Part shown: positions 1-64,000 of the stretch, piece by piece
How the letters are laid out: each line of letters begins with the position of its first letter
Numbering within the stretch: the stretch's first letter is position 1
Assembly (NCBI RefSeq): GCF_019186805.1
Contig: NZ_CP066783.1
Span: 3,299,501-3,363,500 of the forward strand
From: Comamonas fluminis
Lineage (GTDB): Bacteria > Pseudomonadota > Gammaproteobacteria > Burkholderiales > Burkholderiaceae_C
DNA length: 64,000 nt
Direction: 5' to 3'
Notes under the pieces: model-generated
Told to the model about the DNA's origin: nothing
Seen by the model: the letters and a program-made list of their open reading frames with translations, nothing else
Databases searched by the model: none
Program-made: the position numbers and the translations under genes

Positions 1-1202
1 TCGGCAACAGCGGCGCTGAACAGCTCGCTGAACTTGCCCGCCACATGACCGATTTCGATACGGTCCTGAGGACGCTTGGGGCCTGCCAGGCTCGGGGCCA
101 CCGAGCCCAGATCCAGCTTGACCACATGGGAGTAGTCAATATCGCCCGCCTGCGGAATGCCAAACAGCTTCTGCGCCTTGAAATAGGCTTCAAAAGCATG
201 AATCTCGCTCTTGGTGCGCCCTGTGCCCTTAAAGTATTCGATCGTCTTTTCATCCACGGGGAAGAAGCCCATGGTGGCGCCATATTCAGGCGCCATATTG
301 CCAATGGTGGCGCGGTCGGGCAGCGCCAGGCTGGCTGTACCTTCGCCAAAGAACTCGACGAACTTTCCAACCACTTTTTCCTTGCGCAGGATTTCAGTGA
401 CGGTCAACACCAGGTCTGTGGCGGTAACGCCTTCACGTAACTGCCCCGTCAATTCAAAGCCGACAACATCAGGCGTCAGGAAGTACACCGGCTGCCCCAG
501 CATGGCGGCTTCGGCCTCAATACCGCCCACCCCCCAGGCCACCACACCAATGCCATTGATCATGGTGGTGTGGCTGTCTGTGCCTACCAGGGTGTCGGGG
601 TAGTACACATCGCCCTTGGCCTTGTGTACCCCGCGGGCCAAGTATTCCAGATTGACCTGATGAACAATGCCAAAACCCGGTGGCACGACGCCAAACGTAT
701 CAAAGGCCTGCATACCCCACTTCATGAACTGGTAGCGTTCTTGATTGCGCTGGAACTCCAGCTTCATATTCAGGTCCAGCGCCTTTTTGCTGCCGAAGTA
801 ATCGACCATGATGGAGTGATCCACCACCAGATCCACGGGCACCAGCGGCTCGATGGCCTTGGGCTTCTTGCCCAGCTTGGCAGCGGTGGAGCGCATGGCC
901 GCCAGGTCGGCTAGCAAAGGCACGCCGGTGAAGTCCTGCAGCACCACACGAGAGACGACAAACGGAATTTCATCCGTGCGCTCGGCCTTGGGCTTCCATC
1001 GCGCCAGTTGCGCGACATGCTCCTCGGTGATTTTTTTACCGTCGCAGTTGCGCAGCACCGACTCCAGCACGATGCGTATGGAAACGGGCAAGCGCTTGAT
1101 TTCCGGGAACTGCTTGGCCAGCGCAGGCAAGGAGTAGAACTTGCCTTTTTTACCGCCATCCGTTTCAAAAGACTTCAGGGTATTAGCGAAAGCATGACTC
1201 AT
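1..1202 (-). CDS. acnA: Aconitate hydratase AcnA, 5' part (cut by window edge)
   Basis: AcnA isomerises citrate to isocitrate through cis-aconitate in the cytosol, using a 4Fe-4S cluster. Only about the first 400 residues are here; a full AcnA has about 900, and the cluster cysteines lie beyond the left edge. The reverse strand opens at an ATG ([13 protein letters not shown]) with GGAGAG 7 nt upstream. It carries AcnA/IRP family landmarks such as [13 protein letters not shown] and [13 protein letters not shown] second aconitase of the B type is encoded at 18256-20841, so the cell has both isozymes and the adhesin island separates them. The family is certain; regulation is not visible here. 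Confidence 0.96.
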
Positions 1203-1347
1203 CGTGAGACTCTCCATCGAAAAAACACGGGGAAAACTCTGGTGCTTTCCATTGTGCACAGTTCATATGAAAAGTGGTGTGGGATGAGTCAGGCAGTTGA
1301 CCTCACACAGTCTCAACTCAGGCAAAAACGATGCGATCGCTCACCGG

Positions 1348-1986
1348 TCAGCGCTTGGCGGGTGGTTTGGGCGCTGGCTTGCTCGCAGCAGCGGGGTCCT
1401 GCCAGTGGTATTCCACAAAGCGGCGAATCACCAGACAGCCCGGCGGCGAATCAATCAGCGATACCGACGATGTAGGCTCTTTGGGGTCGGTGTAGACCGC
1501 ATAGGTGGGCAGCAACCTGAACATCTGGTAGCCCGGCAACTCGGACTGCGCAATGCTGGCACAGGTGAATGGAGCCACGGAGATGCGCTCCGCAGCTATC
1601 GTGCAGGTGTTTGAACTGGCGTCCGGCACCGCCGTCACCGACGCTGCTACCCCTGCATTGGGAAACTCCATGCCCACCAGCGAGAAAAACGGCCCGGCAT
1701 CAGGCTGCTTGCGATCCCAGTCCAGCAAAACGTCATGACTGCGACTGCCCTGCACTGTCAGCGCACTCAAGCGCCGAATTGCGGGCAGGCATTTCTGCAC
1801 ACCCACGCTGGCGGCTGCCTGAGCCAGCTTGTCCTGCGGCGCTGCACCTGGTGCGACAGGTGCAGTGGGTGCAGGCTGAACCTGGGCCTGCGCGATCTGC
1901 ATGCCAGCCACACCGGCGACCAGTGCAATGCAACAGACCCAGACCTGCGCGCCATTTTGAATCCAACTCTTGCTGCGCTTAGCCAT
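1348..1986 (-). CDS. Exported four-cysteine protein of unknown function
   Basis: I do not recognise a family. The 212 residues begin with a basic segment and a hydrophobic stretch ending in AQAQ, a convincing Sec signal peptide (cleavage near residue 35). A short Pro/Ala-rich linker follows, then a compact domain with four cysteines (VQKC, NTC, FTC, PGC), suggesting two disulfides in the periplasm or at the cell surface. The C-terminus is Pro/Lys-rich. The start lies only 6 nt after the stop of the upstream DUF2827 gene, so it is almost certainly translated from the same transcript as the two DUF2827 genes. By position it is a candidate accessory protein of the adhesin locus; that is inference. 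Confidence 0.8.
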   Translation of the reverse strand: MAKRSKSWIQNGAQVWVCCIALVAGVAGMQIAQAQVQPAPTAPVAPGAAPQDKLAQAAASVGVQKCLPAIRRLSALTVQGSRSHDVLLDWDRKQPDAGPFFSLVGMEFPNAGVAASVTAVPDASSNTCTIAAERISVAPFTCASIAQSELPGYQMFRLLPTYAVYTDPKEPTSSVSLIDSPPGCLVIRRFVEYHWQDPAAASKPAPKPPAKR

Positions 1987-1992
1987 GAAAAA

Positions 1993-3126
1993 TCACTTCT
2001 GATAAAGCTGTTCAATGGCTTGCGTATAAGCCAGGATATTCGCCGCAGCCAAGGGATGCAGCGTTGCCAGAAAATCGCTGGCCTGTGAGCGATAGCTTGC
2101 AAGATTGCGGTCATGCGAAGCAAATGCTTCGCAAAGAGCGTGCCCCCCTTCCTCGCAATCAAAGCCGTGATAGCGATAGCCGCAGTCACCAATCAGGTGA
2201 GAGTTATGAATCAATGGGTAAGCGCCGTACAAAGCTTCGTAATAGACATAGTTCTGCGCGTTTTCCCACTGATGGCTGATCACGGCATCGCATTGCTTGG
2301 AGAGCAACTGCCAGATGGGAAACCGCCCTTCAAATGTGGCAATGCCGTGACGAACAATGTCCAGGCTGTGAGCGAATCCGTTGAAGACGGGGTCTTCCTT
2401 CAGATGCACGGTGTTATAGACCTGAACCCTCTCGGTAATATCGGGCTGGGTGCGGTGCGCCACCTCGCATACAAGCATGGGAATATGACTGGTCTTGACC
2501 ATGCAGACATTGGGCTCGAACATACCCATGCGCCAGCGCTTTCGGCCAGGCTGGTAGCCAAACTGGCCCACGCTGCCAGCTTCCTGCATGGCCCGCTCCA
2601 GCAGCTCAGGGCTCCATAAATGCGGAACCACGCGTACCGGTGCCCTGAAAGTACTGGCAAAGTACGGCACACAGGTATTGATGTATTCCGGCAAGGTCCA
2701 GACCTCATCGTAGGGAGCACCTGTAATCAGCAAGCCGTTGGGCTTATTGAACACCATGCGTTCAATGTCGATGACGTAGTCGTTTCCCACCCTCATGGAG
2801 ACCACTTTGCGCCCGGTCTCGCGAAACGCAATCATCCAGTCTTTGCTCAACTGCGCACTCATCTCGATCATCAGATCAAGCTGGTGCATCGCCGCATCCA
2901 TGTTGATCACAGGAACCGGAGATTCCTTGAGGAAAGCCATGGCATCGGTCTCATCACCGCCGCCACCGCCGGCCACCAGAAACACTTCAGAGACTCTGGG
3001 TGAGCGCTGCAGCAACTGGGCCAAAAAAAGGCAGTTCTGGAAGATGCCGTTTTCCCAAAGCGACTGATTCCCTTTTCGGACAAACAGCGAGATGCCGACT
3101 TTGAGCTTTTGGTCGGAGCGCATCAT
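1993..3126 (-). CDS. DUF2827 family protein, putative GT-B-like glycosyltransferase (copy 2)
   Basis: A 377-residue member of DUF2827, a family without an assigned reaction. The N-terminal part (KVGISLFV, then ENGIFQNCLFLAQLL) looks like the first Rossmann half of a GT-B fold. The C-terminal part has the family block SHQWENAQNYVYYEALYG, then PLIHNS and a GYRYHGFDCEEGG segment, which resembles the acidic sugar-nucleotide-binding region of GT-B enzymes. No signal peptide, so it is cytoplasmic. It overlaps the preceding DUF2827 gene by 4 bases (ATGA). GGAGG lies 4 nt before the first ATG and 7 nt before a second ATG at 3123; the latter spacing is better. The glycosyltransferase role is inference. 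Confidence 0.85.
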   Translation of the reverse strand: MMRSDQKLKVGISLFVRKGNQSLWENGIFQNCLFLAQLLQRSPRVSEVFLVAGGGGGDETDAMAFLKESPVPVINMDAAMHQLDLMIEMSAQLSKDWMIAFRETGRKVVSMRVGNDYVIDIERMVFNKPNGLLITGAPYDEVWTLPEYINTCVPYFASTFRAPVRVVPHLWSPELLERAMQEAGSVGQFGYQPGRKRWRMGMFEPNVCMVKTSHIPMLVCEVAHRTQPDITERVQVYNTVHLKEDPVFNGFAHSLDIVRHGIATFEGRFPIWQLLSKQCDAVISHQWENAQNYVYYEALYGAYPLIHNSHLIGDCGYRYHGFDCEEGGHALCEAFASHDRNLASYRSQASDFLATLHPLAAANILAYTQAIEQLYQK

Positions 3127-4265
3127 GCAGCCTCCATCAAATGAGGTGCATCACTGCACAAATCCTTAAGCATCTGAATATGGGTGCGAACATTAGTCTC
3201 ACAGACCGGATCCAGGGCCGCAAACAACTTTTGCGTGGCCGCTCGTTGGTCAGGCAGGCACTCGTCATGATGCGCACTGGCCCACTGCAGCTTTTTTCCA
3301 CCCTCCGCGGCCTCAAACCCTGGGTAGAAATAGCCCGCGCCGAAACTATGGAGCCAAGCGGAGTTATGGACCAGCGGATAGTCGCCATACAGCGCATCCA
3401 TATAGCTGTAGTTTTGCTCGTTGTCCCACTGGTGGGAGACAACGGCATCAGCGTGCTGCGCCATAAAACCTACAACGTCATGCCGTCCATGAAAGCAGGC
3501 TTTATGGTCTTTGACCAGATCCAGCGAGTTTGCAAAATGCAGCATGGTCGGGTGATCTTTCATGTGCAAAGTATTGAGCACATGCATCATTTGCAGGGCT
3601 TCACGATCTGCACGGTAAGCCTCATCACACACCAGCATGGAAATGCTTGAGGTTTTCACCACCGAGACATTAGGCTCAAAAATGGCGGCCCGCAGCGCAC
3701 GAGGGCCCTTTTGCGTGGAGTCCCAGCCATAGCGATAGCCTTTCTCTGTGACTTCCTGGACGCGCTTTTCCAGAAATGAAGAACTCCAGAGATATGGGGT
3801 TTGCCTGACAGGACAGCGATTGAGCACACGCATCATCGATGCATGCTGTATGTATTCCGGAAGCAGCCAGATCTCATCGCAGCGCCCAGCAGCCGGGAAA
3901 AAACCCCGACGCCCAAAGATAGTGCCTTCAATCAATCCTGCATGGGGTTGTCCCACACAGTAATAGACGACTTTCTTGCCACGGGCACGCTGCAAAGCCA
4001 GCCATTGATGGTGTAGAGCACCGGCCAGCTCAATAATGACATCTACTTGATCACTCGCCTGCTCCTGATTAAGCAAGGTCAAGTTTTCACGCCCCAGATC
4101 AACCTGGTCAGCCATACAGCTTTGATCGCCAACGTTGATTAAAACGACGGACCGCACAAATGGGACCGCCTTGAGCGCCTTAGCCAAAAAAAACACGTTT
4201 TGCCCCATGCCGTTTTCCCAGATGTTCTGGTTGGCATGCGTGATGACAGATATACCAATTCGCAT
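3123..4265 (-). CDS. DUF2827 family protein, putative GT-B-like glycosyltransferase (copy 1)
   Basis: 380 residues, clearly paralogous to the other two DUF2827 proteins here. It starts MRIGISVITHANQNIWENG and shares the pattern D-E-I-W-L-L-P-E-Y, P-Y-L-W-S, E-P-N-V-S-V-V-K and SHQWDNEQNYSYMDALYG followed by PLVHNS and a Y-F-Y-P-G-F-E-A-A-E-G-G segment. No signal peptide or membrane segment, so it is cytoplasmic. It is the first gene of a three-gene unit with tight coupling (4-bp overlap, then a 6-nt gap). Its ATG lies 15 nt beyond the T-run of the adhesin terminator, so most transcripts reaching it would come from readthrough or from a promoter inside the adhesin end. Base composition looks less GC-rich than the TCA genes. 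Confidence 0.85.
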   Translation of the reverse strand: MRIGISVITHANQNIWENGMGQNVFFLAKALKAVPFVRSVVLINVGDQSCMADQVDLGRENLTLLNQEQASDQVDVIIELAGALHHQWLALQRARGKKVVYYCVGQPHAGLIEGTIFGRRGFFPAAGRCDEIWLLPEYIQHASMMRVLNRCPVRQTPYLWSSSFLEKRVQEVTEKGYRYGWDSTQKGPRALRAAIFEPNVSVVKTSSISMLVCDEAYRADREALQMMHVLNTLHMKDHPTMLHFANSLDLVKDHKACFHGRHDVVGFMAQHADAVVSHQWDNEQNYSYMDALYGDYPLVHNSAWLHSFGAGYFYPGFEAAEGGKKLQWASAHHDECLPDQRAATQKLFAALDPVCETNVRTHIQMLKDLCSDAPHLMEAA

Positions 4266-4280
4266 AAATTGCCTGATAGT

Positions 4281-4314
4281 AAAAAAACAAGGCCCTCAAC
4301 ACGCTGAGGGCCTT
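4281..4314 (-). terminator. Intrinsic terminator after the adhesin gene
   Basis: Perfect 10-bp stem (AAGGCCCTCA / TGAGGGCCTT, 4289-4298 and 4305-4314) with a 6-nt loop. On the minus strand it is followed by seven T (4287-4281). It lies 37 bp past the adhesin stop and directly in front of the DUF2827 start at 4265, so it can set the ratio of adhesin to DUF2827 transcripts. Confidence 0.9.
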
Positions 4315-4350
4315 GCTGGCAACTAGCCAGTCACTCCTGACTTGAACCTA

Positions 4351-7300
4351 TCACTTCCACTTCCAGCCTACACCAGCGTTGATGCCCCATTCGCGGCCTG
4401 TTGTGGAAATACCTGCTCCCCAAGACATATTACCTTCCCTGGACAGTGCCTTGAAGTTCACGCCCACCGCGCCATAGCCGCGGTAGCCGCCCACACCAAC
4501 GCCCAGAGCCTTCTCACCGGGGTAGAGCGTTGGCATATAAGTGCCCGACATGGCAAACGCCATCGCAACACCAGAGTAGGCAATGCGAGCCACGTCACCA
4601 ATCTGGCTCTGCAAAGCCCCCATCTGCATTGCCTGCTGGCCTTCCATGGCCTTGAGCTGGCTCACGTTCACAGCATCGCTATTGGCTGTACCCGCTGCCA
4701 CACCCGTAATCTGACGGTACTGGCCGCTGGAGGCATCGCCCACCGAGACTGCTGCCTGTGTGCTGGTCGTCGCATTCACCGCTGCCGCCTGCTGCTGGCT
4801 GGCCCCAGCAGCCACATAACCCGCAACACCCGCAGCTGTACTGGCCACCGATCCAGCACCAACCGCAACGCCAGAGGACTGCTGCACCACTGCGCCAAAG
4901 CCAATGGCCGTGCCCTTGGAAATATTGCTACTAGCGCTTACTGGCGTTCCACCGGCGTCTGCCCCATCGCCTACTGCAACACCGCCGCCACCAGCCTTCG
5001 CACCGGCACCAATGGCTTGTGAGCCCGTTGCCAATGCCCCGGTACCAATCGCAATCGCATTGGTTCCAGTCGCTTGTGCCCCAGATCCCATCGCTACCGA
5101 AGACTCTCCGCTTGCCAGAGCAGAAGGGCCTACAGCAATGGCATCCGTCCCCGTTGCACGAGCATCCGGCGCAGACGAATTCGTCTTGAAGTACTTGGTG
5201 CCATTGGCGTACAAATTGCTCAGTGCATCGCCCACGTTATTGGCACTGACAGTGGATCCATCCGCCTTTTGCGTCGTATAGGTTGGCGCAGAAATTTCGC
5301 CGGTAACAGGGTTGTATGTAGAACCGCCACCCAGCGCAGCTGCAGTGCCGTCACCAGATCGGTCGACCTTGCCATTCACCGTACTGATTGACGTAGACAA
5401 ACTGCCAATTGCCGCACCAGCAGAGCTAAGACTTGTCGACAGGCTGCTCAGGTTGCTGTTCGTTGTGCTCAGCCCCGTAGACAAGCTACCCAGCCCTGTC
5501 GATGTGGAAGTCGACAAGCTGTCCAGGTTGCTATTGGTCGTGCTCAGGCCTGTAGACAAGCTGCTCAGGCCGGTCGAAGTCGACGTCGACAGGCTGTCCA
5601 GGTTGCTATTGGTCGTGCTCAGGCCGGTTGACAAGCTGCTCAGACCAGTAGAAGTCGAAGTCGACAAGCTGTCCAGGTTGCTATTCGTCGTGCTCAGGCC
5701 CGTAGACAAGCTGCTGAGGCCCGTCGAAGTCGATGTCGACAGGCTGCCCAGGTTGCTATTGGTCGTGCTCAAGCCCGTAGACAAGCTGCTCAGACCGGTC
5801 GAAGTCGAGGTCGACAGGCTGCCCAGGTTGCTATTGGTCGTGCTCAAGCCCGTAGACAAGCTGCTCAAACCGGTCGAAGTCGAGGTCGACAGGCTGCCCA
5901 GGTTGCTATTGGTCGTGCTCAGACCCGTAGACAAGCTGCTCAGGCCCGTCGAGGTGGAGGTCGACAGGCTACCCAGGTTGCTATTGGTCGTGCTCAGGCC
6001 GGTGCTCAGGCTGCTGACGCCCGTGGACAAGCTGCTCAGGCCCGTCGATGTGGAGGTCGACAGGCTGTCCAGGTTGCTGTTCGTCGTGCTCAGACCCGTA
6101 GACAAGCTGCTCAAACCGGTCGAAGTCGAGGTCGACAGGCTGCCCAGGTTGCTATTGGTCGTGCTCAGACCCGTAGACAAGCTGCTCAGGCCCGTCGAGG
6201 TGGAGGTCGACAGGCTACCCAGGTTGCTATTGGTCGTGCTCAGACCCGTAGACAAGCTGCTCAGGCCCGTCGAGGTGGAGGTCGACAGGCTACCCAGGTT
6301 GCTATTGGTCGTGCTCAGGCCGGTGCTCAGGCTGCTGACGCCCGTGGACAAGCTGCTCAGGCCCGTCGATGTGGAGGTCGACAGGCTGTCCAGGTTGCTG
6401 TTCGTCGTGCTCAGACCCGTAGACAAGCTGCTCAGACCGGTCGAAGTCGAGGTCGACAGGCTGCCCAGGTTGCTATTGGTCGTGCTCAAGCCCGTAGACA
6501 AGCTGCTCAAACCGGTCGAAGTCGAGGTCGACAGGCTGCCCAGGTTGCTATTGGTCGTGCTCAGACCCGTAGACAAGCTGCTCAGGCCCGTCGAGGTGGA
6601 GGTCGACAGGCTACCCAGGTTGCTATTGGTCGTGCTCAGGCCGGTGCTCAGGCTGCTGACACCCGTAGACAAGCTGCTCAGACCTGTAGAAGTCGAAGTC
6701 GACAGGCTGTCCAGGTTGCTGTTCGTCGTGCTCAGGCCGGTGCTCAGGCTGCTGACGCCCGTGGACAAGCTGCTCAGGCCCGTCGATGTGGAGGTCGACA
6801 GGCTGTCCAGGTTGCTATTGGTCGTGCTCAGGCCCGTGCTCAGGCTGCTGACGCCGGTGGACAAGCTGCTCAGGCCCGTCGAGGTGGAGGTCGACAGGCT
6901 ACTCAGATTGCTGTTGGTCGTGCTCAGGCCCGTGCTCAGGCTGCTGACACCCGTGGACAAGCTGCTCAGGCCGGTCGAGGTGGAGGTCGACAGGCTGTCC
7001 AGGTTGCTGTTCGTCGTGCTCAGGCCGGTGCTCAGGCTGCTGACGCCCGTGGACAAGCTGCTCAAACCGGTCGAGGTGGAAGTCGACAGGCTGCTCAGGT
7101 TGCTGTTGGTCGTGCTCAGGCCCGTGCTCAGGCTGCTGACACCCGTAGACAAGCTGCTCAGGCCGGTCGAGGTGGAGGTCGACAGGCTGCTCAGGTTGCT
7201 ATTGGTCGTGCTCAGGCCGGTGCTCAGGCTGCTGACGCCCGTGGACAAGCTGCTCAGGCCCGTCGATGTGGAGGTCGACAGGCTGTCCAGGTTGCTATTG

Positions 7301-10300
7301 GTCGTGCTCAGGCCGGTGCTCAGGCTGCTGACGCCCGTGGACAAGCTGCTCAGGCCCGTCGATGTGGAGGTCGACAGGCTGTCCAGGTTGCTATTGGTCG
7401 TGCTCAGGCCCGTGCTCAGGCTGCTGACGCCGGTGGACAAGCTGCTCAGGCCCGTCGAGGTGGAGGTCGACAGGCTACTCAGATTGCTGTTGGTCGTGCT
7501 CAGGCCCGTGCTCAGGCTGCTGACACCCGTAGACAAGCTGCTCAGACCTGTAGAAGTCGAAGTCGACAGGCTGTCCAGGTTGCTGTTCGTCGTGCTCAGG
7601 CCCGTGCTCAGACTGCTGACGCCCGTGGACAAGCTGCTCAGACCGGTCGAGGTGGAAGTCGACAGGCTGCTCAGGTTGCTATTGGTCGTGCTCAGCCCTG
7701 TGCTCAGGCTGCTGACCCCCGTGGACAAGCTGCTCAGACCGGTCGATGTGGAGGTCGACAAGCTGTCCAGGTTGCTGTTCGTGGTGCTCAGGCCCGTGCT
7801 CAGACTGCTGACGCCCGTGGACAAGCTGCTCAGACCGGTCGAGGTGGAAGTCGACAGGCTGCTCAGGTTGCTATTGGTCGTGCTCAGGCCCGTGCTCAGG
7901 CTGCTGACACCGGTGGACAAGCTGCTCAGGCCGGTCGAAGTGGAAGTCGACAGGCTGCTCAGGTTGCTATTGGTCGTGCTCAGCCCTGTGCTCAGGCTGC
8001 TGACCCCCGTGGACAAGCTGCTCAGACCGGTCGAAGTCGAGGTCGACAGGCTGCTCAGGTTGCTGTTGGTCGTGCTCAGGCCGGTGCTCAGGCTGCTGAC
8101 GCCGGTGGACAAGCTGCTCAGGCCGGTCGATGTGGAAGTCGACAGGCTGCTCAGGTTGCTATTGGTCGTGCTCAGGCCCGTGCTCAGGCTGCTGACACCC
8201 GTGGACAAGCTGCTCAGGCCCGTCGAAGTCGAGGTCGACAGGCTGTCCAGGTTGCTGTTGGTCGTGCTCAGGCCGGTACTCAGGCTGCTGACACCGGTGG
8301 ACAAGCTGCTCAGGCCCGTCGAAGTCGAGGTCGACAGGCTGTCCAGGTTGCTGTTCGTCGTGCTCAGGCCGGTGCTCAGGCTGCTGACGCCCGTGGACAA
8401 GCTGCTCAAACCGGTCGAGGTGGAAGTCGACAGGCTGCTCAGGTTGCTGTTGGTCGTGCTCAGGCCCGTGCTCAGGCTGCTGACACCCGTAGACAAGCTG
8501 CTCAGGCCGGTCGAGGTGGAGGTCGACAGGCTGCTCAGGTTGCTATTGGTCGTGCTCAGGCCGGTGCTCAGGCTGCTGACGCCCGTGGACAAGCTGCTCA
8601 GGCCCGTCGATGTGGAGGTCGACAGGCTGTCCAGGTTGCTATTGGTCGTGCTCAGGCCGGTGCTCAGGCTGCTGACGCCCGTGGACAAGCTGCTCAGGCC
8701 CGTCGATGTGGAGGTCGACAGGCTGTCCAGGTTGCTATTGGTCGTGCTCAGGCCCGTGCTCAGGCTGCTGACGCCGGTGGACAAGCTGCTCAGGCCCGTC
8801 GAGGTGGAGGTCGACAGGCTACTCAGATTGCTGTTGGTCGTGCTCAGGCCCGTGCTCAGGCTGCTGACACCCGTAGACAAGCTGCTCAGACCTGTAGAAG
8901 TCGAAGTCGACAGGCTGTCCAGGTTGCTGTTCGTCGTGCTCAGGCCCGTGCTCAGACTGCTGACGCCCGTGGACAAGCTGCTCAGACCGGTCGAGGTGGA
9001 AGTCGACAGGCTGCTCAGGTTGCTATTGGTCGTGCTCAGCCCTGTGCTCAGGCTGCTGACCCCCGTGGACAAGCTGCTCAGACCGGTCGATGTGGAGGTC
9101 GACAAGCTGTCCAGGTTGCTGTTCGTGGTGCTCAGGCCCGTGCTCAGACTGCTGACGCCCGTGGACAAGCTGCTCAGACCGGTCGAGGTGGAAGTCGACA
9201 GGCTGCTCAGGTTGCTATTGGTCGTGCTCAGGCCCGTGCTCAGGCTGCTGACACCGGTGGACAAGCTGCTCAGGCCGGTCGAAGTGGAAGTCGACAGGCT
9301 GCTCAGGTTGCTATTGGTCGTGCTCAGCCCTGTGCTCAGGCTGCTGACCCCCGTGGACAAGCTGCTCAGACCGGTCGAAGTCGAGGTCGACAGGCTGCTC
9401 AGGTTGCTGTTGGTCGTGCTCAGGCCGGTGCTCAGGCTGCTGACGCCGGTGGACAAGCTGCTCAGGCCGGTCGATGTGGAAGTCGACAGGCTGCTCAGGT
9501 TGCTATTGGTCGTGCTCAGGCCCGTGCTCAGGCTGCTGACACCCGTGGACAAGCTGCTCAGACCCGTCGAAGTCGAGGTCGACAGGCTGTCCAGGTTGCT
9601 GTTGGTCGTGCTCAGGCCGGTACTCAGGCTGCTGACACCGGTGGACAAGCTGCTCAGGCCCGTCGAAGTCGAGGTCGACAGGCTGTCCAGGTTGCTGTTC
9701 GTCGTGCTCAGGCCGGTGCTCAGGCTGCTGACGCCCGTGGACAAGCTGCTCAGGCCGGTCGAGGTGGAAGTCGACAGGCTGCTCAGGTTGCTATTGGTCG
9801 TGCTCAGGCCCGTGCTCAGGCTGCTGACCCCCGTGGACAAGCTGCTCAGGCCCGTCGAAGTCGAGGTCGACAGGCTGCTCAGGTTGCTATTGGTCGTGCT
9901 CAGGCCGGTACTCAGGCTGGACGCAGTCGTCGAAAGCTGCGACACATTGACTGCATCTTCAGGATTCATACCAGGCGCCACACCTGTCACAGTGCGATTG
10001 CCCACATTCACTTCGCCAGCTGAAGAAGAAGGCCCAACGCCGTATGCCGCATATCCCGTCTGCGCTCCGGTTGCGGCACTAGAGCCTGCGCCCAAAGCGA
10101 TACTGTTCGCGGCACTGGCATTAGCCCCATTGCCCATCGCAATACTGTTTGCCCCAACCGAAACAGCATTCGGCCCAATTGCGACGCTATCAGCGCCTAT
10201 CGCCTGGCTGTCAGCCCCTGTGCTGTTTGCATGGAAGTACTTCGTGCCCTTGTCATAGATATTGGAAACAGTGGAGCTCAGGCTCGACAGATTACTGTTC

Positions 10301-13300
10301 GTGGTGCTCAGGCCGGTGCTCAGGCTGCTGACGCCCGTGGACAAGCTGCTCAGGCCGGTCGAAGTCGAGGTCGACAGGCTGCTCAGGTTGCTGTTGGTCG
10401 TGCTCAGGCCGGTGCTCAGGCTGCTGACACCCGTGGATAAGCTGCTCAAACCCGTCGAGGTGGAAGTCGACAAGCTGCTCAGGTTGCTATTGGTCGTGCT
10501 CAAGCCGGTGCTCAGGCTGCTGACGCCGGTGGACAAGCTGCTCAGGCCGGTCGAGGTGGAGGTCGACAGGCTGCTCAGGTTGCTATTGGTCGTGCTCAGG
10601 CCGGTGCTCAGGCTGCTGACACCCGTGGACAAGCTGCTCAGACCCGTCGAGGTGGACGTCGACAGGCTGCTCAGGTTGCTATTGGTCGTGCTCAGGCCGG
10701 TGCTCAGGCTGCTGACACCCGTGGACAAGCTGCTCAAACCCGTCGAGGTGGACGTCGACAAGCTGCTCAGGTTGCTATTGGTCGTGCTCAGGCCCGTGCT
10801 CAGGCTGCTGACACCGGTGGACAAGCTGCTCAGGCCGGTCGAAGTCGATGTCGACAGGCTGCTCAGGTTGCTATTGGTCGTGCTCAGACCCGTGCTCAGG
10901 CTGCTGACACCCGTGGATAAGCTGCTCAGGCCGGTCGAGGTGGAAGTCGACAGGCTGCTCAGGTTGCTGTTCGTCGTGCTCAGGCCCGTGCTCAGGCTGC
11001 TAACACCGGTGGACAAGCTGCTCAAACCTGTAGAAGTCGATGTCGACAGGCTGCTCAGGTTGCTGTTGGTCGTGCTCAGGCCGGTGCTCAGGCTGCTGAC
11101 ACCCGTGGATAAGCTGCTCAAACCCGTCGAGGTGGAAGTCGACAAGCTGCTCAGGTTGCTATTGGTCGTGCTCAAGCCGGTGCTCAGGCTGCTGACGCCG
11201 GTGGACAAGCTGCTCAGGCCGGTCGAGGTGGAGGTCGACAGGCTGCTCAGGTTGCTATTGGTCGTGCTCAGGCCGGTGCTCAGGCTGCTGACACCCGTGG
11301 ACAAGCTGCTCAGGCCTGTAGAAGTCGAGGTCGACAGGCTGCTCAGATTGCTGTTCGTCGTGCTCAGGCCCGTGCTCAGGCTGCTGACACCCGTGGACAA
11401 GCTGCTCAAACCCGTCGAGGTGGAAGTCGACAAGCTGCTCAGGTTGCTATTGGTCGTGCTCAGGCCCGTGCTCAGGCTGCTGACACCGGTGGACAAGCTG
11501 CTCAGGCCGGTCGAAGTCGATGTCGACAGGCTGCTCAGGTTGCTATTGGTCGTGCTCAGACCCGTGCTCAGGCTGCTGACACCCGTGGACAAGCTGCTCA
11601 GGCCGGTCGAAGTCGATGTCGACAGGCTGCTCAGGTTGCTGTTCGTCGTGCTCAGGCCCGTGCTCAGGCTGCTAACACCGGTGGACAAGCTGCTCAAACC
11701 TGTAGAAGTCGATGTCGACAGGCTGCTCAGGTTGCTGTTCGTCGTGCTCAGGCCCGTGCTCAGGCTGCTAACACCGGTGGACAAGCTGCTCAAACCTGTA
11801 GAAGTCGATGTCGACAGGCTGCTCAGGTTGCTATTGGTCGTGCTCAGGCCCGTGCTCAGGCTGCTGACACCCGTGGACAAGCTGCTCAGGCCGGTCGAAG
11901 TCGATGTCGACAGGCTGCTCAAGTTGCTATTGGTCGTGCTCAGACCCGTGCTCAGGCTGCTGACGCCGGTGGACAAGCTGCTCAAACCGGTCGAAGTCGA
12001 GGTCGACAGGCTGCTCAGGTTGCTATTGGTCGTGCTCAGGCCGGTGCTCAGGCTGCTGACGCCCGTGGACAAGCTGCTCAGGCCGGTCGAGGTGGAGGTC
12101 GACAGGCTGCTCAGGTTGCTGTTGGTCGTGCTCAGGCCGGTGCTCAGGCTGCTGACACCCGTGGACAAGCTGCTCAGGCCGGTCGAAGTCGATGTCGACA
12201 GGCTGCTCAGGTTGCTATTGGTCGTGCTCAGACCCGTGCTCAGGCTGCTGACACCCGTGGACAAGCTGCTCAGGCCGGTCGAGGTGGAAGTCGACAGGCT
12301 GCTCAGGTTGCTGTTCGTCGTGCTCAGGCCCGTGCTCAGGCTGCTAACACCGGTGGACAAGCTGCTCAAACCTGTAGAAGTCGATGTCGACAGGCTGCTC
12401 AGGTTGCTGTTGGTCGTGCTCAGGCCGGTGCTCAGGCTGCTGACACCCGTGGATAAGCTGCTCAAACCGGTCGAGGTGGAAGTCGACAAGCTGCTCAGGT
12501 TGCTATTGGTCGTGCTCAGGCCCGTGCTCAGACTGCTGACGCCCGTGGACAAGCTGCTCAGGCCCGTCGAAGTCGATGTCGACAGGCTGCTCAGGTTGCT
12601 GTTCGTAGTGCTCAGGCCCGTGCTCAGGCTGCTGACACCCGTGGACAAGCTGCTCAGGCCGGTCGAGGTGGAAGTCGACAGGCTGCTCAGGTTGCTATTC
12701 GTCGTGCTCAGACCGGTGGACAAGCTGCTATTGCTGGTGCTTAGCTGGCGAACAGTTACTGCATCAGAAAGAGCTGAGCCATCGGCCACATTGGTCAGAC
12801 GGCGCTCCGCGCCTGCACTGCCAATTGAGACTTCAGATGTTGGTGCAGCCGTGCCAGTGATGTAGCCTGCGCCTGTTGGTGCAGCTGCACCTGTCGCACT
12901 CCCCGAGCCGATAGCGACGGAGTTGGCGTAGTTGGCTTTTGCTGTATCACCCATCGCCACTGCGCCAGCTGCTGCGGCTGTGGAATTATTGCCAAGCGCA
13001 ACAGAGCCTTTCCCAATGGCATTGTTTCCATAACCAATGGCCACCGCGCCTTGAGCCGCTGTAGAACCAGCAGTATCGCCCGCTGCGATGACGTTGTTAC
13101 CCATCGCAACGGCGCCATCGCCATTCGCGGTATTCGGGTCACCGATAGCTACAGCGCCATTACCGATCGCTGTCTGAGAGCGACCAATCGCCACTGCACC
13201 GCCAGCTGCCGTGGTCGAATTCGCCTTGGCCCCAGTGCCAATGGCAACGTTCTGACCTACCGACCCGCTGAGGGCACCTGTGCCTTGTGCAATGCCATTG

Positions 13301-15993
13301 GCTCCAAGCACGGTTGCTTGCCCCACCGCAATTCCCGAAGTCGCAGCACTGACAACGTTCGCAGCTGTACCCAGGGCAACCGAATTTCCAGATGATGCAT
13401 TGCTATATGCACCGACAGCAGTGGCATTGTCTCCACCAGTCAGCGCCAAATTACCCAGCGCAACAACGTTGTTAGCCGTAGTGGTAGGGACTGATCCTAC
13501 CGCATAGGGAACACCACCTTTCACAAATGTGGCGCCATCGTTGTTGCTGGTAACTCCAGTCGCGGCGCCACGCCCCATTGCAACGTTGCCGCTGCCAACA
13601 AGACCGTAACCGCTATAAGAGCCACCACTCAAGTTATCGAAACCGGTTATGCGGGAACCCGCCCCAGTTCCCAACGCCGCATTGTTATCCCCCAGAACAT
13701 TGGTGGCAGAAGCAAAGCCAATCGACGTATTGTTCCTGCCTGTAATGTATTGACCAGAATTTATGCCCAATGCTGTATTGTTGTCGCCAGAAGTTTGCTT
13801 ACCCGAATTGGTGCCAATAGCAACGACACTGGCACTGCTAAGGGCAGCTCCAGAGCTATCCCCTGCACTCGTACCGATGAAAACACTCGATCCTGACGAG
13901 TTCGCACCAGTCCCTGCGCCCAAACCGATGGATACATCGCCAGTAGACTTAGTCTGAGCCTTTACACCAAGCGCAAAAGAAGATGCTGCGGAGGCATTGG
14001 ATGAGGTACCGATAGCGACAGCATTTGCGCCATTGGCAATGGCGGTTAAACCAGAATCACCACCAATGGCCACCGCACCAGCCGCATTGGCTATCGCCGC
14101 AGCACCAATGGCAACTGCCGCAACACCGTTTGCCTTGGAACCCGCCCCAGCGCCACCAAAGCCCCCCAGAGCCATAGCACCATTACCACTGGCATTGGCT
14201 CCAGCCCCCAGTGCAACAGCTCCTGCGCCATTAGAAATGGTTCCGGTATTACCGGCATTGCCACCAATCGCCACGGCGTTATTGCCTGTCGCCTGTGCGC
14301 GATCACCAATTGCGACTGCCGATTGAGACCCAGAGGTATTTGCACTCCAGCCAATCGCAACCGCTCCGTTTTGCGGTGCCAATGCACTGTATCCAATGGC
14401 AATACCTGCATGAACCGCATTTGCATTTTCACCAATAGCAATAGCAGTAACACCAGAAGATCCACCCAGCATGGTTGCCTGCGCACCTTTACCAATTGCA
14501 ATAGTGCTTGCCCCGGTTCCCAGGTCATTGGTATATGCATTGGTACCCAATGCTATTGCAGATGCCCCACCTGCCTGGCTTCCTGCACCTATAGCCGTCG
14601 CATATGAGGAGTTGGCTTTGGCGCCTTGCCCCATTGCAACTGAAGAGAGACCACCAGCGACAGCGTTTGCGCCGATGGCAAAAGCATTTGCATTACTCGC
14701 AGTGCTGCTTACGCCAAATGCCATGGAATTAATACCTGAGGCCAGGCCTTGACTTCCGAGTGCAATGGCGTTGGAAGCCGAAGATCCAGTACTTGCCCCA
14801 CCAATTGCAGTACTAGAAGCGCCTTGCGCATTCGAATTTTGACCAATCGCGGTACTACCAGACGCAGCATTAGCCAAACGTCCGACTGCAATGGCATTAG
14901 CGCCGGAAGCGTTTGCTGCACCGATTGCCAAACTATCAGTACCGGCAGCCATTGAACCTGCACCAAAAGCAATGGCATTTGCTTGCTGAGCTTTTGATCC
15001 AACGCCCACTGAAATGGCATTAGCACCAGACGAGTTCCCGCCAGAAATGGCCAAGCTTTGAACAGCTGAAGCAACCGAACCAGCACCTAACACCATTGCA
15101 CCTGATGCACCATCCGCGACAGATGCACCTACACCAATCGCCGTAGCACCAGTGGCGTTGGCCGCCACGGTCGCCCCAGCCCCGATAGCCGAGGCGCCCA
15201 CAGAGTTCGCCCCCACCGCTGCTGAGCGCCCTAAAGCCAGAGCGTTCGTTGATGCAGCATAGGCGCCCGCACCCATGGCTGTCGCACCATCCTGCAGCGC
15301 ATTGGTGTAGGAGCCAATTGCCGTTGCATTAGTCACTGCGGTGTTTCCAGATTGACCTGCATTAGCTTTGTAACCAATTGCAACCGTATAGTCACCATAT
15401 GCTCTGGAGTTATCACTAATCGCAGTTGCCACCAAGCCCGCAGATGCAGAGTTATTACCCACCGACATTGAATAATTGCCAGTGGCAGTCGCACCTTGCC
15501 CCAGTGCAATAGCGCTATCGGCACTGCTTCTGGAGCTGACTCCAATCGCAATACCGGTGCCATTATTAGTAGAGCTAGTGACCCGGGCATCCTTGCCTAT
15601 TGCGATACCCCCGCCCATAACGGTAGACGTGGACACAGTAGCGCCTGTGCCAATGGCGATTGAATTTGCCGTACCTCCTGTGGTGGCGGCAGTTCCCGCA
15701 GAACCACCACCGATCGCTATTGAGCCAGTCCCCATCCCACCCGTGGTGCTTCCACCCGCGGCATATTGCGCCTGTGCATCCCCCCCAGGCGCCGCCAACA
15801 CCAGCGCCCCCAGCGCGATCTGTGCGGCAACCGCCAAAACGGAGAACGAACTGCCAGCAACCATCGAGCCCGCACTACTCCGCCCCGCCGTCACACTTGA
15901 TCGCGAAGGCTTACCATGCGCCGATTGAATCTCGGACACAGCAACCCATGCACCCAGGGCTTCGTTCCAGATCGTGCGGTAAGAGCGATTCAT
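4351..15993 (-). CDS. Giant trimeric autotransporter adhesin (YadA-like, type Vc secretion)
   Basis: About 3,880 residues. The N-terminus MNRSYRTIWNEALGAWVAVS is an extended signal peptide (ESPR) with a hydrophobic core near residues 50-75. Then come YadA-type head repeats (AIG/A.G motifs, about 75-1075), a neck (DAVTVRQL), stalk 1 (about 1102-1901), a small second head (about 1915-2020) ending DAVNVSQL, stalk 2 (about 2037-3514), a third head (about 3560-3770) with DAVNVSQL, and a C-terminal YadA membrane anchor of about 75 residues ending WKWK. I chose ATG 15993, not 15999: AAAGGA abuts the upstream ATG but sits 6 nt before 15993, and ESPRs begin MN.(I/S)YR. It forms surface homotrimers through its own beta-barrel. 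Its own terminator is at 4281-4314. Confidence 0.96.
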   Translation of the reverse strand: MNRSYRTIWNEALGAWVAVSEIQSAHGKPSRSSVTAGRSSAGSMVAGSSFSVLAVAAQIALGALVLAAPGGDAQAQYAAGGSTTGGMGTGSIAIGGGSAGTAATTGGTANSIAIGTGATVSTSTVMGGGIAIGKDARVTSSTNNGTGIAIGVSSRSSADSAIALGQGATATGNYSMSVGNNSASAGLVATAISDNSRAYGDYTVAIGYKANAGQSGNTAVTNATAIGSYTNALQDGATAMGAGAYAASTNALALGRSAAVGANSVGASAIGAGATVAANATGATAIGVGASVADGASGAMVLGAGSVASAVQSLAISGGNSSGANAISVGVGSKAQQANAIAFGAGSMAAGTDSLAIGAANASGANAIAVGRLANAASGSTAIGQNSNAQGASSTAIGGASTGSSASNAIALGSQGLASGINSMAFGVSSTASNANAFAIGANAVAGGLSSVAMGQGAKANSSYATAIGAGSQAGGASAIALGTNAYTNDLGTGASTIAIGKGAQATMLGGSSGVTAIAIGENANAVHAGIAIGYSALAPQNGAVAIGWSANTSGSQSAVAIGDRAQATGNNAVAIGGNAGNTGTISNGAGAVALGAGANASGNGAMALGGFGGAGAGSKANGVAAVAIGAAAIANAAGAVAIGGDSGLTAIANGANAVAIGTSSNASAASSFALGVKAQTKSTGDVSIGLGAGTGANSSGSSVFIGTSAGDSSGAALSSASVVAIGTNSGKQTSGDNNTALGINSGQYITGRNNTSIGFASATNVLGDNNAALGTGAGSRITGFDNLSGGSYSGYGLVGSGNVAMGRGAATGVTSNNDGATFVKGGVPYAVGSVPTTTANNVVALGNLALTGGDNATAVGAYSNASSGNSVALGTAANVVSAATSGIAVGQATVLGANGIAQGTGALSGSVGQNVAIGTGAKANSTTAAGGAVAIGRSQTAIGNGAVAIGDPNTANGDGAVAMGNNVIAAGDTAGSTAAQGAVAIGYGNNAIGKGSVALGNNSTAAAAGAVAMGDTAKANYANSVAIGSGSATGAAAPTGAGYITGTAAPTSEVSIGSAGAERRLTNVADGSALSDAVTVRQLSTSNSSLSTGLSTTNSNLSSLSTSTSTGLSSLSTGVSSLSTGLSTTNSNLSSLSTSTSTGLSSLSTGVSSLSTGLSTTNSNLSSLSTSTSTGLSSLSTGVSSLSTGLSTTNSNLSSLSTSTSTGLSSLSTGVSSLSTGLSTTNSNLSSLSTSTSTGLSSLSTGVSSLSTGLSTTNSNLSSLSTSTSTGLSSLSTGVSSLSTGLSTTNSNLSSLSTSTSTGLSSLSTGVSSLSTGLSTTNSNLSSLSTSTSTGLSSLSTGVSSLSTGLSTTNSNLSSLSTSTSTGLSSLSTGVSSLSTGLSTTNSNLSSLSTSTSTGLSSLSTGVSSLSTGLSTTNSNLSSLSTSTSTGLSSLSTGVSSLSTGLSTTNSNLSSLSTSTSTGLSSLSTGVSSLSTGLSTTNSNLSSLSTSTSTGLSSLSTGVSSLSTGLSTTNSNLSSLSTSTSTGLSSLSTGVSSLSTGLSTTNSNLSSLSTSTSTGLSSLSTGVSSLSTGLSTTNSNLSSLSTSTSTGLSSLSTGVSSLSTGLSTTNSNLSSLSTSTSTGLSSLSTGVSSLSTGLSTTNSNLSSLSTSTSTGLSSLSTGVSSLSTGLSTTNSNLSSLSTSTSTGLSSLSTGVSSLSTGLSTTNSNLSSLSTSTSTGLSSLSTGVSSLSTGLSTTNSNLSSLSTSTSTGLSSLSTGVSSLSTGLSTTNSNLSSLSTSTSTGLSSLSTGVSSLSTGLSTTNSNLSSLSTSTSTGLSSLSTGVSSLSTGLSTTNSNLSSLSTSTSTGLSSLSTGVSSLSTGLSTTNSNLSSLSTSTSTGLSSLSTGVSSLSTGLSTTNSNLSSLSSTVSNIYDKGTKYFHANSTGADSQAIGADSVAIGPNAVSVGANSIAMGNGANASAANSIALGAGSSAATGAQTGYAAYGVGPSSSAGEVNVGNRTVTGVAPGMNPEDAVNVSQLSTTASSLSTGLSTTNSNLSSLSTSTSTGLSSLSTGVSSLSTGLSTTNSNLSSLSTSTSTGLSSLSTGVSSLSTGLSTTNSNLDSLSTSTSTGLSSLSTGVSSLSTGLSTTNSNLDSLSTSTSTGLSSLSTGVSSLSTGLSTTNSNLSSLSTSTSTGLSSLSTGVSSLSTGLSTTNSNLSSLSTSTSTGLSSLSTGVSSLSTGLSTTNSNLSSLSTSTSTGLSSLSTGVSSLSTGLSTTNSNLSSLSTSTSTGLSSLSTGVSSLSTGLSTTNSNLDSLSTSTSTGLSSLSTGVSSLSTGLSTTNSNLSSLSTSTSTGLSSLSTGVSSLSTGLSTTNSNLDSLSTSTSTGLSSLSTGVSSLSTGLSTTNSNLSSLSTSTSTGLSSLSTGVSSLSTGLSTTNSNLDSLSTSTSTGLSSLSTGVSSLSTGLSTTNSNLDSLSTSTSTGLSSLSTGVSSLSTGLSTTNSNLSSLSTSTSTGLSSLSTGVSSLSTGLSTTNSNLSSLSTSTSTGLSSLSTGVSSLSTGLSTTNSNLDSLSTSTSTGLSSLSTGVSSLSTGLSTTNSNLDSLSTSTSTGLSSLSTGVSSLSTGLSTTNSNLSSLSTSTSTGLSSLSTGVSSLSTGLSTTNSNLSSLSTSTSTGLSSLSTGVSSLSTGLSTTNSNLSSLSTSTSTGLSSLSTGVSSLSTGLSTTNSNLSSLSTSTSTGLSSLSTGVSSLSTGLSTTNSNLDSLSTSTSTGLSSLSTGVSSLSTGLSTTNSNLSSLSTSTSTGLSSLSTGVSSLSTGLSTTNSNLDSLSTSTSTGLSSLSTGVSSLSTGLSTTNSNLSSLSTSTSTGLSSLSTGVSSLSTGLSTTNSNLDSLSTSTSTGLSSLSTGVSSLSTGLSTTNSNLDSLSTSTSTGLSSLSTGVSSLSTGLSTTNSNLSSLSTSTSTGLSSLSTGVSSLSTGLSTTNSNLSSLSTSTSTGLSSLSTGVSSLSTGLSTTNSNLDSLSTSTSTGLSSLSTGVSSLSTGLSTTNSNLSSLSTSTSTGLSSLSTGVSSLSTGLSTTNSNLDSLSTSTSTGLSSLSTGVSSLSTGLSTTNSNLDSLSTSTSTGLSSLSTGVSSLSTGLSTTNSNLGSLSTSTSTGLSSLSTGLSTTNSNLGSLSTSTSTGLSSLSTGLSTTNSNLGSLSTSTSTGLSSLSTGLSTTNSNLDSLSTSTSTGLSSLSTGVSSLSTGLSTTNSNLGSLSTSTSTGLSSLSTGLSTTNSNLGSLSTSTSTGLSSLSTGLSTTNSNLGSLSTSTSTGLSSLSTGLSTTNSNLDSLSTSTSTGLSSLSTGVSSLSTGLSTTNSNLGSLSTSTSTGLSSLSTGLSTTNSNLGSLSTSTSTGLSSLSTGLSTTNSNLGSLSTSTSTGLSSLSTGLSTTNSNLGSLSTSTSTGLSSLSTGLSTTNSNLDSLSTSTSTGLSSLSTGLSTTNSNLDSLSTSTSTGLSSLSTGLSTTNSNLDSLSTSTSTGLGSLSTGLSTTNSNLSSLSTSLSSAGAAIGSLSTSISTVNGKVDRSGDGTAAALGGGSTYNPVTGEISAPTYTTQKADGSTVSANNVGDALSNLYANGTKYFKTNSSAPDARATGTDAIAVGPSALASGESSVAMGSGAQATGTNAIAIGTGALATGSQAIGAGAKAGGGGVAVGDGADAGGTPVSASSNISKGTAIGFGAVVQQSSGVAVGAGSVASTAAGVAGYVAAGASQQQAAAVNATTSTQAAVSVGDASSGQYRQITGVAAGTANSDAVNVSQLKAMEGQQAMQMGALQSQIGDVARIAYSGVAMAFAMSGTYMPTLYPGEKALGVGVGGYRGYGAVGVNFKALSREGNMSWGAGISTTGREWGINAGVGWKWK
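5452..9883 (-). repeat. Adhesin stalk 2: 36 units of 96 bp and 13 units of 75 bp
   Basis: Measured from successive GTTGCT landmarks, spacing is 96 bp for 33 units between 6715 and 9883. Toward the anchor, units of 75 bp appear: three 75s then one 96, a 321-bp superunit present three times (5752-6073, 6073-6394, 6394-6715), then four more 75s down to 5452. The 96-bp unit encodes 32 residues of the type SLSTSTSTGLSSLSTG / VSSLSTGLSTTNSNLS, 20 of them Ser or Thr. The 75-bp unit lacks exactly VSSLSTG, one heptad, so coiled-coil register is kept. Some units carry Asp or Gly instead of the last Ser. Confidence 0.97.
7021..9708. repeat. Two adjacent 1,344-bp blocks (14 units each) differing at one base
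   Basis: Block 1 is 7021-8364 and block 2 is 8365-9708. I compared all 14 units pairwise; the only difference I found is in unit 13 (CTCAGGCCCG against CTCAGACCCG). Neighbouring units inside a block differ from each other at many synonymous positions, so the identity reflects a recent duplication of 14 units and not uniform repeat identity. Confidence 0.93.
10291..12690 (-). repeat. Adhesin stalk 1: 25 units of 96 bp with a worn 672-bp superperiod
   Basis: Landmarks at 10291 and 12691 are exactly 25 x 96 bp apart. All units encode the Ser variant of the 32-residue repeat. Units 2, 3 and 6 are identical to units 9, 10 and 13, and units 7 and 8 are close to 14 and 15. This shows a 7-unit (672-bp) superperiod that has partly decayed, unlike the near-perfect 1,344-bp duplication in stalk 2. 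Confidence 0.93.
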
Positions 15994-16054
15994 ATCCATT
16001 CCTTTGGCTTACGCCAGGGCCTTTTTTTGTGCCCAAGACTCACTTAAATATTTA

Positions 16055-16086
16055 CTTTTTGTAATCCCAACGCTGGGTACAAAAAG
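16055..16086. promoter_or_regulatory. Strong inverted repeat in the adhesin leader
   Basis: Arms CTTTTTGTA-(AT)-CCCA and TGGG-TACAAAAAG, 13 pairs with one 2-nt bulge and an ACGC loop. It ends 61 bp before the adhesin ATG. No T-run follows on either strand, so it is not a standard terminator. It could be a regulator site or a 5' untranslated RNA structure. Confidence 0.6.
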
Positions 16087-16143
16087 CTTCTCGGTATTTG
16101 GCCTCGTTTATATATCGATACATATTTTTACGTTACATTCCCT

Positions 16144-16231
16144 TGTAGGACAAAATCAGACGTAAAGGTACGCCTTCACTAGATAACTAATGTAGGAGCA
16201 AACTTTTATCCGGAAAGGAATTTATCCTACA
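16144..16231. promoter_or_regulatory. Three TGTAGGA heptamers (two direct, one inverted)
   Basis: TGTAGGA occurs at 16144-16150 and 16191-16197, and its inverse TCCTACA at 16225-16231. The last two form an inverted pair 27 bp apart. Their clustering in a regulatory region suggests a transcription-factor site; the factor is unknown. Confidence 0.35.
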
Positions 16232-16474
16232 AAATACGAAATTGAATGAAATCAAATAAATTTCAATTAAATCAATGACTTACAAAAACACGCCACCTAA
16301 AGAAGAAATACACCCATCAAAAATCACTACTCGAAAAAATTACCATGAGAATGAGTTTTATGAAAAATATTATTAAAATATGTATCAATAAAATTCAAAA
16401 TTGTTAAACAACTTCTTCTTATTGATGACAGTTACAAATTCATTTACATTTTCAAAATCTTCCAAGGAGTAAAT

Positions 16475-16927
16475 ATGTTTCAACGATTCCCTTTAATGCT
16501 GTGCAGCGCACTGGTGGCGGGCTTGCCCCAGCTGGTTCTGGCGCAGAGTCAGGACTCTGCTGACGAGATCATTGCGGCCGGCTTCAGCGCGCTGCAGACG
16601 ATTGACCGTGCGCAAAGCGACCCCAGCCAGATGGAATCGCTGTGGACGGGCACCTCCGCCTTCGTCAAGACCAAGATGTCGAAAGACGAATTCATCTCAG
16701 GCATTCGACAGGCACGTGCGCGGTATGGCGCCATCAGCCTGCGCACCTGGGCGGGTGTGATTCGCATTCGCCATGGCGCCAACAGTGATCTGCCTGAGGG
16801 CCTGTATGCCAATGCCGACTTTTCGACACGCCTGCCCAGCGGCAGCGTGATCTTTGAAAAAGTGACTTTCCGGTTTGAGCCGAATGGTTGGCAGATGATT
16901 GGCTACGTTCCGCGCGAAAACCAGTGA
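16475..16927 (+). CDS. Exported DUF4019 family protein
   Basis: 150 residues with a Sec signal peptide (hydrophobic stretch ending LVLAQS near residue 25) and a small domain matching DUF4019. Visible landmarks are the SLWTGTSAFVK segment, WAGVIRIR and a terminal VTFRFEPNGWQMIGYVP. The family is thought of as periplasmic and has no established function. AAGGAG lies 6 nt before the ATG, an excellent ribosome site. A DUF2827 gene follows after 33 nt on the same strand, so the two are probably cotranscribed from the AT-rich divergent region shared with the adhesin. The neighbourhood suggests a role in building or sensing the adhesin, but nothing in the sequence proves it. Confidence 0.82.
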   Translation: MFQRFPLMLCSALVAGLPQLVLAQSQDSADEIIAAGFSALQTIDRAQSDPSQMESLWTGTSAFVKTKMSKDEFISGIRQARARYGAISLRTWAGVIRIRHGANSDLPEGLYANADFSTRLPSGSVIFEKVTFRFEPNGWQMIGYVPRENQ

Positions 16928-16960
16928 ACCAAAGCGGCGCACCGCGTCTACATTCAAGCC

Positions 16961-18100
16961 ATGGCTAACAAAGAACTTTTACGCATTGGCATCACCATTG
17001 GTCTGCACAGCGCCAACGAGACGCTGTGGAACAACGGCATCAAGCAAAACGCAGTGTTTCTGGCCGAGGCCTTGCGGCATTGCCCGAATGTTGCCTCGGT
17101 AACGCTGGTGAACACTACGGCGGTAGAAGTCAGTGCCGCCCTGCCCTGGGATTTGAAGCGCTGGCCCACCCGCAGTTTCGAGCAGGCCAAGGACCAGCTT
17201 GATGTGCTGATTGAACTGGGGGGCCAGATTAGCGCAGAGCAGACAAGCTATCTGAAGCAGCGTGGTGCCAGACTGGTTTCGTATTGCTGCGGGTTTGAGT
17301 ATGTGCACATGATGGAAAGCATCATGTTCGGCCGGCCCGGAGCGGGCGCAAACCTGTTTATCAATCAGCGCTATGACGATATCTGGATGGTGCCGCAGGT
17401 GGACCATATCAGCCGCTCGTATTTCGAGGTGCTGCGCCGCCAGAGCGCCAAGCCGGTGCCGTTTGTCTGGAGCCCGGTTTTTATCGAGCAGCGCAGCGCG
17501 GCGCTGCCTGCAGGTGGCATTTACCAGCCGCGCCCCGGGCAGGCCAGACGACTGAGTGTGCTGGAGCCCAATATCAATGTGGTGAAGTTCTGCCTGTACC
17601 CAGCACTGATTGCCGAGCAGGCCTATCGCAACGACCCAGAATCCATTGCTTTGCTGCAGGTGACCAATGCGCTGGAGATGGCGCAGAAGAATATGGATTT
17701 CATTGCGCTGATGAACCAGCTTGATATTGTGCAAGCGCACAAGGCGGTGTTTCTGGGGCGCTTTGACACGCCGCAGTTTCTGGCCGAGAAGACAGATATC
17801 GTGGTTTCACACCAGTGGGAGAACCCGCTGAACTATCTGTATCTGGAGGTTTGCTGGCAAGGCTATGCGCTGGTGCACAACGCACATCTGTGCCCGGATC
17901 TGGGCTATTACTACCGCGATAACGATGTCAGCGAGGGGGCGGCGCAACTGGGCCGGGCGATACGCGAGCATGACGCCAATGCCGATGCATACCGCCACCG
18001 GCAACGCGAGCTGATTCGTCGCTATTTGCCCGAAACACCGGCGGTGACTGCCCAATATACGCAGCTGCTTGAAGAGTTGATAGCACGCCCCCTACGCTGA
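16961..18100 (+). CDS. DUF2827 family protein, putative GT-B-like glycosyltransferase (copy 3)
   Basis: 379 residues. It has the same skeleton as the two DUF2827 proteins on the other side of the adhesin: RIGITIGLHSANETLWNNG at the start, DDIWMVPQ and VPFVWSP in the middle, EPNINVVKF, then SHQWENPLNYLYLEV near residue 280. GYYYRDNDVSEGA follows, shaped like the acidic donor-binding motif of GT-B enzymes. No signal peptide, so cytoplasmic. It lies behind the DUF4019 gene and ends at a terminator shared with acnB. No clear ribosome site precedes the ATG, so translation may be coupled to the upstream gene. The enzymatic role is inferred from shape and context only. Confidence 0.85.
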   Translation: MANKELLRIGITIGLHSANETLWNNGIKQNAVFLAEALRHCPNVASVTLVNTTAVEVSAALPWDLKRWPTRSFEQAKDQLDVLIELGGQISAEQTSYLKQRGARLVSYCCGFEYVHMMESIMFGRPGAGANLFINQRYDDIWMVPQVDHISRSYFEVLRRQSAKPVPFVWSPVFIEQRSAALPAGGIYQPRPGQARRLSVLEPNINVVKFCLYPALIAEQAYRNDPESIALLQVTNALEMAQKNMDFIALMNQLDIVQAHKAVFLGRFDTPQFLAEKTDIVVSHQWENPLNYLYLEVCWQGYALVHNAHLCPDLGYYYRDNDVSEGAAQLGRAIREHDANADAYRHRQRELIRRYLPETPAVTAQYTQLLEELIARPLR

Positions 18101-18143
18101 CAGGCCGGTTCAGAGAATTTACATGCCTGAACCCATTGTCTGG

Positions 18144-18166
18144 TAAGCGCTGGCAGCTATCAAAAT
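18144..18166 (+). repeat. Comamonadaceae-type intergenic motif (AAGCGCTGGCAGCT)
   Basis: TAAGCGCTGGCAGCTATC followed by AAAAT. Related motifs occur at 30661-30674, 30723-30736 and 59780-59793 in this window, always between genes. I recognise it as a motif scattered through genomes of this family; its function is not known to me. Confidence 0.5.
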
Positions 18167-18176
18167 CATCCAATAA

Positions 18177-18207
18177 AAAAGCCCGTGCAATATCTGCACG
18201 GGCTTTT
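18177..18207. terminator. Bidirectional intrinsic terminator between DUF2827 gene and acnB
   Basis: AAAAGCCCGTGCA (18177-18189), 5-nt loop, TGCACGGGCTTTT (18195-18207): a perfect 13-bp stem with A- and T-rich ends. It serves the rightward DUF2827 gene and the leftward acnB gene, which converge here. Confidence 0.92.
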
Positions 18208-18255
18208 CATTTCACAGGCAGGACCAGGTTTTGCAACCGGGCCTGCTGAGCGGCA

Positions 18256-20841
18256 TTACACCTTGGCGGCGACTTCCGCGTATTCGGCGATTTCGTTGAA
18301 GTTCATGTAGCGGTAGACGGAAGCCTTGTCGGCATCGATCACGCCCATTTCCTTCAGGTACTCTTCCTTGGAAGGCAGGTAGCCCAGACGCGAAGCGATG
18401 GCTGCCAGCTCGGCCGAGCCCAGATACACATTGGTGTTCTTGCCCAGTCGGTTGGGGAAGTTACGGGTGGACGTGGAGATCACGGTCGCACCTTCACGCA
18501 CCTGCGCCTGGTTGCCCATGCACAGCGAGCAGCCGGGCATTTCGGTACGCGCACCGGCAGTGCCGAATGCAGCGTAGTGGCCTTCCTTGATCAGCTCGTC
18601 CTGGTCCATCTTGGTGGGAGGAGCCACCCACAGCTTGACGGGGATGTCGCGCTTGCCGCCCAGCAGCTTGGCTGCGGCGCGGAAGTGACCGATGTTGGTC
18701 ATGCACGAGCCGATAAAGGCTTCATCAATCTTGGCGCCAGCCACGTCCGACAGCGTCTTGGCGTCATCGGGGTCGTTGGGGCAGCAGACGATAGGCTCGA
18801 CGATTTCGCTCATGTCGATTTCGATGACATGGGCGTATTCGGCGTTCTTGTCGGCTTCCAGCAGATCGGGCTTGGCCAGCCAGGCTTCGACCTTCTCGAT
18901 ACGGCGCTGCAGCGTCTTGGCGTCAGCGTAACCGTCGGCGATCATGTTCTTCATCAGAACGATGTTCGAGGTCAGGTATTCCTTGACCGGCTCGGGGTTC
19001 AGCTTGATCGTGCAACCAGCGGCAGAACGCTCGGCGGAGGCGTCAGACAGCTCAAACGCTTGCTCGACCTTCAGGTTGGGCAGGCCTTCGATTTCCAGGA
19101 TACGACCCGAGAATTCGTTGATCTTGCCGGCCTTGGCCACGGTCAGCAGACCTTGCTTGATGGCGTACAGCGGAATGGCGTGCACCAGATCGCGCAGGGT
19201 CACGCCGGGCTGCATTTCGCCCTTGAAGCGCACCAGGATGGATTCGGGCATGTCCAGAGGCATCACGCCAGTGGCAGCACCGAAGGCCACCAGACCGGAG
19301 CCTGCGGGGAAGGAGATGCCGATAGGGAAACGGGTGTGCGAGTCGCCACCGGTACCGACGGTATCGGGCAGCAGCAGGCGGTTGAGCCAGCTGTGGATCA
19401 CGCCGTCACCAGGACGCAGGGCCACGCCGCCGCGGTTGCTGATGAAGTTGGGTAGTTCGCGGTGGGTCTTCACGTCCACAGGCTTGGGGTAAGCGGCTGT
19501 GTGGCAGAAGGACTGCATCACCATGTCGGCGGAGAAGCCCAGGCAAGCCAGGTCCTTCAGCTCATCACGGGTCATGGGGCCGGTGGTGTCTTGCGAACCC
19601 ACGGTGGTCATGCGGGGCTCGCAGTAAGTACCGGGGCGCACGCCCTGGCCTTCAGGCAGGCCAACCGCACGGCCGACCATCTTCTGGGCCAGCGTGAAGC
19701 CTGCGTTGGAAGCAGCAGGAGCCTGGGGCAGACGGAATTCATTGGATGCGGGCAGACCCAGGGCTTCGCGGGCCTTGGCAGTCAGCGAGCGGCCGATGAT
19801 CAGGTTGATACGGCCACCGGCTTGCACTTCGTCCAGCAGCACGTCGGACTTCAGCTGGAAGTCAGCGATCTTGGCGCCGTTCTTTTCGATCTTGCCAGCG
19901 TAGGGGTAGACGTCGATCACGTCGCCCATTTCCAGCTTGGTCACGTCCACTTCGATGGGCAGCGCGCCGGAGTCTTCTTGGGTGTTGAAGAAGATGGGAG
20001 CGATCTTGCCGCCCAGCGTCACACCACCAAAGCGCTTGTTAGGCACAAAGGGGATGTCCATGCCGGTCGCCCAGATGATGGAGTTGGTCGCGGACTTGCG
20101 CGAAGAACCGGTACCCACCACGTCGCCCACGTAGGCCACGAGGTTGCCCTTTTTCTTCAGGTCGTCGATGAACTGCATGGGGCCGCGCTTGCCGTCTTCT
20201 TCGGGCTTGAACGCCGCGTCAGGACGCGTGTTCTTGAGCATGGCCAGGTAGTGCAGAGGGATGTCGGGACGGCTCCAGGCGTCAGGAGCGGGCGACAGGT
20301 CGTCGGTGTTGGTTTCGCCGGGCACCTTGAAGACGGTGACGGTGATCTTTTCTTCGACCTTGGGACGCGAAGTGAACCACTCGGCATCGGCCCAGCTTTG
20401 CATCACTTCCTTGGCCTTGGCGTTGCCAGCCTTGGCCTTGTCTGCCACGTCGTTGAAGAAGTCGAACATCAGCAATGTCTTCTTCAGCGCGTCAGCGGCC
20501 ACGCCTGCGACCTCAGCGTCGTCCAGCAGCTCGATCAGGGGGTGGACGTTATAGCCGCCCACCATGGTGCCCAGCAGCTCGGTAGCCTTGGCTTTGGAGA
20601 TGAGGCCCACGCTCAGGTCGCCGTGAGCGACAGCAGCCAGGAAGGAAGCCTTGACCTTGGCGGCATCGTCCACTCCGGGCGGCACGCGGTGGGTCAGCAG
20701 ATCCAGCAGAAACGCGTCTTCGCCAGCGGGCGGGTTCTTGATCAGCTCGATCAGCTCTGCGACTTGCTTGGCATCCAGAGGCAGCGGGGGGATGCCCAGT
20801 GCGGCGCGTTCTGCCACATGGTCACGGTAGGCTTTCAACAT
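18256..20841 (-). CDS. acnB: Aconitate hydratase B (bifunctional aconitase / 2-methylisocitrate dehydratase type)
   Basis: 862 residues from ATG 20841 ([13 protein letters not shown]), with GGAGAG 5 nt upstream. A longer open frame to 20925 has no support. AcnB converts citrate to isocitrate and in many bacteria also hydrates 2-methyl-cis-aconitate. The cluster cysteines are visible in [13 protein letters not shown] (about residue 712) and [10 protein letters not shown] (about residues 768 and 771), matching the AcnB pattern. The N-terminal HEAT-like domain and the swapped swivel domain ([12 protein letters not shown]) are in place, so the protein is complete. It is the last gene of the leftward mdh-tam-citE-like-hypothetical-acnB run and ends at the shared terminator at 18177. 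Confidence 0.98.
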
Positions 20842-20942
20842 GGGTTCTCTCCAATGGTTTTTTAAAAAAGGCTGCGCGTTCAGGCGCGAATTACAGGGAT
20901 GCTGCCGAGTGCGAGGCAGCAGCATCCCTCAGCCTTGCTGGA

Positions 20943-21515
20943 TCAGTTGTTACCCAGCAGGCTAGGAGGTGGGTTCTTGCGAATGGCTTCAGCCACTTGC
21001 TGTTGTTCAGGGGCCATGCACTCATCCGCCAGACGTTGACCCGCCTTCTGGTTCATCAGCATCGACTTGTTGGCAATCTGCAGCCAGACCGCGCCGGCGG
21101 CCTTGTCTTCCAGACGGACGGTGCCGGTGGAAGTCTTGACGGGCGACATGTGGTACTTGAAGCCACGGCCGTCCACGATGAAGTAGCCGGGGTTGGCCGA
21201 GTCAGGGGTCACATTCACGTAAGCGCCCAGCTCGCAAGGGATACGGCCCTTGAACACGCGTTCGGAAACGGCCAGATCTTCAGGGCTCAGCTGATTGGAA
21301 GCAGGACCGGCGGCCACAGCAGCGGCGCCCGCACCGGCAGTTGCCGCAGCAGCGGCCTTGGCACCCTTCTTGGTAGTGGCCTTTTTGGCAGCAGGCTTGG
21401 CGGCCGCCTTCTTGGCGGCAGTGGCTTTGGCCTTGGTGGCGGTTTCAGCCACAGCGGATTGACCAACGACCAGCAGCGGGGCTGCAAGCATCAAAGTAGC
21501 GATAAGGGTCTTCAT
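20943..21515 (-). CDS. Exported protein with Lys/Ala-rich linker, unknown function
   Basis: 190 residues. A Sec signal peptide (cleavage after SAVAE or so, near residue 23) is followed by about 45 residues of Lys/Ala/Thr-rich, histone-H1-like low-complexity sequence. A folded C-terminal domain (about 80-190) follows, with two cysteines (IPCELG and DECMAP) that could form a disulfide. I know similar proteins next to acnB in related betaproteobacteria, but no function. GGAG lies 8 nt before the ATG. The gene sits 30 nt after the CitE-like lyase gene and 101 nt before acnB, on the same strand, so it is probably in the same operon. Confidence 0.75.
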   Translation of the reverse strand: MKTLIATLMLAAPLLVVGQSAVAETATKAKATAAKKAAAKPAAKKATTKKGAKAAAAATAGAGAAAVAAGPASNQLSPEDLAVSERVFKGRIPCELGAYVNVTPDSANPGYFIVDGRGFKYHMSPVKTSTGTVRLEDKAAGAVWLQIANKSMLMNQKAGQRLADECMAPEQQQVAEAIRKNPPPSLLGNN

Positions 21516-21545
21516 AGGAATGGCTCCTGCAGACTTGTTATGAGT

Positions 21546-22550
21546 TCAATGGGTTGAATCCGGGGCAAACCAGGGTTGAACGTCAACCGGCAAGGCCTGC
21601 CCCGTCTGGTGAGCGCGCTCAAGCAACTGCCAAAAATAGCGGTAGCTGGCACGATCGTGTAGTACACCATCAAAACTGATGGGGGCCCAATTCTGCACCG
21701 CTGCAGCGGTAAGAATTTGTGCCGCCTGCTTAACTTCGTCTTCTGCGGGCGCAAATGCACGCAGGATGGGGCGAATCTGGTCAGGATGGATGCTCCACAT
21801 GCGTGTGTAGCCCAGTTCACGCGCAGCTTTTTGCGCGCAAGCCTCCAAAGCCTGAGGATTCTTGAATTCTGTCACCACGCAGTGCGATGGCACTTTGCCG
21901 TGGGCATGGCAGGCCGCAGCGATCTCCAGCTTGGCACGCACAACCAGAGGGTGCTCGAACTGGCCTTGCGCTGTCATGGCCGATGCGGGAATGGCGCCGC
22001 CGTGGGCAGACACAAAGTCCATCAGCCCAAACGAGATGCTTTGCACTGCGGGGTGCGCTGCAATGGAGAAAGCCTGCTGCACAGCCGCAGGCGATTCAAT
22101 CAAAACATGTAGCGGCACGCGCTTGTCTGTAGCGCGCTGCAGGGCTTTTTCGGCAAAGATGACATCGTCCACCGACTCCACCTTGGGAATCATGATGTGG
22201 CAAAGCTTGTCGGCAGCGCCGCCAGCGATGATGTCCATATCGGCCTGAAAGTGGGCATGGTCCACCGCATGCACGCGGGCCGCGACACGGGCGCCGGGCG
22301 CAGCGGCATTGGCCAGCTCCACCACCAGGCGGGCGTGCTCGGCTTCACGACCCACGGGGGCGCCATCTTCGCAGTCGAGGGTGACGTCAAACACGCAGGT
22401 GCCGAACTCGGCCATCATCTCAGCCTGCAGTTGCAGGCTTTTGCGCATGCGCACTTCCACGCCGCTGTAGTGATCGCATACAGGCAGACGCAGGGCACCG
22501 CCTTGCGCGTCCAGCAAAACCGTAGCGGGATGAACCAATTGAGTCGTCAT
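21546..22550 (-). CDS. HpcH/HpaI-CitE family lyase (malyl- or citramalyl-CoA lyase-like)
   Basis: 334 residues of the HpcH/HpaI aldolase / citrate lyase beta family, which cleaves or forms beta-hydroxyacyl-CoA esters with a Mg ion. Visible landmarks are the metal and substrate motifs LDCEDGAPVG (near residue 60), MIPKVES, LIESPAAV and SFGLMDF. It is longer than CitE of citrate lyase (about 290) and has no citrate-lyase partners nearby, so an L-malyl-CoA or citramalyl-CoA lyase-like reaction is more likely; the exact substrate cannot be read from the sequence. Its ATG overlaps the stop of tam by 4 bases. Position between tam and acnB ties it to C4/C6 acid metabolism. Confidence 0.88.
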   Translation of the reverse strand: MTTQLVHPATVLLDAQGGALRLPVCDHYSGVEVRMRKSLQLQAEMMAEFGTCVFDVTLDCEDGAPVGREAEHARLVVELANAAAPGARVAARVHAVDHAHFQADMDIIAGGAADKLCHIMIPKVESVDDVIFAEKALQRATDKRVPLHVLIESPAAVQQAFSIAAHPAVQSISFGLMDFVSAHGGAIPASAMTAQGQFEHPLVVRAKLEIAAACHAHGKVPSHCVVTEFKNPQALEACAQKAARELGYTRMWSIHPDQIRPILRAFAPAEDEVKQAAQILTAAAVQNWAPISFDGVLHDRASYRYFWQLLERAHQTGQALPVDVQPWFAPDSTH

Positions 22551-23350
22551 GACTTGCGCTGCGCCACCAAGAAAAGTCGAGGAAAAGCCAGCAGACGTTT
22601 ACCGTCTGCCCGCTCGGGGTAAGCCGCATCAATGCGGCTCTGGTATTGGCTCAGATAGTCGGCCTGCAGTTCAGCAGGCAGGCCTTCGACAAAGGGTTTG
22701 AGGCCCGTGCCGCGCAGCCACTGCACAATCGCAGCCGCTGAATCCATGGGATGCTGGTAGACGGTGTGCCACACATCCACGCTGGCTGCGCTGCGCTCGG
22801 GCGCCGCCAATAAATCGTAATAGGCGCCTATCGAGAGGATTTCAGTGCGCACCTTGTCTGCATCGCCAATGTACGGAGCGAACTCAGGCAGACGCGCGAC
22901 TTCGCGCATGTTTCGGTGCGTTGCTTCCTGACGGTTGTCAGGCATCTGAATCGCCAGCACGCCACCGGGCGCCAGCAGCGAAAGCAGACGTGGAATCAGG
23001 GCCTCATGCTCGCCCACCCACTGGATGGAGGCATTGGCATAAATCAAATCAGGCGCTGGTTCACCTTCAGCAGGTGCCCAGGAGGCAATGTCAGCGGCCT
23101 CGAACCTGGCCTGTGGCAGCTGCTTGCGTGCAGTCTCCAGCATGGCTTCGGAGTTATCTATGCCGAGTACATCGGCATCCGGGAAACGCTCCACCAGCAG
23201 TTCGGTGGAGTTGCCCGGCCCGCAGCCCAGATCCACGATGTGGAGGCTTCGGGCCGGTTGCAAGGCTGGCACCCGCGCCAGCAACTCTGCGGCCGGGCGC
23301 GTGCGCTCATTGGCAAAGCGCAGATACAGCGCGGGGTTCCAGTCTTGCAT
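22547..23350 (-). CDS. tam: Trans-aconitate 2-methyltransferase
   Basis: 267 residues. Tam uses S-adenosylmethionine to methylate trans-aconitate, the inhibitory isomer that forms spontaneously from the aconitase intermediate. The SAM motif I is [14 protein letters not shown] (near residue 40), motif II around DVLGIDNS, and the family segments YANASIQWV and QMPDN are present. Length matches E. coli Tam. The gene lies 9 nt after mdh and overlaps the lyase gene by 4 bases, so it is translated with the TCA genes. Placement in the same run as acnB fits a housekeeping role in protecting aconitase. Confidence 0.93.
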
Positions 23351-23359
23351 AGGCGCTAC

Positions 23360-24346
23360 TTACAGCAGGTGCTTGACGCCGTCTTGCTCGCCTTGCAGCT
23401 CAGCCAGGGTCTTGTCGATGCATTCTTGCGAGAAAGCGTCGATTTCCAGACCTTCGACGATCTTGTATTCGCCGTTAGCTGTGGTGACAGGGAAGCCAAA
23501 CACGATGCCAGCAGGAATGCCGTATTCGCCGTTGGAAGGCACGCCCATGGTGACCCATTCGCCGTTGGAGCCCAGGGCCCAGTCGCGCATGTGGTCGATG
23601 GCAGCGTTGGCAGCCGAAGCAGCCGAGGACAGACCACGGGCAGCGATGATGGCAGCGCCGCGCTTGCCCACGGTGGGCAGGAACACGTCCTTGTTCCACA
23701 CTTGGTCGTTGATCATTTCCTTGACCGACTTGCCGTCCACCGTAGCGAAACGGTAGTCAGCGTACATGGTAGGCGAGTGGTTGCCCCACACGGTCAGGTG
23801 CTTGATGTCGCCCACGGCGAAGTTGGCCTTGGCAGCCAGCTGGGAAGCAGCGCGGTTGTGGTCCAGGCGCAGCATGGCGGTGAAGTTCTTGGCGGGCAGA
23901 TCAGGAGCCGACTTCATGGCGATGTAAGCGTTGGTGTTGGCAGGGTTACCCACCACCAGAACCTTGACATTGCGCGAAGCCACAGCGTTCAGAGCCTTGC
24001 CCTGAGCGGTGAAAATCTGGGCGTTGGCAGCCAGCAGGTCAGCACGTTCCATGCCTGGGCCGCGAGGACGGGCGCCAACCAGCAGAGCGTAGTCGGTGTC
24101 CTTGAAGGCGGTCATGGGGTCGGCGTGGGCTTCGATGCCAGCCAGCAGAGGGAAGGCGCAGTCTTCCAGCTCCATGATCACGCCCTTCAGAGCGTTTTGA
24201 GCCTTTTCGTCGGGGATTTCCAGCAGTTGCAGAATAACGGGTTGATCTTTACCCAGCATTTCGCCAGAGGCGATGCGGAACAACAGGGCGTAACCGATTT
24301 GGCCAGCTGCGCCGGTAACGGCGACACGGACGGGCTTCTTGCTCAT
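23360..24346 (-). CDS. mdh: Malate dehydrogenase
   Basis: 328 residues; NAD-dependent oxidation of malate to oxaloacetate. The nucleotide motif is [17 protein letters not shown] (residues 11-27) and the catalytic histidine lies in [10 protein letters not shown]. Arg-rich substrate loop [14 protein letters not shown] and the NPANTNAYI segment mark it as the cytosolic-type, betaproteobacterial form. GGAG precedes the ATG by 7 nt. It is the first gene of the leftward TCA operon and is divergent from gntR across a 230-bp control region that contains a perfect 12-bp palindrome. Confidence 0.98.
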
Positions 24347-24483
24347 GGTGAAACTCCAATATTGGAAAAAAGTTGGATGTCATGGGCGCCAGGTTGCACC
24401 AGCGTAATCACCAGTTACCCAAGCTCCTCAAACATGGCTGCAAGTGTACTGCTGAAATCAAAGCCCGGTCAATTTGTCTTATG

Positions 24484-24495
24484 TCTTATATAAGA
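24484..24495. promoter_or_regulatory. Perfect palindrome TCTTATATAAGA, likely GntR operator
   Basis: TCTTATATAAGA is its own reverse complement. It lies in the mdh/gntR intergenic region, 81 bp before the gntR ATG, preceded by a partial copy (TGTCTTAT repeated in tandem, 24475-24490). Position and symmetry suit a GntR/HutC-type autoregulator that may also act on mdh. Confidence 0.55.
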
Positions 24496-24576
24496 TATGA
24501 TCCACACTAGGCCGAGCTCATCAAAGCAGCCTGTTTTGCGCATTGCATCGCGGAGGCGAATCTCTCAAATACAACT

Positions 24577-25368
24577 ATGCCGACCCTTCACAACACAGCC
24601 CCAGACACCAACGCCACTTCTGCTGGCGGTACTGGCGTATCCACCCCCGCCTTCAGCCCTCTGTACCAACAGATCAAAGGCCTTATCCTGCAAAGTCTGG
24701 AAGCTGGGGAATGGCGCCCTGGAGAGCTGATTCCCAGTGAAATGGAACTGGCTGGCCGCTTCAAGGTCAGCCAGGGCACAGTTCGCAAGGCCATCGATGA
24801 GCTGGCCGCCGAAAATCTGGTCATGCGCCGCCAGGGCAAAGGCACGTTTGTAGCCACTCACGCCGCGCAGCAAGTCCAGTACCGTTTTTTGAAACTGCAC
24901 CCTGATGCCGGTGACCTGCAGCGCGAAGGTCGCGCAGAGCGCCATATTCTGGAGTGCCGCCGCCTGCGTGCGCCCGCCGAAGTGGCCCGCGCACTGGCGC
25001 TGCGCACGGGCGACGCCGTCATGCATGTGCGCCGCACCCTGTCTTTTGCAGCAATCCCGACTATTTTGGAAGACATCTGGCTGCCCGGTCACGCCTTCAA
25101 GGGCCTGACTGCAGAGCAGATGTCCAACTACCAGGGCCCCACCTACGCCATGTTCGAGCTGGACTATGGCGTGCGCATGGTGCGTGCCGACGAAAAAATT
25201 CGCGCCGTGCTTCCCGACACTGAACAGGCACAGTTGCTGAGCATTCCCAGCACCACACCCCTGCTCAGTGTTGAGCGCACGGCCTACACATACAACGATG
25301 TTCCCATGGAGTTACGACGCGGTCTGTACCGGACCGACACCCATCATTACCGCAATGATTTGAACTGA
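24577..25368 (+). CDS. GntR family (HutC-type) transcriptional regulator of the TCA locus
   Basis: 263 residues. The N-terminal winged helix is clear (LYQQIKGLILQSL, then IPSEMELAGRFKVSQGTVRK, residues about 28-95). A UTRA-type ligand domain follows (about 110-260), typical of the HutC subfamily. It is divergent from mdh and 145 bp upstream of sdhC on the same strand, an arrangement that suggests control of TCA genes in response to an organic acid. GGAGG lies 20 nt before the ATG, too far to be decisive, so the exact start is less certain. The ligand cannot be inferred from sequence. Confidence 0.9.
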   Translation: MPTLHNTAPDTNATSAGGTGVSTPAFSPLYQQIKGLILQSLEAGEWRPGELIPSEMELAGRFKVSQGTVRKAIDELAAENLVMRRQGKGTFVATHAAQQVQYRFLKLHPDAGDLQREGRAERHILECRRLRAPAEVARALALRTGDAVMHVRRTLSFAAIPTILEDIWLPGHAFKGLTAEQMSNYQGPTYAMFELDYGVRMVRADEKIRAVLPDTEQAQLLSIPSTTPLLSVERTAYTYNDVPMELRRGLYRTDTHHYRNDLN

Positions 25369-25381
25369 ATCCCTCCGGAAA

Positions 25382-25413
25382 AGCGTTGATTGCGCCAATG
25401 CCCAATCAACGCT
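25382..25413 (+). terminator. Hairpin after gntR
   Basis: Perfect 11-bp inverted repeat AGCGTTGATTG / CAATCAACGCT with a 10-nt loop, 14 bp after the gntR stop and 100 bp before sdhC. No T-run follows, so it may be a weak or Rho-assisted terminator or an RNA stability element. Confidence 0.5.
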
Positions 25414-25513
25414 ATGCAAATTCGGCTAACGGATTCTGCTGCATTGCAATAGAATTTTGTGTCGCTTCGCACTAGCGATTACAACGCAGTTACATCCACG
25501 AAAGTACCCTGCC

Positions 25514-25939
25514 ATGACAGAGCAAAAAGCCAAACAGCGGCCAGAGTTCCGCAATATCAACTTCTTTTCGGATCTTCCGACCTATCGCCTGCCCCTGGCA
25601 GGCATTGTGTCCATCCTGCACCGCGTCAGCGGCCTGCTGATGGCGCTCCTGCTGCCGTTCATCATCTGGATGTTCGACAAGTCGGTGTCGTCGGAAATTT
25701 CGTTTGAGTCCTTTACCGCGGTATTCGCAGGCCAATTTGGCTGGTTTGCCAAGCTCGTGTGCCTGGCTCTGATCTGGGCTTATCTGCACCACTTCTGCGC
25801 TGGCGTCCGCCACCTGATCATGGACGTGAACCATCACGCCGTGAACAAGCAGACCGGCAAGTCCACTGCTGTGACCGTGCTGGTCATCAGCGTTGCACTG
25901 ACCGTGGTGCTGGGTGCCAAGCTGTTCGGCCTGTTCTGA
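25514..25939 (+). CDS. sdhC: Succinate dehydrogenase cytochrome b556 subunit
   Basis: 141 residues from ATG 25514 (MTEQKAKQRPEFRN); the longer frame from 25457 adds residues foreign to the family. Three hydrophobic helices (about 30-55, 68-95, 115-140). The heme/quinone signature SILHRVSGLLMA and the histidine-rich loop HHFCAGVRHLIMD supply the heme b and quinone site ligands. With SdhD it anchors the SdhAB dimer in the inner membrane and passes electrons to ubiquinone. First gene of sdhCDAB-sdhE-gltA. Confidence 0.95.
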   Translation: MTEQKAKQRPEFRNINFFSDLPTYRLPLAGIVSILHRVSGLLMALLLPFIIWMFDKSVSSEISFESFTAVFAGQFGWFAKLVCLALIWAYLHHFCAGVRHLIMDVNHHAVNKQTGKSTAVTVLVISVALTVVLGAKLFGLF

Positions 25940-25978
25940 TCAGCAGCCATCAATAACACCTCACGATAAGGAAAAACC

Positions 25979-26341
25979 ATGTCCGTGAATTACGGCTCCA
26001 AGCGCACCGTCGTCGGCGCGCACTATGGCACTCGCGACTTTCTGGCTCAACGCTCCACAGCCGTCCTGATGGCTCTGTTCACCGTTGTTCTGCTGGTGCG
26101 CTTTTTGATGGGTGGCCCTGTGGGCTACGAAATGTGGGCTGGCATCTTTGCCCCCCAATGGATGAAATTTCTGACCCTGGCCCTGTTCGTGGCTCTGGGC
26201 TGGCATGCCTGGATCGGCGTGCGTGACATCTGGATGGACTACGTCAAGCCCGTGGGCCTGCGTCTCACCCTGCAAGTCATCACCATTGTCTGGCTGGTCG
26301 GTTGCATCGGCTGGGGCATCCAGGTTCTGTGGCGTCTCTGA
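25979..26341 (+). CDS. sdhD: Succinate dehydrogenase membrane anchor subunit
   Basis: 120 residues, three membrane helices (about 25-45, 58-80, 95-118). The second heme-side histidine lies in GWHAWIGVRDIWMDYVKP, the SdhD signature. Typical length for the family. It follows sdhC by 39 nt with AAGGAA 6 nt before the ATG, and precedes sdhA by 33 nt. It completes the ubiquinone-binding cytochrome b part of complex II. Confidence 0.94.
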   Translation: MSVNYGSKRTVVGAHYGTRDFLAQRSTAVLMALFTVVLLVRFLMGGPVGYEMWAGIFAPQWMKFLTLALFVALGWHAWIGVRDIWMDYVKPVGLRLTLQVITIVWLVGCIGWGIQVLWRL

Positions 26342-26374
26342 TCGAGACACAGTCTCCACGATTGAAGGTTAAGA

Positions 26375-28180
26375 ATGAGCTACACCAAAGCAAATATCAC
26401 CAAGCGCAAGTTTGACGTCGTCATCGTCGGTGCCGGCGGCTCCGGCCTGCGCGCTGCGCTGGAACTGTCGCGTGCCGGTCTGTCGGTCGCGTCCCTGTCC
26501 AAGGTTTTCCCCACACGTTCGCACACTGTGGCTGCCCAAGGTGGCGTGTCCGCTTCGCTGGGCAATATGTCGGACGACAACTGGCACTACCACTTCTACG
26601 ACACTATCAAGGGCTCTGACTGGCTGGGCGACCAGGACGCCATCGAGTTCATGTGCCGTGAAGCACCGAACGTCGTGATCGAACTCGAACACTTCGGCAT
26701 GCCTTTCGACCGCAATGCCGACGGCACCATCTACCAGCGTCCCTTCGGTGGCCACACTGCCAACTACGGTGAAAAGCCTGTGCAACGCGCCTGCGCTGCC
26801 GCTGACCGTACCGGCCACGCCATGCTGCACACGCTGTACCAGCAAAACGTCAAGTCCAAGACCAACTTCTTCGTGGAATGGATGGCTCTGGACCTGATCC
26901 GCAACACCCAGGGTGATGTGGTGGGCGTGACCGCGATCGAGCTGGAAACCGGCGACCTGTACGAGCTGCACGCCAAGGCTGTGCTGCTGGCTACCGGCGG
27001 TGCTGGCCGTATCTTCCAGGCTTCCACCAACGCCTTCATCAACACCGGCGACGGCCTGGGCATGGCAGCGCGCGCTGGCATTCCTCTGCAGGACATGGAA
27101 TTCTGGCAGTTCCACCCCACTGGCGTGGCCGGTGCTGGCGTGCTGCTGACCGAAGGCTGCCGTGGTGAAGGCGCTATCCTTTTGAATAGCGAAGGCGAGC
27201 GCTTCATGGAGCGTTACGCTCCTACGCTGAAGGACTTGGCTCCGCGCGACTTCGTGTCCCGCTCCATGGACCAGGAAATCAAGGAAGGTCGCGGCTGCGG
27301 TCCCAACAAGGACTACATCCTGATGAAGCTGGACCACCTGGGTGCCGAAACCATCCGCAAGCGTCTGCCTTCCGTGGAAGAAATCGGTCACAACTTCGCC
27401 AACGTGGACATCACCAAGGAACCCATCCCCGTGGTTCCTACCATCCACTACCAGATGGGCGGTATCCCCACCAACATCAACGGCCAGGTTGTCACCTGGA
27501 ACGGCGAATCCAACCAGGTCGTCAACGGTCTGTACGCTGTGGGCGAATGCTCCTGCGTGTCCGTGCACGGCGCCAACCGCCTGGGCACCAACTCGCTGCT
27601 GGACCTGCTGGTCTTCGGCAAGTCTGCTGGCAAGCACATCGTCGAATTCGTCAACGGCTTCGGCGCTCACCACGAAGTGCCTGCTGACGGCGCTGACCGT
27701 ACTCTGGCCCGCCTCAACCAGCTGCAAGACTCCAAGGAAGGCACTTACGCCCAGGACGTCGCTGGCGAAATCCGTCAAAGCATGCAAACGCACGCTGGCG
27801 TGTTCCGTACGCAAAAGTCCATGGACGAAGGCGTGACCAAGATCAACGCTATCCGCGACAAGGTCGGCTCCGTGACCCTGAAGGACAAGTCCATGGTGTG
27901 GAACACCGCACGTATGGAAGCCCTGGAAGTGGACAACCTGATCGAAGTGGCACAGGCCACCATGACCTCGGCTGCAGCCCGTAAGGAATGCCGTGGCGCA
28001 CACACCGTGTACGACTACGAGCACCCTGCCGACCACGCCGAATTCCCGCTGGGCCGCAACGACAAGGAATGGCTCAAGCACACCCTGTGGGACAGCGCCA
28101 CCAACAGCCTGTCTTACAAGCCTGTGAACCTCAAGCCCCTGACCGTTGCCAGCGTTCCTCCCAAGGTTCGTACGTTCTAA
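26375..28180 (+). CDS. sdhA: Succinate dehydrogenase flavoprotein subunit
   Basis: 601 residues. It oxidises succinate to fumarate with covalently bound FAD. The FAD motif is VIVGAGGSGLRAALELS, the FAD-linking histidine is in SHTVAAQGG (near residue 45), and the active site shows HPTGVAG and the R-containing segment GCRGEGAILLNSEG. GANRLGTNSLLDLLVFG and a complete C-terminus are present. Codon use is strongly biased toward GC-ending codons, as expected for an abundant protein. Second enzyme in the run after sdhC and sdhD. Confidence 0.98.
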   Translation: MSYTKANITKRKFDVVIVGAGGSGLRAALELSRAGLSVASLSKVFPTRSHTVAAQGGVSASLGNMSDDNWHYHFYDTIKGSDWLGDQDAIEFMCREAPNVVIELEHFGMPFDRNADGTIYQRPFGGHTANYGEKPVQRACAAADRTGHAMLHTLYQQNVKSKTNFFVEWMALDLIRNTQGDVVGVTAIELETGDLYELHAKAVLLATGGAGRIFQASTNAFINTGDGLGMAARAGIPLQDMEFWQFHPTGVAGAGVLLTEGCRGEGAILLNSEGERFMERYAPTLKDLAPRDFVSRSMDQEIKEGRGCGPNKDYILMKLDHLGAETIRKRLPSVEEIGHNFANVDITKEPIPVVPTIHYQMGGIPTNINGQVVTWNGESNQVVNGLYAVGECSCVSVHGANRLGTNSLLDLLVFGKSAGKHIVEFVNGFGAHHEVPADGADRTLARLNQLQDSKEGTYAQDVAGEIRQSMQTHAGVFRTQKSMDEGVTKINAIRDKVGSVTLKDKSMVWNTARMEALEVDNLIEVAQATMTSAAARKECRGAHTVYDYEHPADHAEFPLGRNDKEWLKHTLWDSATNSLSYKPVNLKPLTVASVPPKVRTF

Positions 28181-28207
28181 TCCAGCAGCCCACGAGAAAA
28201 GATCAAA

Positions 28208-28912
28208 ATGAAGCGCACATTCAAAATCTACCGCTACGATCCCGATGTGGACACCAAGCCCTACATGCAAACCGTGCAAGTAGAGCTGGACGGCCACGAA
28301 CGCATGCTGCTGGATGCACTGGTCAAGCTCAAGGCCATGGACCCCTCCATCGCCTTCCGTCGCTCCTGCCGCGAAGGCGTGTGCGGCTCTGACGCCATGA
28401 ACATCAACGGCAAGAACGGCCTGGCCTGCCTGACGAACATGAACACCCTCAAGGGCGACATCGTTCTCAAGCCCCTGCCCGGTCTGCCCGTGATCCGCGA
28501 CCTGATCGTGGACATGACCCAGTTCTTCAAGCAGTACCACTCGATCAAGCCTTACCTGCAAAGCGATGTGTACGCATCGCCCAGCAAGGAGCGCCTGCAG
28601 TCTCCCGAAGAGCGCGAAGAGCTCAACGGCCTGTACGAGTGCATTCTGTGCGCCAGCTGCTCGACCAGCTGCCCATCGTTCTGGTGGAACCCCGACAAGT
28701 TCGTGGGCCCGGCCGGTCTGCTGCAGGCTTACCGCTTCATCGCGGACAGCCGCGACACCGCTACGGGCGAACGCCTTGATAACCTGGAAGATCCGTACCG
28801 CCTCTTCCGTTGCCACACCATCATGAACTGCGTGGACGTGTGCCCCAAGCACCTGAACCCCACTGCAGCCATTGGCAAGATCAAGGAATTGATGGTTCGT
28901 AGAACCGTCTGA
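28208..28912 (+). CDS. sdhB: Succinate dehydrogenase iron-sulfur subunit
   Basis: 234 residues. It carries electrons from SdhA through three clusters. The 2Fe-2S ligands are in SCREGVCGSD (C54, C59, with Asp at 62 as in E. coli) and C74. The 4Fe-4S and 3Fe-4S ligands are in CILCASCSTSCPSFWW and CHTIMNCVDVCPKHLNP. The stop overlaps the sdhE start by one base (TGATG), so sdhE is translationally coupled. Confidence 0.98.
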   Translation: MKRTFKIYRYDPDVDTKPYMQTVQVELDGHERMLLDALVKLKAMDPSIAFRRSCREGVCGSDAMNINGKNGLACLTNMNTLKGDIVLKPLPGLPVIRDLIVDMTQFFKQYHSIKPYLQSDVYASPSKERLQSPEEREELNGLYECILCASCSTSCPSFWWNPDKFVGPAGLLQAYRFIADSRDTATGERLDNLEDPYRLFRCHTIMNCVDVCPKHLNPTAAIGKIKELMVRRTV

Positions 28913-29205
28913 TGCTGATGACGAATACCCTGCTTGAAGAACGTGAGCGCGACCTGCTGCGGTGGCGCTGCCGCCGTGGCCTGGTTGAAAACGATCTGTT
29001 CATCGAGCAGTTCTTCGCCACCTACGGAAGCCAGCTCACGCGGAGACACGCGGCTGGCATGTCTGCCTTGATGGATCTGGCAGACAACGACCTGATGGAT
29101 CTTTTCTTGCGTCGCAAGGATCCCGAAGGACAACTCGATACCCAAGAAGTCAGGGAAGTGCTGGAGATGGTGCGCAAGCGCCAACCTGGCGGCACTGCCC
29201 AGTAG
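28912..29205 (+). CDS. sdhE: FAD assembly factor SdhE
   Basis: 97 residues of the SdhE/YgfY/Sdh5 family, which helps attach FAD covalently to SdhA. The conserved RG..E segment appears as RCRRGLVENDLFIEQFF (about 19-35). The start at 28912 overlaps the sdhB stop; an in-frame ATG at 28918 is an alternative. Lying directly after its client complex and before gltA matches many betaproteobacteria. Confidence 0.93.
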   Translation: MLMTNTLLEERERDLLRWRCRRGLVENDLFIEQFFATYGSQLTRRHAAGMSALMDLADNDLMDLFLRRKDPEGQLDTQEVREVLEMVRKRQPGGTAQ

Positions 29206-29235
29206 GCTAGGCAAACTAGAGAAGGAAGTTTGGAA

Positions 29236-30546
29236 ATGAAACTCGCTGACAACAAAGCAACGCTGTCTTTCAGCAATGGCGCACCTAGCGTCGAATTGCC
29301 GGTTTATCAGGGCACCATTGGCCCCGATGTGATCGACATCCGCAAGCTGTACGGTCAATCCGGCAGTTTCACCTATGACCCGGGCTTCCTCTCTACTGCT
29401 GCCTGCCAATCCGCCATCACCTATATCGATGGCGACAAGGGCGAGCTGCTGTACCGCGGCTACCCCATCGAACAACTGGCCAAGAACTGCAACTTCCTGG
29501 AAACCTGCTACCTGCTGCTGTACGGAGAGCTGCCTAACGAAGCCCAGAAGGCTGAGTTCGAAAACACCGTGACCCAGCACACCATGGTGAACGAGCAGAT
29601 GCAGTTCTTCCTGCGTGGCTTCCGCCGTGATGCACACCCCATGGCTGTGCTGACTGGTCTGGTGGGCGGCATGTCTGCCTTTTATCACGACAGCACCGAC
29701 ATCACCAACCCTGAGCACCGCAACATCGCCGCGATCCGTCTGATCGCCAAGATGCCTACGCTGGTTGCCATGGCATACAAGTACGGTGTGGGCCAGCCCT
29801 ACATGTACCCCAAGAACGATCTGTCGTATGCAGGCAACTTCATGCGCATGATGTTCGGCAACCCTTGCGAAGAGTACAAGGTCAACCCCGTGGTTGAGCG
29901 CGCTCTGGACCGCATCTTCATCCTGCACGCAGACCACGAGCAAAACGCTTCGACGTCCACCGTGCGCCTGTGCGGTTCGTCCGGCACCAACCCCTTCGCC
30001 GCGATCTCCGCTGGCGTGGCCTGCCTGTGGGGCCCTGCCCACGGCGGCGCCAACGAAGCTTGCCTGAACATGCTGGAAAACATCCAGGCTAACGGCGGCA
30101 TCGAGAAGGTTGGCGAGTTCATGGAACAAGTCAAGGACAAGACCAGCGGCGTGAAGCTGATGGGCTTTGGCCACCGCGTGTACAAGAACTACGACCCCCG
30201 CGCCAAGCTGATGCAGGAAACCTGCAACGAAATCCTGTCCGAACTGGGTCTGGAAAACGATCCCCTGTTCGCACTGGCCAAGAAGCTGGAGAAGATTGCT
30301 CTGGAAGACGACTACTTCGTTTCCCGCAAGCTGTACCCCAACGGGGACTTCTACTCCGGCATCGTTCAGCGCGCTATCGGCATCCCCCTCAAGCTGTTCA
30401 CCGGCATCTTCGCTCTGGCCCGCACCGTGGGCTGGATCGCTCAGCTCAACGAACAAATGGCTGACCCCGAGTACAAGATTGGCCGTCCTCGCCAGCTGTA
30501 CACCGGCGCCGCTGCCCGCGACGTCAAGCCTATCGCTCAGCGTTAA
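29236..30546 (+). CDS. gltA: Citrate synthase (type II)
   Basis: 436 residues from ATG 29236 ([15 protein letters not shown]), preceded by GAAGGAAG at 7 nt; a TTG at 29230 is less likely. It condenses oxaloacetate with acetyl-CoA. Catalytic residues sit in [12 protein letters not shown] and [16 protein letters not shown], and the C-terminus ends [10 protein letters not shown] as in hexameric type II enzymes. It is the last gene of the sdh run, 30 nt after sdhE, and is closed by a strong terminator at 30587-30622. Confidence 0.98.
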
Positions 30547-30586
30547 TGGCTGCTCTCAGGCCCGGCTTGCCGGGTCTGATGAAGGC

Positions 30587-30622
30587 AAAAAGCCCGCAGA
30601 TTGCAAAGTCTGCGGGCTTTTT
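30587..30622 (+). terminator. Intrinsic terminator of the sdh-gltA operon
   Basis: AAAAAGCCCGCAGA (30587-30600) and TCTGCGGGCTTTTT (30609-30622): a perfect 14-bp stem counting the A/T ends, 8-nt loop, then TTC TTT. Confidence 0.93.
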
Positions 30623-30660
30623 CTTTGTCTTGGCTCTTTAAAAACCACTCTCAAAACAGA

Positions 30661-30736
30661 AGCTACTGGCGCTTGTTGATATTCAGTTTCAGCATTGTTT
30701 CATCAAATAACCAATACACATAAAGCGCCATCAGCT
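30661..30736. repeat. Inverted pair of the Comamonadaceae-type motif
   Basis: AGCTACTGGCGCTT (30661-30674) and AAGCGCCATCAGCT (30723-30736) are inverted copies matching at 12 of 14 positions. They lie between gltA and the convergent oxidoreductase gene, and may act as a terminator-like structure for the latter. Confidence 0.5.
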
Positions 30737-30762
30737 CCTATCTTGATAGCCGATCGTCTATC

Positions 30763-31758
30763 TCAAGGCACCAGCAAAATCGGCTGTACTGCGCCCTGTG
30801 CCTCCAGTTGGCGGTGAGCACCCGCTGCATCGGCCAGCGCAAACTCCTGCGGCTCGGCCATGCGGAAATGTTTTTTGCGCAGCGCTTCAAATACTCGGGC
30901 GGCCATGGCATCGCGCTCCTTGGCTTTCTTCACGAAATGAAACACCATGGGTCGGCTCACGCTGTTCGAGCGTGCAGCCAGGCGCGGAATCTCCAGCGGT
31001 GCGACAGGCCCAGAAGACTGGCCGTACATCACCAACTGGCCGCCAAACGTGAGGCTGGCCAGCGAACCATCAAAGCTGTCCTTGCCCACACCGTCATAAG
31101 CTACATCCACGCCCTCGCCGTGGGTGATCTCCATCACGCGCGCGGCCACATCCTGCTTGCCCTCGCCGCGGTAGCGAATCACCTCCACACAGCCACATTG
31201 ATCGGCCTTATTCGCCGTGGCATCGCTGCCCGCGGTGCCAATCACCATCGCGCCCAGCTGCGTGGCCCACTGGCTCAGAATCTGGCCCATGCCGCCGCCC
31301 GCAGCCTGCACCAGAATGCGCGAACCCTGGCCCACCTGCGCCACGCGGTGCAGCAGCACATCGGCCGTCAGCCCGCGCAGCAGGCTGGACGCGACCAGCG
31401 CATCACTCAAATCATCAGGCACGGCTATCAGCTCGTCCGCGACAATCACGCGCTCTGCCGCATAAATGCCATAGGCTGCCGAGACATAGCAAACCCGGTC
31501 ACCCTGCTTGAAACGGCTCACGCCCTCGCCCACTTCGGCCACCACGCCCACCGCTTCGATTCCCGGTGTGCCCGGCAGCGCCAGCGTCTTATACAGGCCC
31601 GAGCGCACATAGATATCGTGAAAGTTCACACCAATGCGCGTGTGCTGCACGCGCACCTGCCCGGCTGCCAGCGGCTGCGATGGGACAGTGGCAATCTGCA
31701 TAACATCGGGGGCGCCATATTGCTCGATAACAATGGCTTGATGCGTGGCCTGGGCCAT
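30763..31758 (-). CDS. Zinc-independent NADPH:quinone oxidoreductase (MDR family)
   Basis: 331 residues from ATG 31758 (MAQATHQAIVIEQYG), GGAG 8 nt upstream; the open frame to 31848 is not needed. Like E. coli QorA it has the GroES-like fold, a proline-rich substrate region (GVNFHDIYVRSGLY) and the nucleotide motif AAGGGMGQ, but none of the zinc cysteines of alcohol dehydrogenases. It probably reduces quinones or unsaturated carbonyls with NADPH. It stands alone, convergent with gltA and divergent from the RhlE-type helicase gene. Confidence 0.9.
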   Translation of the reverse strand: MAQATHQAIVIEQYGAPDVMQIATVPSQPLAAGQVRVQHTRIGVNFHDIYVRSGLYKTLALPGTPGIEAVGVVAEVGEGVSRFKQGDRVCYVSAAYGIYAAERVIVADELIAVPDDLSDALVASSLLRGLTADVLLHRVAQVGQGSRILVQAAGGGMGQILSQWATQLGAMVIGTAGSDATANKADQCGCVEVIRYRGEGKQDVAARVMEITHGEGVDVAYDGVGKDSFDGSLASLTFGGQLVMYGQSSGPVAPLEIPRLAARSNSVSRPMVFHFVKKAKERDAMAARVFEALRKKHFRMAEPQEFALADAAGAHRQLEAQGAVQPILLVP

Positions 31759-31887
31759 GATTGGTACTCCTTGATCGTTATGCCACGAATGTAGCCTGCG
31801 GCAGCGCTTGTCCCTGCAATATGCTGCGAAGCGGCAATTCCCGCACAATGCGCCTCCTGCACCGCTTTTGAGCCCACGTTGATTTCT

Positions 31888-33183
31888 ATGTCTTTTGCCC
31901 CCCTAGGCCTGCGCGCCGAGCTTTTGAATGCTGCCCTGGACCTGGGCCTGCACGACGCCACGCCCATCCAGTCCCAGTCCATTCCCGCCGCACTGGCCGG
32001 GCGTGATCTCTGGGCCTGCGCCCCCACGGGCTCGGGCAAGACCATGGCTTATCTCATGCCGCTGCTGCAGCAATGGATGGCACAAAAGCGCAGCCACACC
32101 GGTTTTGTGCGCCCTCTTTCCACCTTGATTCTGGTGCCCACACGCGAGCTGGCCCAGCAAGTGCATGAAAGCCTGAGCGACCTCACCCGCAAGCTGCACG
32201 ACCAGCCCCGCAGCCGCGTCGTGTACGGCGGTGTCTCCATCAACCCGCAGATGATGCAGCTGCGCGGCAGCGCAGACTTTCTGGTGGCTACGCCCGGCCG
32301 CCTGCTGGACCTGGTGGACAACAACGCCGTGCGACTGGGCCATGTGCAGCATCTGGTGCTGGATGAAGCCGACCGCCTGCTGGACCAGGGCTTTGCCGAG
32401 GAACTCAACCGCGTGCTGGCCCTGCTGCCCGCCAAGCGCCAGACCCTGCTGTTCTCTGCCACCTTCCCGCAGAACGTGGAAGCACTGGCCAGCCAGTTGC
32501 TGCAAGACCCCGTGCGTGTGCAAGTCGATGCAGATGCGGCATCCGAACACTCGGCCAGCCCCGAAAACATCAGCCAGCGTGCCATTGGTGTGGACAGCAC
32601 ACGCCGCACCCAGCTGCTGCGACAGTTGGTCAAAAACGGTGAAGGCCAGCCCGAATGGGAACGCGCCCTGGTCTTTGTGGCCAAGCGCCACACCGCCGAA
32701 ATGCTGGCCGACAAGCTGTACAAGGCAGGCATCTATGCCACCACCTTCCATGGCGACATGAGCCAGGGCGCGCGCAAAGATGTGCTCGATCAGTTCAAAG
32801 CCAAGCGCTGGCAGCTGCTCATCACCACTGACCTGGCCGCACGCGGCATCGACATTGCGCAGCTGCCCACCGTGGTCAACTACGACCTGCCCCGCTCGCC
32901 TGCCGACTATATTCATAGAATTGGCCGCACAGGCCGCGCTGGACATACGGGTGCAGCTATCACTTTTGTAACACCTGCAGAGACTGCGCACTGGAATTTG
33001 ATCTGCAAGCGCAACCAGCTAGACATCGCGCAAGAGCAAATTGCAGGGTTCGAGCCCACCGAAGAAGTGCCACCACCGCCCGTTGCCCAGGACGGAAACG
33101 GCGGCATCAAGGGCCGCCGTCCCAGCAAAAAAGACAAGCTGCGCGCAGCAGGCTTGTTACCTGCCAAACCCGGCCAGAACTGA
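31888..33183 (+). CDS. rhlE: DEAD-box RNA helicase (RhlE type)
   Basis: 431 residues from ATG 31888 (MSFAPLGLRAELL); the track of open frame from a TTG at 31879 adds only three codons. All helicase motifs are present: Q motif (DATPIQSQSIP), APTGSGKT, PTRELAQQ, TPGRLLD, DEAD in VLDEADRLLDQ, SAT, and HRIGRTGRAG. A short basic C-terminal tail follows, as in RhlE. The likely role is ribosome assembly or RNA turnover in the cytoplasm. The symbol is by similarity; other DEAD-box subgroups are possible. Confidence 0.9.
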   Translation: MSFAPLGLRAELLNAALDLGLHDATPIQSQSIPAALAGRDLWACAPTGSGKTMAYLMPLLQQWMAQKRSHTGFVRPLSTLILVPTRELAQQVHESLSDLTRKLHDQPRSRVVYGGVSINPQMMQLRGSADFLVATPGRLLDLVDNNAVRLGHVQHLVLDEADRLLDQGFAEELNRVLALLPAKRQTLLFSATFPQNVEALASQLLQDPVRVQVDADAASEHSASPENISQRAIGVDSTRRTQLLRQLVKNGEGQPEWERALVFVAKRHTAEMLADKLYKAGIYATTFHGDMSQGARKDVLDQFKAKRWQLLITTDLAARGIDIAQLPTVVNYDLPRSPADYIHRIGRTGRAGHTGAAITFVTPAETAHWNLICKRNQLDIAQEQIAGFEPTEEVPPPPVAQDGNGGIKGRRPSKKDKLRAAGLLPAKPGQN

Positions 33184-33238
33184 TGGCAAGCGGTATTTCC
33201 CAGTACAGTCAGCACCAACTGATTGATCTGGGAAATCC

Positions 33239-36200
33239 ATGTCCGCCAACGAGAATCCAAGCGCAGCCAACGACGGCCTTGAAGCAGCTGCGCCAACGTC
33301 TTCTCCCGCCGCTTCAACGCCCATCGCCCGCCAGCTGGAAAAAAGCCGCCAGAGCCTGCTGGACCTGTCCACGCGCAACCGGCTGCTGAGCCTGCCGCAG
33401 GCCGCCACGGCCAAGCTGCTGCACTTTGCCGATGAACTGACGCCCGAGGTCTATCGCCTGCTGGTCGCTGAAAGCAAGGCCATGAGCTTTGTGCCCAGCA
33501 AGGTCGATGAAGCCGAGCCGGTCAACACCGAAGCGCAAGCCCCCGCCCTGCCCCAGCCCGATGCAGAAGATGAGCCGCGTGATGAACGTGGCGTGGCGCA
33601 GCGCCACCGCGACCTGAAACTGCAGACGCGCCTGACCAGCGAAAAACTGCAGCGCCGCCTGCTGGACATGTATTCCGACGCCCGCACTTTTGTGGAAGAG
33701 CAAGGCGTCAACATTCTGTTTCTGGCGCTGGGCCATTTGCAGTGGTTTGACCGCAATGCCCCCGACAAGCCGCGCTTTGCGCCACTGATTTTGCTGCCCG
33801 TGGCGCTGGAGCGCAAAAGCGCTGCCGAGCGCTTCACCCTGTCCTGGCTGCAGGAAGATGCGGCCGAAAACCTCTCGCTGGCCGCCAAGCTCAAGGCCGA
33901 CTTCGGGCTGGAACTGCCCGAGTTCAAGGCCGGAGACGACTTTGACCCCGCCGCCTATCTGGCCGAGGTCGCCACCATGGCCGCCGCCCAGCCGGGCTGG
34001 CAAGTGCTGCCCGATGCCATGACGCTGGGCTTTTTCAGCTTTGCCAAATTCCTGATGTACCGTGATCTGGACGCCAGCACCTGGCCTGCAGAAAAGCGGC
34101 TGGACCAGCAGGCGCTGATAGCTGCCGCGCTGCAGGACGGCTTTGAAGCCCGCGACGAAATCTTTCCCGAAGATGCCGATGTCGATGCCCTGATACCCGT
34201 GGTCAGCCAGCGGCATGTGGTGGATGCGGACAGCTCGCAGTCTCTTGCCATCGAAGCCGTGCGCCGTGGCGAAAACCTGGTCATTCAAGGCCCTCCGGGT
34301 ACTGGCAAGTCGCAAACCATCACCAACGTCATTGCCGCCGCCATTGCCGATGGCAAAAAGGTGCTGTTCATCTCCGAAAAAATGGCGGCGCTGGAGGTGG
34401 TGAACCGCCGCCTCAAAGCCGTGGGCCTGGGCCCCGCCTGTCTGGAGCTGCACAGCCACCACACCAACAAACGTAAGGTGCTCGAAGAGCTCAAGGCCAC
34501 ACGCGACCTGGGCAAGCCCCGTGTGGAGCACCGCGACCAGATCATCAACGAGCTGAGCAGCGTGCAGCAGCAGCTCAACGCACACAGCGACACCATGCAT
34601 GCGCCGCTGACGCCCTGCGGGCTGACGCCGTACCAGGTGCTGGGCCATCTGGCCCAGCTTGATGCGGTACAGATTGCCCATCTGCCCGATCTGCTGCAAG
34701 GCGGCCAGGAATGGTCGCCCACCGACTTTCACACCCGCCAGCAAACCGTGCAGGCGCTGCGCCAGGCCGCCACCAAAGTCACGCCAGTGGCCCAGCACCC
34801 GTGGCGCGGCGTGTGCCACCCTGCCCTGCTCAAGCTGGATGCCGAACGCTTTGCCCAGCAACTGCCTGCCCTGCAGAGTTTGCTGCAGCAAGCGCTACAA
34901 GATTCGCAGCGGCTTGCGCAGTCACTGAATGGGCCTGCGGCGAAAAACAGTCAAAGTCTGCAAGCGCAGATTGCACTGGCGCGGCAACTGGCACTGGCTC
35001 CCTCGGTGGATCGCCAATCCGTCGTCAGCGTGATCTGGAACCATGGTCTGAGCCAGCTGCAAAAGCTGGTGGACACCGGCTATCAGTTCAACCAGCAGGC
35101 GCAAGGCCTGCGCAGCCGCTTTGCCGAATCGGCCTGGGCGCAGGACTGGAACAGCGCCCGCCAAAGCATTGCCGCGCATGGCGATTCGCTGTTTCGCATC
35201 TTCAACGGCAGCTACCGCCAGGCCATTGCCAGCGCCAAGGCCCACCTCAAGGAAGCGCTGCCCAAAACCAAGGGGGAGCGTATTCAGTGGCTGGATGCGC
35301 TGATGCAGGCCCAGAGCCTGCGCCAGACGCTGACCCAGCAAAACGCCGACGGACTGGCCGCCTTTGGCCAGCTGTGGCAGGGCGAGCAAAGCGACTGGAG
35401 CCAGCTGCAAGCCGTGCTGGGCTGGATGGCCGGGCCTGACGGCAAGGGCCGCAGCGAGGCCTTTCGCCAGCTCTATGCCCAGCTGCCATCGCCTGCGCAC
35501 TGTGCAGAACTGGCCGCCAAAGCCCAAGAATCGCTGCAGAAATTTGAGCAGGCTGCGCAAGCCGTGCTTGCCAATTACCAGTTCAGCACTGAGGAGGCCT
35601 TTGGTGAGACTGCGCTAGCCGCTATCTCTTTTGAAGTCTTTGCCGAGCGCCTTGCCCAGTGGATGGCCCAGCCCGCCGCCCTGCTGGACTGGACGCAATA
35701 CCACGCCACGCGCGAGCAGGCCCGGGCCTCTGGGCTCGGCCCTTTGGTGCAGCAGCTGGAGCGGGACGCCATTGCGCTGAACGATCTGCCCGCCAGTTTT
35801 GAGCGCGCCTATTACGAAGCCCTGCTGCGCCAGGCCACGCAAACCCACCCTGAGCTGGTGGGTTTCAACGGCGACCAGCACAGCCAGAAGGTGCGCCAGT
35901 TTCGCGCGCTGGATATTGAGCGCATTGAGCTGGCCCGCGCCCAGTCTGCGCTATCGCATTATGAGCAGGTACCGCGCACGGCGTCTGGCATTGGGCCGCT
36001 TGGCGTGCTCAATGGCGAGATTGCCCGCAAACGCGGCCATATGCCGCTGCGCAAGCTGTTCAAGCTGGCGGGCGAGGCTGTGCAGGCCATCAAGCCCGTG
36101 TTCATGATGAGCCCGCTTTCGGTGGCGCAGTTTCTGGAGCCCGGCGCTGTCGAGTTCGACCTGCTGGTGATTGATGAGGCCAGCCAGATCGAACCGGTGG

Positions 36201-38068
36201 ATGCGCTGGGCGCCATCGCCCGCTGCAAGCAGCTGGTGGTGGTGGGTGATGACCGCCAGTTGCCGCCTACGCGCTTTTTCTCGCGCATGACCAGCGAACA
36301 GGATGAGTATGACGACGAGGACGAAGATCAACTGATCGCCGGCGCTGCCGATGTGGAAAGCATTCTGAGCCTGTGCCTGGCCAAGGGCATGCCCCAGCTC
36401 ATGCTGCGCTGGCATTACCGCAGCCGCCACCAGTCGCTGATTGCGGTGTCCAACCAGCAGTTCTACAGCAGCAGCCTGTTCATCGTGCCCAGCCCCTACA
36501 CGGCCCGCGCGGGCATGGGTCTGCGCTTTCACCATCTGCCCGAGGGCCGCTTTGACAGCGGCGGCACGCGCATCAACCGCCTGGAAGCCCAGACCATTGC
36601 CAACGCCATCATGGCCCACGCACTGCAAACGCCGCAGCTCAGTCTTGGCGTGGCCGCGTTTTCGCTGCAGCAAAAAGTCGCCATTCAGGATGAGCTGGAA
36701 CTGCTGCGCCGCCAGCAGCCCGAGGCCGAGTCTTTCTTTGTTGCCCACGCCAACGAACCCTTCTTCATCAAGAACCTGGAAAACGTGCAGGGCGACGAGC
36801 GCGATGTGATCTTTATCTCGGTGGCCTATGCGCGCAATGCCCAGGGCTATCTGCCCATGCGCTTTGGCCCCGTCAGCGCCGATGGTGGCGAGCGCCGCCT
36901 GAACGTGCTGATCTCGCGTGCCAAGCAGCGCTGCGAGGTGTTCTCGTCCATCACGGCAGACGATATTGATCTGGAACGCGGCAAGGGCAAGGGCGTGGCT
37001 GCGCTCAAGGTCTTCCTCAACTACGCGGCCACCGGCAATCTGGCCGTGGCGGGCATCAGCGGGCGCGATCTGGAGTCTCCGCTGGAAGAAGATGTATACC
37101 AAGCGCTGACCGAGAAGCTCACGGAGCTGGGCCTGAAGGTTGAGACGCAAATCGGCATTGCCGGTTTCTTCATCGATTTGGCCGTGGTGGACCCCGAACA
37201 GCCGGGCCGCTATCTGCTGGGCATCGAATGCGATGGAGCCAGCTATCACCACACACGATCTGCCCGCGACCGCGATCGCCTGCGCCAGTCGGTGCTGGAA
37301 AGCCATGGCTGGCAGTTGCACCGCATCTGGGGCTGCGACTGGTTTCGCCAGCCACGAGCAGAGACCGAAAAAGTGCTGGCTGCCGTGCAGCGCGCCCGGC
37401 AAAACATTGAGTCCAATCTGCCGCAAGCCCAGGTTCCTGCAGCGCCAGCCGCTATCGAAGTCATAGAACGCGCAGATCCTGCGCAAGACCCGGCCAGCCG
37501 CCAGCAGCCAGCCAACGAAGCCGCCCATGCGTCCATCTATACCGAGGCGCGCTTTGAAGTGCCCGCGCAGGAACTGCACAGCCTGCCTACCTCACGACTG
37601 GCGCAACTGGTGCTGCAGGTGGTGGAGCAGGAAGGCCCGATTCACGCCGACGAGCTGACCACGCGCATGCGCACCCTGTGGGGCCTGCAACGCGCAGGCA
37701 GCCGCGTGCGCGAGGCGCTGGATGCTGCCCGCCAGTCGCTGCTGGCCGATGGCGCCATTACCGCAGAAGCCGACTTTCTGGACCTGCCCGGCCGCGCCGT
37801 GCGCGTGCGGGATCGCTCAGCCGTCAGTTCGGCCAATCTGCGCCGCCCGGATTGCCTGCCGCCCGCAGAGATTCGCCAGGCCATCAAGCAGACGCTGCAG
37901 TCAAGCCTGGGCGGCCAGCGCGAGGAGCTGCCCGGCGCCGTGGCCCGCACACTGGGGCTGAGCGCTGTGACGGCCCCTGTGCGCGAGCTGATTCTGAGCC
38001 AGCTGGATGTGCTGCACCAGTCGGCCGAAGTGGAGTTCAATGGCACGCTGTACCGGCTGCCCAGCTGA
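33239..38068 (+). CDS. DUF4011 / SF1 helicase / Vsr-like nuclease protein (Hhe-like anti-phage candidate)
   Basis: 1,609 residues. Order of parts: N-terminal DUF4011-type region (SRQSLLDLSTRNRLLSL near residue 40); SF1 helicase start with Walker A GPPGTGKSQTITN (about 349); a long coiled, Gln-rich insertion (about 430-930); Walker B VIDEASQIEP (about 976) and GDDRQLPPTRFF; RWHYRSRHQSLI (about 1057); NVQGDERDVIFIS (about 1181) and LNVLISRAKQR; a Vsr/MTES_1575-like nuclease domain (FFIDLAVVDP, then GIECDGASYHH, about 1305-1345); and a DUF3320-like C-terminal domain (about 1440-1490). DUF4011-helicase-Vsr proteins include Hhe, a single-gene anti-phage system. Not proven here. It stands alone with its own terminator. 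Confidence 0.87.
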   Translation: MSANENPSAANDGLEAAAPTSSPAASTPIARQLEKSRQSLLDLSTRNRLLSLPQAATAKLLHFADELTPEVYRLLVAESKAMSFVPSKVDEAEPVNTEAQAPALPQPDAEDEPRDERGVAQRHRDLKLQTRLTSEKLQRRLLDMYSDARTFVEEQGVNILFLALGHLQWFDRNAPDKPRFAPLILLPVALERKSAAERFTLSWLQEDAAENLSLAAKLKADFGLELPEFKAGDDFDPAAYLAEVATMAAAQPGWQVLPDAMTLGFFSFAKFLMYRDLDASTWPAEKRLDQQALIAAALQDGFEARDEIFPEDADVDALIPVVSQRHVVDADSSQSLAIEAVRRGENLVIQGPPGTGKSQTITNVIAAAIADGKKVLFISEKMAALEVVNRRLKAVGLGPACLELHSHHTNKRKVLEELKATRDLGKPRVEHRDQIINELSSVQQQLNAHSDTMHAPLTPCGLTPYQVLGHLAQLDAVQIAHLPDLLQGGQEWSPTDFHTRQQTVQALRQAATKVTPVAQHPWRGVCHPALLKLDAERFAQQLPALQSLLQQALQDSQRLAQSLNGPAAKNSQSLQAQIALARQLALAPSVDRQSVVSVIWNHGLSQLQKLVDTGYQFNQQAQGLRSRFAESAWAQDWNSARQSIAAHGDSLFRIFNGSYRQAIASAKAHLKEALPKTKGERIQWLDALMQAQSLRQTLTQQNADGLAAFGQLWQGEQSDWSQLQAVLGWMAGPDGKGRSEAFRQLYAQLPSPAHCAELAAKAQESLQKFEQAAQAVLANYQFSTEEAFGETALAAISFEVFAERLAQWMAQPAALLDWTQYHATREQARASGLGPLVQQLERDAIALNDLPASFERAYYEALLRQATQTHPELVGFNGDQHSQKVRQFRALDIERIELARAQSALSHYEQVPRTASGIGPLGVLNGEIARKRGHMPLRKLFKLAGEAVQAIKPVFMMSPLSVAQFLEPGAVEFDLLVIDEASQIEPVDALGAIARCKQLVVVGDDRQLPPTRFFSRMTSEQDEYDDEDEDQLIAGAADVESILSLCLAKGMPQLMLRWHYRSRHQSLIAVSNQQFYSSSLFIVPSPYTARAGMGLRFHHLPEGRFDSGGTRINRLEAQTIANAIMAHALQTPQLSLGVAAFSLQQKVAIQDELELLRRQQPEAESFFVAHANEPFFIKNLENVQGDERDVIFISVAYARNAQGYLPMRFGPVSADGGERRLNVLISRAKQRCEVFSSITADDIDLERGKGKGVAALKVFLNYAATGNLAVAGISGRDLESPLEEDVYQALTEKLTELGLKVETQIGIAGFFIDLAVVDPEQPGRYLLGIECDGASYHHTRSARDRDRLRQSVLESHGWQLHRIWGCDWFRQPRAETEKVLAAVQRARQNIESNLPQAQVPAAPAAIEVIERADPAQDPASRQQPANEAAHASIYTEARFEVPAQELHSLPTSRLAQLVLQVVEQEGPIHADELTTRMRTLWGLQRAGSRVREALDAARQSLLADGAITAEADFLDLPGRAVRVRDRSAVSSANLRRPDCLPPAEIRQAIKQTLQSSLGGQREELPGAVARTLGLSAVTAPVRELILSQLDVLHQSAEVEFNGTLYRLPS

Positions 38069-38102
38069 TGCCGCCTCAGCAAGACTGACCCCATCTGCCT
38101 TC

Positions 38103-38130
38103 AACGCCCTGAGATCTCTCAGGGCGTTTT
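38103..38130 (+). terminator. Intrinsic terminator after the Hhe-like gene
   Basis: AACGCCCTGAG (38103-38113), ATCT loop, CTCAGGGCGTT (38118-38128), then TT. Perfect 11-bp stem, 34 bp past the stop. Confidence 0.85.
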
Positions 38131-38200
38131 GCGTTTCAGGGCTGCGTTGCAGTGCCCGCACCAGCCACGCGCCTATCCATATTTCCTTTGCATTTTTTCA

Positions 38201-38233
38201 TTGAGACATTTATAAATACATCATTAGTGTATT
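38201..38233 (+). promoter_or_regulatory. Candidate MerR-type promoter/operator
   Basis: AATACA (38215-38220) and TGTATT (38228-38233) form an inverted repeat with a 7-bp centre, next to a possible -35 TTGAGA (38201-38206), just before the MerR gene. The region is AT-rich relative to its surroundings. Position fits autoregulation; it is a guess at the exact boxes. Confidence 0.4.
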
Positions 38234-38246
38234 AATTACTGTCGCA

Positions 38247-38651
38247 ATGTCCTCCTTCACACTGCAAGAGCTGTGCACCCAAGTCGATCTGCCCATACGC
38301 ACGGTGCGCTATTACGTGCAGATCGGCCTGCTGGACAGACCGGAAGGTGAAACCCGCGCCGCACGCTATGGCGATGCGCACCTGAGCCAGCTTGCCAGCA
38401 TCAAGAAGTGGAGTGCCAGCGGGCTGTCGCTCGACCGCATCCGAGAACTGCTGGCCCAGCAAACGGCACCCGAGCAGCCGCTGCGCGGACCGCAGCCCGG
38501 CTCTGTCCTGGTCAAAACCCATATGCACATTGCCACCGGTCTGGAGCTGGTGATTGACCCCAGCAGCGCAGCCCTCAGCCCCGATGAACTCAGGCAGCTG
38601 AGCCTGGGCATTGCAGAGCTGCACGCCCGCATCACACAACGCAAAGCCTGA
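38247..38651 (+). CDS. MerR family transcriptional regulator
   Basis: 134 residues. The N-terminal winged helix is typical of MerR: LQELCTQVDLPIRTVRYYVQ (residues 6-25), then the IGLL and RYGDAHLSQL wing. The dimerisation helix follows at about 80-134. There are no metal-binding cysteine clusters at the C-terminus, so it is not a classic metal sensor. The next gene, a VIT/vWA protein, starts 39 nt downstream on the same strand, so the pair is probably an operon under this regulator. No obvious Shine-Dalgarno precedes the ATG. Confidence 0.88.
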   Translation: MSSFTLQELCTQVDLPIRTVRYYVQIGLLDRPEGETRAARYGDAHLSQLASIKKWSASGLSLDRIRELLAQQTAPEQPLRGPQPGSVLVKTHMHIATGLELVIDPSSAALSPDELRQLSLGIAELHARITQRKA

Positions 38652-38690
38652 ACGCTGCACCCACCGATAGCCACCTCAAGGAACACCCCC

Positions 38691-40958
38691 ATGCCACTTC
38701 CCCAAGCCTTCGCCGAATGTCGCACCCGTGGAAACCAGCCGCTGCACTTTATGGGCATGCACGCACTGGCACGCCTGCATGGCAATTTGCTGGACATGCA
38801 TCTGCACCAGCGCTTTCGCAACCCGGGGCGCCGCAATGTCGAAATCAGCTACAGCTGCCCTCTTCCCTGGGGCGCAGTGTTGCTGGCCGTTTCGGTGCAG
38901 TTGAACGGACAGACACTGCATGGAGAAGTTCTGCCCAAAGCCAAGGCGCGTGACCGGTACGAAGTGGCTCTGGAAGAAGGCAATAGCAGCGTGCTGATTT
39001 CGGTGAACCCCGATGGTTCTCTGGGCATGGAGCTGGGCAATCTGCTGGCGGGTGAGGAATGTGAAATCCATCTTCACTACAGCCAGGTTCTGCTGCCCGC
39101 GCAAGGCAGTCTGCGCTGCATGCTGCCCACCACCATGGCGCCGCGCTATGGCGATGCGGTGCGTGACGGGGGCTTTGAGCCGCATCTGGCACCACAGACG
39201 GATTCGCAGGTGCAATATCCGTTCTCGGCAGAAATCCATATCGAAGGCGAACTGGCCCAGGCGCTTATCAGCTGCCCCAGCCACCGCACCAGCACCCAGC
39301 TGAAAAGCGATGGCTGTGTGCTGCGGCTGACCGAGGCGCAATACCTGGACCGCGATCTGGTGATTCAGCTTGATGCCTTGCCCTCGACCAGCATGGCCAG
39401 TGCGGCAATCGACCTCACTGAGCGAGAAGAATCTGTGGTGATGGCCTGCCTGAACACCACACTTGCCCAGCAAGAGCTGACGCCTCGCGCCGTGCAGGTG
39501 CAGTTTTTGCTGGACTGCAGCGGCTCCATGAATGGCGACAGCATTCACAGCGCCCGCAATGCCTTACTGCAGATGCTGGGGCAGCTCGGGCCAGAAGACC
39601 AGTTCAGTCTCAGCAAGTTTGGCAGCACGCATCAGCACTGCCATGCACGCATGGTCAACATGGACAGCACCCAGCGCGAACACGCGCTGAGCTGGGCGCG
39701 GCAGCTGCAAGCCGATATGGGCGGCACGGAGATGGAATCGGCCTTGCTCAGCACCCTAGGGCTGCCGGGCCCGCAGCAACGCGATCTGCTGCTGATTACG
39801 GACGGCGAGGTATTTGCCATTGACGCACTGATTCAAACCGCCCGCCACAAAGCGCAGCGTATTTTTATCGTGGGCATTGGTGCCAGCCCTGCAGAGCAGC
39901 ATCTGCGGCGCCTGGCGCTTGCCACCGGCGGCAGCTGTGAATTTGTGGCCCCGGACGAAGATGCCCAGCCCGCCATACTGCGCATGTTCCACCGCCTGCG
40001 CAGCCCTGTGCTGACGCAGCTGCACCTGGAGCTTCCGGCGGATGTGAAGCTGCTGTCCACACTGCCACTGCCCCGCCATGCTTTTGCCGACGAGCATTTG
40101 CAGGTCTATCTGCGCATAGAAGGCGCCTGGCCCAGCCAGCAGCCGCTGCAGCTGACGGGCCACGTGGATGGAGCCACCGAGCCTTTGCTGCTGGCGCATT
40201 GCCTGCCGCAAACCGTCGTTGATAACGACAACAGCCTGGCGCGCATGGCTACCCAAGCGCTGATCAAGCTGCAGCCGGACTTGGCATCCATGGCCACATA
40301 CCAGCGCCCGCTGAGCGAAGAACAGCTGGAAAAGCTGGCGCTGCGCTATCAGCTGATTACCGATCAGACCCACTTTGTGCTGGTGCACGAACGCGCCGAG
40401 CAGGACAAACCTGTTGATCTGCCCGACCTGGTGCAAGTGCCCCATATGCTGGCCGCAGGCTGGGGCGGGGCGGGCACGCTGCTGTCAGCACCGCTAGACA
40501 GCTCACCCAGTGTTCCCAGCGTCTGGCGCACTCACCGCAAACAATCCAATACACCGCTAATGGCAAGCTCAGACTTGGAGATTCCCTCCTTTTTGCGCCT
40601 GAGCGAGGAATTTTCCGCTGCCGATGTTCGCTTCTCTGTACATCGCCGCACACCTCGCTCCATCACGCCAGCAGCCTTTGTCAAAGCCCTGCAGCAGCTC
40701 GACTTCGCCGCGCTGCAGCAGATTGATGAACTGCGCGCTGCGGGGCTGCCAGAGAAAATCGCTCTGCGGTTGCAGCAGCAAGTCAGCCCCACGCTGACCG
40801 AGGCTGCTGTGGTGCAGCGCTTTGTTCAGGCAATGATGACCCTGAAGAGCAACCACTGGCAGGAGCCCATGACTATGGACTCCGACGATGACCTCTTCTT
40901 CACACTGCCCCTGTCGGGCGTGACGGCCCGCAGCTGGCCCTCGTTGCTCATGCCGTAA
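38691..40958 (+). CDS. VIT domain and von Willebrand A domain protein
   Basis: 755 residues. The N-terminal VIT domain (about 15-160; LHQRFRNPGRRNVEISYSCP and LPKAKARDRYEVALEEG) resembles that of inter-alpha-trypsin inhibitor heavy chains. The vWA domain (about 265-440) has an intact MIDAS metal site: DCSGS at about 275, Thr in GGTEMES, Asp in TDGEVFA. The C-terminal region is unclassified. There is no signal peptide or membrane segment, so unlike many relatives it looks cytoplasmic. Proteins of this type mediate metal-dependent protein contacts; a specific job is unknown. The MerR gene just upstream suggests induced expression. Confidence 0.88.
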   Translation: MPLPQAFAECRTRGNQPLHFMGMHALARLHGNLLDMHLHQRFRNPGRRNVEISYSCPLPWGAVLLAVSVQLNGQTLHGEVLPKAKARDRYEVALEEGNSSVLISVNPDGSLGMELGNLLAGEECEIHLHYSQVLLPAQGSLRCMLPTTMAPRYGDAVRDGGFEPHLAPQTDSQVQYPFSAEIHIEGELAQALISCPSHRTSTQLKSDGCVLRLTEAQYLDRDLVIQLDALPSTSMASAAIDLTEREESVVMACLNTTLAQQELTPRAVQVQFLLDCSGSMNGDSIHSARNALLQMLGQLGPEDQFSLSKFGSTHQHCHARMVNMDSTQREHALSWARQLQADMGGTEMESALLSTLGLPGPQQRDLLLITDGEVFAIDALIQTARHKAQRIFIVGIGASPAEQHLRRLALATGGSCEFVAPDEDAQPAILRMFHRLRSPVLTQLHLELPADVKLLSTLPLPRHAFADEHLQVYLRIEGAWPSQQPLQLTGHVDGATEPLLLAHCLPQTVVDNDNSLARMATQALIKLQPDLASMATYQRPLSEEQLEKLALRYQLITDQTHFVLVHERAEQDKPVDLPDLVQVPHMLAAGWGGAGTLLSAPLDSSPSVPSVWRTHRKQSNTPLMASSDLEIPSFLRLSEEFSAADVRFSVHRRTPRSITPAAFVKALQQLDFAALQQIDELRAAGLPEKIALRLQQQVSPTLTEAAVVQRFVQAMMTLKSNHWQEPMTMDSDDDLFFTLPLSGVTARSWPSLLMP

Positions 40959-41045
40959 GCGCCTGCCAGCGCCACAGCCCGGTCTGCAGGATGATTTGCA
41001 GCTGCTTTGCGGTTTTCGGCCTCCAAACCGCCCTACCATTGCGCC

Positions 41046-41486
41046 ATGCCTCGTCAGAACACCAGTCCCGCAGAGTTTCCGCCCGCCATTCTTTTGCAGA
41101 TCGAGCAGCTGGCACAGCGCATTGTTGAACTGCGCAAAAACCGGGGCGAAACACAGGCCCAGTGGGCCACGCGACTGGGCATTTCTCAACCCACCATGGC
41201 GCGCATTGAGCGTGGCGATGCAGCGGTGTCCATGGCAACTTATGTGTCCTGCCTGTGGCAGCTCAACCCCGCCCTGGATTTGACGCAGTTGCTGGCCGCC
41301 AGCCCCGCGCCCAAACTCGCACCCGCTTCTGATTTAATAGATGCAAACGCGCACAAATCAAAGGCTTCGGCTGAAAAACCCATCCAAGCAGAGCCTGAAC
41401 TGTCTGCCCAGCAGCAAGCCCAGATCGCGCAAAACTTTGCGGCAGCCAAGGCTGCGCTGGACTTTTTCAAAAGCCCGATGTTCTAA
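41046..41486 (+). CDS. XRE-type helix-turn-helix regulator
   Basis: 146 residues from ATG 41046 (MPRQNTSPAEFPP). The Cro/cI-type helix-turn-helix is at about 35-75 (QAQWATRLGISQPTMARIE). A variable Ala/Pro/Lys-rich segment follows and a short helix ends DFFKSPMF. In this family such small XRE proteins often sit beside HipA-type kinases, but no partner toxin lies here: upstream is the vWA gene and downstream a convergent glycerate kinase gene. So it is an orphan regulator by context. A 14-bp tandem duplication (41471-41498) covers its stop codon. Confidence 0.82.
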   Translation: MPRQNTSPAEFPPAILLQIEQLAQRIVELRKNRGETQAQWATRLGISQPTMARIERGDAAVSMATYVSCLWQLNPALDLTQLLAASPAPKLAPASDLIDANAHKSKASAEKPIQAEPELSAQQQAQIAQNFAAAKAALDFFKSPMF

Positions 41487-41507
41487 GCCCGATGTTCTGA
41501 GCCCCAT

Positions 41508-41542
41508 GAAAAACCCCCGGCCATTGCGGACCGGGGTTTTTT
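41508..41542. terminator. Bidirectional terminator between XRE gene and garK
   Basis: AAAAAC-CCCCGG and CCGGGG-TTTTTT arms with a 10-nt loop, A-run on the left and T-run on the right. It lies in the 80-bp gap between the convergent genes. Confidence 0.8.
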
Positions 41543-41566
41543 CATGGCGTTGGCGGGCAAGCGGCA

Positions 41567-42709
41567 TCAGCCCATGCGCTGCCCTATGGCCAGCACCGCA
41601 GCCATATTGCGTGCGGCACTGCGCACATTGTGCTCGGCATCGGCCAGTGCATCGTCCAGCGTGCAGATGCTGCTGAGCACGCTGAAGATGGCGTCAATAC
41701 CATGGTCGTGCACCACATGGGCGTTGGTGCCCAAACCGCCTGCAATACCGATGACCGGCACGCCGTGGCGCTTGGCCACGGTGGCCACACCAAACGGCGT
41801 CTTGCCAAAGATGGTCTGGTGGTCAATGCGGCCCTCGCCGGTGACGACCAGATCAGCGCCTTGCACGGCTGCATCCAGCCCCACAGCCTTGGCGATGATC
41901 TCGCAGCCGGGGCGCAGTTGCCCCTTCAAGAAAGCCATCATGGCCGCGCCCATGCCGCCTGCAGCCCCTGCACCAGCGACGGCGTCCACATCCACACCTA
42001 GGTCACGCAAAATGATCTGGGCAAAGTGCTTGAGGCCCGCATCCAGCGACTGCACCATCTCGGGCGTTGCGCCCTTCTGGGGGCCGAAGATGGCTGAGGC
42101 ACCACGCGGGCCGGTCAGCGGGTTGTCCACATCGCAGGCCACTTCGATCTGGCACAGGGCCAGACGGGCGTCGATGCCCGAGGCATCAATACGCGCCAGT
42201 TGCGCCAGCGGCGCACCGCCACGGGCCAGTTCATGGCCTGCAGCATCGAGCAGTTTTACACCCAGTGCCTGCAACATGCCTGCACCGCCGTCATTGGTGG
42301 CACTGCCGCCAATGCCCAGAATCAGGTGACGCGCACCGGCATCCAGCGCCGCCACGATCAGCTCGCCCGTGCCATAGCTGGTGGTGACATTCGGATTGCG
42401 CTGCGCTGGCGGCACCAGCGCCAGACCGCTGGCGGCGGCCATTTCGATCATGGCAGTCTGGCCGTTGCCCGTCAGGCCGTAAAAGCCGGTAATGCGCTCG
42501 CCCAGCGGGGCAGTCACTTGCACCTCGATACGGCGGCCCTGCGTGGCTTCGACCATGGCCTGCACCGTGCCCTCGCCGCCGTCGGCCATGGGCACCTTGA
42601 TGTATTGAGCGCTGGGAAAGATTTCTTTGAAGCCCAGCTCGATCTGCGTGGCCACTTCCAGAGCGGACAGGCTTTCCTTGTATGAGTCGGGGGCAATGAC
42701 GATTTTCAT
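41567..42709 (-). CDS. garK: Glycerate 2-kinase (GarK family)
   Basis: 380 residues. GarK-type kinases phosphorylate D-glycerate to 2-phosphoglycerate. Family landmarks: IVIAPDSYKESLSA at the N-terminus, MADGGEGT near residue 42, LGIGGSATNDGGAGML, and GAGAAGGMGAA. Full length for the family. It is downstream of a GntP-type permease on the same strand (122 nt between), a common pairing for uptake and phosphorylation of glycerate or a related sugar acid. GntP-garK pairs without a dehydrogenase imply direct use of glycerate; the true substrate is inferred. Confidence 0.93.
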   Translation of the reverse strand: MKIVIAPDSYKESLSALEVATQIELGFKEIFPSAQYIKVPMADGGEGTVQAMVEATQGRRIEVQVTAPLGERITGFYGLTGNGQTAMIEMAAASGLALVPPAQRNPNVTTSYGTGELIVAALDAGARHLILGIGGSATNDGGAGMLQALGVKLLDAAGHELARGGAPLAQLARIDASGIDARLALCQIEVACDVDNPLTGPRGASAIFGPQKGATPEMVQSLDAGLKHFAQIILRDLGVDVDAVAGAGAAGGMGAAMMAFLKGQLRPGCEIIAKAVGLDAAVQGADLVVTGEGRIDHQTIFGKTPFGVATVAKRHGVPVIGIAGGLGTNAHVVHDHGIDAIFSVLSSICTLDDALADAEHNVRSAARNMAAVLAIGQRMG

Positions 42710-42730
42710 GGATTCGGCTTTCGCAAACGG

Positions 42731-42790
42731 CTGCGGCTTCGAGCGCTTGCCATCCGCAGTACGCAGAGGAAGTCAGGCTCGAAGCCGCAG
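42731..42790. repeat. 14-bp perfect inverted repeat between permease and garK
   Basis: CTGCGGCTTCGAGC (42731-42744) and GCTCGAAGCCGCAG (42777-42790) enclose 32 bases. No T-run follows. In a leftward transcript it would form a strong hairpin between the two genes, possibly limiting readthrough or protecting the upstream message. Confidence 0.7.
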
Positions 42791-42832
42791 GCCATGCCCC
42801 TCATGCAGGCTGCACGCGGGGCAAAGAGTGGT

Positions 42833-44170
42833 TTACAGCATGAAGGCGCTGGCGGCCCAGATGCAGGCAAAGGTCACCAGGCCCATCACCACGGTGGACG
42901 AGGAGAATACGCGCAGCGATTGCTGCATCTCGATGTTGGAGAACTTGGTGACCACCCAGAAGTAGGAGTCGTTGGCGTGCGATGCAATCATCGAACCGGC
43001 GCCAATGGCCAGCACGGCGAACATGCGGCCCATTTCCGAATCCAGACCAAACGTGGCCATGCTGGGCGCAATGATGGCGGCGCTGGTGAGCGCTGCCACG
43101 GTGGAAGAGCCTTGCGCAGTCTTGAGCAGCGCCGCAATGATGAAGGGCACCAGCAGGCCCACGGAAGCGCCGCCCAGCACCTGGCCCAGCGCGTTGCCCA
43201 CGCCGGTTTCCTTGATGATGGCGCCGAACATGCCGCCCGCAGCGGTGATGATCAGGATGGGGCCAGCCTTGACGATGGCCTCTTCCAGCACATTGGTGAA
43301 GTCACCCTTTTGGCCGCCATGCTTCATCAGCAGCCAGATGCCGCACAGCATGCCCACCAGCAGCGCCATCACGGGGTTGCCCAGGAAGTGGAACACCACG
43401 GCCACGCCTTCCTTCATGCCCAGCGTGGTCAGCAGCGTGGAGATCGAAATCAGCACCAGGGGCAGCACCACGGGCAGCAGCGCATGGCTGAACTTGGGCA
43501 GATCGCGCTGCGACAGTTCATCGGCACCTTCTTCGGCTTCGGCCGGGGCGTAGTTCTGGCCCTTGTTCATCAGGCCAGCCCAGTAGTAGGAAGCCAGCAG
43601 GCCGGGAATGGCAAACACGATGGAGGCCAGCACCAGCATGCCCAGATTGGCATTCAGCGTGGTGGCGGCAGCCAGCGAGCCGGGGTGGGTAGGCACCAGG
43701 CAGTGCACCACAAACAGCGAGGAGCCCATGATGGCGGCAATCAGCGGCATCGAGGTCTTGGAGCTGGCGCTGACGCTGCGCGCAATGCCGCTCAAGATGA
43801 TGTAGCCGGTGTCGCAGAAGATCGTCAGGCCGGGAATGAAACCCGTCCAGGCCATGGCAGCCTTGGCATTACCCTTTCCGGCCAGCTTCAGGATATGGCT
43901 GGCAATGCTCAGTGCACCACCACTTTTTTGCATGCACACGGCAATCGCGGCGCCAAAGATGATGATGAAGGAGATGCCGCCCAGCGTGTTGCCAAAGCTG
44001 CTCTTCAGGGTATCAATCACCTTGCCCAGCGGCATGCCAGAGCCCAGCGCCAGCGCCAGAGAGACGGCAAACAGCGATCCGAAGACGCTGAACTTCACCT
44101 TGGACGTTAGGAAGATGATGGCCACAATGCTGAGGACCACCAGAATGGATGAAATAGCAATACTGCTCAT
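42833..44170 (-). CDS. GntP family sugar-acid permease
   Basis: 445 residues with about 12-14 hydrophobic segments spread over the whole length, the layout of gluconate:H+ symporters. Landmarks are the N-terminal ALALGSGMPLG, the FIPGLTIFCDTGYI segment, LVPTHPGS and the C-terminal SHANDSYFWVV motif. It moves a gluconate- or glycerate-like acid across the inner membrane. With garK downstream the likely substrate is glycerate. No gnt kinase is present here. Confidence 0.93.
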   Translation of the reverse strand: MSSIAISSILVVLSIVAIIFLTSKVKFSVFGSLFAVSLALALGSGMPLGKVIDTLKSSFGNTLGGISFIIIFGAAIAVCMQKSGGALSIASHILKLAGKGNAKAAMAWTGFIPGLTIFCDTGYIILSGIARSVSASSKTSMPLIAAIMGSSLFVVHCLVPTHPGSLAAATTLNANLGMLVLASIVFAIPGLLASYYWAGLMNKGQNYAPAEAEEGADELSQRDLPKFSHALLPVVLPLVLISISTLLTTLGMKEGVAVVFHFLGNPVMALLVGMLCGIWLLMKHGGQKGDFTNVLEEAIVKAGPILIITAAGGMFGAIIKETGVGNALGQVLGGASVGLLVPFIIAALLKTAQGSSTVAALTSAAIIAPSMATFGLDSEMGRMFAVLAIGAGSMIASHANDSYFWVVTKFSNIEMQQSLRVFSSSTVVMGLVTFACIWAASAFML

Positions 44171-44250
44171 GATTTGGATTCGCTGATTGGTTGCCAGTGC
44201 ACAGCAGATGTGGCCTGAACAAAATGTGGCGCTGGTTCGCAGCGCCCGTT

Positions 44251-44375
44251 TAGAGCTGCTTTCACACCCCGCAAACCCAGGGTTTGTGTTTGACGCGAAG
44301 CGCGCAGCGGCAGTCCGTACAAAAGTACGACTGGGCAGCGCAACGACGTATCAGGGGATGTGTGAGCGACTCTTA
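44251..44375. repeat. About 125-bp imperfect palindrome with internal hairpins
   Basis: This lies in the 423-base gene-free stretch 44171-44593. The outer arms AGAGCTGCTTTCACACCCC and GGGGATGTGTGAGCGACTC are near-complements. The centre is a GTCCGTAC-AAAA-GTACGAC hairpin (around 44313-44331), and a CAAACCC-A-GGGTTTG hairpin sits in the left arm. No coding frame is convincing. It could be a dispersed palindromic element or a structured leader of the permease message. The rest of the stretch shows nothing clear. Confidence 0.55.
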
Positions 44376-44593
44376 CCGATCTGTGGCAGGCCACCTGTTA
44401 TGCAGTTGCCGTGCCCACCTTGGAGTGGGCGAAATTATAGTTTTGCAAGTGCATGTAACTGGGTTACCAAAAGATTAGCCAACTGTGTCGCAAAGGCTGC
44501 TGAATCTTTCTTGCACATTGCGTGCACAAAGAGTAAGCAGGTACTCAATGGCCGGTTTCAGGCATGCCGGCTCAGTCGCCGCACAGCCCGGTT

Positions 44594-45592
44594 TCAATCC
44601 CCAAAGCGCTCCCGGTACACCACCGGCGTAATGCCCATGCGGCGCACAAACAGGTGGCGCAGCGCCTGCTCTGACCCCAGCCCCACCTTGGCCGCCACGG
44701 TTTTCAGGGGCAGATTGCCCAGGTTCTCCAGCAGTTGCTTGGCACGTTCAAGCCTTGCGCTCTCTACAAAGGTGCTGGGGCTGCAGCCCGTCTCCTGCAG
44801 AAACACGCGGCGGAAGTTGCGTTCGCTCATCGCTGCTTTGCTGGCCAGCAGCGCCAGCGGCATGGGCTGATCCAGATGCTCCAGCACCCATTGCTGCGCG
44901 GCCTGCACTCCATCGTGCTGTGTGGCCTGCGCCGCCAGCGAGACGCTGAACTGCGATTGGCCACCGGGGCGCTTGAGGTACATGACCAGATCCCGCGCCA
45001 CCTCCAGCGCCAGCGCGTGGCCAAAGTCCTGCTCCACCACGGCCAGTGCCAGATCAATGCCCGCAGTCACTCCGGCTGAAGTCCAGTAACTGCCGTCGCG
45101 CACATAGATGGCATCGGCATCCACGGCAATGCGCGGAAAGCGCTGCGCCAGCAGGCCCGCCACGCTCCAGTGCGTGGCCGCACGCCGGTCGTTGAGCACG
45201 CCTGCGGCGGCCAGAAAAAAGCTGCCGCTGCACAGCGCAATCATGCGGCCCACCTGCGGGGCCACGCGGGCCACCCAGTCCACCAGTTCACCCGAGGCGG
45301 CCAGCACCTGCTCGATATGGCGTGAACCCACCAGCAGCACAGTGCAGCCCGTGCCATCAGCCTCGACCTGCGCCAGCGTGTGCGTGGCCTGCAGGCCCAT
45401 CAGCGTGTCTGACTGCACCAGCCCGGCCTTTGCTGCCACCACGCGCACGGCATAGCCATCGGGCAGGCCCTTCTGGCGCAGATGCACATTGGCATAGTCG
45501 AACACCGACATGGGGCCAATGGCCTCCAGCGCTTTAAAGCCGGGGTAAACAACCAGATCAACGCGATGGGCGCCAGCGTGGCGATGTTCCAT
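44594..45592 (-). CDS. GlxA family AraC-type regulator (DJ-1/PfpI domain plus HTH)
   Basis: 332 residues. The N-terminal two thirds is a DJ-1/PfpI-like amidotransferase fold (VDLVVYPGFKALEAIGP, and the nucleophile-elbow region RMIALCSGSFFLA with Cys near residue 145). The C-terminus is an AraC double helix-turn-helix (LALLASKAAMSERNFRRVF, then LGSEQALRHLFVRRMG). Such proteins sense small amines or other metabolites and activate transport and catabolic genes. It may control the permease-garK pair downstream on the same strand, though 423 bp separate them; this is inference. Confidence 0.9.
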   Translation of the reverse strand: MEHRHAGAHRVDLVVYPGFKALEAIGPMSVFDYANVHLRQKGLPDGYAVRVVAAKAGLVQSDTLMGLQATHTLAQVEADGTGCTVLLVGSRHIEQVLAASGELVDWVARVAPQVGRMIALCSGSFFLAAAGVLNDRRAATHWSVAGLLAQRFPRIAVDADAIYVRDGSYWTSAGVTAGIDLALAVVEQDFGHALALEVARDLVMYLKRPGGQSQFSVSLAAQATQHDGVQAAQQWVLEHLDQPMPLALLASKAAMSERNFRRVFLQETGCSPSTFVESARLERAKQLLENLGNLPLKTVAAKVGLGSEQALRHLFVRRMGITPVVYRERFGD

Positions 45593-45766
45593 ATCAAAAA
45601 TAAGAGCTAGAAACGCAGATAGATATTGCGCTACAGAGCATTTTTATTGAATGAGCTGCAGCAAACTGCAGCAACTATACGCAGGCCCGGCCATTCGCTG
45701 ACGCAGGCAGCCATGCAACCATCGCTACAGTTGGGGAATCCCGTTCTGCAACGCGAGTAAAGATTC

Positions 45767-46585
45767 ATGATTCCTGGCCCGCTATTTTCCTGGCCCCAGC
45801 TTGTGCTGCTGCTGTCTCCATTTCTGGCCCTGTTGCTGGGCCTGGGCCTGCTGACCTATGGCGCGATTTGGCGGTCCAGCAATCACCATCTGCCCAAAGC
45901 GCAACGCCAACGCTTTTGGCGCGCCAGCACCATCACGGTGGCGCTGCTGGTGGCGGCCGGTGGCATCTGGGGCTTGTTTTTGCTGTACAAGACCTATGAG
46001 TTCGACCGCAAATTCACACTGCAGACCCACTACCGCCAAAGCCGCGAGCAGTTTGTGCTGCCGCAGGATTTTCAATATGGCGAGTTGCTGATCCCCAAGG
46101 GCAGCCTGATCAACAGCTACAACGCTTTTGACAATGGCGAGCCCCAGCGCCCGCTGCGCATGAACCGACTGGATGCAGTGCGCTTTGCCCATCCCGTGCA
46201 GGTTGCGGGCGTGTGGGCCAGCGCGATGGAAGGGGATGAACTGGAACTGGACCGCGACCAGCGCATCAGCCCGGTGTTTCATTTCGACAGAAATGTGAAT
46301 GGCGACTATGGCGCCTGGGTACGTGACCCATCCCAGCCATACCTAGACTGCAAAAAAGGCCAGCTGGCGCGGTTCAACGTGCCGCTGATCGAATACGACA
46401 TCCAGGCTGAATTTGGCAAGCCCGAACCAGATGGCCCGGATGCCCGCTTCAAGCCCAGCCAGTGGGCGGTGGTGGAGTGCAACAATCACGGCCCCATCGA
46501 GGTCAAGCCCGCTTATACCGAGAAAGGCCCACCCGAGGCACAGGCCCAGGTCTGGGGGCCGCTGCTGCCTAACAAGGAAGACTGA
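45767..46585 (+). CDS. Membrane protein of unknown function with periplasmic domain
   Basis: 272 residues, family not recognised. Two membrane helices near the N-terminus (about 10-32 and 53-73) are separated by a short basic loop (RSSNHHLPKAQRQRFWR), which stays in the cytoplasm. The remaining 200 residues should then lie outside the membrane. They are polar, with several Asp/Glu-Pro stretches and motifs such as GELLIPKGSLIN. No ribosome site stands out. It stands alone between the GlxA-type regulator (divergent) and frmA, ahead of a 10-bp inverted repeat that may end its transcript. Confidence 0.7.
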   Translation: MIPGPLFSWPQLVLLLSPFLALLLGLGLLTYGAIWRSSNHHLPKAQRQRFWRASTITVALLVAAGGIWGLFLLYKTYEFDRKFTLQTHYRQSREQFVLPQDFQYGELLIPKGSLINSYNAFDNGEPQRPLRMNRLDAVRFAHPVQVAGVWASAMEGDELELDRDQRISPVFHFDRNVNGDYGAWVRDPSQPYLDCKKGQLARFNVPLIEYDIQAEFGKPEPDGPDARFKPSQWAVVECNNHGPIEVKPAYTEKGPPEAQAQVWGPLLPNKED

Positions 46586-46668
46586 AACCCAGCCTCGCAC
46601 CTTGATCTGCGGCCAACTGACCCGCCCCTGCGGCCATCACCATTCGAGGGCCGGGCCACATGCTCTAA

Positions 46669-47856
<1,188 letters not shown>

Positions 47857-47945
47857 CCCCCTGAGGCGCTCTGCGCCTTCCCCCTTTCTCGCTTCGCGGA
47901 AGGGGGACGACACCTTCGGTGCGGGACGGCCCTTCCTCGGTGTCT
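47857..47945. repeat. Intergenic palindromic repeat after frmA
   Basis: GGCGC-TCT-GCGCC and CCCCCTT-...-AAGGGGG hairpins follow one another right after the frmA stop, then CACCTTCGGTG. I recognise this pattern from intergenic regions of Comamonas, Delftia and Acidovorax relatives as a dispersed repeat; only one copy lies in this window. Confidence 0.55.
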
Positions 47946-48040
47946 CGTTGATCGAGCATGCCAGTTTTGAAGATTGCGCCCTAGGCTTTCAATTTCGGAG
48001 CCGCTCGCACGAACGGCAATTGGTTTTTTGAATATAAAAC

Positions 48041-48083
48041 AGCTGCAAGTCAACGATTTTCAATGACTTGCAGCTTCTTTTTT
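48041..48083 (+). terminator. Intrinsic terminator immediately before the fghA ribosome site
   Basis: AGCTGCAAGTCA (48041-48052) and TGACTTGCAGCT (48064-48075): perfect 12-bp stem, 11-nt loop, then TCTTTTTT. The fghA Shine-Dalgarno (AGGAG, 48084-48088) begins directly after the T-run. So transcripts from frmA should mostly stop here unless the hairpin is opened, or fghA uses a start very close by. Confidence 0.85.
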
Positions 48084-48096
48084 AGGAGCAACCATC

Positions 48097-48960
48097 ATGG
48101 AACTAAAAAACGCCCACGCCTGCTTTGGCGGCGCTCAGCGCTATTACGAACACCATAGCACCGAGATTGGCCTGGCCATGAAGTTCTCGGTCTACCTGCC
48201 ACCCAAGGCGGTGATGGGCGAGAAGGTGCCCGCCCTGCTGTATCTGGCGGGCCTGACCTGCACCGAAGAGACCTTCATGACCAAGGCCGGTGCCCAGCGT
48301 CTGGCCTCCGAACTCAACGTCGCATTGATCTGCCCGGACACCAGCCCACGCGGTGCGGGTCTGGCCGGTGAGTCGGACAGCTGGGACTTTGGCGTGGGCG
48401 CAGGTTTTTACCTGGACGCCACCACCAAGCCCTGGGCGCTGCACTGGCGCATGGAGAGCTACATCTTCAACGACTTGCTGCCGCTGATTGCAGCCAAGCT
48501 GCCGGTGGACATGGATCGTCTGGGCATCTTCGGCCACAGCATGGGCGGCCACGGCGCGCTGACGCTGGCGCTGCGCCACCCCGGCGTGTTCAAGTCGGTT
48601 TCGGCTTTTGCCCCGATTGCCAACCCCGTCAACTGCCCCTGGGGCCACAAGGCTTTCAGCGGCTATCTGGGCGAGGACAAGACCGAATGGGCCAAGCATG
48701 ACGCCAGCGAGCTGATGGGCCAGCTGTCTGCCGCACCCTACCCTGCCGGCATCCTCATCGACCAGGGTCTGGCCGACAAGTTCCTGATCGAAAAGCAGTT
48801 GCTGCCCGAAGCCTTTGAAGCTGCCTGTGCCAAGGTGGGCCAGCCGCTGACGCTACGCCGCCAGGCGGGCTATGACCACGGCTACTACTTCATTCAGACT
48901 TTTATCGACGACCACCTGCGCCACCACGCGCAGCAATTGCAGACCAGTTCTGCAAAATAA
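48097..48960 (+). CDS. fghA: S-formylglutathione hydrolase
   Basis: 287 residues of the esterase D family. It hydrolyses S-formylglutathione to formate and glutathione, the step after FrmA. The nucleophile serine is in FGHSMGGHGAL, with the acid in DQGLADKF and the histidine in DHGYYFIQTF. The family start (N-A-C-F-G-G-AQ.YYEH) is present, and the length is normal. AGGAG lies 8 nt before the ATG. It is in the same direction as frmA but behind a strong terminator hairpin. Confidence 0.96.
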   Translation: MELKNAHACFGGAQRYYEHHSTEIGLAMKFSVYLPPKAVMGEKVPALLYLAGLTCTEETFMTKAGAQRLASELNVALICPDTSPRGAGLAGESDSWDFGVGAGFYLDATTKPWALHWRMESYIFNDLLPLIAAKLPVDMDRLGIFGHSMGGHGALTLALRHPGVFKSVSAFAPIANPVNCPWGHKAFSGYLGEDKTEWAKHDASELMGQLSAAPYPAGILIDQGLADKFLIEKQLLPEAFEAACAKVGQPLTLRRQAGYDHGYYFIQTFIDDHLRHHAQQLQTSSAK

Positions 48961-49086
48961 CCAATTTCAGTGATTCCCAAAGCCTGCGCTGATTTCTAAG
49001 ATTCCCCCGTGGCTCCAGAAACGTACTGGGCCCCGAGGATAAATGCGCCCATTGAGCGCAACCCATCTTAGTGACTGAGGGAATCC

Positions 49087-50172
49087 ATGAAATCCAACTC
49101 TTACGCCCTGCTGGCATTGCTGGCCCTGGGCAGCACCAGCGCGGCCCTGGCGCAAAGCAGCGTCTCGCTGTATGGCCGCATTGATGTATCTGTCGAACAG
49201 CAAAAGTACGGCGGCGCCAAAACCACCGGCATGGCCAGCAATGGCTCGTTCATCGGCCTGCGAGCACAGGAAGACCTGGGTGGAGGTCTGAAGGCAGGCT
49301 TTGTGCTGGAGTCCAGCATCAACGCCGATAGCGGTAGCGGCTCCAACACATGGGGCGAGGACGATACGTTCAACTTCAAACGCCGCAGCGAAGTCAATCT
49401 GGCCGGCAACTGGGGCATGGTGCGCATGGGCACGTTCAAGCACGCATCGTACGAAGCCACGGCGCAAGCCATCAGCTGGCATAACGACAATGTGGGCTCC
49501 ACCGCAGACAGCTTCAGCAACGCCAACTCACACTCCAATGTGCTGGCCTATCGCACCCCCAGCCTGGCGGGCCTGAGCGCTGAGCTGCAATACCGCTTTG
49601 GCGAAAAAGCCGTCTGGTATGACGATATTCAATACCGTGATGGCGTTGACCTGGGTGTGCGCTACGAACGTGGCCCCTGGGGTGCAGGCTTTGGCTATGC
49701 ACAGAGCACACTCAAAGGTGATGTGCACGGCGACAAGCTCAAGGACAAGGACTATTCGCTGCGCGCCAGCTATGACACCGGCACCTGGGCGCTGGGTGCC
49801 TACTACCAGCGCAGTGAAAGACGTGATCTCTGGCCCGGGCTGGAACAGTCCCACGCCCACAGCAACACGCTGCGTATCGCCGGTAAGTATGTCCTGGGTG
49901 CCTCCGAATTCCACGCCAGCATCGGCCGCAAAAATTTCTCTTTTTCTTCAGAAAGTCTGAACCCGAGCCAGCCTGGATCAATGCGTGAAAAGTCCAGCAT
50001 GAACCAGTGGCTGCTGGCCTACCACTACAACCTGAGCCGCCGCACCAAGGTCTATGCCTTCTACGGCCATCAGGATGACGTACCCGTCACGCAAAGCTTT
50101 TCCAGCCTCTGGCAAGCTGGCATCAACGGCAACTTCCGCAGCATGGGCGTAGGCATGCGTCACCAGTTCTGA
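49087..50172 (+). CDS. Outer-membrane general porin (Omp32/porin_4 family)
   Basis: 361 residues. A Sec signal peptide ending ALAQS (about residue 22) is followed by the porin start SVSLYGRIDVSVE. Alternating amphipathic strands run through the protein, with the loop-3 and barrel pattern of 16-stranded trimeric porins (FIGLRAQEDLGGGLKAGF). It ends with ...GVGMRHQF, the terminal aromatic residue needed for outer-membrane insertion. It lets small anions or other solutes diffuse in. It is a single gene with its own terminator and may supply the catabolic operon that follows. Confidence 0.94.
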   Translation: MKSNSYALLALLALGSTSAALAQSSVSLYGRIDVSVEQQKYGGAKTTGMASNGSFIGLRAQEDLGGGLKAGFVLESSINADSGSGSNTWGEDDTFNFKRRSEVNLAGNWGMVRMGTFKHASYEATAQAISWHNDNVGSTADSFSNANSHSNVLAYRTPSLAGLSAELQYRFGEKAVWYDDIQYRDGVDLGVRYERGPWGAGFGYAQSTLKGDVHGDKLKDKDYSLRASYDTGTWALGAYYQRSERRDLWPGLEQSHAHSNTLRIAGKYVLGASEFHASIGRKNFSFSSESLNPSQPGSMREKSSMNQWLLAYHYNLSRRTKVYAFYGHQDDVPVTQSFSSLWQAGINGNFRSMGVGMRHQF

Positions 50173-50201
50173 CGCGCCGCCCACATTCCACAAACACCAA
50201 G

Positions 50202-50230
50202 AGGAAACCGCCGAAAGGCGGTTTCCTTTT
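50202..50230 (+). terminator. Intrinsic terminator of the porin gene
   Basis: AGGAAACCGCC (50202-50212), GAAA tetraloop, GGCGGTTTCCT (50217-50227), then TTTTT. Perfect 11-bp stem. Confidence 0.93.
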
Positions 50231-50374
50231 TTCTATCCAGCCATGTGCAGAAGCCCTCAGTGCACCGGCTGTTCATCGGTTTGCGCTTTCAAACACTCTT
50301 CAAAAAGAGCATTGAGGCATCCGTGCCTGCCTCGCAGCAAACCTTGTTGCTCACACACGGCTTTCTTCCCCATA

Positions 50375-50392
50375 AGGGCAATCGTTTTCCCT
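50375..50392. promoter_or_regulatory. LacI-type operator 1 (AGGGCAATCGTTTTCCCT)
   Basis: Eighteen bases centred on CG (50383-50384), with outer AGGG/CCCT symmetry: the format of LacI-family sites. It shares GGCAATCGTTT with operator 2 closer to the gene. The 360-base gap 50173-50532 holds the porin terminator, these two operators and the presumed promoter. Confidence 0.65.
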
Positions 50393-50473
50393 AAATTTAT
50401 AAGGAAAGCACACACATTGATTCAAATCAGTGAGTTCATCATCTTTTCAAAGCTGTTTCTTTGGCATAAATTG

Positions 50474-50491
50474 AAGGCAATCGTTTGCCTT
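50474..50491. promoter_or_regulatory. LacI-type operator 2 (AAGGCAATCGTTTGCCTT)
   Basis: Sixteen of 18 positions are symmetric about a central CG (50482-50483). It lies 42 bp before the dioxygenase ATG. Its centre is 99 bp from that of operator 1, suitable for looping by a LacI-type tetramer or dimer pair. The convergent lacI-type gene at the end of the operon is the probable owner. Confidence 0.72.
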
Positions 50492-50532
50492 AATCAATTT
50501 ATTCATCGGCACAAATCAGCAAGGAGACCGCG

Positions 50533-51414
50533 ATGTGTGAGCATGTTTTCCCCTCTACCAGCCCTGAGGCGCTGCTGGCCGCAGTGCTGAAGTCCAACGC
50601 CAACACCGGCAATCCGCGACTGAAGGAAATTCTGGAGATCGGCATCCGCCACCTGCATGCGTTTGCACTGGAGGCCGACCTTGCCCCCGCCGAGCTGGAA
50701 GTGGGCTTGGACTTTCTGGTCGCCATCGGCCAAGCCAGCGGCCCCAAAAAGCATGAAGGCATCTTGCTGGCCGACATCCTGGGGCTGGCCACGCTGGTTC
50801 AGCTCAACGACGCCCGCCACGCGCTGGAAGCTGGCGGCACCGAGCCTGCACTGATCGGCCCGTTCTGGCGTGCCAACCAGCCAGAGCGCAAAAACGGCGA
50901 GCGCATTTCCACTGACGACACACCCGGCCCGCGCCTGACGGTCACCGGGCAAGTGTTGTCGCTGGATGGCACGCCACTAGCCGGTGCCCGCGTGGAAACC
51001 TGGCAGGCATCGCCCAAAGGGCTGTATGAAAACCAGGACGAGTCCCAGCCCCGCATGAATCTGCGTGGTCGCTTTGTGACCGATGAGAACGGGAGCTTCT
51101 CGTTCGAAAGCGTGCGCCCCGCAGGCTACCCGGTTCCAGTGGACGGCCCCTGTGGCGAGCTGCTGGCCGCCCAGAACCGCCACACCATGCGCCCCGCCCA
51201 TCTGCACTTTCTGGTGGTGGCCCCCGGCCACAAGGTGCTGGCCACGCAGTTCTTTGATGTGGATGACCCCCATGCCCAGGATGACGTGGTGTTCGGTGCC
51301 GTGGGCTCGCTGCTGCGCCAGTTTGAGTCTGATGGCGCAAGCGGTTTCAAGCTGGATGTGAAGCTGCGCATGGAGCCGGGCGAGACCCGTGTGCCCAAGT
51401 GCCCCATTCCCTAA
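50533..51414 (+). CDS. Intradiol ring-cleavage dioxygenase (hydroxyquinol 1,2-dioxygenase-like)
   Basis: 293 residues. It has the N-terminal helical dimerisation domain (about 1-110) and the beta-sandwich catalytic domain of catechol/hydroxyquinol dioxygenases. The four Fe(III) ligands are visible: Tyr165 (GLYENQ), Tyr199 (AGYPVP), His223 and His225 (PAHLHF). It cleaves a catechol-type ring between the hydroxyls to a muconate. The WQASPKGLY and GPCGELL contexts favour the hydroxyquinol branch, but the substrate is not settled. AAGGAG lies 6 nt before the ATG. First gene of the operon, behind two LacI-type operators. Confidence 0.9.
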   Translation: MCEHVFPSTSPEALLAAVLKSNANTGNPRLKEILEIGIRHLHAFALEADLAPAELEVGLDFLVAIGQASGPKKHEGILLADILGLATLVQLNDARHALEAGGTEPALIGPFWRANQPERKNGERISTDDTPGPRLTVTGQVLSLDGTPLAGARVETWQASPKGLYENQDESQPRMNLRGRFVTDENGSFSFESVRPAGYPVPVDGPCGELLAAQNRHTMRPAHLHFLVVAPGHKVLATQFFDVDDPHAQDDVVFGAVGSLLRQFESDGASGFKLDVKLRMEPGETRVPKCPIP

Positions 51415-51433
51415 GCCGCCGCAGGAGCACGCC

Positions 51434-52198
51434 ATGAGCCACACTTTCTCTCCTCTCGATCGTCTGGACGGCCAGACGGTCGTCATCACCGGCGGCACCG
51501 GGGCCATCGCTGGCGCAGCCGCCATGCGTCTGGCACATCTGGGCGCACGCATCGTGCTGCTGCATCGCGGCGGCCCGGAAAAATCTGCAGCGCTGCTGCA
51601 GTCTCTGCCCGGCACGGGCCACGGCGCAGTGTCTGCCTCGGTCACCCACAGCCATGAACTGAGTGCCGCTGCCCAGCAAGTGCAGCAGGCGTTTGGCGGC
51701 GCGCAGATTCTCATCAACTGCGCAGGCCACACCCAGCCCGTTCCAGCCAGCGACCTGGAAGGCCTGACCGACGCGCTGATCGACGAAATGTTCGCCAGCA
51801 ACTGGCGCGGCACGTTTGCAGCCATTCGAGCCTTTGCACCGCAGCTGGCCGCCAGGGGCGATGGCTTGATCGTCAATATTTCTTCCATCGCGGGCAGCAC
51901 GGGGCTGGGCAGCAATCTGGCTTATGCCTCATCCAAGGCAGGCATTGACGCACTGACCAAAGGACTGGCCAAGACGCTGGCCCCCAAGGTGCGCGTGCTG
52001 GCCGTCTCCCCCGGCGTGGTGGACAGCGGCTTTGTCTCTGGTCGCGATGCCAGCTTCAACACCAAGGTCGGCGCAACCATTCCGCTGCAGCGCGTGGGCA
52101 CGGCCGACGACGTGGCGGCCGCCATCGCCGCCTGCTGCACCAGTCTGCGCTATGCCACCGGCAGCATTTTTGTGGCCGACGGTGGCCGCCACCTCTGA
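51434..52198 (+). CDS. Short-chain dehydrogenase/reductase
   Basis: 254 residues from ATG 51434 (MSHTFSPLDRLDGQ), GGAG 7 nt upstream. Classical SDR: cofactor motif TGGTGAIAG (about 20-28), NCAG (about 96-99), catalytic Ser in NISSIAGS, then YASSK (Tyr/Lys near residue 170). Ends SIFVADGGRHL, the standard SDR tail. It would oxidise or reduce an alcohol/keto intermediate in the operon's pathway; substrate unknown. The gap to the dioxygenase gene is 19 nt. Confidence 0.9.
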   Translation: MSHTFSPLDRLDGQTVVITGGTGAIAGAAAMRLAHLGARIVLLHRGGPEKSAALLQSLPGTGHGAVSASVTHSHELSAAAQQVQQAFGGAQILINCAGHTQPVPASDLEGLTDALIDEMFASNWRGTFAAIRAFAPQLAARGDGLIVNISSIAGSTGLGSNLAYASSKAGIDALTKGLAKTLAPKVRVLAVSPGVVDSGFVSGRDASFNTKVGATIPLQRVGTADDVAAAIAACCTSLRYATGSIFVADGGRHL

Positions 52199-52218
52199 CT
52201 TTGCCCAGGAGATTCACC

Positions 52219-53112
52219 ATGAGCCAGCCCACCATCCTGACCTGTGCCGTCACCGGCAACCTCACTACGCCCGAGCAAACGGCCTATCTGCCCGTCACCC
52301 CCGAGCAGATCTCCATCGCCTGCATCGAAGCCCATGACGCCGGAGCTGCCGCCGTGCACATCCATGTGCGCGACCCCAAAACCGGCAAGCCCTCCATGGA
52401 TGTGGACCTCTATGCCCAGGTGGTGGAAACACTGCGCAAGGAACGCCCGGAACTCATCATCAACCTGACCACCGGCCCCGGCGGGCGCTATGTACCCAGC
52501 GCCGATGACCCCAAGGTGTTTGCCGCAGGCACATCGCTGCTGCCGCCCGAAGCCCGTGTCGATCACATTGCCGCGCTGCGCCCCGATATCTGCTCGCTGG
52601 ACCTGAACACCATGAACTCTGGCGAGCAGGTGGTGATGAACACCCCCGCCAATGTGCGCCGCATGGCGAAGGTGATTCGCGAGGCAGGCGTAGTGCCCGA
52701 GCTGGAATGCTTTGACACCGGTGACCTGGTGCTGGCCCAGCAGCTGATTGCCGACGAGTACCTGCAAGGCCCGGGCATCTACAGCTTTGTGATGGGCGTG
52801 CGCTACTCGCTGCCCTTTAACACCCAGGCCATGCAGATGGCGCTGTCGCTGATTCCGCACAAAGCCGAGTGGACAGCCTTTGCCGTGGGCCGCCATGCGT
52901 TTCAAGCGGTGGCCCAGGCCTATCTGCTGGGCGGCAATGTGCGCATCGGTCTGGAAGACACGATTTATCTGGACCGTGGCCAGCTGGCCAGAAGCAATGC
53001 AGAGCTGGTGACCAAGGCCCGCCGCATTGTGCAGGACCTGGGCGGCACGCTGGCCACCAGTGCCCAGGCTCGCCAGCGCTGGGGTCTGCGCGCCAGCAAC
53101 CAGAAGGCCTGA
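52219..53112 (+). CDS. BKACE family beta-keto acid cleavage enzyme (DUF849)
   Basis: 297 residues from ATG 52219 (MSQPTILTCAVTGNLT), with AGGAG 7 nt upstream. BKACE enzymes condense a beta-keto acid with acetyl-CoA to give an acyl-CoA and acetoacetate, using zinc. The metal-binding block is AAVHIHVRDPKTG (near residue 45). TTGPGG, ELECFDTGDL and VRIGLEDT are also family features. Presence with a ring-cleavage dioxygenase suggests the pathway generates a beta-keto acid. The exact substrate cannot be deduced. Confidence 0.92.
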   Translation: MSQPTILTCAVTGNLTTPEQTAYLPVTPEQISIACIEAHDAGAAAVHIHVRDPKTGKPSMDVDLYAQVVETLRKERPELIINLTTGPGGRYVPSADDPKVFAAGTSLLPPEARVDHIAALRPDICSLDLNTMNSGEQVVMNTPANVRRMAKVIREAGVVPELECFDTGDLVLAQQLIADEYLQGPGIYSFVMGVRYSLPFNTQAMQMALSLIPHKAEWTAFAVGRHAFQAVAQAYLLGGNVRIGLEDTIYLDRGQLARSNAELVTKARRIVQDLGGTLATSAQARQRWGLRASNQKA

Positions 53113-53157
53113 TTTTCATCTCTCTCCCCTATCCATCCTCCTCAACGAAAGCCCACC

Positions 53158-54144
53158 ATGACTGTTGCCCAATCTCTGCGCCTGAGCGCCAAGGCCGCCA
53201 CCGCCGCCGACATCGCCCCCGCCATCGTCAATCAGACCCAGCCTGCTGCCACCGCCACGGAAGCGGTCATTGAAATTTATGCCGCTGCCGTCAACCCCAG
53301 CGATGTGAAAGCTGCACTGGGCTCCATGCCCCAGGCCGTGTGGCCACGTACCCCCGGCCGCGACTTTGCGGGCCGCGTGATTGCAGGGCCTGAGGACTGG
53401 GTAGGCCAGGATGTCTGGGGCACGGGTGGCGACCTGGGCGTGACACGCGACGGTACCCACGCCCGCTATCTGGTGCTACCTGTCAGTGCTCTGAGCCGCA
53501 AACCCAAAAGTGTTTCTGTGGCAGCCGCTGCCACTGTGGGCGTGCCCTTTATCACCGCCAATGAAGGCCTGCGCCGTGCTGGTCTGAAAGGTGAGGGGCA
53601 GACACTGATCGTCTTTGGCTCCAATGGCAAAGTGGGCCAGGCCGCAGTGCAACTGGCCACTCGCGCGGGTGCCCAGGTCATTGGCGTGGAGCGCGGCTCC
53701 AGCCAGTACCGTGGCCATGCATCGTCCGCCGTGACCGCGTTTGACGCCCAGGACCCCGATCTGGTGCAAAAGCTGCTGGATGCAACCGGTGGGCGCGGTG
53801 CCGATATCGCCTACAACACCGTGGGATCGCCTTACTTTGAGACTGCGCTGGCCACCCTGGCCATCGGCGGCACGCAGATCCTTATCTCGACCATCGAGCG
53901 CAATGTCTCCTTCGACATTCTGGCTTTCTATCGCCGCAATCTGCAGATGCTGGGCGTGGACAGTCTCAAGCTCTCCGTTACCCAATGCGCCCAGGTGCTC
54001 AACCAGTTGCTGCCGGGGTTTGACGATGGCTCGCTCAAGGCTTTTGAGGTGGACGAGTCTTCGCTGATTCCGCTCAGCGGCGCCGCCGACGCTTACCGCA
54101 AAGTGCTCAGCGGCTCCATGGACCGCGTGGTTCTGGCCCCCTGA
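53158..54144 (+). CDS. MDR-type zinc-independent oxidoreductase
   Basis: 328 residues. GroES-like N-terminus (AAAVNPSDVKAALGSMPQ, then TPGRDFAGRV) and the nucleotide motif FGSNGKVGQAAVQLA (near residue 160). The zinc ligands of alcohol dehydrogenases are absent, so it belongs with quinone or enoyl reductases. It would reduce an unsaturated intermediate such as maleylacetate-like compounds, but this is only a guess from context. It is 45 nt after the BKACE gene. Confidence 0.87.
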   Translation: MTVAQSLRLSAKAATAADIAPAIVNQTQPAATATEAVIEIYAAAVNPSDVKAALGSMPQAVWPRTPGRDFAGRVIAGPEDWVGQDVWGTGGDLGVTRDGTHARYLVLPVSALSRKPKSVSVAAAATVGVPFITANEGLRRAGLKGEGQTLIVFGSNGKVGQAAVQLATRAGAQVIGVERGSSQYRGHASSAVTAFDAQDPDLVQKLLDATGGRGADIAYNTVGSPYFETALATLAIGGTQILISTIERNVSFDILAFYRRNLQMLGVDSLKLSVTQCAQVLNQLLPGFDDGSLKAFEVDESSLIPLSGAADAYRKVLSGSMDRVVLAP

Positions 54145-54164
54145 TTACCCCCCAGGAGCACGCC

Positions 54165-54542
54165 ATGCATGTCGTTCCCATTACCGAGGCTCCCGCCTAT
54201 GAAGCACCTGGCCATATGCAGATGGCCATGCAACGACTGCAGGGCATGGAGGCAGGGCCTTCCGGCAGCGTCTGGATTGGCTGTTCCCTGCTGGAGCCTG
54301 GCGGCGGCACCACGCTGGCTGGCTCAGACCTTGAAAAGTTCTACATCTGCCTGGAAGGCGTGGTGCAAGTCACTGCGGTTGCTGACGGTCACCGTCAGGA
54401 AACGCATCTGCACCCGCTGGACAGTTGCCGCATCGCCCCCGGAGAAGCACGTCAGTTGTTCAATCCCGGCACCACCGCAGCGCGCCTGCTGCTGGTGATG
54501 CCACAGAGGACCTCAACACCCCCACAGGAGACAAGTCCATGA
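54165..54542 (+). CDS. Small cupin-domain protein
   Basis: 125 residues with one cupin fold: GGGTTLAGSDLEKFYICLEG (motif 1 region, with Glu but few His), and the second motif HPLDSCRIAPGEARQLFNPG. Metal-ligand histidines are poorly conserved in motif 1, so catalysis is doubtful and a binding or accessory role is possible. GGAG lies 7 nt upstream of the ATG. The stop overlaps the start of the receptor gene by 4 bases. Confidence 0.82.
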   Translation: MHVVPITEAPAYEAPGHMQMAMQRLQGMEAGPSGSVWIGCSLLEPGGGTTLAGSDLEKFYICLEGVVQVTAVADGHRQETHLHPLDSCRIAPGEARQLFNPGTTAARLLLVMPQRTSTPPQETSP

Positions 54543-55519
54543 ACCGCAACCGCATCACCACGATCTGCGCCGCCCTGCTGCTGGGCAGCGCCCCCCTGAC
54601 CAGCGCACTGGCACAGGACCCCTACCCCAACAAACCGGTGCGCATCATCGTGCCGTTCACCGCCGGGTCTGCTACCGACATCATTGCCCGCGCCGTAGGC
54701 GAAGGCTTGCGCAAGGAACTGGGCAACCAGCCCGTCATCGTGGAAAACAAGCCCGGTGCCGGGGGCACGCTGGGGGCAGCGCAAGTGGCCAGCTCACCTG
54801 CTGATGGCTATACGCTGCTGGTTCATTCTGCCGGTCATGTGGCCAATGCCGCGCTCTACCCCGGTCTGCGTTACGACCCGATCAAGGATTTCAAGCCTCT
54901 GGCCATGCTGGCCTCCGTGCCCAATGTGCTGGTGGTTTCGCCCAAAGCCAACTACAAGGATCTGGCCGCGCTGGTTAGCAAAGCCAAGGCCGAGCCTGGC
55001 AAGCTGCTCTACGCCTCTGCAGGCAATGGCAGCGCCACACACATGAACGCCGAGAAGTTCAGAATTGCATCCCAGATTGATGCCGTGCATGTGCCCTACC
55101 GCGGCACCCCCGAGGCGATCACGGATGTGATCTCCGGTCAGGTCAACTGGTTCTTTGCCCCCATCACCAGCGCCATCCCCATGATCAAGGATCACAAGCT
55201 GCAGGCCCTGGCCGTTGGCTCGCCCCAGCGCGCCACGGCACTGCCCGATGTGCCGACAACAGTGGAAGCGGGCTTTCCCAACTCATCCTATGACTTCTGG
55301 ATCGGGCTGTTTGCCCCTGCCAAGCTGCCGCCCGCATTGGCTGAGCAGATCAGCAAGGCCACGGCCACTGCCCTGCGCTCTGATGCCGTCAAGGCGCGCT
55401 TTACGGCTCTGGGTGCCAACGCGCCCCATGTGGAGCCTGCGCAGTTCGAGGGTTTTGTAAAAGCCGAATCTGCCGTCGCCACCAAGCTGATTCAGCAAGC
55501 CAAAATCACGCAGAACTGA
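54539..55519 (+). CDS. Tripartite tricarboxylate transporter substrate-binding protein (Bug/TctC)
   Basis: 326 residues from ATG 54539. A Sec signal peptide ending ALAQD is followed by the Bug start YPNKPVRIIVPFTAGSATD and the family features VVENKPGAGG and ADGYTLL. These periplasmic receptors bind carboxylates or aromatic acids. No TctA/TctB membrane genes lie in this window, so it probably works with a distant transporter or as a sensor, as is common in Comamonadaceae and Bordetella. Last gene of the operon, closed by the terminator at 55539. Confidence 0.94.
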   Translation: MNRNRITTICAALLLGSAPLTSALAQDPYPNKPVRIIVPFTAGSATDIIARAVGEGLRKELGNQPVIVENKPGAGGTLGAAQVASSPADGYTLLVHSAGHVANAALYPGLRYDPIKDFKPLAMLASVPNVLVVSPKANYKDLAALVSKAKAEPGKLLYASAGNGSATHMNAEKFRIASQIDAVHVPYRGTPEAITDVISGQVNWFFAPITSAIPMIKDHKLQALAVGSPQRATALPDVPTTVEAGFPNSSYDFWIGLFAPAKLPPALAEQISKATATALRSDAVKARFTALGANAPHVEPAQFEGFVKAESAVATKLIQQAKITQN

Positions 55520-55538
55520 ACGCCGTTCTGCGGCTCAG

Positions 55539-55566
55539 AAAGCGCTCTGTACCGGAGCGCTTTTTT
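55539..55566. terminator. Terminator between the catabolic operon and lacI-type gene
   Basis: AAAGCGCTC (55539-55547) and GAGCGCTTT (55555-55563) with TTTTTT on the right. It serves the rightward operon; the A-rich left flank gives some bidirectionality for the convergent regulator gene. Confidence 0.85.
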
Positions 55567-55570
55567 GCTT

Positions 55571-56578
55571 TTAGCGGCGCGTGGCCGTCGAAGCACGTAC
55601 CACCAGCGAGGGCGTGAGAATGCGCGTTGTCGTGGCCTGACCATCACCGTTGATATTTTCCATCAGCACCTGCGCAGCCTGACGCCCCATTTCGGCCACC
55701 GGAATATGGATGGTAGTCAGCGGCGGCTGAACAATGTCCACAAACGGCATGTCGTTGTGCCCCACCAGAGACACATCGGCAGGAATGGCAATGCCCAGCT
55801 CCCGTGCCACATCCATCACCCCCAGCGCCAGCAGATCGTTGCTGGCAAAGATGGCGGTGAATGGTCGGTCATGCAAATTCCAGCCTTCAAACAGCTGCCG
55901 CGCCGCCTTGACGCCTTCTTCTCGCGTAAAGGCCTGAGCATCCACCACCATGGGCGGCTCACTCTGCATCAATTCAAGAAACGCCTTCTTGCGCGCCGCG
56001 CCTGTGGATGACGAGGCAGGGCCTGCCACATGCGCAATCCGCTCATGGCCCAGCGCCCGCAGATGGGCGATGGCCAGATGGGTGCTCTCCTGGTCATCAT
56101 TGACCACACTGGAAAAGCGCCGCTCGCCCAAGCCTCGGTTGACTAGCACCGTCGGAATCTTCTGCTGCACGGCTTCTTCCAGCATGGCGTCACCGCTCTC
56201 AGCGGCCAGAATCAGCAGCCCGCTGACCTGGCGCATGGCCAGCTCCTGCACCAGACGGGCCCGCGCCTCCTTGCCCTCCGGCGGCTGGGTGATTAGCGCC
56301 AGCATGTCGTGCTTGCGCAGCTCCTGCTCCAGCCCCTTGACGATGGGCGCAAACAAAGGGTTGGCCAGATCGGGCACGATGATGGCAGCCATATTGCTGC
56401 GCTTGGTGCGCAAAGAGGCCGCAACGATATTGGGCTGATACCCCAGACTGCGCGCCACGGCTTCAATCTCGGCCCGCTTGGCTGCAGACACCTTGCCCGC
56501 TACGCCGCGCAAAGCACGCGAAACAGTGGCGGCATGGACTCCGGCGGCCTTGGCAACATCGTCAATGGTTACAGGCAT
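55571..56578 (-). CDS. LacI family transcriptional regulator of the catabolic operon
   Basis: 335 residues. The N-terminal LacI helix-turn-helix and hinge are intact (VTIDDVAKAAGVHAATVSRA, then GYQPNIVAASLRT). A periplasmic-binding-protein-like ligand domain (about 60-335) follows. It is convergent with, and directly after, the dioxygenase-to-receptor operon, whose promoter region carries two LacI-format palindromes. So it most likely represses that operon until its inducer, probably a pathway compound, is present. No such palindrome was seen at its own promoter. Confidence 0.93.
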   Translation of the reverse strand: MPVTIDDVAKAAGVHAATVSRALRGVAGKVSAAKRAEIEAVARSLGYQPNIVAASLRTKRSNMAAIIVPDLANPLFAPIVKGLEQELRKHDMLALITQPPEGKEARARLVQELAMRQVSGLLILAAESGDAMLEEAVQQKIPTVLVNRGLGERRFSSVVNDDQESTHLAIAHLRALGHERIAHVAGPASSSTGAARKKAFLELMQSEPPMVVDAQAFTREEGVKAARQLFEGWNLHDRPFTAIFASNDLLALGVMDVARELGIAIPADVSLVGHNDMPFVDIVQPPLTTIHIPVAEMGRQAAQVLMENINGDGQATTTRILTPSLVVRASTATRR

Positions 56579-56646
56579 GTATTCACTCTTGGCTAGGGGA
56601 ATCTGATTTTAAGAACGTGCGGACGAAAACTGCCCCTCACCCTCAG

Positions 56647-57129
56647 TCAACTTGAGGCGCCACCTTGCCCCTGCAACCAGCGCGCTGCCACCGTGCAAGC
56701 CTGGCCCAGCAGAGGCTGGGCCTCATCTTCAAAATGAGTAGCGGTGGCAAAGTAGCCCAGAGACACCTCATGCAACGCATTCTTGAACGGGCTGGCACTG
56801 ACAAAGTCACCCGCAAGAAAGTCTTGGTAGGCCTTTTTATCTGCCAGGCAGATGCGCACAGCCTGCTCATAAAAACGCAAGGTGTTGCTTGCATTGAAGT
56901 TTTGAAACATCTGCGCCATTTCGGCCAGATATTCCCCGCCTGCATTGAAAAACAACTGGGCAAAGCCGCCGTTTATAAGGTTTCTGGCCACAAAAGCCGC
57001 CAGCACCACATCCATCACCTGCTGGGGTGGATGAGAGGTACTCGCGGTTCCATGCTGTAGTTTCACAGCCAGAGCACAAAGGGATTCCAAGCCCAGCGGC
57101 TCTTCGGGTGAATGGTGTTCAGCAGTCAT
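56647..57129 (-). CDS. DMP19/DUF4375 family protein
   Basis: 160 residues. The central block INGGFAQLFFNAGGEYLAEM and the following NFNASNTLRFYEQAV match the DUF4375 (DMP19) family, whose members are small acidic, mostly helical proteins of unclear function, sometimes DNA-mimic-like. There is no signal peptide. It stands alone with the LacI-type gene downstream. Neighbourhood gives no hint of function; immunity or DNA-mimicry roles are open guesses. Confidence 0.78.
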   Translation of the reverse strand: MTAEHHSPEEPLGLESLCALAVKLQHGTASTSHPPQQVMDVVLAAFVARNLINGGFAQLFFNAGGEYLAEMAQMFQNFNASNTLRFYEQAVRICLADKKAYQDFLAGDFVSASPFKNALHEVSLGYFATATHFEDEAQPLLGQACTVAARWLQGQGGASS

Positions 57130-57390
57130 TGCAGCAGATGGACGATCAACACCATCCCATCCTAGCGAGGCTTTACCCCTATTCCTGTCAACTCTCCAAG
57201 CCCTGCTCCAGGTCGCGTTCCATGAATCATTGCAGATACCTATAAATGGTTACCTCCTACAAGGTATTTCCTATCAGACTTCATTTGTTAAATCTATCGA
57301 CTTATATTTATCAATAGCAATAAAAAGCATGATGGCATCAAGACAAACGCGATGCGACACACGCAGCGCTGTAACGCAAGGGGATGCATC

Positions 57391-57561
57391 ATGATCGGAC
57401 TGGCTTTTGCTGCAATTCTGGGTTTCAAGGCTGGCGCAGGCTTTCACTCCAGCTCGCTGTTCCTCGGCGGCATCATGGGCGCCACGGCCAGCACCGTGAG
57501 CTTTATTCTGGGCAACGACGTGGTGCAGAACTATCCGCACCTGATTCCTGCGTTCTTCTGA
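57391..57561 (+). CDS. Small membrane protein, 56 residues
   Basis: MIGLAFAAILGFKAGAGF at the start forms one hydrophobic segment and residues 25-42 (GGIMGATASTVSFILG) a second. AAGGGG lies 7 nt before the ATG at 57391, which supports this start over the longer frame from 57352. No family is recognised. The 260 bases upstream (57130-57390) include an AT-rich stretch (57270-57340) suitable for its promoter and show nothing else clear. Confidence 0.6.
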   Translation: MIGLAFAAILGFKAGAGFHSSSLFLGGIMGATASTVSFILGNDVVQNYPHLIPAFF

Positions 57562-57569
57562 CATCCATG

Positions 57570-57593
57570 AAAAAGGGCTACCCGTGGTAGCCC
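57570..57593 (-). terminator. Intrinsic terminator of the leftward phn genes
   Basis: GGGCTACC (57575-57582), 3-nt loop, GGTAGCCC (57586-57593). On the minus strand it is followed by TTTTT (57574-57570). It lies 48 bp past the phnX stop and right behind the 56-residue membrane protein on the other strand. Confidence 0.8.
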
Positions 57594-57609
57594 CTGTGCA
57601 ATCACCGCA

Positions 57610-57632
57610 GTTGACGCTGCAAGTGCGTCAAC
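57610..57632. terminator. Second hairpin after phnX
   Basis: GTTGACGC (57610-57617) and GCGTCAAC (57625-57632), perfect 8-bp stem, 7-nt loop, 9 bp past the phnX stop. No T-run; probably protects the 3' end or helps the main terminator. Confidence 0.45.
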
Positions 57633-57641
57633 CTGCCAGCA

Positions 57642-58529
57642 TCAAGCTGGCTTGCGCCCGGCGCGCATATCCGCCGCAATAGCCTGCAGCACCTCAGGCA
57701 GATCCGCCACGCTGCGCACCACATAGTGGGCACCGGCTTTTTTCAGCTTGGCTTCAGCCACCTCCACACGGGCCTCAACGTCTGCTGCATCGGCCTTGGC
57801 AAACTCTTGCACGCTGTAACCTACTTCGTTGCCCGACAGGCTCAGGCCCACGGTCCACATGCCTGCATTCAAGCCTTCTTCAATGCCGGGCACGGTGTCA
57901 TCCACCTTCACACAGGCGCGCACATCGCCAATGCCCAGCGCCAGCACATTGGCCAGTGCCATGAAGGGGCCAGGGCGGCCACCGGCTTCCAGTTCGTCAC
58001 CCGCCACCACATAGTCAGGCTTAACGCCTGCCGCTTCAGCCTGCGGCAGCAACTGATTCAGCACTTCACGGGGGTAGCCCGAGCAGGAGCCCACCTTCAA
58101 ACCATTGGCGCGCAGCCACTGCAGGGTCTGCACAGCACCTTCGATAGGGGCGGAAAACTCACCCACCTTGGCAATCTGCATGGGCATGAAGCGGGCATAA
58201 ATCGCGTCCACATCTTCATTAGCAGGCGCACGGCCAAACTTTTCCAGCCACTGGGCGGCAATGCTTTCATCCTGCAGCAGCTGGCGAATGTGATCCCACT
58301 TGGACAAGCCCATGGGGCCGCGTGCCTGGGCCAGCGTGATGTGGATGCCGAAGGTGGCAAAGGCCTCGACAAAGATCTGCGTGGGCGCCAGCGAACCAAA
58401 GTCCACCAGCGTACCGGCCCAGTCAAAGATGACGGCTTGCAGCGGAGACAAGTCTGCGGATTTTTCGCGCCCAGCGGCGCTGGATGCTGTGGACAGGGCT
58501 TGCATTTCGGTGTTGACGTTGGAGTTCAT
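57642..58529 (-). CDS. phnX: Phosphonoacetaldehyde hydrolase (phosphonatase)
   Basis: 295 residues from ATG 58529. A HAD-superfamily enzyme that splits phosphonoacetaldehyde into acetaldehyde and phosphate. The nucleophile is Asp36 in VIFDWAGTLVDFG (the D-x-A form specific to phosphonatases), and the Schiff-base lysine is Lys77 in GLSKWDH. CSGYPREVLNQLLP and KVDDTVPGIEEGLNAG are also typical. The first 27 or so residues before the HAD core are extra and have no ribosome site, so a later start (for example ATG 58508) is possible. It follows the Fe-alcohol dehydrogenase gene by 110 bases. Confidence 0.95.
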   Translation of the reverse strand: MNSNVNTEMQALSTASSAAGREKSADLSPLQAVIFDWAGTLVDFGSLAPTQIFVEAFATFGIHITLAQARGPMGLSKWDHIRQLLQDESIAAQWLEKFGRAPANEDVDAIYARFMPMQIAKVGEFSAPIEGAVQTLQWLRANGLKVGSCSGYPREVLNQLLPQAEAAGVKPDYVVAGDELEAGGRPGPFMALANVLALGIGDVRACVKVDDTVPGIEEGLNAGMWTVGLSLSGNEVGYSVQEFAKADAADVEARVEVAEAKLKKAGAHYVVRSVADLPEVLQAIAADMRAGRKPA

Positions 58530-58639
58530 GAGTGGATGGCAGGTTGCTATGGACAGGAGAGTGCGAGGCCTCACCCAGGCTTTGTGCAATCAATGGCAGC
58601 AGACAGAAGGGAGACATCGCAGAAAAGAGTTATGTATCG

Positions 58640-59725
58640 TTAAAGCGCGCGAATGAAATTGCGCCCGCGCGGGCCACTGGCGGCCTTGTGAACCATGGCC
58701 TGCCAGTCATCCGGCGCTACGCCGTAGTGCGCAGGATCGGTGGCAACACCCAGCCCTTGCAGGAAAGCGCGCAGGCGTTCAATCGCCACCGATGGGGTGC
58801 TTGCATCAAAGATGGACAGCAAGGCGGCATCGGCCACGGGGTCAGCACCCAGCGCCATCTCCAGCACCAGCGGAAGGCTGAATGAGCAGGCCAGGCCATG
58901 CGGCACACCATGCTGCAACGTGATGTCGTAGGACAGCGAATGTGCCAGCGCTGTCTTGGTGTTGGAAAACGCCAGCCCGGCCAGCAATGCGGCTTCGGCC
59001 ATATCGGCGCGCAGCGCCAGGCTGCCCAGGTTTTTCATCAAGGCAGGCAGCGCAGCCATGGTGCGGCGGGCGGATTGCACGGCCAGCGACATGGAAACGG
59101 GGTTGCGGTTGACGTTCCAGATCGACTCCAGCGCGTGCGATAAAGCATCCAGCCCCGAAGCCAGCGTGGCGCCAGCGGGCAGGCTGGTCATCAGTTCTGC
59201 ATCGATGACGGCTGCCTCGGGCCAGGTGCATGGCTGGTGCAGAGAATATTTCTGTCCCCCGGACTGATCCCAGATCGTGGCCCAAGGCGTCACTTCGCTG
59301 CCCGTGCCTGCTGTTGTGGGAATAGCGATCAGCGCCTTGTGGCCCGCAGACGGCAGCGAGCCGCCCTGCTTCAGCACCGCCAGCAGGTCTTCAAACTTGC
59401 CACTGGGCGTATGACAAATCAGGGCCTTGGCCGAGTCAATGGCGCTGCCGCCACCCAGCGCCACAATCACCGGCACATCGGCATGTTCGCGCTGCACCTG
59501 CTCATACAGCGGTGCCAGCCATTGCACATCGGGGTTGGGGGCAATGCTGTCGATCACGCCGCGCAGTTGCGCGCCCAGCATTGTGTGCACGCGCTGCACC
59601 AGGCCCAGAGCTTGCGCTTCAGGGAAGGTGACCAGCAGGCAGCTGCGGCCATTGAGCAGCGCTGGCAGTTGATCGAGGCTCTTGCATCCCACGCTAATGT
59701 GCACGGGGTTTTGATAGGTCCACAC
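58640..59725 (-). CDS. Phosphonate-associated iron-containing alcohol dehydrogenase
   Basis: 361 residues, GTG start at 59725 (MWTYQNPVHISVG). Group III Fe-alcohol dehydrogenase: ALGGGSAIDSAKAL and PTTAGTGSEVTPWATIW in the nucleotide half, and metal ligands in GLDALSHALE and LAHSLSYDITLQHGVPHGLA. It matches the phosphonate-metabolism branch, whose members interconvert phosphonoacetaldehyde and 2-hydroxyethylphosphonate. Beside phnX it most simply oxidises 2-hydroxyethylphosphonate to feed PhnX. There is no phnW transaminase in the window. Direction of the reaction is inference. Confidence 0.9.
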   Translation of the reverse strand: MWTYQNPVHISVGCKSLDQLPALLNGRSCLLVTFPEAQALGLVQRVHTMLGAQLRGVIDSIAPNPDVQWLAPLYEQVQREHADVPVIVALGGGSAIDSAKALICHTPSGKFEDLLAVLKQGGSLPSAGHKALIAIPTTAGTGSEVTPWATIWDQSGGQKYSLHQPCTWPEAAVIDAELMTSLPAGATLASGLDALSHALESIWNVNRNPVSMSLAVQSARRTMAALPALMKNLGSLALRADMAEAALLAGLAFSNTKTALAHSLSYDITLQHGVPHGLACSFSLPLVLEMALGADPVADAALLSIFDASTPSVAIERLRAFLQGLGVATDPAHYGVAPDDWQAMVHKAASGPRGRNFIRAL

Positions 59726-59763
59726 GAGAAAGGCTTTCAGAGAATTTTGGGTAAAACCAGCCC

Positions 59764-59793
59764 CTGGCGCTTATCCATAAAGCGCCAGCAGCT
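59764..59793. repeat. Comamonadaceae-type motif as a hairpin between phnE and the dehydrogenase gene
   Basis: CTGGCGCTT (59764-59772) and AAGCGCCAG (59780-59788) form a perfect 9-bp hairpin; the right arm runs on into CAGCT, completing the family motif. In a leftward transcript it lies between phnE and the dehydrogenase gene, and the T-rich side may weaken readthrough. Confidence 0.55.
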
Positions 59794-59816
59794 CATATTT
59801 CAGGAGTTTTGAATCG

Positions 59817-59837
59817 GCCATGCATCGCATGCATGGC
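59817..59837 (-). terminator. Hairpin just after phnE
   Basis: GCCATGCAT (59817-59825), CGC loop, ATGCATGGC (59829-59837): perfect 9-bp stem 9 bp past the phnE stop. No T-run beyond it on the minus strand; likely an RNA-stability or weak termination element. Confidence 0.45.
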
Positions 59838-59845
59838 GCGAAAAA

Positions 59846-60682
59846 TCAGTGGCGTGCGCCCTGCTGGATGCGGCTGCGCAGCCAGTTGGAAGCCATGTCG
59901 GCAGCAATCACCATCACCGTGATGACGATGATGCAGGTAGCCGTTTCCTGGTAGCGGAACAGCTTGAGACTGCTGACCAGCTCAAAGCCCAGACCGCCTG
60001 CCCCCACCATGCCCAGCACGGTGGCAGAGCGCAGATTCACTTCAAAGCGGTAGAGCACCACCGCAATCCAGGCCGTGATGACCTGCGGCACCACGCCAAA
60101 GGCAATGATCTGCAACTGGCTGGCACCGGCGCTGCGCAAGGCCTGCAGCGGGCCATCGTCAATTTCTTCAATGGCCTCGGCAAAGAACTTGGCCAGCATG
60201 CCCATGCCATGCAGGGCCAGCGCCAGCACACCGGGGAACGGGCCCAGCCCCACGGCAGAGACAAAGACCAGCGCCAGAATCAGCTCGTTGATGCTGCGCA
60301 CCACGTTCAAGAACTGGCGTGTGATGCGGCGCAGCCAGTGCCAGCTGTGCAAATTGCTGGCCGCGATAAAGGACAGCGGCAGCGCCAGAATTACCGACAG
60401 CAAAGTACCCCAGATCGCAATCTGAATCGTCTCCAGCGCAGGCGCCCACAGGCGCGGCAGAATGTCCCAGTCGGGCGGTACAGAGCGCGAGAGAAAGTCG
60501 CCAATCTGCGGCATGCCATTGGCCAGTTCGCTCCAGCTCATCTGCGCACCAGAAGCGCTCCAGTGCAGCACCCAGCCAATGACCAGTGCCATCGCAGCGT
60601 AGCCCAGCCATCCGCCCGTGCTTTCGGGGCGTGCAGCCGTCCACTGCCAGCGGTCTTCTTGCTTCAGGGTATTACTGCTCAT
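59846..60682 (-). CDS. phnE: Phosphonate ABC transporter permease
   Basis: 278 residues from ATG 60682 (MSSNTLKQEDRW); its start overlaps the phnC stop by 4 bases. Hydrophobic segments occur at about 25-45, 85-110, 130-160, 210-235 and 245-265. The BPD-type EAA loop appears as EAIEEIDDGPLQALRSAGAS (about residue 175). It forms the membrane channel of the phosphonate importer with PhnC and PhnD. The hydrophilic N-terminus is short. Confidence 0.95.
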   Translation of the reverse strand: MSSNTLKQEDRWQWTAARPESTGGWLGYAAMALVIGWVLHWSASGAQMSWSELANGMPQIGDFLSRSVPPDWDILPRLWAPALETIQIAIWGTLLSVILALPLSFIAASNLHSWHWLRRITRQFLNVVRSINELILALVFVSAVGLGPFPGVLALALHGMGMLAKFFAEAIEEIDDGPLQALRSAGASQLQIIAFGVVPQVITAWIAVVLYRFEVNLRSATVLGMVGAGGLGFELVSSLKLFRYQETATCIIVITVMVIAADMASNWLRSRIQQGARH

Positions 60683-61509
60683 TGCAAACCGCCCGCTGTG
60701 GCCGCAAGCGGCATGGCCTTGGGCAGCCATGCGCCAGGCGTGGTCAGCACCGCGTCTTTTTCACCTGCCGCCTGCTGCGGCATGTCGGTGTTGTAGATGG
60801 CGTTGAGTGCTGTCTCATCCAGCGAATCGGGTGCACCATCAAACACCATGCACCCTTGCGACAGGCCCACCACCCGGTCTGAAAACTCACGGGCGTAATC
60901 CACCTGGTGCAGATTGCAAACCACAGCAATGCCCAGCTCTCGCGTGGCATCACGCAGATATTGCAGCACGCTGCGCGCTGTCTTGGGGTCCAGACTGGCC
61001 ACGGGCTCGTCCGCCAGAATCACCTGTGGCTGCTGCGCCAGTGCACGGGCAATGCCCACGCGCTGCATCTGCCCACCGGACAGAGCTTCCGTGCGCTCAT
61101 CGGCCTTGTGGGCCAGCCCCACACGCTGCAGACACTCGTCGGCCAGTGCAATGTCGCTTTGCCGGAACAGCTGCATGACCGAGGCCAGCGTACCCACCTG
61201 GCCCAGGCGCCCCGTCAGCACGTTCTTGCGCACCGACAGGCGCTGCACCAGGTTGTGGTGCTGAAAAACCATGGCCACATGGCGGGCCAGATCGCGGCGC
61301 GAATGTTTTTGCATCAGGTCAATGCCGCCCACCTGCAGCGTGCCGCTGTCGGGCTGATTCAGCCCGTTCATGCAGCGCAGCAGCGTGGACTTGCCTGCGC
61401 CGGACAGCCCCAGCATGACCACGAATTCACCAGCCTTCACGTCCATGTCGATGCCGTGCAGCACATGGTTGCTGCCATAGCTTTTGCGCAGATTGCGGAT
61501 GGTGATCAT
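60679..61509 (-). CDS. phnC: Phosphonate ABC transporter ATPase
   Basis: 276 residues. Walker A GLSGAGKSTLLRC (about 35-47), Q-loop VFQHHNLVQRLSV, signature LSGGQMQRVGIARAL, Walker B VILADEPVASLD and the switch histidine in VVCNLHQVD are all intact. It drives PhnE. Its start overlaps phnD by 4 bases and its end overlaps phnE by 4, so the three transporter genes are one translational unit. Confidence 0.97.
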   Translation of the reverse strand: MITIRNLRKSYGSNHVLHGIDMDVKAGEFVVMLGLSGAGKSTLLRCMNGLNQPDSGTLQVGGIDLMQKHSRRDLARHVAMVFQHHNLVQRLSVRKNVLTGRLGQVGTLASVMQLFRQSDIALADECLQRVGLAHKADERTEALSGGQMQRVGIARALAQQPQVILADEPVASLDPKTARSVLQYLRDATRELGIAVVCNLHQVDYAREFSDRVVGLSQGCMVFDGAPDSLDETALNAIYNTDMPQQAAGEKDAVLTTPGAWLPKAMPLAATAGGLQ

Positions 61510-62381
61510 TTCATCTTCCCCAGATCCAGATTCAGCGCCTTAGCAGTCTGGCGCACCACGTCGTAAGCCTGATCGTTGGTGGGCGCAAAGCCGTTGAGCT
61601 CACCACGGTCGCCCCAGGGCAGGCCCTTGATCTCGGCCAGTGCAGTGGCTACTTTTTTCTTGGTGGCTTCATCCAGATTCTTGCGCCAGGCCATGGGTGA
61701 CTCGGGGATGTCCTTGGAGCGCCAGATGATCTGGAAGTCTTCGGCCTTCACATGGCCCTTGGCCACAGCGGTCTGGAAGATCGGGGCGGCCACCGCCGCC
61801 GCATCCACCTTGCCGTTGGCCACCGCCATGATGCTGGCGTCGTGCGAGCCCGAGAAGATCACGCGAGAGAAGTATTTGTCGGTATCAATGCCGTCGCCCT
61901 TGAGGCCCGCCTTCGGGAACAGATGGCCCGATGCAGAGCTGGGATCGACAAACGCAAACGTCTTGCCCTGCAACTGGGGCACGGTGCTCAGGCCCTTGTC
62001 CTTCTTGCTGATGATGATGCTGTTGTAAGAGCTGCGTCCCGACTTCTTGGCTACGGGAATCGCAAACGCTTCGGCGTTGGCCAGCTGCGATGCCAGCACA
62101 TAGGAGAAGGGGCCGAAGTAAGCCACATCGATCTTGCCCGAGCGCATGGCTTCGATCACGCCGTTGTAATCGTTGGCGACAAAAGGCTTGACCTTCATGC
62201 CCGTCTTGGCCGCCAGTTGCTCCATCACCTGCTGGCTGGCACGCATCATGGCCTGCGCATCTTCAGAAGGGATCAGGCCCACGCGCAACTCCGTGGGCTG
62301 CTGCGCCATCACACCGGAAGTGGCGGCCAGAGTCAGGCTGGCAACAGCGGCTTTCAGCCAGGTTTTGCGGGTCATTGTCAT
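61506..62381 (-). CDS. phnD: Phosphonate ABC transporter substrate-binding protein
   Basis: 291 residues from ATG 62381 (MTMTRKTWLKAAVASL): AAAGGA lies 8 nt upstream (62390-62395), so the long open frame to 63167 is not the gene. A Sec signal peptide ends GVMAQQ (about residue 26). PhnD-type features: LRVGLIPSEDAQAMM, GKIDVAYFGPFSYVLA, FVDPSSASGHLFP and FSGSHDASIMAV. It captures phosphonates in the periplasm for PhnEC. First gene of the leftward phn operon. Confidence 0.96.
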   Translation of the reverse strand: MTMTRKTWLKAAVASLTLAATSGVMAQQPTELRVGLIPSEDAQAMMRASQQVMEQLAAKTGMKVKPFVANDYNGVIEAMRSGKIDVAYFGPFSYVLASQLANAEAFAIPVAKKSGRSSYNSIIISKKDKGLSTVPQLQGKTFAFVDPSSASGHLFPKAGLKGDGIDTDKYFSRVIFSGSHDASIMAVANGKVDAAAVAAPIFQTAVAKGHVKAEDFQIIWRSKDIPESPMAWRKNLDEATKKKVATALAEIKGLPWGDRGELNGFAPTNDQAYDVVRQTAKALNLDLGKMK

Positions 62382-62456
62382 GGAGTTCATCCTTTGCATT
62401 TCGATCATTCGCACCGCCTTTGTGTGGTGCGTTGGCTCGAATATTAGGGACGACAT

Positions 62457-62467
62457 ATGACTGTCAT
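62457..62467. promoter_or_regulatory. Palindrome ATGACTGTCAT between phnD and the LysR gene
   Basis: ATGAC-T-GTCAT is a perfect inverted repeat around one base, flanked by CAT/GTG that extends the symmetry loosely. It lies midway in the 147-bp divergent region, 61 bp before the LysR ATG, where a LysR-type regulator would bind. Confidence 0.5.
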
Positions 62468-62528
62468 GTGAAAGCTTCAGAATCAGTTTTGACAGTTTCC
62501 ATAGATCAAACCTTGAGATGTAATCTTC

Positions 62529-63392
62529 ATGAGCACCGCCCGCTACCGAGCCTTTATCGCCGTGGCCCAGCAAGGAAGTCTGAGCGCTGCCGCACGTTCT
62601 CTGGGCCTGAGCCAGCCCACGATATCGAGCCAGATCGCCACGCTGGAGCGACAAAGCCAGATTGAGCTGTTTCACCGTCAGGGCTACCGCATGAGCCTGA
62701 CCAGTGCGGGGCACAAGCTGATGACGCTGGCGCAGAAGCTGCTGGCTCTGGAGTCGGAAGCCGAGTTCTTTCTGCGCGACTCCGGCAAGCTCCATCAAGG
62801 GGAACTCAAGATCGGCGCCGTGGGGCCGTTTCATGTCATCGAAATGGTGGCGGCCTACCGTGCGCTGCATCCTGGAATGCAGCTGTCGATTCGCATGGGC
62901 AACTCGCAGCAGGTGCTGCATGACCTGGAGAACTACAGCACCGATGTGGCCGTGCTGGCGGGCCTGTACGAACGCCCGGAACTGGTGGCCCGCGAATATG
63001 CACGCCACTCCATCATCTTGTTCGCCCATGTGGACCACCCGCTGGCGCAGCGCGAGCAAATCGACATTGCAGCCCTGCACAACCAGGCATTGCTGCTGCG
63101 CGAACGAGGCTCCACCACGCGCACAGCCATGGAAAAAGCACTGGCAGCCGCCAGCGTGAAACCACAACTGAATCTGGAAATTGGCAGCCGCGAAGCCATA
63201 CGCGAAGCCGTGGCACGCGGCCTGGGCATTGGTGCGGTGTCAGAGGCTGAATTCATTCCCGATGCCCGCTTCAGGCCGATTCGCATTGCGGGCGACCCGG
63301 CCAGCACCACGACCTATGTCTATTGCATGAAGGAGCGCAGCGACAGCTTGCTGGTGCGCTCGTTCTGGGAAGCGATTGAGGACAGAAATTAA
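62529..63392 (+). CDS. LysR family regulator of the phosphonate locus
   Basis: 287 residues. The N-terminal HTH (RYRAFIAVAQQGSLSAAARS, then SQPTISSQIATLE) and a LysR substrate domain (about 90-287) are complete. It is divergent from phnD and belongs by context with the LysR regulators that accompany aminoethylphosphonate catabolism genes. It likely activates phnDCE, the dehydrogenase gene and phnX in response to a phosphonate or phosphonoacetaldehyde. Ligand not known. Confidence 0.93.
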   Translation: MSTARYRAFIAVAQQGSLSAAARSLGLSQPTISSQIATLERQSQIELFHRQGYRMSLTSAGHKLMTLAQKLLALESEAEFFLRDSGKLHQGELKIGAVGPFHVIEMVAAYRALHPGMQLSIRMGNSQQVLHDLENYSTDVAVLAGLYERPELVAREYARHSIILFAHVDHPLAQREQIDIAALHNQALLLRERGSTTRTAMEKALAAASVKPQLNLEIGSREAIREAVARGLGIGAVSEAEFIPDARFRPIRIAGDPASTTTYVYCMKERSDSLLVRSFWEAIEDRN

Positions 63393-63416
63393 AGGCAGAT
63401 ACCTTGCTCTGAACAA

Positions 63417-63956
63417 TCAGTCGTCGTCCAACTCTTCATCCTCGGAAGGCTCCAGACCGCGAATGAACTCGGCGAAGTTATCGGCCACATAGCTGATCTC
63501 GTAATTCGACTCCTGATTGACCGACACCACGCAGGGCTCACCGTCAGGGCCGCAATCCGAATAGTCCAGAAAAATCATCTGGTGACCGGCGCTGATGGTG
63601 TCGGCAATCGCAATGCCAATCTCTGGATAACGCCATTCTTCAATCCAGAACTTAGCACCCCGGCTTCCGCACAGCGAATAGGGTTTGCTGCGATCAATGC
63701 CAAAGATACTTTCCACGGAAAACGCCGCAGTCGTCCAGTCCCGGCGCAAAGCATTGGGGTAGCAATTGCGTGCCAAGATGCCGCCATTGCGCAGCTGAAT
63801 CAGCGATTTGTAGGCACCTGGCAGGCGAAAACCCAGCTCGGTCTCGATCGCCGCAAAATCCTCGGTCGTTGGAGTGGCTCCGGTGTATTGGCTCAGCGAA
63901 TATTCGCTGTCATCCCACAGGCCCGCCAGATCTTGCGCGCTGAACTTGGCATCCAC
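63417..63956 (-). CDS. SMI1/KNR4 (SUKH) family protein
   Basis: At least 179 residues. The SUKH-fold signature is clear: FAAIETELGFRLPGAYKSLIQ (starting near residue 34), NGGILARNCYP, then GIDRSKPYSLCG and the acidic ISAGHQMIFLDYSDCGPDGE. It ends in a run of acidic residues. The listed start is a GTG at 63956, but the frame stays open to the window edge with no stop, so the gene may begin further right. Many SUKH proteins are immunity proteins against contact-dependent toxins; no toxin is visible in the window. Confidence 0.85.
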   Translation of the reverse strand: MDAKFSAQDLAGLWDDSEYSLSQYTGATPTTEDFAAIETELGFRLPGAYKSLIQLRNGGILARNCYPNALRRDWTTAAFSVESIFGIDRSKPYSLCGSRGAKFWIEEWRYPEIGIAIADTISAGHQMIFLDYSDCGPDGEPCVVSVNQESNYEISYVADNFAEFIRGLEPSEDEELDDD

Positions 63957-64000
63957 AGGTGTTTTGCTGCGCGCCGATCTTCGCTGGGCTTCAAAGCTTT

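Follow-up and report, generated by a model that had tools for sequence, protein, structure and literature searches.

We propose that a locus in the 64,000-nucleotide stretch of DNA analysed here (the window) encodes a dedicated protein-glycosylation system for a giant trimeric autotransporter (TAA), a reading to which we give a probability of roughly three in four, and in which DUF2827 proteins would be the catalysts and the adhesin stalk their acceptor. The adhesin gene is flanked by DUF2827 genes of three classes, the structure model of one of their products has a GT-B fold, and across genomes DUF2827 is associated with TAA stalks built on the motif SLST, both in cis and in trans.

Organisation of the locus

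The features of the locus, by position in the window, are as follows.

1348..1986, minus strand: putatively exported four-Cys protein, optional accessory (four invariant Cys in the mature part)
1993..3126, minus strand: DUF2827 class B, predicted GT-B glycosyltransferase (PF10933, E 5.7e-142; class by tree; fold by homology to the class C model)
3123..4265, minus strand: DUF2827 class A, predicted GT-B glycosyltransferase (PF10933, E 2.3e-113; class by tree; fold by homology to the class C model)
4351..15999, minus strand: giant TAA, 3,882 aa, proposed acceptor (open reading frame; Pfam ESPR, YadA_head and YadA_stalk; composition, repeats)
5425..9942, minus strand: stalk array 2, residues 2020–3525, 32- and 25-aa units (composition; tandem repeats)
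9943..10278, minus strand: ordinary head/neck island separating arrays 1 and 2, residues 1908–2019
10279..12741, minus strand: stalk array 1, residues 1087–1907, 32-aa SLST units (composition; tandem repeats)
15853..15993, minus strand: ESPR, extended signal peptide of type V secretion, residues 3–49 (PF13018, E 7.9e-18)
16000..16474, no strand: AT-rich divergent intergenic region between the TAA gene and the DUF4019–DUF2827-C pair (sequence, composition)
16475..16927, plus strand: DUF4019 protein, optional accessory, 33 bp upstream of DUF2827-C (PF13211, E 2.6e-15)
16961..18100, plus strand: DUF2827 class C, predicted GT-B glycosyltransferase, the copy modelled (PF10933, E 8.6e-146; AlphaFold2; fold matches)

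All parts of the locus described in a sequence-only reading of this DNA were present where it had placed them, including three paralogous DUF2827 genes on both sides of the TAA gene, each matched by PF10933. Classes A and B share 33–35% identity with class C, and a search of the whole genome returned these three DUF2827 genes and no other. The layout suggests a minus-strand gene order of TAA, A, B and four-Cys gene, with a 4 bp overlap between A and B, and a divergent plus-strand order of DUF4019 gene and C; promoters are presumed to lie in the intergenic region at 16000..16474.

The same reading had cast the four-Cys and DUF4019 proteins as accessories, a suggestion that fared less well. Both genes recur, in 25 and 20, respectively, of 100 DUF2827 loci, and all four Cys of the four-Cys protein are invariant across 19 sequences; however, this protein matched nothing in Pfam or NCBIfam, and its model (pLDDT 88.9) gave no clear or usable match in structure comparison, so that accessory roles are only weakly indicated.

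A charge-poor, SLST-repeat stalk

When the window TAA was tested for type Vc membership, ESPR, YadA heads and stalk were all matched by Pfam. The YadA anchor (PF03895) was not listed for it by Pfam, and a profile made from its C-terminus finds TAAs in which PF03895 is recognised (L123, L141). The two stalk arrays comprise 2,327 residues, 1,428 of them Ser or Thr, close to the approximately 2,280 and 1,400 estimated earlier. Array 1 (821 aa) is 62.5% Ser/Thr with zero charged residues, and array 2 (1,506 aa) is 60.8% Ser/Thr with 20 charged residues, all Asp and the only charges in either array, which agrees with the earlier description of a stalk with about 62% Ser/Thr in its main unit and almost no charge.

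The main stalk unit is 32 aa long, SLSTSTSTGLSSLSTGVSSLSTGLSTTNSNL(S/D/G), with 25-aa variants seven residues shorter, and the whole protein contains 213 SLST motifs. Hydrophobic residues within the unit are spaced 8, 3, 4, 3, 4, 7, 3, which fits three heptads and one hendecad. Among 61 full units, pairs differ on average by 7.4 synonymous and 0.45 non-synonymous codon changes, ruling out chance or mere DNA slippage as the source of the repeat.

DUF2827 proteins have a predicted GT-B fold

The AlphaFold2 model of the class C protein is a confident full-length GT-B structure (pLDDT 92.7, pTM 0.90), in which two Rossmann-like domains span the whole chain, and its structural matches include WaaG, TarM, GtfA and SdgB. 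The sequence-only reading, which had likened DUF2827 C-terminal halves to GT-B donor-binding regions and had set fold prediction as a check against itself, is upheld for copy C; by homology to that model, A and B likewise look like GT-B glycosyltransferases.

The fold was settled by the structure model only, sequence routes having been unproductive. Neither Glycos_transf_1 (CAZy GT4), Glyco_transf_9 (GT9-like, the BAHT family) nor GT41 (NGT/HMW1C) was among the eight Pfam families listed for 45 DUF2827 members at E-values up to 10; hhalign of DUF2827 against a pair of Glycos_transf_1 proteins encoded in this genome gave 0.9%, showing no similarity; PDB sequence searches with one DUF2827 protein and with a profile gave no match; and searches of Pfam at loose thresholds, as well as of PHROGs and NCBIfam, gave nothing useful on the fold. 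In the literature searched, no activity, sugar or modified peptide was reported for DUF2827 or for any SLST stalk. The term DUF2827 itself appeared there in a single paper, on a database of cysteines.

By inspection, the GT4 E-x7-E motif is not kept in the DUF2827 alignment, in which N288 and E/D296 occupy, at that spacing, what we take to be the equivalent positions. The replacement of the first Glu by Asn would suit degenerate GT-B proteins that chaperone the unfolded stalk or act as its adaptors, in the manner of the non-catalytic partners known from some Ser-rich adhesin systems, and three related proteins could conceivably form one complex. We consider this very unlikely, since 22 positions, including Glu202, Asn204, Lys209, Arg223 and His306, are invariant in all three classes, which appears to be more than a folding scaffold would usually need. 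Catalytic DUF2827 proteins remain our preferred reading. Their most hydrophobic 19-residue stretches score 1.67 (A), 1.08 (B) and 1.24 (C), where about the value of A is customarily taken as the threshold for a membrane helix, and these scores lend weak support to a cytoplasmic location.

DUF2827 co-occurs with SLST-repeat stalks

Of 80 DUF2827 loci, 69 have a TAA in the flanking DNA examined (up to 10 kb); the query that yielded these loci was weighted towards class C, which is why class C is present throughout. SLST is enriched in 60 of 64 DUF2827-linked TAA frames (the exceptions being L050, L061, L067 and L132), compared with 0 of 22 frames from DUF2827-free genomes, in a sample where linked TAAs seeded the TAA profiles, which may favour that type, and where some linked frames are not independent of each other (L127 and L012, whose contigs are equally long, probably represent a single genome). 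The 22 control frames come from 15 of 23 DUF2827-free genomes bearing TAAs. The count left out ORFs shorter than 400 aa, ORFs containing long masked runs (L019), a wrong-strand ORF (L026) and region L120, whose genome (G311) has a DUF2827 match below the cut-off; no TAA frame was obtained from L112, L113 and L139 (DUF2827-free) or from L124 and L126 (positive).

The same association was seen genome-wide. At least five occurrences of an SLSTGLST codon pattern were found in 40 of 67 DUF2827-positive but only 2 of 182 negative Burkholderiaceae-type genomes, and in 4 of 8 positive versus 0 of 291 negative genomes of the window organism's family, a threshold chosen after the control counts had been seen, with thresholds of 3 to 10 also counted, and in a comparison of related genomes among which the cassette can move as a unit. 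Fewer than five matches occur in 27 of the 67 positive Burkholderiaceae-type genomes; for one of these, G285, the low count is due to the pattern, the genome having 95 SLST motifs but one SLSTGLST.

Two simpler markers were set aside. TAA presence alone is blunt (YadA heads occur in 29 of 399 genomes of the order), and the stalk motif is the better discriminator between the classes; nor does Ser/Thr content serve as a universal marker, because Snodgrassella TAAs are ordinary in this respect (about 22%), although SLST is still the commonest 4-mer in the one examined.

DUF2827 proteins could instead be glycosyltransferases that help to make a surface polysaccharide, an LPS sugar or a glycolipid, the adhesin merely adjoining them in an island of surface functions. 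GT4-like folds are common in polysaccharide assembly, the model matches include WaaG and TarM, and Hydromonas DUF2827 genes sit amid other glycosyltransferase-like genes with no adjoining TAA. This explanation is nevertheless unlikely, as the link is to one stalk motif, absent from all 22 DUF2827-free frames, and not to TAAs in general, and it also holds in trans; moreover, an unsystematic look at shared neighbours revealed no recurrent polysaccharide cluster.

It is more improbable still that SLST stalks and the trio are simply a co-inherited cassette, SLST being a structural type of coiled coil and the enzymes' target lying elsewhere. The cassette does occur on conjugative plasmids, and DUF2827 is patchy (above the cut-off in 7 of 399 genomes of the order). 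However, its arrangement varies widely, with DUF2827 upstream, downstream, on both sides of the TAA or unlinked, yet the association persists when stratified by genus, and in 8 of 9 testable genomes whose DUF2827 genes have no TAA next to them, SLST TAAs are encoded at a distance.

Least credible to us, and highly improbable, is that a general PglL O-oligosaccharyltransferase modifies the stalk after export, with DUF2827 building or decorating its lipid-linked glycan. A conserved, Ser-preferring PglL system is described in Burkholderia species, but its glycan is conserved, made by a five-gene cluster and attached to Ser in disordered periplasmic regions, according to the available text of that work (PMC12645811); unlike a genus-wide system, DUF2827 scores above the cut-off in just 67 of the 249 genomes of the Burkholderiaceae-type family.

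The co-occurrence check thus gave TAA proximity and a strong genome-wide link to SLST-repeat stalks in two families, a genetic association between enzyme and adhesin such as a dedicated glycosylation system would show. Like the fold, it favoured the earlier interpretation of a glycosylation system dedicated to the adhesin.

Proposed mechanism and significance

In the proposed system, the adhesin would be made with its extended signal peptide and, while still in the cytoplasm, be acted on by three soluble GT-B enzymes (DUF2827 A, B and C), which would use nucleotide sugars to modify Ser/Thr of the SLST-type repeats. One class would probably initiate the glycan, which the others would lengthen or diversify; the recognition sequence would be SLST itself or a somewhat longer motif based on it. 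The modified chain would then be exported by Sec and trimerise into a coiled coil with a Leu/Val core, displaying a sugar-coated, nearly uncharged rod.

Our results suggest that the DUF2827 trio and SLST adhesins form a so far undescribed sugar-coating system. With less confidence, we lean towards a broader proposal, namely that DUF2827 is an unrecognised family of protein O-glycosyltransferases, constituting a three-enzyme, third class of cytoplasmic type V adhesin glycosylation beside NGT and BAHT, which reads an SLST-based sequon of which coiled-coil stalks have accumulated up to hundreds of copies, can serve several adhesins in trans and has spread with the aid of plasmids. If true, this would assign a role to a domain that has no known one and identify the enzymes behind the SLST repeats that have been described in Burkholderia adhesins since 2010, for which glycosylation has hitherto only been suggested. 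The proposal supplies a predicted sequon, a set of three genes and a possible tool for cytoplasmic glycosylation of Ser/Thr repeats, and it predicts sugar-coated fibrous adhesins, which standard proteomics could miss, in environmental and symbiont betaproteobacteria with DUF2827.

Comparison with known systems

SLST-repeat TAAs of Burkholderia are already in print: BCAM2418 of B. cenocepacia, whose repeats were suggested from composition to be O-glycosylated, and BoaA, BoaB and BMA1027 of B. pseudomallei and B. mallei carry the same stalk motif, and the available portions of the published descriptions name no glycosylating enzyme. In published surface-proteome data of B. cenocepacia (PMC11054960), only residues 205–282 of the 2,775 of BCAM2418 were detected, which fits a modified stalk and also a likely lack of tryptic sites.

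In Gram-positive bacteria, Ser-rich repeats of adhesins are glycosylated intracellularly by GtfA/GtfB or staphylococcal SdgB, as the accessible text of two papers describes (PMC7948813, PMC6973325). The DUF2827-C model matches GtfA and SdgB in structure, but those systems involve other protein families and accessory Sec export, whereas the adhesin here is type Vc. Among type V systems covered by the part of a further source available (PMC8151025), HMW1C-like NGTs also glycosylate adhesins in the cytoplasm, TAAs of K. kingae and A. aphrophilus included; they are N-linked and act on Asn sequons, in contrast to the Ser/Thr-rich acceptor region proposed here. The BAHT enzymes Aah and TibC, which serve AIDA-I, TibA and Ag43, likewise are dedicated to autotransporters and modify Ser/Thr in the cytoplasm before export. 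The substrates named there, however, are classical beta-helix autotransporters and not coiled-coil TAA stalks (PMC8151025). A single BAHT enzyme, from a family not listed by Pfam for DUF2827, does the work that would here fall to three DUF2827 paralogues.

Organisation of the locus and of the adhesin stalk

The three window genes that match PF10933 (DUF2827-A, -B and -C, predicted GT-B glycosyltransferases) lie around the 3,882-residue trimeric autotransporter adhesin (TAA) proposed as their acceptor:

1348-1986, minus strand: four-Cys protein, putatively exported (ORF call)
1993-3126, minus strand: DUF2827-B (ORF call and family match)
3123-4265, minus strand: DUF2827-A (ORF call and family match)
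4351-15999, minus strand: TAA adhesin (ORF call and family match)
16475-16927, plus strand: DUF4019 protein (ORF call and family match)
16961-18100, plus strand: DUF2827-C (ORF call and family match)
18256-20925, strand opposite to DUF2827-C: aconitase B, the next gene after DUF2827-C

DUF2827-A and -B overlap by 4 bp, and the DUF4019 and DUF2827-C genes are divergent from the minus-strand run. Of the relatives whose source organism is named, those most similar to DUF2827-C and to the four-Cys protein come from C. testosteroni (76%) and a Comamonas sp. (71%), respectively, suggesting a betaproteobacterium near Comamonas.

A family search matched the extended signal peptide of type V secretion (ESPR), YadA heads and a YadA stalk in the adhesin. 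One stalk array of 821 residues is 62.5% Ser/Thr and uncharged, and a second of 1,506 residues is 60.8% Ser/Thr with 20 Asp. Leu/Val spacings within the 32-residue unit (8,3,4,3,4,7,3) read as three heptads plus one hendecad, a pattern suggesting that the stalk is probably a coiled coil with surface Ser/Thr rather than disordered sequence; a 25-residue variant unit is seven residues shorter. Selection maintains the protein sequence of the stalk, since synonymous differences far exceed non-synonymous ones between the 61 full units (7.4 versus 0.45 codon differences per pair). Each unit carries three copies of the motif SLST, which occurs 213 times in the whole chain versus 6.4 expected from shuffles; a second giant TAA in the same genome (L125, 3,264 aa) has none. 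Long antisense open frames opposite the arrays (5312-10258, plus strand, 1,648 aa; 10262-12865, plus strand, 867 aa) are most likely a by-product of repeat codon usage.

Three DUF2827 classes and their neighbouring genes

Scanning one genome per species for DUF2827 gave 156 relatives, from which the best 80 of 156 loci were retained; 237 DUF2827 reading frames were present in 99 of 100 loci. A tree of 196 sequences resolved three clades (support 0.91, 0.88 and 1.0), with one window gene in each. The 81 units (80 loci plus the window) contained ABC (44), C alone (24), BBC (6), ABCC (3), AC (3) or ABBC (1), where the presence of class C in every unit is a selection effect, because the locus query was weighted to that class, and where, for 20 of the 24 C-only loci, no more than 10 kb of contig remains upstream of C.

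The four-Cys gene (25 of 100 loci) and the DUF4019 gene (20 of 100) are frequent yet optional putative accessories, a role that the sequence-only reading had proposed. All four cysteines are invariant across 19 four-Cys sequences, and a fold search with a confident structure model found no clear relative. Immediately upstream of the four-Cys gene in Collimonas, we observed an ORF with a MORN repeat family match (L080:8096-9313) and a similar one at a second locus (L082:8292-9263). Directly 3' of DUF2827-C, a conserved 285-aa protein is encoded at L013:5458-6315, at 17 more Variovorax loci of the 80 and at L086, with a median gap of 17 bp in 17 clustered loci. This protein, which has no homologue within the window, matches PHROG 1574 (unknown function) and has a WIDADIG motif that we take to resemble a GT-A DxD site.

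Adhesins accompany DUF2827 genes

At 65 of 80 loci, ESPR or anchor profiles matched an ORF of 150 aa or longer in the flank (up to 10 kb), often immediately adjacent to DUF2827 and sometimes some kb off; fragments or frame-broken TAAs at L025, L048, L056 and L057 bring the total to 69 of 80. For the remaining 11 loci, one of which (L004, genome G399) may lack a neighbour merely through a contig end, 10 genomes were searchable, and YadA heads occur elsewhere in every one of them. We scored a TAA frame as SLST-enriched at four or more copies and at least three times the shuffled count. In 20 regions from these ten genomes, 5 without a testable frame, 15 of the 17 testable frames were enriched, placing SLST TAAs away from DUF2827 in 8 of 9 testable genomes (G400, 0 of 1; G406, no testable frame). 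Across 399 genomes of the order, DUF2827 exceeded the cut-off in 7 and YadA heads occurred in 29, namely in 5 of 7 positive versus 24 of 392 other genomes; in the two positives without heads (G113, G280), a TAA anchor adjoins the DUF2827 genes.

On conjugative plasmids from B. glumae and B. ambifaria (L142, L143), an adhesin gene is accompanied by one for an OmpA-family protein and by three DUF2827 genes. The OmpA-family gene lies immediately 3' of the TAA in both cassettes, an arrangement reminiscent of TpgA beside AtaA. In a B. cenocepacia record, four DUF2827 genes adjoin a TAA whose retrieved portion contains 74 SLST motifs. In Hydromonas duriensis (L074, 5593-14994), DUF2827 genes share a cluster with GT34-, GT7C- and methyltransferase-type genes but with no TAA; at least four SLST TAAs lie in other parts of the genome. 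ORFs at L081 resemble the L074 cluster, judged by ORF starts only, and a GT34-type gene lies 3.5 kb from DUF2827 at L083.

The SLST motif tracks DUF2827

SLST enrichment was found in 60 of 64 TAA frames linked to DUF2827, in 5 of 12 unlinked frames of DUF2827-positive genomes (4 of the 5 in G007, whose DUF2827 trio has no adjacent TAA) and in none of the 22 frames that represent 15 DUF2827-free genomes. We also counted a codon-level SLSTGLST pattern genome-wide, with the reversed pattern as control. Forty-three genomes of the order were chosen: 7 DUF2827-positive, 1 below cut-off, 23 with YadA heads alone and 12 lacking both. Three of them, all positive, had at least 40 matches, and the others had at most 2. 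In the family of G285 (249 genomes), which we infer to be Burkholderiaceae, five or more matches occurred in 40 of 67 positive versus 2 of 182 negative genomes (Fisher p = 8.6e-26), and thresholds from 3 to 10 gave a comparable contrast. Stratification over eight genera gave p = 3.6e-12 (single genera, 4e-5 to 1); these p-values are too small because genomes were treated as independent, a kinship problem that the within-genus test lessens. In the window's family (299 genomes), five or more matches were present in 4 of 8 positive versus 0 of 291 negative genomes.

Several observations count against this reading. Four of the 64 linked frames fall under the SLST threshold (L050, L061, L067, L132), and SLSTGLST matches number below five in 27 of the 67 positive genomes; in G285 this reflects a limit of the pattern, its linked TAA having 95 SLST and one SLSTGLST. 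Snodgrassella TAAs beside DUF2827 are of ordinary composition, though SLST is the commonest 4-mer in the one TAA inspected. SLST adhesins are also published for B. pseudomallei and B. mallei, with repeats described in BoaA/BoaB (PMC2955633) and BMA1027 (PMC4021183).

Two genomes are exceptions, carrying SLST stalks in the absence of DUF2827. In G550, which has no DUF2827 match, the most SLST-rich TAA detected among DUF2827-free genomes is disrupted by an IS66-family element (L145, 1492-3933). In G464, the protein encoded at L146, 8796-14596, has a TAA-like head and an SLST stalk that terminates in an OmpA domain, and an IcmF-related gene directly follows; this is possibly a fusion between an adhesin and type VI components, and a GT25 gene and a weakly GT9-like protein (below cut-off) lie within 10 kb. 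Both genomes are consistent with SLST stalks being broken or altered when DUF2827 is missing, though two cases prove nothing.

Proposed mechanism and comparison with known systems

We propose that the predicted DUF2827 enzymes would O-glycosylate the SLST repeats in the cytoplasm, before Sec export of the adhesin. Among the papers searched, no experiment on DUF2827 or SLST stalk glycosylation was found, and the term DUF2827 occurred only in a cysteine-annotation database paper. For BCAM2418, which has SLST repeats, the available excerpt proposes O-glycosylation from composition and names no enzyme (PMC7142374). Two classes of cytoplasmic glycosyltransferase for type V-secreted proteins, NGT and BAHT, are named in the sections seen of a review (PMC8151025); the predicted DUF2827 enzymes would stand apart from these known classes as a third.
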